Of a stretch of 25,328 nt of DNA, positions 1 through 25,328 are shown piece after piece. The notes beneath the pieces were generated by a model. It searched no databases, was not told where the DNA came from, and saw nothing but the letters and a program-made list of their open reading frames with translations. Position 1 is the stretch's first letter. Each line of letters starts with the position of its first letter. Origin of the DNA: a virus; IMG/VR virus record IMGVR_UViG_3300049432_000205, positions 1 through 25,328 of that record. One strand, given 5' to 3'. A program made the position numbers and the translations under genes.

Positions 1-690
1 TTGGGTCGTCAACCCGGCGAAGCCTTGTGTCCCGATCGCTACGGTGAAGCAGCCCTCCATCGTATCCGGAAACGGCTCGGTTCCTACTCGTTCTCCGCCC
101 TTTATCAACAGAATCCTGTGCCCGCGGAGGGTGGTCTCTTCAAACGTGCATGGTTCGGGTCTGACAAGATCGTTTCCAAAACACCCGAAGGCATGCGCTG
201 GGTCCGTGGTTACGACCTGGCCGTTTCCACGAGAACGAGTGCGGACTATACCGCTTCCTTCCGGTGCGCCGTCGACACATTCGGAAACCTGTATATTGCC
301 GATGGCTTCCGTGCCCGAATTGAATACCCCGAACAGCGCCGCTATGTCGTCAAATGCATGCTCGACGAAAGAAACACCACCCACGGCATTGAAAAAGCCT
401 TGCATGGACAAGCCTTCGTTCAGGACCTCCGCCGCATGCCCGAACTAAGAAAGGTCCCGTTTCGTGCTGTCCGCGTTGATTCCGATAAATACACCCGTGC
501 TCTTGCCTGGGCTAATCTCGCGGAAGAAGGCAAGGTGTATCTCGTTCGCGGACCTTGGATCGAGACCTTCCTCGACGAGATATGCCGCTTCACCGGTAAG
601 GGAGACACTCACGACGACCAGGTCGATGCCGTCAGCCTGGCCGTCGGTGAGCTCTCCCGAAAGATCGGAAAACTACACACCTTTTCCTAA
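1..690 (+). CDS. Phage terminase large subunit, C-terminal nuclease part (5'-truncated by window edge)
   Basis: Large terminase subunits package DNA into the procapsid: an N-terminal ATPase drives translocation and a C-terminal RNase H-like nuclease cuts the concatemer. The 229 residues seen here are the end of that protein. The early stretch (LGSYSFSALYQQNP, residues 26-39) is the typical linker before the nuclease. Candidate acidic metal ligands are Asp72 in RGYDLA, Glu131 in GIEKALHG and the Asp205/Asp206/Asp209 cluster in THDDQVDA. The frame is open at base 1, so the TTG there is not a real start; the ATPase domain lies upstream of the window. It is followed by a portal gene, the usual order. 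The nuclease assignment is firm from motifs; exact phage subgroup is not determined. A palindromic repeat begins directly after the stop codon. Confidence 0.93.
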   Translation: MGRQPGEALCPDRYGEAALHRIRKRLGSYSFSALYQQNPVPAEGGLFKRAWFGSDKIVSKTPEGMRWVRGYDLAVSTRTSADYTASFRCAVDTFGNLYIADGFRARIEYPEQRRYVVKCMLDERNTTHGIEKALHGQAFVQDLRRMPELRKVPFRAVRVDSDKYTRALAWANLAEEGKVYLVRGPWIETFLDEICRFTGKGDTHDDQVDAVSLAVGELSRKIGKLHTFS

Positions 691-1041
691 GCTCCCCTCC
701 TTACGAAGGAGGGGTGGCGCGGTAGCGCCGGGGTGGTTCTCTCTTTCCAACAACGAACCACGAACCACGAACCAAAATGCCATCTATAAACACAAAAATT
801 TGAACTTTGAACACCGAATATTGAACCTTATACACCAAATCTCGAACCTTTGAACACAGAAAACGGAACAGAAAGAAGGGTCTTTTAAATTGCCGTTGGC
901 TTTAGCCAACGGTAAAAGACCAAACAAAACCGGGGGCTTTAGCCCAAATTCGGCTAAAGCCGGGTTGGTATGGCAGCCGGTAACCGTCAGCTAAAGCAGA
1001 CGGCAATTTAAAAATCCAAAATCCAAAACCCAAAATCCAAT
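691..1041. repeat. Composite intergenic repeat region between terminase and portal
   Basis: No gene is seen in these 351 bases. They hold three repeat types. At 694-714 there is a 9-bp perfect hairpin (CCCCTCCTT, loop acg, AAGGAGGGG) immediately after the terminase stop; the same element recurs at 8337-8357. At about 784-870 lie degenerate units of roughly 20-21 nt of the type 'ttgaacctt..acacca', related to the cleaner tandem at 8417-8515. At 883-1013 lies a palindromic element whose outer ends are 'ttttaaattgccg' and 'cggcaatttaaaa'; a relative is at 11374-11470. From 1011 a 'CCAAAAT' word array runs to within one base of the portal ATG. Confidence 0.8.
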
Positions 1042-2424
1042 ATGAATCAAGACATTGAAACAGCACTCAAGAATTTTCGTACATCGTCAGACCGTTACCG
1101 CAAGGCGGAGCGGTATTACAAGGGCGATCACGACCTGGCGTTTGCCACCGAGAAGTTTAAGAACGCCTTCGGGTCGATGTTCCGCGAGTTTGCGCTGAAC
1201 CTCTGCCCGGCCGTTTGCGATGCCGTCCGCGACAAGCTCAAGGTCCGCGAATTCCGCGTCGAACAGGGCGGCGGCACTCTCTCGACGGACGCCTGGCGGA
1301 TCTGGCAGACCAACCGGATGGGCCGGCGCTCGGGCGAGGTCCACAAGGAAGCGGTCAAAAACGGCGACGCCTATGTGATCGTCTGGCCGAACTCGGCGGG
1401 CGAGGTGACCATCTACCCGAACAAGGCCGGGATGTGCACCGCTGTTTACGACGAGGAAACCCCGGGCCGCGTGCTATGGGCGGCCAAGCACTGGCGGACG
1501 CCGGATAAACGCGTGCGGCTCAACCTGTTTTACCCGGACAGGATCGAGAAATATATCTCGAAGGCGGTGAGCGAGAATACGCTGCCCGATGCGAAGGAAT
1601 TTGTGGCTTACGCGGAAGGCCGTAGCGCCGCCGACCCGGCGGCTGTTTCGGTGGGCGACCCGCCCACCGTGCGGAAGCGAGTCGCTTCCGCGACAGCCAG
1701 CGGGTCGCTGGCGGTACAAGGAGCGGTAATTCCCAACCCGTACGGCATCGTACCCGTCTTTCATTTTGCCAATAACGCGGATATCGGGGCGGCCGGACAG
1801 TCTGAGCTGGAGGCGGCGATGCCGGTGCAGGATGCGCTCAATAAATCGGTGCTGGATATGCTGGTGGCGATGGAGTTTGCCAGCTACCGGCAGCGCTGGG
1901 CGGCCGGGATCGAGATCGAATACGGCGAGGACGGCCAGCCTGTTCCCCCGTTCAAGGCCGGGGTCGACCACCTATGGATCACCGAGAACCAGGACGCGAA
2001 ATTCGGCGATTTCGAGGCGGCCAACCTCGAGCAATTCCTCAAGGTAAAGGACAGCTTCCGGATGGACATGGCCTGCGTGACGGGCACGCCGATGTACTAC
2101 TTTATGCAGGTTAACGGCGATTTCCCGTCGGGCGAGGCGCTGAAGAAGGCCGAGTCTAGGTTTATCGCCAAGGTCCGCGACCGGCAGGAGAGCTTCGGCC
2201 AGGTCTGGGAAGACGTGATGGCGTTTGCGCTAATGCTGGAAGGGAAGACGGACGCCCGGCTGTTTGCCGATTGGGAAGACCCGGCTCCGCTCTCGGAGAA
2301 GGAAAAACTCGAGAATATCGCGGTGAAAAAAGAGCTCGGCCTCTCGGACGCGCAGGCGCTGATCGAGGCGGGCTACGGCGAGGTGGACGTCGAGAGGATA
2401 CTGGGCCAGAAAACGGCCTCGTGA
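1042..2424 (+). CDS. Phage portal protein (SPP1 gp6-like)
   Basis: Portal proteins form the dodecameric ring at one capsid vertex through which DNA is packaged and to which the tail attaches. The 460 residues start with a helical segment containing YRKAERYYKGDH (about 19-30), typical of the SPP1 gp6-like portal family. The middle (about 100-240) is the wing/stem region and the segment from about 340 (DMACVTGTPMYYF, FPSGEALKKAESRF) is the conserved crown/clip end. Length fits the family. ATG 1042 gives the full N-terminus; there is no Shine-Dalgarno sequence, and the preceding bases are a CCAAAAT word array. Residues about 194-224 (SAADPAAV to SLAVQ) are encoded by four consecutive DNA hairpins and look like a translated repeat inserted just before a conserved IPNPYGIVPVFHF stretch. 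The stop TGA runs into a GATTTGG array. Confidence 0.92.
   Translation: MNQDIETALKNFRTSSDRYRKAERYYKGDHDLAFATEKFKNAFGSMFREFALNLCPAVCDAVRDKLKVREFRVEQGGGTLSTDAWRIWQTNRMGRRSGEVHKEAVKNGDAYVIVWPNSAGEVTIYPNKAGMCTAVYDEETPGRVLWAAKHWRTPDKRVRLNLFYPDRIEKYISKAVSENTLPDAKEFVAYAEGRSAADPAAVSVGDPPTVRKRVASATASGSLAVQGAVIPNPYGIVPVFHFANNADIGAAGQSELEAAMPVQDALNKSVLDMLVAMEFASYRQRWAAGIEIEYGEDGQPVPPFKAGVDHLWITENQDAKFGDFEAANLEQFLKVKDSFRMDMACVTGTPMYYFMQVNGDFPSGEALKKAESRFIAKVRDRQESFGQVWEDVMAFALMLEGKTDARLFADWEDPAPLSEKEKLENIAVKKELGLSDAQALIEAGYGEVDVERILGQKTAS
1621..1716 (+). repeat. Four tandem hairpins inside the portal ORF, in frame
   Basis: Four perfect inverted repeats follow one another inside the coding sequence: arms 1627-1632/1638-1643 (GCCGCC, 5-nt loop), 1649-1657/1661-1669 (CGGTGGGCG, loop acc), 1671-1679/1683-1691 (GCGGAAGCG, loop agt) and 1696-1702/1706-1712 (GCCAGCG, loop ggt). 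The block keeps the portal frame open and adds about 30 low-complexity residues (A, V, S, P rich). Its hairpin-after-hairpin structure resembles the intergenic palindromic elements in this window, not normal portal sequence. Confidence 0.8.
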
Positions 2425-2606
2425 TTTGGGATTTGGGATTTTCGAAAGCCGGCTATCGATAGATCCCCGATTCGAAATCGGCGAGGCGGAATCGGTAGAT
2501 AAAGGTTTTTCGAGTAAAAAGGCGGTCGACGAAGGCTGTCTGATAGCGAGAAATTCCGCCGCGGCGGACATGATGAGTTCGTAGAGTTTATAAAGTTCGT
2601 AGGGTT
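2421..2606. repeat. Short-word arrays downstream of portal
   Basis: A GGGATTT-type array (about 2422-2443) overlaps the portal stop codon and is the inverted counterpart of the CCAAAAT array just before the portal start. A second array of 9-nt words of the type GAGTTCGTA lies at about 2576-2606 and enters the 3' end of the CSLREA gene on the other strand. Between them no gene is apparent. Confidence 0.7.
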
Positions 2607-3217
2607 TGGGTCACCCACCACGAATTACTTCCCAAAAGGCGTCGCGATAATGTCGCAGGGCCCGTGTTATTTGAAAACGTCGAGTTGCGGACCAGGCTGG
2701 GGCCCGGGCCTTCGAAGGCGATAGCCGAACCCATGCCGGGCGCCGTGTTTCCTTTTAACCAGACGCCGTCCAGTATCAGCGAGCCGAGCGCCCGGATCGC
2801 GCCGCCATTATTCGGCTCGGCGGCCCCAATGCCGGTTCCGCCGGTAAGGGTGACGCCGCCGATAGCCACCGCGGTACCGGCCGCCGTGGTGAATACCCGG
2901 CTGACGTTGTTGGTCGAGATGACGATAGCGTCGGCTCCCCAGCCGCTGATGGTGATCGAACGGGTGATATTTATCTCGCCCATGGTGAGAAGGAGCGGCA
3001 CATCGACCAGGTCGAGCGAAAAATCGACCGAGGCGCAATTGGTATCGGCGACGGCCTCGCGTAAGCTGCAGTCCCCGGTGACGCAGGCGGGGTTATTTCT
3101 GTCACCGGCCCTGGTCACCCGGCAATTGGCGGCATAGCTGGTTGTTACGGAGACGGCCAAGAACAGTAATAAAAGGAGGGTGCGGATGTAAGCGATATTT
3201 TTTCGTGTATTACCCAT
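2588..3217 (-). CDS. Truncated CSLREA-domain secreted protein
   Basis: The protein carries the CSLREA motif: CVTGDCSLREAVADTN, about 40 residues after the chosen start, followed by beta-helix-like repeats (ITISGWGADAIVIS, GGVTLTGGTG, LILDGVWLKGN, SLVRNSTFSNNTG). Such proteins are exported, right-handed beta-helix or adhesin-like and usually much longer (often over 500 residues); function is not established. Start: ATG at 3217, read on the minus strand, preceded by GGAG at good spacing and followed by a signal peptide (KNIAYIRTLLLLLFLAV..SYAA). An upstream in-frame start at 3274 would put junk before the signal peptide. After the second beta-helix turn the sequence changes to an unrelated tail ending in TQTLRTL, partly encoded by the GAGTTCGTA array. 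The gene therefore looks cut off at its 3' end by repeat sequence. It faces opposite to its phage neighbours. Confidence 0.72.
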   Translation of the reverse strand: MGNTRKNIAYIRTLLLLLFLAVSVTTSYAANCRVTRAGDRNNPACVTGDCSLREAVADTNCASVDFSLDLVDVPLLLTMGEINITRSITISGWGADAIVISTNNVSRVFTTAAGTAVAIGGVTLTGGTGIGAAEPNNGGAIRALGSLILDGVWLKGNTAPGMGSAIAFEGPGPSLVRNSTFSNNTGPATLSRRLLGSNSWWVTQTLRTL

Positions 3218-3365
3218 AAGCCGCTCCGAGTCGACAGGGAGATATACATAACAGATGTCCTGAAAAAATATCACTAAACGCTTGTAGTATAAAGGAATTT
3301 ATTAGATCGGGCTGACCGCTCCCGCGGGAAGATTTCGACCGGCGGGCGGCAATAACGGGTATTTT

Positions 3366-3374
3366 TGTGATAAT
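3366..3374 (+). promoter_or_regulatory. Candidate extended -10 promoter for the ECF sigma gene
   Basis: TG-n-GATAAT sits 53 bases before the sigma factor start and would give a leader of about 45 nt. No convincing -35 box is seen, which is acceptable for an extended -10 but makes this tentative. Confidence 0.3.
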
Positions 3375-3427
3375 GTAAGCAAAGCGTTACCGAAGTGTGG
3401 CTGCGATGAAAAGAGCTCTCATTCTTT

Positions 3428-3988
3428 ATGGCTGAACTTGAAGAAATCCGGCTTTCCGAACTGGACGAAGACCACCCCGACGTGGTCGAGGCGGTTTACA
3501 ACTTCCTGCTAAAAGTAAGTTGGCGCTTCGGGTCAGATGAGAGCCAGGCGGAAGATGTGGCGCAGACCGTTTTATCAAAGCTGCTGAGTATGAATGACGA
3601 GCAGCTTGGTAATGTCCGCAATGTCGCGGCTTATTTAGCATCCGCGGCAAAACACGTAGCTCTGGACCGTATCCGTCATCGAGTACATTCTCCGGAAATG
3701 TTGAGCCTGGACGACGGATCGGCGGTTTCGGAGTATGAGAATCTGCCCTCAACCCAGGGGATGGATAGGGAAGAGGAAAATAAAATTCTCCTGTCGCAGA
3801 TCTGGAACGAGTTGAAAAACGATGAAGATCGCCAGCTCTTAAAGATGTACACCTTCGGATACAGTGTCGACGAGATTGCGGAGGTCCTCGGTATCGAGCG
3901 GGTGGAGGTCATGCGGCGGCGCGCCAATCTTAGATATAACCTGAAAAAATTGCTCACGGAGATGGAAAAAGAACGGTCGCGCGGGTAA
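3428..3988 (+). CDS. ECF-type sigma-70 family RNA polymerase sigma factor
   Basis: ECF sigma factors replace the housekeeping sigma subunit on RNA polymerase for a small regulon. At 186 aa the length is typical. Region 2 spans about 18-85, with the polymerase/-10-binding helices in AEDVAQTVLSKLL (41-53) and NVAAYLASAAKHVALDRIR (65-83). Region 4 spans about 118-178, with a clear helix-turn-helix in YSVDEIAEVLGIERVEVMRRRA (145-166), which is the -35-binding part. The linker between them (86-117) is acidic and variable. No anti-sigma gene follows; the next gene is an unrecognised 322-aa protein after a 289-bp structured leader. No strong Shine-Dalgarno sequence is seen before ATG 3428. The family is firm; its target promoters are unknown, and the leader of the downstream gene is the obvious candidate. 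Confidence 0.88.
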   Translation: MAELEEIRLSELDEDHPDVVEAVYNFLLKVSWRFGSDESQAEDVAQTVLSKLLSMNDEQLGNVRNVAAYLASAAKHVALDRIRHRVHSPEMLSLDDGSAVSEYENLPSTQGMDREEENKILLSQIWNELKNDEDRQLLKMYTFGYSVDEIAEVLGIERVEVMRRRANLRYNLKKLLTEMEKERSRG

Positions 3989-4107
3989 ATTTTGAGAAAA
4001 ATTTCCAAAATTCCTATATTTTATGGTCTTTAGATCAGGGAAAGGACCTTTAACCGCCGGAAATTAAATTTTTTTTCCAAAATTCGCGAAAAATAGAGTC
4101 TTTATTA

Positions 4108-4180
4108 ATAGGAGGAACTAGCGTGTGCTTGCGCTAACTCCTTTTAACAAGGGTCGAAGATGCATCTTTTTGCCTTGTTC
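4108..4180 (+). promoter_or_regulatory. Structured leader upstream of the 322-aa unknown gene
   Basis: Two hairpins lie in the 289-bp gap after the sigma gene. At 4111-4141 GGAG..TAGCG can pair with CGCTA..CTCC. At 4146-4179 outer arms AACAAGG/CCTTGTT enclose a perfect 12-bp palindrome AAGATGCATCTT (4157-4168). No typical terminator T-tract follows. The word TTTCCAAAATTC also occurs twice upstream (about 4000-4012 and 4073-4084). Together these suggest a regulated leader or operator region, but function is inference. Confidence 0.45.
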
Positions 4181-4277
4181 GGCCTCTTATAGGTAATTAT
4201 TATGGTAACGGCTTCCATGAGACCGCACCAGCGCCGCCTTTTGGAAGGCCGTTACGGCTGGAAAATATAAACGAGAT

Positions 4278-5246
4278 ATGCCAAGTATAAAATATGGCCA
4301 AGCGCTCGCACGATTAAATCGGTTCACATTGGACGGAGGAGCGGAAACGATGTTCTTTCTTCCTGATCGGACGATTACTAATGAAATACTTGCATTGAAC
4401 GAGGAAATGAACAAGGAATACCTCGATCGGGAATTTCAGGAGGTTTTCGGCAGCGACGGTTTGCGTATCACCGATAAGACCGAGGTCTTAAACCCCGCGG
4501 ATTTTGAAAAACACCCGGGAGATGATTCGTGGCGCGGGCGGCTTTTGGAAGGAATTTCGAAAGCCCTTTTTCACGACGATAACAAACCCGAAATATCGGA
4601 GCAGGAATTTTCCTCCTTTTTCCAAAAGGACATTGCCGAGCGAATATTCGATCATCTGGCGATGCTCGCCCGCACGGGTTACGAGGAAGGGGACGAACCG
4701 TTTTCGATCAACGAGGAGTTGAGGACCCGGATGATAAGTAAACTCGGCCTTAAACTCTCACGCCATGAAAAAACGTCGAATGTCTACAAAACGCGGACCG
4801 CGGCGGTTTTGCATCACCTGGCATGGCACTTTCAGAGGTGGCTTCTTTACGACCACCGGGGACACCATTCCGCGCTCTTCGGGGAGATCTATGCCGACGC
4901 GCCCGGGGCGGAATATAGGAAAGGCGCATTTGTAGTGCTGAATGGTGATGTGGAAAAGCCCGCTTACAATCCGAAATTCCCGGCCGTCGAGGAGAGTTAT
5001 TCATACGAGTCGGATTGGCTTTCTCACAAGATACCGGGACTCTTTCCGTCTCCCGCACCAGCTGCCGACAGGATCTCTGACCTCCTGGATCGCATGCTTG
5101 AACGAGGAACGGGAGACGGCTATATCGTTCCGACCAGGCAGCCGGTCCCGGGAAGAGGAATGACGGTGCTGAGAATGATAAGAGCGGAAAGGGCCGCGGG
5201 CAATCCATCGCGCGATAAAGGCTCGAACTCGAATTTCGGGGGCTAG
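4278..5246 (+). CDS. Unrecognised 322-aa protein downstream of ECF sigma factor
   Basis: I do not recognise a family. The protein is soluble, with no signal peptide or membrane segment. It starts with a segment rich in beta-forming residues (ALARLNRFTLDGGAETMFFLP, about 9-29) and continues with acidic helical stretches (30-190) including RTRTAAVLHHLAWHFQRWLL (about 170-190). A Pro/Ser/Tyr-rich part follows (about 190-260), and the C-terminal tail is polar and probably disordered. The chosen ATG follows a long leader with stable hairpins and no obvious Shine-Dalgarno sequence. A clear intrinsic terminator follows at 5281, so gene and sigma factor could form one unit while the phosphoesterase downstream has its own promoter. 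Codon use looks normal for the neighbourhood. Real-gene status is supported by length and by the terminator position. Confidence 0.65.
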   Translation: MPSIKYGQALARLNRFTLDGGAETMFFLPDRTITNEILALNEEMNKEYLDREFQEVFGSDGLRITDKTEVLNPADFEKHPGDDSWRGRLLEGISKALFHDDNKPEISEQEFSSFFQKDIAERIFDHLAMLARTGYEEGDEPFSINEELRTRMISKLGLKLSRHEKTSNVYKTRTAAVLHHLAWHFQRWLLYDHRGHHSALFGEIYADAPGAEYRKGAFVVLNGDVEKPAYNPKFPAVEESYSYESDWLSHKIPGLFPSPAPAADRISDLLDRMLERGTGDGYIVPTRQPVPGRGMTVLRMIRAERAAGNPSRDKGSNSNFGG

Positions 5247-5280
5247 CGCCCGCGAAGGAGGAGATACTTGAAAAGATCAG

Positions 5281-5319
5281 CCGGAGCGCCGCCCAAGCGC
5301 CCCGGTTGATTTTTTTTAT
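5281..5319 (+). terminator. Intrinsic terminator after the 322-aa gene
   Basis: Stem CCGG-a-GCGC (5281-5289), a 7-nt loop, then GCGC-c-CCGG (5297-5305), followed directly by TTGA and a run of eight or more T. One A/C mismatch splits the stem. It lies 35 bases after the stop codon of the upstream gene. Confidence 0.75.
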
Positions 5320-5335
5320 CCGCGAGGTGTATTAT
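5306..5335 (+). promoter_or_regulatory. Candidate sigma-70 promoter for the phosphoesterase gene
   Basis: TTGATT (5306-5311), an 18-base spacer and TATTAT (5330-5335) would start transcription about 38 bases before ATG 5380. The -35 box overlaps the T-tract of the preceding terminator, so the two transcription units are packed tightly. Confidence 0.5.
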
Positions 5336-5379
5336 TCCTTTCATTCCATAAAGGTTCTATAAAATAGGATTCAAAGATT

Positions 5380-6660
5380 ATGCCTCCCATCAGAATACTT
5401 CATGCCTCTGATCTGCATATCTCTCAAATAGAAATGGAGAGATCGCCGCTGGACGCCCTGGGGGATCTGCGGATATGGGACCTCGCGGCCTGGGGAACGG
5501 GCGACAGGCGGGCGGCCTTCCGCCGGCTCTGGGATGATTTCCGGAGGGGAACCACAACCGCGTCTTCGTACCGTTCGGCGATTCTCGAATCATTCGCCGA
5601 ATTCGCTTACAGGTATTCGAAGAAAAAGGATGACACGGGAAGAGTTGTAAGCGGATACCTGGATGCGGTCGTCCTGACCGGCGACATCGCCACGACCGGC
5701 AAGGAAGACGATATAATACTGGTCAAAGAGTTTCTCACCGCGCCATCGACCCGTAAACCCTGGCATACGAGCGACGAGACCGGCGACGCCACGCTGAAGG
5801 CGCTCACGATCCCGGTGGGTTATCTGCCCGGCAATCACGACCGCTTCATACCGACAAACAAAGCGGCCTGGACGATTCCCGGGGTAATCGAGATGCCGCG
5901 GTTTTTCGAGCCCGGCGGCAATAAGTTCGACACGGTTCTGAAAATGGACTTTCTCGTCCGCCCGATAAAACGCCTGCGCCGTCTTGCGAGCCCGCTGCCC
6001 GCCGGAGGGGAACTCGCCGTTTATATGTTTATTGCTGATTTCAGCCTACGGGATTTTAAAGATAATGACTATTGGGCCGGTGGATGGATCGGGCAGGGAA
6101 AGGCTTATCAGGACGTGTGCGATACGCTGGCCGAACAGACCCTGGCGCTGAGAAAAAGACTGCCGGCGAGCGAGGTTGCAGCTGTTATCTGGGCCTGTCA
6201 CTTTCCGCCGGAGTTTCCGAAAACAGGGAAAAGCCGGCGGTTTGTCAAGGACAATGTTTTCGTGGACGCCGCGAAGAAGGCGGAGGTCGACGCGGTGATC
6301 GCCGGCCATACACACGAGCATCTACAGTATAAAAGTGGTGACGTCGATGTTTTTTGCTGCGGTACGACCGCCCAATACGAACCGACCACCCAGCAGGGCG
6401 GGCGCCATTCAAGTGATAAAGAAAAAGGAAATTTTATCCAGATATTGACGATCAACGAGGAGAATGGGCAGCCCCGGATCACCGCAGACACCTTTAAATA
6501 TGTTCATGACTCTAACGGGCATACCGGTGGCGGACCGATTTTTCCCGGGGAAGCCGATAACGACCTGCCGTGGAAGAGGGTCGACGGTGAATGGCTTATC
6601 TACCGCCGAAAGCTGTTTCCTCGCCTCTTGTGGCCGCGGATTTGGAAAATTAACCCTTAA
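5380..6660 (+). CDS. Calcineurin-like metallophosphoesterase
   Basis: Members of this superfamily use a di-metal site to hydrolyse phosphomono- or diesters; substrates range from cyclic nucleotides to nucleic acids and phospholipids, and the substrate here cannot be told. All signature blocks are present: D11-x-H13 (ASDLHIS), GD102 (LTGDIAT), GNHD (151-154), H274 (CHFPPEF) and GHTH (309-312). At 426 residues it is longer than the minimal fold. There is an insertion of about 80 residues between the first two blocks (about 20-95) and a long C-terminal extension after about 360 that ends in a basic, Trp-rich segment (YRRKLFPRLLWPRIWK). No signal peptide or transmembrane helix is seen, so it is probably cytoplasmic. 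It sits after its own candidate promoter, next to an ECF sigma factor and an unknown protein, a context that could be a stress or defence cassette (inference). Confidence 0.88.
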   Translation: MPPIRILHASDLHISQIEMERSPLDALGDLRIWDLAAWGTGDRRAAFRRLWDDFRRGTTTASSYRSAILESFAEFAYRYSKKKDDTGRVVSGYLDAVVLTGDIATTGKEDDIILVKEFLTAPSTRKPWHTSDETGDATLKALTIPVGYLPGNHDRFIPTNKAAWTIPGVIEMPRFFEPGGNKFDTVLKMDFLVRPIKRLRRLASPLPAGGELAVYMFIADFSLRDFKDNDYWAGGWIGQGKAYQDVCDTLAEQTLALRKRLPASEVAAVIWACHFPPEFPKTGKSRRFVKDNVFVDAAKKAEVDAVIAGHTHEHLQYKSGDVDVFCCGTTAQYEPTTQQGGRHSSDKEKGNFIQILTINEENGQPRITADTFKYVHDSNGHTGGGPIFPGEADNDLPWKRVDGEWLIYRRKLFPRLLWPRIWKINP

Positions 6661-6675
6661 TGTGCTCACAAACTA

Positions 6676-6703
6676 TTGCATCTTCTGCTTTTCGTGTTAT
6701 ATT
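6676..6703 (+). promoter_or_regulatory. Candidate sigma-70 promoter for the SUKH gene
   Basis: TTGCAT (6676-6681), a 16-base spacer and TATATT (6698-6703) predict a start near 6710, giving a leader of about 26 nt. The perfect palindrome at 6715-6726 lies just after that start point. Confidence 0.5.
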
Positions 6704-6714
6704 TCCTCCATAGC

Positions 6715-6726
6715 GGGAAATTTCCC
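6715..6726. promoter_or_regulatory. Perfect 12-bp palindrome, candidate operator
   Basis: GGGAAATTTCCC lies between the candidate -10 box and the SUKH gene start, at about +5 to +16. This position suits a repressor site. No regulator can be assigned. Confidence 0.4.
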
Positions 6727-6735
6727 ATAAAGTCT

Positions 6736-7197
6736 ATGAACGCACGATTAAAGGAGCTGCTCGAAGAAGCCAGGATTGAGGCGGAAGAGGTAGAAGAAAG
6801 CTTACAATCACCTGCCCACGAACGGGACATCAGCAAGCTCAAGAATGAGGCAAAGGCCAAGCTAGCGGCCGACCTGCCGGAAGATTACCTCGCATTTTTA
6901 AAGGAAGTGAACGGTTTCACGCTGGACGACCTCACTATCTACGCCTCCGAGAGCACGCCGCACGCCAGCTATCCCGAAGCGACCATCGAAGGTTTTGTCA
7001 AAATGAATCTGCTGCAGCGCGACCAGAAGAAGTGCCGCGATTTCCTGATCTTCGGCGAATCGGCCAGGCTCGACCTCTACACCCAGCGCATCTCAACCGG
7101 CGAATTCCAGATCCTCGACCACGGCACGCTGGAGCTGACGAAAACGGTCCCGACGTTCGATGAAATGATGATCGAGGCGTTGGAAATTGTGATGTGA
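6736..7197 (+). CDS. SMI1/KNR4 (SUKH-1) family protein
   Basis: SUKH proteins are small mixed alpha/beta proteins; many are immunity proteins to polymorphic toxins and others are house-keeping binding proteins such as yeast Smi1. The 153-residue protein has an acidic helical N-terminus (RLKELLEEARIEAEEVEES), then the SUKH signature ADLPEDYLAFLKEVNGFTLDDLTIY. A beta-rich segment ending in FLIFGESARLDLYT follows. The pattern is close to the YrhA-like branch. I chose ATG 6736 because the TTG at 6676 coincides with a promoter -35 box and would add a hydrophobic stretch not typical of the family. No cognate toxin gene is adjacent, so an immunity role is only a possibility. Its last 7-8 codons and following hairpin are duplicated at about 7278-7323. 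Confidence 0.75.
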   Translation: MNARLKELLEEARIEAEEVEESLQSPAHERDISKLKNEAKAKLAADLPEDYLAFLKEVNGFTLDDLTIYASESTPHASYPEATIEGFVKMNLLQRDQKKCRDFLIFGESARLDLYTQRISTGEFQILDHGTLELTKTVPTFDEMMIEALEIVM

Positions 7198-7493
7198 GCG
7201 TGCGTTAGCGCGCGTCCCTCGATTTTGGATTTTAGATTTTGGATTTTGGATTTGTGATTCATCAATTTCGAATCGGAGATCGAGGCGCTGGAGATCTGGA
7301 TGTGAGCGTGCGTTAGCACGCGTTAATAACTTTAGCTACACGTGCAGGCGAAGCCGGAACGTGTAGCTAAAGCTATTCGGTCCGCTTCGCAGACCTAAAA
7401 CGCAGTCCCAAATCCCCAATCCCAAATCCAAAATAAAAATGGCCGCGGTATTTCTACCGCAGCCCGAATTCCGTAAAAAGCGAATCCTTAGAT
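7198..7493. repeat. Repeat-rich gap after the SUKH gene
   Basis: No gene is seen in these 296 bases. A CGTGCGTTAGCGCG hairpin directly follows the SUKH stop; it recurs at about 7307-7323 together with a copy of the gene's last codons. GATTTTG word arrays (about 7221-7257) and their inverted form (about 7405-7437, CAAATCC words) enclose a perfect 14-bp hairpin: CTTTAGCTACACGT at 7330-7343 and its complement at 7359-7372. Confidence 0.75.
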
Positions 7494-7934
7494 CTAGTTA
7501 CCCCTGCGTCCGTTGCGGCCGTTGTTGTTGCGGTCGCGGAGGCGCTGCATCGTTTCGCGGTAGCCGCGCTGGAAGCCCGCACGGTAAGCCGACTGGTAAG
7601 CCGAGCGTCCGCCGTTGCGTGAATTATAACCGCTGTTCTCGTTCTGGTAGCCGCCGTTATAGTCGTTGTTGTTGTTCCAGTTCCGGTTGTTGCGGTTGCG
7701 CGCATCGCGCATGGCCTGCTGCTTGCCGTCCTGGAAGCCCTTCTGTACGGCCTGGCGGTAGCGATTGCTGTTCTGGTTGTCGTAACGGTCGTCGTTACGG
7801 TTATTGTCCCGCTGATTGTACCCGCCGTTATCGCGATACTGGGCGCTGGCGTCCGTACCTGTAATAAGAATGAGTCCGAAAGCTATCGAGAGCGCTATTG
7901 CGGCGCCTTTTAATGTTTTTTGTATGTTTTTCAT
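7494..7934 (-). CDS. Small secreted Asn/Arg-rich protein with two G-F-Q-x-G motifs
   Basis: 146 residues from ATG 7934 (minus strand), which has GGGGAG upstream at 12-nt spacing. A signal peptide is clear: KNIQKTLKG, a hydrophobic core AAIALSIAFGLILITG, and cleavage after ASA. The mature part is extremely rich in N, R, Y, G and Q. It contains two related helices, YRQAVQKGFQDGKQQAMRDARN and a second copy AYRAGFQRGYRETMQRLRDRN, separated by Asn/Gly-rich linkers. It is probably exported to periplasm or surface; function is unknown. A longer in-frame ORF starts at 8123 but its extra N-terminus is translated intergenic repeat. The opposite-strand Cys-rich ORF is its shadow. Confidence 0.72.
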   Translation of the reverse strand: MKNIQKTLKGAAIALSIAFGLILITGTDASAQYRDNGGYNQRDNNRNDDRYDNQNSNRYRQAVQKGFQDGKQQAMRDARNRNNRNWNNNNDYNGGYQNENSGYNSRNGGRSAYQSAYRAGFQRGYRETMQRLRDRNNNGRNGRRGN

Positions 7935-8622
7935 AATGCTGTATTTCTCCCCGCCGTTGTATAGGGCAATGCCTGTGCCATAAGCGAATTTAGGCGCAAA
8001 ATGGAATATTCGGGGATGTTGTTGATACGTAATTGGTATGCGGGCGTACGGATTTGGGGAAGAGGGATTGAGGGATCGGGTGATTGAATGATTGAATGAT
8101 TGACCCAACGATCCAATCACCAAATCACCAAATCACCAAATCACCAAATCACCAAATCACCAAATCACTCAATCCTTCAATCCTTCAATCCTATAAAATC
8201 CCCCCACTTTTGAATAAACCCTTATTCCATTTCCTTCCCCCGCGGTCTATCCTCATCACAGGGACGAAATAGCTGGACATAACGTCTATTTAAATCTCCC
8301 GGATCTTTGAAAACTACGAACCACGAATCACGAGCTCCCCTCCTTACGAAGGAGGGGTGGCAGCCGCATCGGCTGACGCGCGTGGTTCTCTCTTTCCAAC
8401 TACGGACCACGGACCGAAATCGGAACCTTGAACACAAAAATCGGAACCTTGAACACAAAAATCGGAACCTTGTACACCAAAAATGGAACCTTGTACACAG
8501 TTTTTCGTACCTTGATTTGAGCTAAGTTATTGTAAACAAAGTAAAACCGTCAAAATCATTCGAAACGGCGCGCGAATGTTTGAAAAACACAAATATTTTC
8601 GGTAAAAAAGAGGTGTAAAATG
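7935..8622. repeat. 688-bp gene-free region made largely of repeats
   Basis: No convincing gene. About 8082-8195 is a TGATTGAA array followed by its inverted form built of AATCACCA words, with seven near-identical units in a row. 8337-8357 repeats the CCCCTCCTT/AAGGAGGGG hairpin found after the terminase. 8417-8515 is a 21-nt tandem repeat. The last ~100 bases are AT-rich with nothing recognised. Confidence 0.7.
8417..8515 (+). repeat. 21-nt tandem repeat, about 4.5 copies
   Basis: Units start at about 8417, 8438, 8459, 8480 and 8501 with core 'cggaaccttgaacaca'. Units 1 and 2 are identical, later ones drift (gaacaca to gtacacc, gtacaca). A degenerate version lies at 784-870. In both places the array follows the CCCCTCCTT hairpin, so the pair behaves as one composite repeat. 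Confidence 0.75.
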
Positions 8623-8697
8623 TGGTAGCGCATAGGGGAATTGAACCCCTGTTTCAAGGTTGAGAACCTTGCGTCCTAACCACTAGACGAATGCGCC
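8623..8697 (-). tRNA. tRNA-Glu (anticodon CTC)
   Basis: Read on the minus strand the 75 bases fold as a full cloverleaf. The acceptor stem is GGCGCAT/ATGCGCT with a G-U first pair. The D-arm is GTCTAGTGGTTAGGAC as in tRNA-Glu. The anticodon stem CAAGG/CCTTG closes loop TTCTCAA, giving anticodon CTC, and the T-arm is AGGGG-TTCAATT-CCCCT. The CCA end is encoded (8623-8625). It reads Glu GAG codons. It lies inside the region that splits the phage genes, and no integrase is next to it. Confidence 0.95.
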
Positions 8698-8778
8698 GGG
8701 GTTTGTGTAGAGTAAAACTCTCACATATATTACCAGATATTGAAAGATTACGAAAAGCGGAGCATACTCTAAATTATT

Positions 8779-8949
8779 ATGACCCCTAAAGGATTTATAG
8801 CCGGTTGTTTTTTGCTGGGAGGCTTGGCTTTGATGGCGCTGCTGGGACGAAGTAATCCTTATGTATTTTTCGTCGGCCTGATCGCGGCGCTCTATGGTGC
8901 GATAACCCTCTGGCGCATGCGCAAAAGAAAGATCGATGTAACAAAGTAA
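8779..8949 (+). CDS. 56-aa two-transmembrane miniprotein
   Basis: A short ORF starting at ATG 8779: N-terminus MTPKGFIAGC, a first membrane helix (about 6-22), a turn with GRSNP (23-27), a second helix (about 28-44) and a basic tail RMRKRKIDVTK. The charge pattern puts the tail in the cytoplasm. No family is recognised. It is the only sizeable ORF between the tRNA and the RRM leader, and its amino-acid pattern is that of a real small membrane protein. No good ribosome-binding site is seen. Confidence 0.5.
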   Translation: MTPKGFIAGCFLLGGLALMALLGRSNPYVFFVGLIAALYGAITLWRMRKRKIDVTK

Positions 8950-9360
8950 GGCCGATTTTGGATTTTGGGTTTTGGGTTTTGGATTCCGAAAGCTGGTCGC
9001 TTCGCTCCCGAATTTACTTCTTTTTTAAGATCCCGCCTACTTGGGTTCCTTGTTTCTACCTTTGCTTTTGCAAATCCAAAATCCAAAATCTAAAATCCAA
9101 AATCCCGGGATAGCTTGCTATTCCGGGCAAGACAGTCCATAGTAGTTAAGTTAATCCTTCTCTTGCGTCAGAAATGACGCGCTCGTCAAAGACGGTTTTT
9201 GGATAAGTTTGAGAGCAGGCCCCGATAATAGTTACAGAAGTCGCTCTTGATTTTTTGAGCATCCGAAACCCGAACCTTCGCAGCAGACCGTTTTTCTCCG
9301 AAGATAATCCGATTCGACGCTTCTTTAGAAATTCCCAATGGGAATAAGGTATTTAATTTT
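8950..9360. other. Repeat array followed by long leader of the RRM gene
   Basis: 411 bases without a gene. About 8957-8985 is a GGGTTTT/GGATTTT array and 9070-9105 its inverted form of AATCCAAA words. 9104-9127 is a hairpin (CCCGG..CCGGG). From about 9130 the sequence is unique and likely is the 5' leader of the RRM gene. It has a hairpin GCGTCA with a GAAA tetraloop (9165-9180) and a 7-bp inverted repeat ATTCCCA-a-TGGGAAT (9331-9345) ending 15 bases before the start codon. Leaders of bacterial RRM genes are often regulatory, for example in cold response; here that is inference. Confidence 0.6.
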
Positions 9361-9693
9361 ATGTCAATGAAACTTTACGTAGGAAATCTTTCCTTCAACA
9401 CCTCATCAGCGGACCTCGAGAAGATCTTCGGCGAAGTCGGAACGGTTGATTCAACCAACATCATCACAGACCGTGAAACCGGCAACTCGCGCGGTTTTGC
9501 TTTTGTCGAAATGTCTTCGCAGGAAGAAGGCCAGAACGCGATCGCGCAGCTTGACGGCAAAGAGATCGACGGCCGCAATCTGAAGGTCAACGAAGCTAAG
9601 CCCCAGGAAAAACGTGCCGGTGGCGGCGGTGGCTATGGCGGCGGCGGCGGCTACGGCGGCGGCGGCGGCGGAAGAAGCAACAAGCCTTGGTAA
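9361..9693 (+). CDS. Glycine-rich RRM RNA-binding protein
   Basis: A single RNA-recognition motif followed by a Gly-rich tail, 110 residues. RNP2 is LYVGNL (5-10) and RNP1 is RGFAFVEM (44-51), both with the usual aromatic RNA-contacting residues (Tyr6, Phe46, Phe48). The order beta-alpha-beta-beta-alpha-beta is complete by about residue 80. The tail (87-105) is GGGGYGGGGGYGG-like and ends RSNKPW. Bacterial homologues, such as cyanobacterial Rbp proteins, bind single-stranded RNA and often respond to cold. The start ATG 9361 is preceded by AAGG 11 bases upstream and by a small hairpin. The gene is probably monocistronic, since an intrinsic terminator lies about 100 bases downstream. Confidence 0.95.
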   Translation: MSMKLYVGNLSFNTSSADLEKIFGEVGTVDSTNIITDRETGNSRGFAFVEMSSQEEGQNAIAQLDGKEIDGRNLKVNEAKPQEKRAGGGGGYGGGGGYGGGGGGRSNKPW

Positions 9694-9696
9694 GAC

Positions 9697-9789
9697 AGAA
9701 GACAGTAGACAGAATACAGTAGACAGTAGAAGAGTTCATTGAGTAAGAGGAAAGCTTCTTCCTTCTGTATTCTATATTCTGTATTCTAA
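9697..9789. repeat. Inverted array of CAGTAGA / TGTATTC words
   Basis: Words of the type agacagtagacagaatacag run from 9697 to about 9732 and their inverted forms (cttctgtattc, ctgtattc) from about 9763 to 9789, with a GTTCATTGAGT segment in the loop. The same two word families nest in the same order at 12358-12515. Confidence 0.7.
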
Positions 9790-9795
9790 AGAATT

Positions 9796-9831
9796 CCCGC
9801 CCGGTGCTTTGTTCACCTTGGGCGGGTTTTT
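9796..9831 (+). terminator. Strong intrinsic terminator after the RRM gene
   Basis: CCCGCCCGGTG (9796-9806) pairs with CACC-tt-GGGCGGG (9814-9826), a 2-nt bulge apart, followed by TTTTT. This is the clearest terminator in the window. Confidence 0.9.
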
Positions 9832-9851
9832 ACATTTATTTCCGGTATTAT

Positions 9852-10277
9852 ATGACCCCCGAACAGATACGCAGCGAGTTTACATTGATCTTTAACGAGG
9901 CGCGGGCCGTGCTCGAGGAAAAGAGATTTTTCGAGGTCAGCTTTGCCGTCGGCGATGGGCTCGAACGCTCGCGGTTTACCGCGCCCGGCGAAGCATTCCG
10001 ATCGTATGAGGCCCGGGTAGCGACCGGAAACAGGGACGTAGCGGTAAACGCCAAGACCGAAAAAATAGAATTTCGGGGGGCGAGCTACGCTCCTTTTTTA
10101 CTGGCCCTTTTTAAGACCTCACAGGGCGCGGCACTGGAATGGCCGGTCCAAAAGGTGCGCGAATTCAACGAGCTGGTAATGACGTCTTTGACCGCGATCT
10201 ACCTGGAATCGCTGGACGACGCGGACGCTCTTGTAGCGGTCGGGATCCGGGATGAGATGATCAAGGCAAGTTCATAG
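9852..10277 (+). CDS. Hypothetical 141-aa protein
   Basis: I recognise no family. It is soluble and has helical N- and C-termini (MTPEQIRSEFTLIFNEARAVLEE and VQKVREFNELVMTSLTAIYLESLDDADALVAVG). A central beta-rich part (FFEVSFAVGDG..RSRFTAP) lies between them. I chose ATG 9852 because the upstream TTG at 9804 lies inside the preceding terminator. No Shine-Dalgarno sequence is obvious. It is followed by a short array region and another small protein on the same strand. Confidence 0.65.
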   Translation: MTPEQIRSEFTLIFNEARAVLEEKRFFEVSFAVGDGLERSRFTAPGEAFRSYEARVATGNRDVAVNAKTEKIEFRGASYAPFLLALFKTSQGAALEWPVQKVREFNELVMTSLTAIYLESLDDADALVAVGIRDEMIKASS

Positions 10278-10359
10278 CGTTTATTGCGTTTGGAGCGTTA
10301 ATTGCGTTAACAAACTCCACGAACTCAACGAACGCTACAAACTCTATGAACTCAATATT
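10278..10359. repeat. Short-word array between two small genes
   Basis: GCGTTTATT/GCGTTTGGA-type words (10278-10310) are followed by AACTCCACG/AACTCAACG/AACTCTATG words up to six bases before the next ATG. The second half belongs to the same family as the GTTCGTTGA arrays elsewhere, inverted. Confidence 0.6.
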
Positions 10360-10725
10360 ATGGGATTTTTAAAAAGCATATTCGGTTCGGGCAAGAAAGC
10401 GGCGGCGGCCGTTGAAACCGAGAAGGGCGATGACGCGGCATGGCAGGAACCGGCTGAGGTCGAGATACCGGCTGCCCCGGCGCCCGAGATAAATATCGAC
10501 GAGGCTGAGCGGAAGGCGCTGGCCAGGCTGGCGCAGTCGGCGAACGGGACTTCGGCCGAGGCCTTTGGGCAGGGCATGGATATGGAAAGCATGGCGGCGC
10601 TCTACCGCCTGGACAAGCTGGTCAAGCTGGGCCTGGTAAAAAGGAGCCGGCCGATGTTTATGCAGCCCGAGGTTTATGAATTGACGGAACGCGGTCATCG
10701 GGTTATTGAATCATTTAGTGATTGA
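10360..10725 (+). CDS. Small protein with C-terminal winged-helix-like segment
   Basis: 121 residues. The N-terminus is short and basic/hydrophobic (MGFLKSIFGSGKKAAAA), then comes an Ala/Pro/Glu-rich linker (20-47). The C-terminal part, MESMAALYRLDKLVKLGLVKRS..VYELTERGHRVIE (75-117), has the recognition-helix, wing and final helix pattern of a winged helix, as in MarR- or PadR-like proteins, but it is too short for a full regulator. DNA binding is possible but not shown. The C-terminal codons (IESFSD) and the TGA stop are part of the TGATTGA word array that follows, so the true end may have been altered by repeat expansion. Confidence 0.6.
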   Translation: MGFLKSIFGSGKKAAAAVETEKGDDAAWQEPAEVEIPAAPAPEINIDEAERKALARLAQSANGTSAEAFGQGMDMESMAALYRLDKLVKLGLVKRSRPMFMQPEVYELTERGHRVIESFSD

Positions 10726-10836
10726 CTGATTGAATCATTTAGTGATTGACTGATTGACTGATTGACTCAATGGATCAATCACTCAATCACTCAATCACCC
10801 AATCAACCAATCACCCGATCACCCAATCACTCAATC
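10705..10836. repeat. TGATTGAC array and inverted AATCACTC array
   Basis: TGATTGACTGATTGA-type words run from inside the 3' end of the preceding gene to about 10770, then the inverted form (AATCACTC, AATCACCC words) runs to about 10836, ending inside the 3' end of the minus-strand zinc-ribbon gene. It could form one long hairpin between two convergent genes. Confidence 0.75.
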
Positions 10837-11307
10837 TTCCGGCCTCTCAACCAACGTCCTGGTGGTATGCTCGGTCACGCTCGAGACGGTATCCTGGGCG
10901 GTCCGCGGCTGGCCCTCGTTGAGGCCCTTTATCACGACGTCGGGCAGGGGGCGCGTGTCGGCGGGTGGTAATTCCGCTTTCTTTTCTTTCTTAGCGCCCC
11001 GCGTCCGGTGAAACAGCAGCCACAGCAAGCCTCCCTCGGAAACCAGCAGCAGCACAAAACACATCAACGCGATCGACATTACTACCTCGTCGCGAAAGCC
11101 GAGCTCTTTTTTCATCACGACCAGAAGGCCCATGATGATCCCGATACCGGCGATCGGGATCGCGAGGATCGCCGACACCAACAGATTGAACGACGATTCG
11201 GACATCTGTTCGGGCGCGCTATCTTTCTCGCCGCCGATCCGCGCACCGCAGGTGTTGCAGTAGCTGAGCCCGGGATTTACAGTATTTCCACATGCTTGAC
11301 AGAACAT
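10831..11307 (-). CDS. Zinc-ribbon membrane protein
   Basis: 158 residues from ATG 11307 on the minus strand. The N-terminus is a zinc ribbon with two CxxC knuckles (C3-Q-A-C6 and C17-N-T-C20), the common double zinc-ribbon type. Two hydrophobic helices follow (about 39-62 and 74-97). After them come a basic stretch (RTRGAKKEKKAE) and a Thr/Pro-rich tail with likely cytoplasmic location. I chose the second Met because the zinc ribbon normally begins MFCQACG or similar at residue 1. Such proteins are widespread and of unknown function. Its last codons (ERPED) merge into the TGATTGA/AATCACTC array shared with the convergent gene. Confidence 0.72.
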   Translation of the reverse strand: MFCQACGNTVNPGLSYCNTCGARIGGEKDSAPEQMSESSFNLLVSAILAIPIAGIGIIMGLLVVMKKELGFRDEVVMSIALMCFVLLLVSEGGLLWLLFHRTRGAKKEKKAELPPADTRPLPDVVIKGLNEGQPRTAQDTVSSVTEHTTRTLVERPED

Positions 11308-11373
11308 AATCAGCAATACGGTAGTTTAAGGGCTAAAGTTCGAAATGAGAAGTGAGGAGCCAGTATTTTGGGC

Positions 11374-11470
11374 ATTTTAAATTGCCGTTGGCTTTAAGCC
11401 GAATTGGATTGGGCTAAAGCCCGGATCTTTGGTGGATCCCGACCGTCAGCTAAAGCTGACGGCAATTTAT
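11374..11470. repeat. Palindromic element with TTAAATTGCCG ends (second copy)
   Basis: Outer ends 'ttttaaattgccg' and 'cggcaattta' form the stem base; inside are GGCTTTA..., GGGCTAAAGCCC and GTCAGCTAAAGCTGAC sub-palindromes. It is related to 883-1013. Just downstream (about 11475-11560) lies an AGATCAAAG/AGGTCAA word array running up to the 3' end of the four-TM gene. Confidence 0.7.
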
Positions 11471-11562
11471 AGGACCAAATCAAAGATCAAAGATCAAAGG
11501 TCGAGATCAAAGGTCAAGATCAAAGGTCATAGGTCAAAAATCCCAAATCCGAAATCCCAAAT

Positions 11563-12018
11563 TCAACGGTCCTGTCTATCCTGGTTAAAGAACGCGTCCG
11601 CCCGCTCCCCGCGCGCCAGCCGGTATACATGGAAACCGAGCGGCCCGAATACTATCAAGCCCACGGCAAACGCTCCCAATGCCTTAGCCGTGTCAGGGTA
11701 CCGGTTAAATGCCGCGAAGCTGTTCAGAACACCCCCGATAAAAACCAGCGAAAGGCCGCCCACGGCGATCCACCGGCCGTATTTTTTCCGCTTCCACAGG
11801 CCCAGGCACCCGATAATAAAAACGATGGAGAGAGCGAGCGAGGGGACTAGTGAAACAATGTTCAAAACAGACGGCTCGATGGGGCCGGACCATCTGACCA
11901 TATAATAAATATTCCATAGCCCGGCCCATAACCAGACAGCCGCCAGGAGGCCCAATATCACCTGGGCGATCCATACCGAGGGAGGACGGCGAGAGTTTGT
12001 TGAGTTCGTTGAGTCCAT
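11563..12018 (-). CDS. Four-transmembrane protein of unknown function
   Basis: 151 residues from ATG 12018 (minus strand). Four hydrophobic helices can be drawn: VWIAQVILGLLAAVWLWAGLW, SVLNIVSLVPSLALSIVFIIG, RWIAVGGLSLVFIGGVLNSF and ALGAFAVGLIVFGPLGFHVY. Short polar loops and a charged C-terminus (RLARGERADAFFNQDRQDR) complete it. It is probably an inner membrane protein with both ends in the cytoplasm. The first ten residues (MDSTNSTNS) are encoded by GTTCGTTGA words read on the other strand, so the true start may lie slightly later. The longer ORF from 12177 is rejected because it overlaps another gene and its extra N-terminus is also repeat. No family is recognised. Confidence 0.65.
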   Translation of the reverse strand: MDSTNSTNSRRPPSVWIAQVILGLLAAVWLWAGLWNIYYMVRWSGPIEPSVLNIVSLVPSLALSIVFIIGCLGLWKRKKYGRWIAVGGLSLVFIGGVLNSFAAFNRYPDTAKALGAFAVGLIVFGPLGFHVYRLARGERADAFFNQDRQDR

Positions 12019-12093
12019 AGAGTTCGTTGAGTCATTGGGACCGCATTCTTTCTTCCAATCCAAAATCCAAAATCTAAAATCCAAAATCCAGTT
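12003..12093. repeat. Arrays between and inside two minus-strand genes
   Basis: GTTCGTTGA words (about 12003-12035) encode the start of the four-TM protein. CAAAATC words (about 12055-12093) supply the last residues (LDFGF) and the TAG stop of the small protein upstream on the minus strand. Confidence 0.65.
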
Positions 12094-12343
12094 GTCTTTG
12101 CCGTCGGTTGTGGATCTCGATCTCGACGAAGTCGATAAAGGCTTCGAAGGCGATATCGCGCTCGACCGGGCCGGCAAAGGCCGGGCTGCGGCCCATGACG
12201 TGGTTCCGTGGATCGTGGACCCGGAAATAATATTCGTCCGACCGGGTCCTGAGCCTTTTGATAGAAGCCGGGTAGTCAGCCCGGCGCAGGATCTGTTCGA
12301 GCTCGGCGGGCAGATCGGTTGTTATGTGGTCGGCAAGGGACAT
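12074..12343 (-). CDS. Hypothetical 89-aa protein
   Basis: Starts at the ATG at 12343 (minus strand; MSLADHITTDLPAEL). It is a compact soluble protein of mixed charge with a likely helix PAELEQILRRADYPASIKRL, a central YYFRVHDPRNHVMG segment and a C-terminal helix RDIAFEAFIDFVEIEIHNRR. No family is recognised. The last five residues and stop come from a GATTTTG array. The overlapping plus-strand ORF is less protein-like (no hydrophobic core pattern, ends in an array), so I prefer this strand, but with moderate certainty. It would precede the four-TM gene in one minus-strand unit with a 55-bp gap. Confidence 0.55.
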   Translation of the reverse strand: MSLADHITTDLPAELEQILRRADYPASIKRLRTRSDEYYFRVHDPRNHVMGRSPAFAGPVERDIAFEAFIDFVEIEIHNRRQRQLDFGF

Positions 12344-12357
12344 AGCTCTCAAGTCAG

Positions 12358-12515
12358 AATACAGTAGACAGAAGACGGAATACAGAAGACAGAGGCCGGA
12401 ATAAGACTAGTTTATTGAGTTCGTTGAGTTATTGAGTTCGTTGAGAAAGAAAAACTCAATAGACGCAACGAACTCAATAACTCTACGAACTCGTTTCCTT
12501 CTGTATTCTGTGACT
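12358..12515. repeat. Nested inverted arrays of two word families
   Basis: The outer family (agaatacagtagacag, agaagacag; 12358-12397) pairs with ccttctgtattctgtgactctg (12497-12518). The inner family (GTTCGTTGAGTTATTGA; 12411-12445) pairs with ctcaatagacgcaacgaactc and following (12453-12493). The result is a two-tier hairpin about 160 bases long. The remaining ~100 bases up to the scaffold start are unique sequence with no clear promoter. Confidence 0.75.
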
Positions 12516-12615
12516 CTGTGGTGAATTAACTTTTCCTTAAAAATCATCGAAATTACCGTTTACCTTAAAAGCTGCTCTGAAGGATTCCGGATACATGCCG
12601 TAATCTCATTCGTGT

Positions 12616-13143
12616 ATGAGCGTTAAGCCCCCGGCGAATCAGCCCGACACCAAACAACAAAATAAGATCACGAACTTGGCAGACGGCCAGGCGGCCCCAG
12701 CTGATACCAGCGCCCTGCTCTACACCGAAAGCGATCTCGAGGCCCGGGCCGAGGAATTGAAACGCGCGGGGACCGATGCTCTCCAGGCGGAAAACGAGGA
12801 ACTCAAAAAAAGCCTGCGCCTGCGCGACGCTCGCGACGAGATCACCGCCGTGCTGAAAAAGGCCGGGGCGAGATCGCCCGAGCTGCTTTTTAACTCGGCG
12901 AAGGAATCGCTGCAGTTCGATACGGACGGACGCGTCGCTAACTTGACCGCGCTGGTCGAGAGGCTCCAAGGCAAGTTTCCGGAACAGTTCGGGTTCGAAG
13001 CACCGGCCGGATCTATCGATGGCGGCGCCGGGAAAAACTCGGACACGAACTACCTGACAAAAGAAAAGCTGTCTAAAATGACAGCCGCCGAAATATCCAA
13101 GCTGGATTGGCAGGATGTGAGAAAAGTCCTCGCCGAAGGCTAG
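12616..13143 (+). CDS. Phage scaffold protein (GP20-like)
   Basis: Scaffold proteins guide coat assembly into a procapsid and are then lost. The 175-residue product has the expected architecture. A polar, disordered N-terminus (to about 35) is followed by a coiled-coil with charged heptads, SDLEARAEELKRAGTDALQAENEELKKSLRLRDARDEI (about 39-75). A conserved helix VLKKAGARSPELLFNSAKESLQF comes next, then a Gly/Ser linker and a basic-acidic C-terminal helix that would contact coat protein (LTKEKLSKMTAAEISKLDWQDVRKVL). Its place directly before the major capsid gene is canonical. A GTTCATTGA array begins in its stop codon. Confidence 0.85.
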   Translation: MSVKPPANQPDTKQQNKITNLADGQAAPADTSALLYTESDLEARAEELKRAGTDALQAENEELKKSLRLRDARDEITAVLKKAGARSPELLFNSAKESLQFDTDGRVANLTALVERLQGKFPEQFGFEAPAGSIDGGAGKNSDTNYLTKEKLSKMTAAEISKLDWQDVRKVLAEG

Positions 13144-13593
13144 TTCATTGAGTTCATAGAGTTCGTAGAGTTCATTGAGATAAGGTCGCGTAGCGACCGG
13201 TTGAATTTAGCCGTGTCCTTCAGGGCACGGTCAGCCAGAATAACCCCATCGTCCGTCGCGTCAGCGACGATTGAAAATAAATCTCCGATCCACACGTCGC
13301 TGACGCGACGACCACGTTCTCGCGGCACACCGTGGGTTGAAACCCACGGCTAAATTCAAAATATCGCTAACGCGACCGTTAAAATTGCACGGCAAAATTC
13401 CCAAAGCGCCGCGAATATTCTGAACGCTGCGCGTTCATTGCAAGCGGGACGCTTGCGCTCCAGTCGGCGCGTTGAGCCAAGGCCGGCGCTCCAATCACAA
13501 AACACCGATCTGTTAAAAGAGTGCCGGCAGGATGCCGCCACGACAGCCGGCAAGATGCCGGCGCTACAGTCAAAACATCACAGACAAAAAATT
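13144..13593. repeat. 450-bp repeat complex before the capsid gene
   Basis: No gene is supported. 13144-13180 is a GTTCATTGA/GTTCATAGA array. 13184-13377 is a nested palindromic element (see separate entry). 13438-13572 contains GCAAGCGGGACGCTTGC and several gccggca/tgccggc palindromes separated by unique bases, a further repeat type. The last repeat ends about 20 bases before the capsid ATG. Confidence 0.75.
13184..13377. repeat. Nested palindromic element, copy A
   Basis: The ends are GGTCGCG..(13184) and CGCGACC (to 13377). Inside lie, in order, GGTCGCGTAGCGACC; TTTAGCCGTG with TCC..AGGG and CACGG; CGTCGCGTCAGCGACG; CGTCGCTGACGCGACG; and CCGTGGGTTGAAACCCACGGCTAAAT. The TTTAGCCGTG and CACGGCTAAAT arms pair over the whole interior, so the element is palindromes within a palindrome. 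Copy B is at 18752-18928 upstream of the tail chaperone gene. No ORF is encoded, so this is MITE- or REP-like. Confidence 0.8.
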
Positions 13594-14445
13594 ATGGCAC
13601 TGAATTTTATACCTACCGTATGGGCGGCGAGATTGCTCGCTGCATTGGAAAAGGCCCTGGTTTACGCGCAGGACGGAACCGTCAATCGCGATTACGAGGG
13701 CGAGATAAAGGAATCGGGCAACACCGTGAAGATCGGCTCGATCGGCGAAGTGAACATCGGCGATTATGTGAAGGACACAAACATCTCCGACCCCCAGATA
13801 CTCACCGACGCGGACCAGAGCCTGGCTATCGATCAATCGAAATATTTTAATTTCTATGTCGATAGCGTCGACCGCGCCCAGCAAAACGTCAACGTCATGG
13901 ATGAAGCCATGCGCCGCGCTGCCTGGGCCCTTCGCGAAAAGGCCGATACGTTCATTGCCGGGATAATGGATACGGCGGTGCCGGCCGGCAACAAGATCGG
14001 CTCCACCACCACGCCGAAGATCCCGACCAAGGACGATGCCTATGAATACCTGGTCGATCTGGGCGTGCTGCTCGATGAGGCTAATACGCCGATCGACAGC
14101 CGTTTCGTGGTCGTGCCGGCATGGTTCCACGGGCTCCTCTTAAAGGATGAGAGATTCGTGAAATCGGGAAGCTCGAGATCGGACGCGACCCTCGCCAACG
14201 GCGAAGTGGGCGAAGCCGCCGGCTTCAAGATCCTGAAATCCAACAACGTCCCCAACACCACGGGAACGAAGTATAAGATCATGGCCGGCCACTCGATCGC
14301 CACCGCCTACGCCGAGCAGATCGTCGACCTGCAAACATACAAACCGGAAAAACGATTCGGCGACGCGGTCAAGGGGCTTCATGTCTACGGCGCGAAGGTC
14401 GTGCGGCCGGATAGCTTAGCCGTGTTGATAGCGAATAAAGCTTAG
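13594..14445 (+). CDS. Major capsid protein (P22 coat-like)
   Basis: 283 residues. The N-terminus MALNFIPTVWAARLLAALEKALVYAQ followed by VNRDYEGEIKESGNTVKIGSIGEVNIGDY is the signature of the P22 gp5-like branch of HK97-fold coat proteins. The middle (about 90-200) is the spine helix and P-domain, and the C-terminus (GDAVKGLHVYGAKVVRPDSLAVLIANKA) is the conserved A-domain end. It forms the icosahedral shell around scaffold and portal. I chose ATG 13594; the frame is open back to 13438, but that extension is palindromic repeat sequence and not capsid-like. No Shine-Dalgarno sequence precedes the start. The ORF is intact. Confidence 0.92.
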   Translation: MALNFIPTVWAARLLAALEKALVYAQDGTVNRDYEGEIKESGNTVKIGSIGEVNIGDYVKDTNISDPQILTDADQSLAIDQSKYFNFYVDSVDRAQQNVNVMDEAMRRAAWALREKADTFIAGIMDTAVPAGNKIGSTTTPKIPTKDDAYEYLVDLGVLLDEANTPIDSRFVVVPAWFHGLLLKDERFVKSGSSRSDATLANGEVGEAAGFKILKSNNVPNTTGTKYKIMAGHSIATAYAEQIVDLQTYKPEKRFGDAVKGLHVYGAKVVRPDSLAVLIANKA

Positions 14446-14663
14446 TCGACCGAGTTGACCGGGTTTTGTGAGATCAGCCGGTCCCACCGCTATCAAAGTG
14501 CATAAGTTAGACAAACAAAACTCGGCAAACTCGGTTAACTCGGCAAACTAGTTTCCGGGCCTAAACGGCCCGACCAAGTTCACCGGGGCGGAAAGGGAGA
14601 GGAATTTAGGAAGCGTAAGTCGATCGCCATTCCCACATAAGCCCCTGTGAGTAATTACTAAAA
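14446..14663. repeat. ACTCGGCAA / GAGTTGACC array region
   Basis: GACCGAGTTGACCGGGTTTT (14449 on) and ACTCGGCAA/ACTCGGTTA words (14519-14549) form inverted arms around a central segment 'gtcccaccgctatcaaagtg' that recurs in altered form at about 16652-16675. GGGCCTAAACGGCCC-like and other short palindromes follow. The last 60 bases before the next ATG are unique. Confidence 0.65.
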
Positions 14664-15122
14664 ATGAGAGCTGAAATAATCAGTATAAGCAACGGCAGCC
14701 TGCAGGGCAGCAAGATATCGATGGTCCGGGGCGACACGCTCGAGATCACGCTGCGGGTGCTGCGCGACGACGATTCGCCGGTCCTGCTCAACCGTTTCGA
14801 GGGTTACGGGGGGACAGGGAACGAGCGCGGCCCGGACACGGCAACCAATCATCGCCTTTCGATGGAGTTCACGGCGCCCTTAAAAGACGGCGGCGATGTC
14901 CGCCTGATCTATCGCACGACCCAATCGGCCCGGCAGGTGCTCTATGGCACCACCGACCAATTGACCGTGCTTATCGATCAGAGGCTGACGCGCCGGCTGC
15001 CCGCGCCCCTGGCCCTGAATTTCGATATGCAGATCACGGAGTTCATCGGTGAAGGTCGCCGGATGAGCACTATCTACCAGGGCGTCCTGCAGGTCGATAA
15101 GGACATCACCTCGACTTATTAG
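14664..15122 (+). CDS. Phage structural protein of unknown role, 152 aa
   Basis: It sits directly after the capsid gene, where head-fibre, decoration or connector genes usually lie. The sequence is beta-rich (VRGDTLEITLRVLRDDDSPVLL, about 21-42; HRLSMEFTAPLKDGGDVRLIYRT; QLTVLIDQRLTRRL) and ends with FDMQITEFIGEGRRMSTIYQGVLQVDKDITSTY. This 'programmed for a short variable-load beta domain' look resembles N-terminal domains of baseplate or decoration proteins, but I do not recognise a specific family. No signal peptide or membrane segment. ATG 14664 has no Shine-Dalgarno sequence. The next start follows after only 21 bases. Confidence 0.75.
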   Translation: MRAEIISISNGSLQGSKISMVRGDTLEITLRVLRDDDSPVLLNRFEGYGGTGNERGPDTATNHRLSMEFTAPLKDGGDVRLIYRTTQSARQVLYGTTDQLTVLIDQRLTRRLPAPLALNFDMQITEFIGEGRRMSTIYQGVLQVDKDITSTY

Positions 15123-15143
15123 TTAACTCGCAAAAACTATTCT

Positions 15144-15464
15144 ATGACCCCGATACAAAAGATCGGCCGGATGACGGCCTCCGATTCGGAACCGGTATTG
15201 GCCGTTGAAGACCTCGAGCAGCTGCTCGCGGACAGCGGGCGCCCGGATGCGGCCGGCCGGCCGCCGACCGACCTCAACTGGACCCCGACCTACGATCTTA
15301 ATGCCGCGGCGGCCGAAGGCTGGCGCTGGAAAGCTGCCCGCGCCGGTGAGCTGACCGCCGTTGACCTCGACGGCACGAAACTATCGGCCGAACAGATCTT
15401 CGACCACTGCGAGCGAATGATCCAGGTCTATTCGCGGCGCATTAGGGCCACCGTGAGTCTATAG
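15144..15464 (+). CDS. Head-tail connector-like protein, 106 aa
   Basis: A small acidic protein with a helical C-terminal half (LSAEQIFDHCERMIQVYSRRIRATVSL) and a Trp-rich middle (DLNWTPTYDLNAAAAEGWRWKAARAGELTAVDLDGT). The position between capsid and HK97 gp10-like genes and the fold pattern fit a head-completion or adaptor protein that binds beneath the portal. I assign this by synteny and size; no diagnostic motif is visible. Only 21 bases separate it from the gene before, so the two are probably translated from one message. Its TAG stop is part of a GTCCAAG word array that begins there. Confidence 0.68.
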   Translation: MTPIQKIGRMTASDSEPVLAVEDLEQLLADSGRPDAAGRPPTDLNWTPTYDLNAAAAEGWRWKAARAGELTAVDLDGTKLSAEQIFDHCERMIQVYSRRIRATVSL

Positions 15465-15597
15465 TCCAAGGTCCAAGGTCCAAAGTCGGACGAGAGTTCC
15501 GCGGGATAACAGGATAGACCGGGATAGAACAGGTCAGAACCGGGAGCGGTAGAGACCGGGTTGACTTTGGACTTTGGACCTTGGACTTTGGACATTT
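15462..15597. repeat. GTCCAAA array and inverted CTTTGGA array
   Basis: TAGTCCAAGGTCCAAGGTCC words (15462-15488) begin with the previous gene's stop codon. After a unique centre, CTTTGGA words (15560-15597) form the inverted arm and stop five bases before the next ATG. Confidence 0.8.
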
Positions 15598-15601
15598 TCT
15601 T

Positions 15602-15961
15602 ATGAAAGCTGAAACCTACCGAAACCTGACCACCGGCGCGCTCGACCGGCTCCGCATCCAGATCTTCGGTGACGAATCGCTAAAACTGTTTCAGATCACA
15701 CCGGAGACCGGCGAGGCCGAGGTGGCCGAGCTTACCCAAAACTGGGGAGGCCGGCGGCTGGTAACCACGACCGATGCCGGACGCGCCGAGGCGGGCGCCT
15801 GGCAGTTCCAGGTTAAGGCCGACGACGATTGGCAAACCTCGCAAACCTATATGTCGCAGGTGGTCGCGCTCCGCGTGGGCGGCCGGCGATGGAAGGTTAA
15901 AAAGATCGAAACGCCGGTCGGGAACGTGCGGGTGTGGAAGATCAAAGCTGAGGTTCAATGA
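15602..15961 (+). CDS. Head-closure candidate, 119 aa
   Basis: The product starts MKAETYRNLTTGALDRLRIQIFGDESL and is beta-rich, ending RRWKVKKIETPVGNVRVWKIKAEVQ. Size, beta-barrel-like alternation and location between a connector and an HK97 gp10-like gene suit the head-closure (stopper) protein that seals the portal after packaging. This is inferred from gene order. I chose ATG 15602; an upstream TTG at 15581 lies in the GTCCAAA/CTTTGGA array. The TGA stop runs into a TGATTGAG array. Confidence 0.65.
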   Translation: MKAETYRNLTTGALDRLRIQIFGDESLKLFQITPETGEAEVAELTQNWGGRRLVTTTDAGRAEAGAWQFQVKADDDWQTSQTYMSQVVALRVGGRRWKVKKIETPVGNVRVWKIKAEVQ

Positions 15962-16046
15962 AGAATTGAGTGATTGAGTGATTGAATGATTTGAATCATT
16001 CTTCCAATCACTTAATGACTCAATCACTCAATCACTCAATCACCAG
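15959..16046. repeat. TGATTGAG array and inverted AATCACTC array
   Basis: The array starts in the stop codon region of the preceding gene (AGAATTGAGTGATTGAG) and, after GAATCATTC, runs as AATCACTC words to the base before ATG 16047. It fills the whole 85-bp gap as one hairpin. Confidence 0.85.
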
Positions 16047-16424
16047 ATGCTCGACGTAAAGATCGACAACAAGATTCCCGAGTTGTTCCAAAAGCTCGAA
16101 GCGGCGGTTTCCAGGTTTGCCCAAACCTCGGCCGCCGATATCGGCGAAGCAGCGCGGGCTGCGATGGGCGGGCCCCGATCGGGCCGCCTGTATGGTTCGC
16201 ACCGGGCGTCGGCCCCGGGCGAGTCGCCCGCCAGCCGCTCGGGCAAATACATTTCCAGCATCGAGGTATTAGAGGGCGCCAGCCTCGAGGCAAAGGTCGG
16301 CGTAAATGTTCCTTACGCGCCGGTCCTCGAATACGGGCTCAACCGCCCGCTGTGGAGCAAGGTCCTGACCCAGGTGCTGCCGACGCTGGATGCGAAACTC
16401 AACGATGAAATTGCTGGACTATGA
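16047..16424 (+). CDS. HK97 gp10-like tail-completion protein
   Basis: Proteins of the HK97 gp10 family join head and tail or terminate the tail tube at the neck. Residues 47-70 (GRLYGSHRASAPGESPASRSGKY) followed by SIEV, then VPYAPVLEYGL (about 89-99), match the conserved G-R-x-Y-x-x-H-R-A-S-A-P-G-E-x-P and Y-A-P-x-L-E-Y-G blocks of the family. At 125 aa the length is right. A helical N-terminus (IPELFQKLEAAVSRFAQ) precedes them. Its TGA overlaps the start of the next gene (ATGA), evidence of translational coupling. Confidence 0.85.
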   Translation: MLDVKIDNKIPELFQKLEAAVSRFAQTSAADIGEAARAAMGGPRSGRLYGSHRASAPGESPASRSGKYISSIEVLEGASLEAKVGVNVPYAPVLEYGLNRPLWSKVLTQVLPTLDAKLNDEIAGL

Positions 16425-16615
16425 AGGCAAATAATGAGCGGCGCAGGGAAATGAGCTGCACGCGGAAACGGGCTTTTCAAACCGAAAGCTATGCTGTTAT
16501 GTACCTTGAAAATGTACTAAAGCGCGCGGGCGAGATGGATGTTTACCGCTGCGGATTCTGTAAAGAGTTTCATCTCGGACACCATCCGAGAGTTCACCGA
16601 GTTAACCGAGTTTAG
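16421..16615 (+). CDS. Small phage zinc-finger-like protein, 64 aa
   Basis: A small protein with C13, C44, C47 and His51/His54/His55: CTRKRAFQTESYAVMYLENVL and then YRCGFCKEFHLGHHP. The CxxC followed by H-L-G-H is a common pattern in phage-encoded small proteins of unknown function and suggests a zinc site. The ATGA overlap with the preceding gp10-like gene supports ATG 16421; ATG 16451 (MSCTRKRAF) is the alternative. The last eight residues (RVHRVNRV) and the TAG stop are encoded by a GAGTTAACC/GAGTTCACC word array, so the natural C-terminus may be shorter. Confidence 0.7.
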   Translation: MKANNERRREMSCTRKRAFQTESYAVMYLENVLKRAGEMDVYRCGFCKEFHLGHHPRVHRVNRV

Positions 16616-16736
16616 CGAGTTTGCCGAGTTAGTTAACCGAGTTTGTGAACTCAGCGCTCCCGCTATCGCAGTGAGAAAGCTGGATTAAAGAAACTCGGCA
16701 AACCCGGCAAACTCGGTCAACCCACCAAACTAATAT
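16590..16736. repeat. GAGTTAACC and ACTCGGCAA inverted arrays
   Basis: GAGTTCACC/GAGTTAACC/GAGTTTAGC/GAGTTTGCC words (16590-16650) start inside the zinc-finger gene. Their inverted form (ACTCGGCAA, CCCGGCAA, ACTCGGTCAA; 16692-16730) ends about 9 bases before the next ATG. The centre holds 'gctcccgctatcgcagtgag', related to 14488-14508. Confidence 0.8.
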
Positions 16737-16738
16737 AT

Positions 16739-17188
16739 ATGGATAAGCAGATACGTTTAGCGCTAAAACTGATCATCGCCACCCTCTACCCTGAGGCGCG
16801 GGTGTTTGCCTGGAATGCGCTTTCGCACGATCTGGGCGAATGGGCCGGTATGTTTCGCGGCGTAGCGAGCGGCACTCACGGCTGGATCATAAAGCGTTCC
16901 GGCGCCAAGGCCGAGTGGAAAAACGGCCGCCGCGACCGCAAGACCGCAATCTACGATGTGTGGGGATTCTACGCCTTTAACGCCGGTAACGAGGACGACA
17001 ATTCCGATAACGAGTTTTCCGAGGTCCTCGACGCCGTGTACGAGGCCGTAAAAGCCAGCCCGACCCTTGAGCTTGCCGGTGTCGAGGGCCACTCACTGCT
17101 GCAGATCGCCGCCAACACGACGATCGATACCGGCGAGGAGACCCTGCATTTCGCCCAGTGCCGGTTAGAAGTGAACCTGTGCTGTTAG
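16739..17188 (+). CDS. Tail-terminator-like protein, 149 aa
   Basis: The gene lies between the HK97 gp10-like gene and the tail tube gene, where siphoviruses encode the tail terminator that caps the tube. The protein is soluble and mixed alpha/beta: an N-terminal helix IRLALKLIIATLYPEARVFAW, a beta-rich core (HGWIIKRSGAKAEWKNGRRDRKTAIYDVWGFYAF) and a C-terminal strand pair (TLHFAQCRLEVNLCC). The length fits lambda gpU-like terminators. Assignment is by synteny plus fold pattern; no unique motif is visible. ATG 16739 lacks a Shine-Dalgarno sequence. Confidence 0.65.
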   Translation: MDKQIRLALKLIIATLYPEARVFAWNALSHDLGEWAGMFRGVASGTHGWIIKRSGAKAEWKNGRRDRKTAIYDVWGFYAFNAGNEDDNSDNEFSEVLDAVYEAVKASPTLELAGVEGHSLLQIAANTTIDTGEETLHFAQCRLEVNLCC

Positions 17189-17195
17189 CACAGGG

Positions 17196-17336
17196 CGGTC
17201 CAAAGTCCAATGTCCCAAGTCCAAAGTCGGATGAGAAATTTTACCTTCTTGATGAATGTACCGAATGTTTCGATCAGTATGGCCGCGTGACCGGTCTTGA
17301 CCTTGGACCTTGGACTTTGGACCTTGGACCAAACCG
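17196..17336. repeat. GTCCAAA array and inverted CTTGGAC array
   Basis: GGTCCAAAGTCCAATGTCCC words (17198-17228) and ACCTTGGACCTTGGACTTTGG words (17297-17333) form inverted arms around unique sequence. 28 bases separate the second arm from ATG 17365. Confidence 0.75.
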
Positions 17337-17364
17337 ATCCTAAATCTTGAATAACTAATAAACT

Positions 17365-18405
17365 ATGAGAACTGAAAACACCCAAATAGCAATTTCCACC
17401 GCGTGCGAAACGTCTTTCAACACGCCGAAAACGAGCGCCAGCGATTTCGAAGGCCTGCCCACGACCGAGCCCTTTTTTCTTCTTCCGAAGGTTGAAAAGG
17501 TAAACGACGCGGGCCGCGTCGGCCGAAACGCCCCGACGCATCTCTGCAATACTTACTGGTCGCACGGCGAGGTCTCGATCAAGGACGACGTCGACACCAA
17601 CGTGCCGGCGAAGCTTCTCCGGCGCGCGCTCGGCGGGGCCTCGACCCCCACGGCCGTAGCCGCCGGCGTTTACGATCACAACTTTACCATTCTGCCGCCG
17701 CAGCTGGGCGACGTTCTGCCTTCATTCAATATAGTGGCGATCCTCGGCGCGTCCGATTTTCTGCTGTCCGGCATAATGACCGACAGCATCAAGTTCAGCC
17801 AGAAAAACGCCGAGCGCGTGCAGTATGAGGCAAACCTGGTCGGCAGCGGCAAATTCACCAACCCCTCGGCCATCACGCCCTTTCCGGCGATGGCGAACAC
17901 GCCCTGCATGGACGGCTTCAAGGTCGAGGTGAAGTATACGGATGCCGATTCGACGGTCGTTAATCTCTCGACCCTCGGTAAGGTCGTCGAATGGATGGTA
18001 GAGCATAAAAACAACATTCGCCGCGACAAGCGCCGGACCGGCGACCCCATTCAGACGATCACGAATGTAGGAAGCGCGGCCCACGCCCGCAAGCAGCCCC
18101 GCGGAAAGTATGAAACGACGGCGCAGATCACCGTGGATTTCAACGATCTCTCGGACTGGAACAAGTCGATAAAGAACGAGCAGCTGACCAATCTGAGCTT
18201 TCTTATCCCGGGCCCGCAGATCGGCACCACCATCTATCGTCACGAATTCGAGATCATCATCCCGATGTTCAGCTTCGAGACGCCCGACACCGGCGACGAC
18301 GACGGCGACGCGACCACACCGATCAACATCGTTTGCCTGGAAGACCCGGTGACCAAAGGGACCATGAAAGTGCGGATCAGGAACGCAACCGCGACGCTGG
18401 CCTAA
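17365..18405 (+). CDS. Major tail tube protein
   Basis: 346 residues, the main building block of the non-contractile tail. The N-terminus (ENTQIAISTACETSFNTPKT..FEGLPTTEPFFLLPKVEKV) is the kind seen in phage tail-tube proteins with two tube domains. Beta-rich segments alternate (ASDFLLSGIMTDSIKFSQKNAERVQYEANLVGSGKF, about 130-170; VKYTDADSTVVNLSTLGKVVEWMVEH; YETTAQITVDFNDLSDWNKSIKN). An acidic loop TPDTGDDDGDATTP near the end precedes the last strand (MKVRIRNATATLA). Tail proteins of this length are longer than lambda gpV (246 aa), consistent with an extra domain. It is followed by chaperone and tape-measure genes. No Shine-Dalgarno sequence is seen. Confidence 0.8.
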   Translation: MRTENTQIAISTACETSFNTPKTSASDFEGLPTTEPFFLLPKVEKVNDAGRVGRNAPTHLCNTYWSHGEVSIKDDVDTNVPAKLLRRALGGASTPTAVAAGVYDHNFTILPPQLGDVLPSFNIVAILGASDFLLSGIMTDSIKFSQKNAERVQYEANLVGSGKFTNPSAITPFPAMANTPCMDGFKVEVKYTDADSTVVNLSTLGKVVEWMVEHKNNIRRDKRRTGDPIQTITNVGSAAHARKQPRGKYETTAQITVDFNDLSDWNKSIKNEQLTNLSFLIPGPQIGTTIYRHEFEIIIPMFSFETPDTGDDDGDATTPINIVCLEDPVTKGTMKVRIRNATATLA

Positions 18406-18407
18406 AG

Positions 18408-18488
18408 ACGGTCCAAAGTCCGTAGTCCAAAGTCCAAAGTCGGACGAACGCTTTTGACCTTGGACTTTGGACCTTGGACCTTGGACTC
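18408..18488. repeat. GTCCAAA array and inverted CTTGGAC array (second pair)
   Basis: GGTCCAAAGTCCGTAGTCC words (18411-18441) and ACCTTGGACTTTGGACC words (18458-18487) flank a short unique loop and fill the gap between tube gene and next ATG. Confidence 0.85.
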
Positions 18489-18498
18489 ATGAGAAAAT

Positions 18499-18714
18499 AT
18501 GCCAAAAAAAATAATAAAAACAACCGAAGAATTGACCGAGGAATTCTTTGCGCTCGAGCGCACGGAATATGAAAAGCGCGTGCCCGCGGCGTTTCCGCGA
18601 GTACCGGTAAAGGCGCTGGCTGAGTCGGCCGAGTTACCGGACTTTGAAGACAGCCCCCCGGAACCGCTGGGAGTGGGCATGGAAGAACTGCCGTTGGAGA
18701 AAGCCGGGACTTAA
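18499..18714 (+). CDS. Small acidic phage protein, 71 aa
   Basis: MPKKIIKTTEELTEEFFALERTEYEKRVPAAFPRVPVKALAESAELPDFEDSPPEPLG and a short tail. An N-terminal helix rich in E and K and a Pro-rich acidic C-terminus indicate a small, partly disordered protein. Its place between tail tube and tail chaperone is where small accessory tail genes occur. I do not recognise a family. A preceding array ends about 11 bases upstream; no clear Shine-Dalgarno sequence. Confidence 0.6.
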   Translation: MPKKIIKTTEELTEEFFALERTEYEKRVPAAFPRVPVKALAESAELPDFEDSPPEPLGVGMEELPLEKAGT

Positions 18715-18943
18715 GGCTTAGCCGATTTCGGATCCGGGATTTTGGATTGCAGGTCGCGTAGCGACAACCTGATTTTAGCCGTGTCCTTTAGGGCACGGTC
18801 ACAGGTTAGCAAGGACTGCGTCGCGTCAGCGACGGCTGATCAATCGTCGCTCGCGCGACGGGATTCGAATTCAAACCTGTCCGTGGGTTGAAACCCACGG
18901 CTAAATTCACACGGTCGCTCACGCGACCAGGGAGACATACATT
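18715..18943. repeat. Repeat region with nested palindromic element, copy B
   Basis: A GGATTTTGG word (18733-18749) is followed by the nested palindromic element at 18752-18928: same order of palindromes as copy A (GGTCGCGTAGCGAC; TTAGCCGTG..CACGG; CGTCGCGTCAGCGACG; CGTCGCTCGCGCGACG; CCGTGGGTTGAAACCCACGGCTAAAT), ending GCGACC. It ends 15 bases before the TTG start of the next gene. Confidence 0.8.
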
Positions 18944-19735
18944 TTGAACGAAGAAGTTTTGGAAATTGAAGAGAACCACTCCGTCGCTGACACGGTTGGT
19001 AACGAGGGGAGTAGGAAGGTGGACGCCGGCGCGTCCAGTGCGGGCCGCCCGCCCGCGCTCCCAAGCTACAAGCTCGACTGGCCGGATGCCGAGATCCGAC
19101 TTGCCAAAGGGCGGTTTACGCATACCCTGTCCCGGCCGTCCGCCGAGATGATGATCGCGCGCGAGGACGAGCTCCAGCCCGAGATCCCGATCGCCAAGGA
19201 CGGGAGCTTTACCCTGCCGGATTCGACCGCGCAGGAGGAAACCGACGCCAAATACTACGACCGGATCGTCATAAAAACCGGGGGCTACACCGCCGAAGTC
19301 CCGACCGCTCACAAGGCGGCCGCCTTCCAGGGGCTCTTTCGCCGCGAGATCTATCTCGACCCCGAGTGCGATATTTTCGGCGACGAGGTCACCATTATTG
19401 AAGAGATCGGCGGATCGGACGAGCCGGATTTTACCGTCCGCCATACTTTGCGACAGCCGACCGAGGCCGAGCTGAAGAAGTGCCGGCAGGGGTCGTCCGG
19501 CGGGCGCCTTTTGCCCGACAAACGCGGGCGGCAAAAGCTTGTCACCTCGTCGAATCTTCGCTCGGCGATGCGTTTTTACAACACCTGGCTGGTCCGGATC
19601 GAGGGCGCGACCGCCGGCGAAAATACCTTCTCCCCCGATACACGGGACGAGTTTGTCGCCCTGGTCGACCCGCTAATCCAGCGCAAGGTCGTCACCGTTC
19701 TGGTCGACGAACTGACCGGCGGATTATTGGACTAG
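18944..19735 (+). CDS. Tail assembly chaperone (upstream ORF)
   Basis: 263 residues. It lies directly before the tape measure and is followed by an overlapping ORF in the -1 frame, the standard layout of lambda G/GT-type tail chaperones, which coat the tape measure during tail assembly. The start TTG 18944 has a good Shine-Dalgarno sequence (GGGAGA, 8-base spacing), unusual here since neighbouring phage genes lack one. The N-terminus to about 45 is disordered; then come a beta-rich part (YKLDWPDAEIRLAKGRFTHTLSR) and helices (TDAKYYDRIVIKT..). The final helix (DEFVALVDPLIQRKVVTVLVDEL) resembles chaperone C-termini. Fusion with the next ORF by frameshifting is probable but not shown. The start region follows a repeat and could be extended. 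Confidence 0.7.
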   Translation: MNEEVLEIEENHSVADTVGNEGSRKVDAGASSAGRPPALPSYKLDWPDAEIRLAKGRFTHTLSRPSAEMMIAREDELQPEIPIAKDGSFTLPDSTAQEETDAKYYDRIVIKTGGYTAEVPTAHKAAAFQGLFRREIYLDPECDIFGDEVTIIEEIGGSDEPDFTVRHTLRQPTEAELKKCRQGSSGGRLLPDKRGRQKLVTSSNLRSAMRFYNTWLVRIEGATAGENTFSPDTRDEFVALVDPLIQRKVVTVLVDELTGGLLD

Positions 19736-20127
19736 CCGAAGCTCTCGCCGCTCATTTCTGCGGCCATATCGACTGCGTCAACCAGACGAAGGGCGAGAGC
19801 TGCCCGGGTTCCCCGGAATGCCGGGATACGCGCGGAATGCCGCTAAACCGGTACTCCGCAACCCAGACGGAGGATGAAATATGCAAGGGCTGCCGGCTGC
19901 TGCCGACCAAGCCGGAAGCGGTCCCCGAGGAGCTGCAGGGGTTTATCTACCTGGCGCTGAGCCTGTCGGAACTTGAGCGCGCGGGCGCGAAATTCGATTA
20001 CCCCGACGCGCTGAGCCCCCTGGAATGGGACGCCCTTCGCGGGCTGGTCCGGGGCCGCGAGCGGGCCGAAAATCTCCGGCAGGAACGCGAGCGGGCGGAC
20101 GAGAGATTGAGGGAGAGAAGAAAATGA
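19723..20127 (+). CDS. Cys-rich tail chaperone extension in the -1 frame (start uncertain)
   Basis: The -1 frame is open from 19402 to 20127 and reads clearly as protein from about 19723 on: AEALAAHFCGHIDCVNQ, then CPGSPECRDTRG and ICKGC, five or more Cys that could bind zinc. An acidic-basic helix follows to the end (LSELERAGAKFDYPDALSPLEWDALRGLVRGRERAENLRQERERADERLRERRK). No ATG or GTG lies close to the point where it takes over; ATT at 19723 and ATG 19834 are possible starts, but expression by -1 frameshifting from the upstream ORF is the more likely route because of its position before the tape measure. I found no canonical X-XXY-YYZ heptamer in 19402-19733; GCAAAAG at 19531 has an A-AAG core but is far upstream. 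The coordinates given are a minimum. Confidence 0.6.
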   Translation: MIGLAEALAAHFCGHIDCVNQTKGESCPGSPECRDTRGMPLNRYSATQTEDEICKGCRLLPTKPEAVPEELQGFIYLALSLSELERAGAKFDYPDALSPLEWDALRGLVRGRERAENLRQERERADERLRERRK

Positions 20128-20207
20128 ATGATTGAAGGATTGAGTCATTGAATCATTTCTTCAATCACCCAATCACCCAATCACTAAATCACTCAATATC
20201 TTCAAGT
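20125..20207. repeat. ATTGAAGGATTGAG array and inverted AATCACCC array
   Basis: The array starts in the previous stop codon (ATGATTGAAGGATTGAG), turns at about 20150 and continues as AATCACCC/AATCACT words, ending 20 bases before the tape measure start. Confidence 0.8.
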
Positions 20208-20227
20208 CCGCAATCCCAAAATGAATT

Positions 20228-23200
20228 ATGGCTGCTCATTTTACAATTACAATTGGCGCAGAGACCCGCGAGTTTCTTCCACCTATCAACGAGGTTAAAA
20301 AAAAGGTCGAGGAGGTGAAAAAAGAGGTCGAGTCGCTGGCCAAGACCAAACTCGAGGAGCTTTCAAAAAAATTCACGGACTGGGCCGGCAAGATCAAGGC
20401 GGTCGGCGAAGCCCTCTCGAAAGTGGGTAAAACGCTGACCGACAGCCTCACCACGCCGATCTTTAAATTTACCGGCCTCGACAAGCTTTCGAAGGATACG
20501 AATGAAAAACTCGGGAAGCTCAGCGAAAGGTTCAAGGCTGTCTTCTCCAAGCTCTTCGAACCCGTTTTGCCGGTGGTCTCGAAGGCCGTCGACGGGCTTA
20601 TCGGGATGATCGACAAGCTCATAACCTGGTTCGACAACGCGCCCGCGGGCGTAAAGGTTTTCGTCGCCGTGCTCGCGGGCATCGCTATGGCGATAGGCCC
20701 CGTAATAGGCGCGGTCGGCACCGCACTCACGGCCATCGCGGGATTTGTCACGGCCCTTGGTGCGATCGCCGCTTCGGGCACCGTCGGCCTTGTGGTCGGT
20801 GTGATCGCCGCGGCCATCGCCGGGCTGGTCGCCGGGATCGGGGTCGCCATCGGTGTCGTCTACGCGCTGAAACAGGCTTGGGATAACGGGTTCGGCCCGA
20901 TCGCATCGGTCGTGGCCATCGCGGTCGGTCTTATTATGGCCGCCATTTTGCCGATCATCGGGCTGCCGGTGCTGCTCGGCGCGGTCGCCATGACAATCTA
21001 CGAGATGTGGGCGACCAATTTCGGCGGGCTCCAGGAATTTACGGCGATAGTTTGGGCCAAGGTCCAGGAATATGTAGCCGTCGCGATGGCCGCGATCAAG
21101 CAGTTGGTCGACGATATCGGCGGCGATATCATTGCGTGGTGGAATGAAAATTACCCGCTTATCCAGCAGACCGTCCAGACCGTATCGGATGCGATACGCG
21201 CCTATATCCAGAATTTTCTAAACAATGTAAAAGCGTTTTGGGACCTCCACGGCGAGCAGATAATGTCGGTCGTCAAATCGATCTGGAGCATCATCTCGAC
21301 CATCGTCCGCACCGGCGTTAACGTTATCCTCGGCGTGGTCCGGATGGTGATGCAGATCATCAACGGCGATTGGGCCGGAGCCTGGAACACGGCCCTCAGT
21401 ATCGTTCAGAAGATCAACAGCGCCATCTGGAAGATCCTCGGGGAGCTCGGGAATATCGTCATCAAGGCCCTGGCGTTTGTCCTCACCGAGATCGCGAACT
21501 GGGCGATCAAGGTCGGCGCGATGGCAGCGAAGATCGGCGAGAATATCGTCAACGGGATCATCAACGGCATCTCGGCGCTGGCCGGCACCCTGAGGAATTA
21601 CGCGAGGAATCTCATCACGAGCCTGTTCGGGGTGATGAACGGCGCCGCCGAGACGCATTCGCCCTCGCTGGTCACGACCCGGATGGGCATCTTTATCGGC
21701 CTCGGCCTGGTGAACGGCCTGAAGCTTGCGGCCCCGCTGGTAAACGCGGCGGCCAAAAAGATGGTCGCCGAATCGCTCGGCAACATGGGCAAAGAGGCGC
21801 AACAGGCGGTCAAGGAATTCCAGGCCATGGCCGGCTCGACCGCGCAGCAGCGGCAGGACGTCGTAACCGTCGCTCAATTCGGCGAGGGTAAATCTGATCT
21901 CGATGAGCTGATCAAGCTTCGCGCCGAGCTCGATCAAAACGTCAGCCAGGCGCTGCCAAACACGCTGGCCGGTGTCAATTCCGAGCTGGCGGAGCTGGGC
22001 AAGCAAAAACAGGGCATAAAGGACGCGGCCGACATGCTGGCGCAGTTCGACGAGCAGATCGGCAAGATCAAAAATAAGGACGTCCGCCAGAGCAATGTCG
22101 ACCGGGCCAACGAGCTGTTGAACGACCCGGTCCGCTCGCGCGGCATTGCCGACGGCGGCGCCGAGCTCAGAAAAAAAGCCGGGGAGCTGGATGAGCTGAA
22201 CCGCGTCGAGGCCATCACGGCGGCGCGTGAAAAAATGACCGCGTCCGTGGCCGGCGCCAACCTGCAGCTGGCCAACGAGATCGCGCTGCTCGAAGCGAAA
22301 AAGGCGAAGAATTTCGAGATGACCGCGGCCGAGCAGCAGGCTTTCCAGCAAAATCTGAAGAACGCCGAGGAGCTCAGGAAGTTTCGCGAAGCCCTCGAAA
22401 AAGACGGCCTCAATAAATCGGATATCGACGGCCTGGTCGAGGAAATGCAGCGCCAGCAGGAAGCGATCGAACAGCTGAAGGCGTCGAAAGCCTCGCTCGA
22501 GGCCCAGGACAAACTCTACACCGACACCATGGGCGGCATGAATGCGACCCTCGCCGAGCTCAACCAAAAACTCGCCGGCAATACCCAGCTGACCGAAGCC
22601 GACACCCTGGCCAAGATCAAGCTGACCGAGGCGTACCGGCAGCTGACCGACGAGCAGAAAAAGAACCTCGACGACAAGGCCAAAGAGGTCGCGAAGAAGC
22701 GGGAGCAGGTCGAGGACTTTGAAAAGGCCAAGAAGCAGATGGACGAATTCAAGGGCTTTATCAAGGATTCGCTCAACACCCTTGTCAACGACGGCTTTGG
22801 CGCGATGTTCAAGAGCATCCTCAATAAATTCAAGAAGATGCTGATCGATATGGCCATCGAGTGGATCACGTCCAAGCTCTATAAGCTGATCTTTAAAGAC
22901 GGCCAGGCATCGGGCACGGGTTCGGGCGGCGGTGTAGGCGGGATACTCCAGTCGTTCCTCGGATTCCTGGGTATCGGGAAAAAAGGCTCGGGTGCGGCGG
23001 GTTCGGATGGCGGCGGCGATGATGGGGCTAAGGTTGGCAGTTTTGGCGGGTTGTTCGACCCGAAACCGAATATTTTGAACGGGGGCAAACCGAGCGCCCT
23101 GGCCGGAAAGATGAGCGGTATCGGCGCCTTGGCCACCCTGGCCGGAAGCATTATCGGCGGGCGGGTCGGCGGGATCATGTCGATGGCCGGCACGGGTATG

Positions 23201-24025
23201 TCGATCGGCGCAATGTTCGGGCCGTGGGGCGCGGCCATCGGCGCCGGGGTAGGCGCGCTGGTCGGGCTCTTTATGGGCGACCCGAAGAAGAAGGTCGACA
23301 AGAAAGAGAACATGCCCAAGCTGCAAAAGGGCTTTACCGACGCCATGCAGCAGCTCCGCGACCTGCTCAGCGACCGCAACGCGCTCTTTGGCGACCCCGA
23401 AGGCGCGGTGGCCAAGGCGATGGAGATCCGCGGGGCGATAGCCTCGGGTTTCGGCATCGAGTTCCAGTCGAAGAAGTATAAGAAAGAGGCCGCGAAACTG
23501 ATCGCGGCCAAGCTGGTCGAGGCCGATCAGCTCATCAAGCAGATCAAGGAAATGGCCGACATGGCACGCTCCGCCAACAGCGTAAATACCCGGCTCGAAG
23601 CCGAATTCGCGACCGGCGTATTTGCCGACCGGGCGTTCATCCGGCAGCACGCCAATTTCAAACGCCGCAACGGTCTGCTGGCCGGCGGCTGGACGGGACG
23701 CGACACGCTGCCCTCGATGCTGGCGGCGGGCGAGATGGTGCTCAACCCAAAGCAGATCGACCGCGTCAGGTCCAATGCTGGGTTCGACGCCTTCCGCGGT
23801 GCCGGCATCCCGAACTACGCTTCGGGGACGTTCGTTGGAAACGCGCCCGCGGCAAACGCGCCGGCCGCCCCGGCCCAGCCGGTGACGGTCCAGATCGTGC
23901 TCAACAATTCGGGCATCGTCGAATCTGACATCAAGGGCGTGCTGGTAAACGGCCTGAAACAGCCGGACGTCCAGGTCGAGCTCGTCAAGGCCTACGACAA
24001 GGGGAAAACAAGGGCGAGGAATTGA
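20228..24025 (+). CDS. Tail tape measure protein
   Basis: At 1265 residues it is the longest gene. The tape measure sets tail length and is ejected with DNA. Features in order: an N-terminal coiled-coil (about 20-130, KKKVEEVKKEVESLAKTKLEEL), a long hydrophobic region with several potential membrane helices (about 139-260), and a helical middle. Long heptad-rich coiled-coils follow (about 510-850). After a Gly-rich linker (about 895-940) comes a second hydrophobic segment (about 962-1018, GSIIGGRVGGIMSMAGTGMSIGAMFG). The C-terminal block WTGRDTLPSMLAAGEMVLNP (about 1155-1175) is a conserved tape-measure motif. By the usual ~0.15 nm per residue, it would specify a tail of about 190 nm (inference). 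ATG 20228 is in frame with the first helix; no Shine-Dalgarno sequence. The TGA stop opens a TGAATCATTGGG array. Confidence 0.93.
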   Translation: MAAHFTITIGAETREFLPPINEVKKKVEEVKKEVESLAKTKLEELSKKFTDWAGKIKAVGEALSKVGKTLTDSLTTPIFKFTGLDKLSKDTNEKLGKLSERFKAVFSKLFEPVLPVVSKAVDGLIGMIDKLITWFDNAPAGVKVFVAVLAGIAMAIGPVIGAVGTALTAIAGFVTALGAIAASGTVGLVVGVIAAAIAGLVAGIGVAIGVVYALKQAWDNGFGPIASVVAIAVGLIMAAILPIIGLPVLLGAVAMTIYEMWATNFGGLQEFTAIVWAKVQEYVAVAMAAIKQLVDDIGGDIIAWWNENYPLIQQTVQTVSDAIRAYIQNFLNNVKAFWDLHGEQIMSVVKSIWSIISTIVRTGVNVILGVVRMVMQIINGDWAGAWNTALSIVQKINSAIWKILGELGNIVIKALAFVLTEIANWAIKVGAMAAKIGENIVNGIINGISALAGTLRNYARNLITSLFGVMNGAAETHSPSLVTTRMGIFIGLGLVNGLKLAAPLVNAAAKKMVAESLGNMGKEAQQAVKEFQAMAGSTAQQRQDVVTVAQFGEGKSDLDELIKLRAELDQNVSQALPNTLAGVNSELAELGKQKQGIKDAADMLAQFDEQIGKIKNKDVRQSNVDRANELLNDPVRSRGIADGGAELRKKAGELDELNRVEAITAAREKMTASVAGANLQLANEIALLEAKKAKNFEMTAAEQQAFQQNLKNAEELRKFREALEKDGLNKSDIDGLVEEMQRQQEAIEQLKASKASLEAQDKLYTDTMGGMNATLAELNQKLAGNTQLTEADTLAKIKLTEAYRQLTDEQKKNLDDKAKEVAKKREQVEDFEKAKKQMDEFKGFIKDSLNTLVNDGFGAMFKSILNKFKKMLIDMAIEWITSKLYKLIFKDGQASGTGSGGGVGGILQSFLGFLGIGKKGSGAAGSDGGGDDGAKVGSFGGLFDPKPNILNGGKPSALAGKMSGIGALATLAGSIIGGRVGGIMSMAGTGMSIGAMFGPWGAAIGAGVGALVGLFMGDPKKKVDKKENMPKLQKGFTDAMQQLRDLLSDRNALFGDPEGAVAKAMEIRGAIASGFGIEFQSKKYKKEAAKLIAAKLVEADQLIKQIKEMADMARSANSVNTRLEAEFATGVFADRAFIRQHANFKRRNGLLAGGWTGRDTLPSMLAAGEMVLNPKQIDRVRSNAGFDAFRGAGIPNYASGTFVGNAPAANAPAAPAQPVTVQIVLNNSGIVESDIKGVLVNGLKQPDVQVELVKAYDKGKTRARN

Positions 24026-24245
24026 ATCATTGGGTGATTGGGTGATTGATTCATTGAATCATTGGGTGATTGGGTGATTGATTCATTGAATCATTGGGTG
24101 ATTGGGTGATTGATTCATTGAATCATTAAGAGAGATTGGAAGAATCACTCGATCGGTAGATCACTCAATCAGTAAAGCTCTCAATGACTCGATCTCTTAA
24201 TCTTTCAATCACTCAATGACTCAATCAGTAAATCACTAAATCCCT
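24024..24245. repeat. 32-bp tandem repeat and inverted AATCACTC/AATCAGTA array
   Basis: Three exact 32-nt copies start at 24024, 24056 and 24088 (core gaatcattgggtgattggg) and a partial fourth at 24120. The first begins in the tape measure stop codon. After 24140 the array turns into AATCACTC, AATCAGTA and CAATGACTC words to about 24240, forming one inverted pair 220 bases long that ends four bases before the next ATG. No gene is seen. Confidence 0.85.
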
Positions 24246-24248
24246 ACT

Positions 24249-25328
24249 ATGCCCCGTACCCTAACCTCCAATCTCGCGCAGATCCTGCCCGCGTACAAGC
24301 GCCGCGACACGCTCGATATCTATCTGAACAACGGCCAGACGCTGCGTCTTTCGCGTGGGAATGTGATACGCGGGGCCAATACCTACGAAAACTGGATCCG
24401 CTCCGTCGACGAGCTGCGTTTCTCGACCGAAAGCTCCATCGACCGCATTACCATCACCTGTCAGAACGTCAATTCCACCCTCGGTTTCAACCTCGCCAGC
24501 AATCTCCGGCTGCTCGATTACGCCCTCGCCGATTACGGCAAGATATATGAATCGCTCCGCATCCCGGGGTTGATCGACGACGTCCCGCAGGTGTTCCGCG
24601 GCGTGCTGGCCAACGCCGAATCCGACGAGCAAAATATCAGCTTCGAGCTGATCGTCGACTACGAATCGCTCGGCGCGATCGTCGCCTCGCGGGCGCTCAG
24701 CCCCCGCTGTTGGTGGACCTACAAGAACGGCGTCGAGTGCACTTCCACGAGCGGCGAGGCGGCCTGCCCGCAAACCCGCAGCGCGTGCGTAAAGCGCGGG
24801 GTGGAAAAGGACTTCGGCGGCTGGGAGGCTTTTATCGAGCCGGTTTCGAGCCCCCCGGGAAGCGGCGGCAACGAGGGCGGCGGCATCGGCGGCGGCGGAA
24901 CGTGCTTTACGCTCGATACGCCGGTTTGGACCCCGGACGGCGATATCCCGATCGGCGAGCTTCGCGCCGGCCAGCGGGTCGTTTCATTCAACGAGCAGAC
25001 CGGTGAGCTAAATTTTGACGACGAAATAACCGAGGTTTTGGACCATGAAACTACCGGCTACTACACATTCGAGTTCGAGCACGGGCTGCTGAACGTCACG
25101 CCTGAGCACCCGCTGCTTGTCGACGATAATATATTCGTCTTAGCAGATATGTTCCAGCTGGGCGACACGGTTAAGGTGGTAAAAAGGGGGTGGGAGGACT
25201 CGGCGCTCCGGAGCATCCGCTGGAATTCCGACGTGAAAGTGAAGGTCCGCAATCTCCACGTCCGCGGCAACCGAACATATTTCGCCAACCGCTGCGCCGT
25301 GCACAACGTCAAGCCGCTGCAGCTCTGA
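24249..25328 (+). CDS. Lambda gpL-like tail-tip protein fused to a C-terminal Hint domain
   Basis: 359 residues. The N-terminal part (about 1-150) is beta-rich, as in phage tail-tip and DUF2163-like proteins that follow the tape measure. Next comes C154-WWTYKNGVE-C164-TSTSGEAA-C173-PQTRSA-C180-VKRGVEKDFGGWEAF, which aligns by eye with the [4Fe-4S] C-terminal domain of lambda gpL (four Cys and the FGGF end). A Gly-rich linker (202-217) leads to a Hint domain: Cys219 in GTCFTLDTPVWTPDGDIPIGEL (block A), TPEHPLL (284-290, block B) and a C-terminal block TYFANRCAVHN (343-353) with His352-Asn353. Hint domains self-cleave or splice. Here only six residues follow the Asn and the next residue is Val, so classical protein splicing is unlikely; N-terminal cleavage or release of the tail-tip domain is more plausible. 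The stop is at the window's last base. Confidence 0.85.
   Translation: MPRTLTSNLAQILPAYKRRDTLDIYLNNGQTLRLSRGNVIRGANTYENWIRSVDELRFSTESSIDRITITCQNVNSTLGFNLASNLRLLDYALADYGKIYESLRIPGLIDDVPQVFRGVLANAESDEQNISFELIVDYESLGAIVASRALSPRCWWTYKNGVECTSTSGEAACPQTRSACVKRGVEKDFGGWEAFIEPVSSPPGSGGNEGGGIGGGGTCFTLDTPVWTPDGDIPIGELRAGQRVVSFNEQTGELNFDDEITEVLDHETTGYYTFEFEHGLLNVTPEHPLLVDDNIFVLADMFQLGDTVKVVKRGWEDSALRSIRWNSDVKVKVRNLHVRGNRTYFANRCAVHNVKPLQL

Follow-up and report, generated by a model that had tools for sequence, protein, structure and literature searches.

The unit that fills the gaps between genes in the DNA analysed here is a palindromic cassette and not an array: a word array following the stop codon of one gene is joined through a spacer to its reverse complement, which lies before the next gene. 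We think it rather probable that these cassettes are neutral or selfish extragenic palindromic repeats that turn over fast and are kept in check where selection acts on coding sequence. They are hairpin-forming inverted repeats whose stems are 7-10-nt word arrays, with a limited set of families in use within a lineage.

The window, i.e. the whole stretch of DNA that was analysed, is a 25,328-base virus record containing siphophage structural genes (portal, scaffold, major capsid, connector, head closure, tail tube and tape measure; gene order is the basis for these assignments other than the tail genes) and about 10 kb of host-type genes. The latter (tRNA, RNA-binding protein, zinc ribbon/zinc-ribbon protein, sigma-like factor, metallophosphoesterase) lie between portal and scaffold (2425-12615), a distance of about 1.2-1.4 kb in the array-free L011 and L012. 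The tRNA was the sole match of the window in an Rfam search. The RNA-binding protein puts the host within Acidobacteriota, near Pyrinomonadaceae; this host is a soil acidobacterium with a remnant-like phage cluster. Of 119 Pyrinomonadaceae genomes, 42 carry a major capsid homologue, mostly single-copy and mostly 71-83% identical. The terL, portal, scaffold, major capsid and connector genes are clustered in all seven family genomes checked, terL or scaffold being undetected in some (loci: window 1-2424 and 12616-15464; L141-L171, L172-L211 and L315-L316), and no tail genes were detectable beside the cluster in these seven genomes at E 1e-8. The terL-to-connector cluster is possibly a domesticated capsid cluster or a gene-transfer-agent-like element; a literature search on domesticated capsid clusters gave no match. 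The last ORF of the window (24249-25328) has a C-terminal end resembling a Hint/intein-type domain (CFTLDTPVWTPDGDIPIGELRAGQRVVSF..) and no match in PHROG.

Four contigs from other metagenomes (L007, L008, L009 and L014) have the same gene order as the window, with most proteins 77-98% identical. Arrays of 7-, 8- and 9-nt words were found by TRF in most window gaps, in agreement with the earlier note, which had also given each gap its own word; this is partly so, about 12 word families recurring across gaps (GTCCAAR at 15464, 17198 and 18411; GAGTTYRTT at 11993, 12412 and 13142). Missed in that reading were the inverted pairs present in most gaps and the difference in gap contents from strain to strain. 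The arrays and cassettes of the window, with one neighbouring terminator, are as follows:

2422-2441: portal stop (TGA at 2422-2424) with a GATTTGG array (TRF 2423-2441), one arm only.
8954-9105: cassette of 7-nt GATTTTG words (left arm 8954-8985, right arm 9072-9105), flanked by a small ORF and by the gene of the RNA-binding protein; L014 has a related cassette and L009 a partly different one.
9692-9787: cassette of 7-nt AGACAGN words with a 9-nt half-array inside (left arm 9692-9730, overlapping the stop at 9691-9693; right arm 9763-9787); fold z -1.5.
9796-9831, plus strand: separate intrinsic terminator, CCCGCCCGGTG..CACCTTGGGCGGGTTTTT, from sequence comparison.
10277-10353: cassette of 9-nt GCGTTTATT/GAGTTYRTT words separating the 141-aa gene from the winged-helix gene, overlapping the stop at 10275-10277.
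10705-10836: cassette of 8-nt GARTSATT words, the left arm (10705-10767) covering the winged-helix gene stop (10725), the right arm extending to 10836; fold z -5.7.
11993-12090: 9-nt GAGTTCGTT array (11993-12032) and 7-nt AATCCAA array (12057-12090), the latter supplying the 89-aa minus-strand gene with its LDFGF tail and its stop.
12351-12516: concentric cassette in a divergent gap, with outer AAGACAG words (12351-12403 and 12499-12516) and inner GAGTTCGTT words (12412-12445 and 12453-12492); fold z -5.3.
13142-13179: 9-nt AGTTCATAG array, single arm, overlapping the scaffold stop (13141-13143); the slot carries other words in L007, L008 and L009.
14446-14549: cassette of 9-nt CCGAGTTNR words after the major capsid gene (right arm 14518-14549); fold z -3.6.
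15462-15593: cassette of 7-nt GTCCAAR words (at 15464-15487 and, as the right arm, at 15563-15593), with the connector stop (15462-15464) within the left arm; fold z -9.3.
15959-16043: cassette of 8-nt GAGTGATT words, starting at the head-closure stop; fold z -6.5.
16590-16731: cassette of 9-nt GAGTTNRCC words, the left arm encoding RVHRVNRV and the zinc-finger protein's stop; fold z -6.0.
17198-17330: cassette of 7-nt GTCCAAR words, the family being kept in L007, L008 and L014; fold z -3.9.
18411-18486: cassette of 7-nt GTCCAAR words, the family being kept in L007 and L008, with GTCCCAR in both arms in L014; fold z -8.1.
20125-20216: cassette of 8-nt GARTSATT words, overlapping the stop at 20125-20127; fold z -1.8.
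24021-24242: cassette of 8-nt words, the left arm (24021-24127) with three 32-nt higher-order copies and covering the tape-measure stop (24023-24025), right arm 24144-24242; fold z -3.2.

Non-array palindromic families (TTTAAATTGCCGT..ACGGCAATTTA, GTCGCGTAGCGAC..CCGTGGGTTGAAACCCACGG, CTCCCCTCCTTACGAAGGAGGGG) occupy the same gaps, at 887-1010, 13184-13380, 18759-18940 and 691-774, and also turn over between strains. The gap between the h152 and connector genes (15123-15143) is 21 nt long (TTAACTCGCAAAAACTATTCT) and resembles what a deleted cassette would leave behind; L007, L008 and L014 have cassettes of 99-132 nt there.

The palindromic form was assessed in the window and in related genomes, chiefly G004 (a 6.1-Mb genome, of which about 0.4-0.65 Mb was sampled), the source of the genome-wide statistics; the G004 genes were called by a hexamer-based finder, which makes stop positions reliable and starts less so. 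An inverted-repeat score of at least 40 was reached by 46% of G004 gaps, 33% of window gaps and 23% of gaps in four relatives, against 0% of dinucleotide shuffles, and fold z lies between -3.2 and -9.3 in nine of 11 window cassettes. Identity between G004 arms is 0.926 at mirror positions versus 0.77 (0.771) between words within an arm, and this mirror agreement is broken by permutation of word order (p=1e-8). The 118 G004 cassettes comprise 14 families of at least two members, which have word order and often loops in common, and 15 singletons. Words of 7 nt dominate in this genome, 8-, 9- and 10-nt words also occur, and GGG tracts are absent from the cassette words. One cassette may be nested concentrically around another, as AAGACAG around GAGTTCGTT in the window or GTGATRA around AGTTTTC or GGTAAAT in G004. 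The earlier reading, a simple tandem expansion of single words of the STRR type with no palindromic unit, accounts for the clean 7/8/9-nt periods and for the 32-nt higher-order repeat at 24021-24127, but hardly for gaps that mostly hold an array and its reverse complement with mirrored variants, or for families dispersed together with their loops, and we regard it as scarcely tenable. The 5' arm was G-rich in 59 of 60 G004 cases; a transcription-linked signal was considered for this strand polarity and dropped, the polarity being a property of the words because the unit is a palindrome.

Cassettes are placed with respect to stop codons and not starts. The edge of an array block lies within 10 nt of a stop in 0.71 of cases in the window (0.43 upon random placement in the same gap), 0.70 in the four relatives (0.26) and 0.50 in 400 kb of G004 (0.27), whereas no excess over random placement was seen at starts. 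Right-arm ends fell within 8 nt of an in-frame ATG 17 times in G004 (27 expected, every in-frame ATG being allowed), three times in the relatives (2.8 expected) and twice in the window (1.9 expected); the arrays that had been said to abut start codons do end within 1-15 nt of several ATGs, but no more often than by chance. Where at least 80 nt is free in a co-directional gap, left arms still begin no more than 8 nt from the stop in 24 of 75 G004 cases (4.3 expected, p=2.5e-12) and in seven of 12 in the relatives (0.6 expected); right ends come that close to the start in one of 75 and one of 12, respectively. Stop anchoring was not seen in convergent gaps with free space (0/14 and 1/14). The TA of the stop codon was considered as a target and rejected, as the paired bases of G004 palindromes do not continue across the stop.

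Eight stops had been listed as lying inside or starting an array. Seven of them overlap one: 2424 (2423-2441), 10725 (10705-10767), 12074 on the minus strand (12057-12090), 13143 (13142-13179), 15464 (15464-15487), 16615 (16590-16631) and 24025 (24021-24127); the eighth, 15961, lies 4 nt from the array at 15965-15991. Three further stops, 9693, 10277 and 20127, overlap an array as well. The claim that RVHRVNRV and LDFGF are array-encoded was borne out. Where stops are overrun, the protein ends in an array-encoded tail that varies from strain to strain (141-aa protein, winged-helix protein, connector, zinc-finger protein, tac2). Neither of the two outcomes that the earlier note named as refuting it was obtained, the placement of arrays at stops not being random and the ORF ends not being conserved where overrun (g157, winged-helix, connector, zinc-finger, tac2). 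Identity of the last ten residues drops by 0.17 in genes with a following gap; there is no such drop (-0.08, in six comparisons only) in genes that overlap the next one.

Inside genes no palindrome was found in 1200 G004 windows, compared with 189 of 388 gaps, which is consistent with elements that are tolerated nowhere except from a stop codon to the start region of the following gene. Of the two readings offered in the earlier note, that selection at coding sequence alone stops the arrays fits best with this absence and with array overrun into C-termini that differs per strain. Stop-hugging is more frequent for word-array stems (50/82) than for non-periodic palindromes of the same genome (19/64, p=2e-4), which suggests that arrays grew outward to the ORF limit, with the reservation that the contrast is confounded with gap length. 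The missing anchoring in convergent gaps is not well predicted by a pure outward-growth model.

Cassettes are mostly in the same gaps across the window and the four contigs, and gene pairs with 4-nt overlaps (16421 and 19732) never carry them. Arrays were present in both strains in 98 same-slot comparisons, of which 41 had the same word family (17.7 +- 3.6 expected) and 57 had none in common; cassettes are therefore partly inherited and quickly replaced. In L010-L013, with proteins about 40-75% identical, the homologous gaps (those between connector, head closure, tail completion, zinc-finger, tail terminator and tail tube genes) are 0-20 nt long and empty.

Beside these variable slots, a leader of about 110 nt ahead of the 152-aa gene (about 14550-14663; CCGGGCC..GGCCCGACCAAGTTCACCGGGGCGG..) is kept in L007, L008, L009 and L014 though the preceding cassette changes. 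It matches no Rfam family and is a possible regulatory RNA. A long leader ahead of the RNA-binding-protein gene (9106-9360) is likewise conserved in L009 and L014, with a variable cassette upstream.

Outside the phage cluster, cassettes occur genome-wide in many genomes of the class Blastocatellia. The TTTTGGATTTTRGATTTTGGATT pattern is present in 60 of 162 genomes, up to 301 times per genome, about equally on both strands and often in close inverted pairs, with a reversed control near zero; the 9-nt GAGTTYRTW word is found in 16 of the 162. In the genome closest by capsid identity, G080, 33 palindromes were counted in 156 sampled gaps within and outside the capsid cluster, on contigs partly selected for array matches. 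Even the rpsP-KH-rimM-trmD-rplS operon carries cassettes. At one of its junctions six genomes of the G018-G029 group have six different arrays between identical borders, the order being stop, cassette and a conserved segment ahead of the ATG; the array-free G029 has 24 nt there and no cassette.

A hairpin directly behind a stop codon invites comparison with intrinsic transcription terminators, in this case ones with unusually long stems, and inverted repeats are enriched in bacteria generally at +50 to +80 bp behind stops (PMC13155455). The cassettes, however, start at 0-8 nt and not at +50, at least seven T within the 12 nt after the right arm occur at a frequency of 0.09 versus 0.11 in random intergenic DNA, and cassettes are located inside operons that require read-through. 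Behind the differing cassettes of the rrm slot there is a separate terminator (9796-9831), which is conserved in four strains (the window, L008, L009 and L014). On account of the intragenic absence, the lack of T-tracts and of target duplications, and this separate terminator at one slot, the cassettes are probably not terminators, and ordinary long-stemmed terminators seem to us very improbable. The second reading of the earlier note, a role in transcript ends or insulation, receives no support from the same right-arm and terminator data, from the cassettes inside the ribosomal-protein operon or from the sense strand, where a G.U excess is absent.

An intercistronic role for the RNA hairpin is possible. 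Spelled out as 3' exonuclease protection, processing sites or lower polarity, with any hairpin serving and the words free to drift, it would account for a hairpin form that is kept while words change in both arms, for placement that follows stops and not starts, and for the use of the same slots by many genomes. Among 148 co-directional cassettes read in the sense strand, however, G.T mismatches were not above A.C mismatches (130 vs 137, p=0.71) and thus gave no sign of selection for RNA pairing; divergent G004 gaps, where there is no 3' end, also hold cassettes, and close relatives manage with gaps of 0-24 nt. We consider such functional RNA hairpins unlikely.

The cassettes have REP/REPIN traits, namely extragenic placement and dispersed multi-copy inverted doublets able to form hairpins, and mobilisation as REPIN- or MITE-like elements by a transposase preferring gene-end sequences (e.g. 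HUH Y1/RAYT) would explain the families with common loops and word order. Y1_Tnp genes are common (139 of 162 genomes of the class), and the absence of target duplications suits HUH transposition, which leaves none. Against this, the families have no ends in common, and a GTAG or CGTC tag was seen at the outer edges of only 4 of 172 cassettes each, below control tetramers. RAYT as the driver appears doubtful, as Y1_Tnp counts are out of step with array load: zero were detected in the array-rich MAGs G023, G035 and G037 (which may be incomplete), whereas G011, G014 and G117 have 16-25 copies and no word-pattern matches. The target-site duplication expected of a DDE-type MITE was not found either, direct repeats in the flanks being at the null level for all lengths of 3-7 and duplications of TA or anything longer being absent. 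Transposase-borne elements of this kind are in our judgement quite unlikely.

A further proposal is that cassettes are intercistronic hairpins of a class whose palindrome is kept by selection or hairpin-templated copying and whose words are exchangeable; junctions would be fixed slots where the hairpin is regenerated with a new word per lineage, and losing the hairpin nuclease SbcCD might permit this. SbcD (TIGR00619) is above the curated cut-off in 15 of 162 genomes, most others having only a diverged metallophosphoesterase. As a discriminating cause of arrays its loss was rejected, and it would be at most permissive because the gene is below the cut-off in array-rich and array-poor genomes alike. 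We hold this proposal to be unlikely, though not far-fetched.

For neutral or selfish repeats under fast turnover, we propose that new copies arrive at, or regenerate in, the short stretch between a stop and the next start region, to which they would be confined because selection removes insertions elsewhere. The word arrays would then lengthen by slippage up to the stop codon and sometimes overrun it, providing a new stop and tail, and fast loss and replacement of cassettes would leave a different word per strain in the same slot. A role in transcription termination would be unnecessary. Spread by insertion is what we infer; no mobilising enzyme was identified, no target duplications flank the cassettes and no insertion event with near-identical flanks was caught. 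The pronounced mirror symmetry of the arms could alternatively be a sign of selection on pairing.

If this explanation is right, hairpin repeats with fast turnover sit at the gene junctions of an entire group of uncultured soil bacteria, coding density in the lineage is lowered to about 0.60-0.67, and protein C-termini and stop codons are routinely rewritten. The cassettes would offer a natural experiment on the effects of intercistronic hairpins on operons, and a system for asking how palindromic repeats arise, copy and get replaced without an obvious transposase. Caution is advised in annotation, as the repeats shape ORF ends and terminator predictions in such genomes.

Among known systems, the cyanobacterial STRR heptamers (Calothrix) resemble the cassettes in being tandem heptamers with several words per genome; they are not known to be described as palindromic pairs that fill junctions, nor as exchanged from one strain to another. 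The closest published case is that of the stop-hugging, often inverted GGGAATC heptamers of Xanthomonas (Rehm et al. 2015, PMC4692102), which makes the earlier statement that the gene-edge arrangement is not known too strong. The GGGAATC and GGGGA(C/T)T heptamers of Xanthomonas/Nostoc are mainly intergenic, on the coding (G-rich) strand and mostly 0-50 bp from the stop, some overlapping it, with 70 inverted convergent pairs in Xcc and 75 in Xac (PMC4692102). The cassettes share with them the tandem 7-nt words near stops and the convergent inverted pairs. The published heptamers, however, are one word per genome, G-quadruplex-forming and in the same gene context between species in 83% (PMC4692102), whereas about a dozen families of 7-10-nt words are found here in one lineage, in up to half of the gaps, nested concentrically and swapped between related strains; a single G4-forming word in fixed gene context does not describe the 57 of 98 same-slot comparisons that share none. 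REPINs are extragenic inverted doublets forming hairpins, and REP/REPIN with RAYT (PMC3116915) are like the cassettes in their dispersed families, symmetrical arms and variable spacer, and unlike them in having a conserved 16-mer instead of word-array stems, and a GTAG tag, the cassettes having several families per genome with no common end and an abundance that seems not to be tied to Y1 transposase genes. The TAACTGA heptamers of Beggiatoaceae (PMC4679880) are also intergenic arrays that touch ORF edges, with indels in 7-nt steps and neighbours without arrays that have shorter gaps, but these are a single word, mostly in one orientation, directly before start codons, unlike the palindromic cassettes anchored at the stop codon. 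A literature search on repeats of Acidobacteria/Blastocatellia gave no match, and no precedent for many families per lineage, nesting or fixed-slot word replacement was found in the papers cited here on heptamer repeats and REPINs. The cassettes combine traits of heptamer repeats (PMC4692102, PMC4679880) and of REPINs (PMC3116915), and new here are the many word families coexisting in one lineage, their concentric nesting and their swapping at fixed slots.
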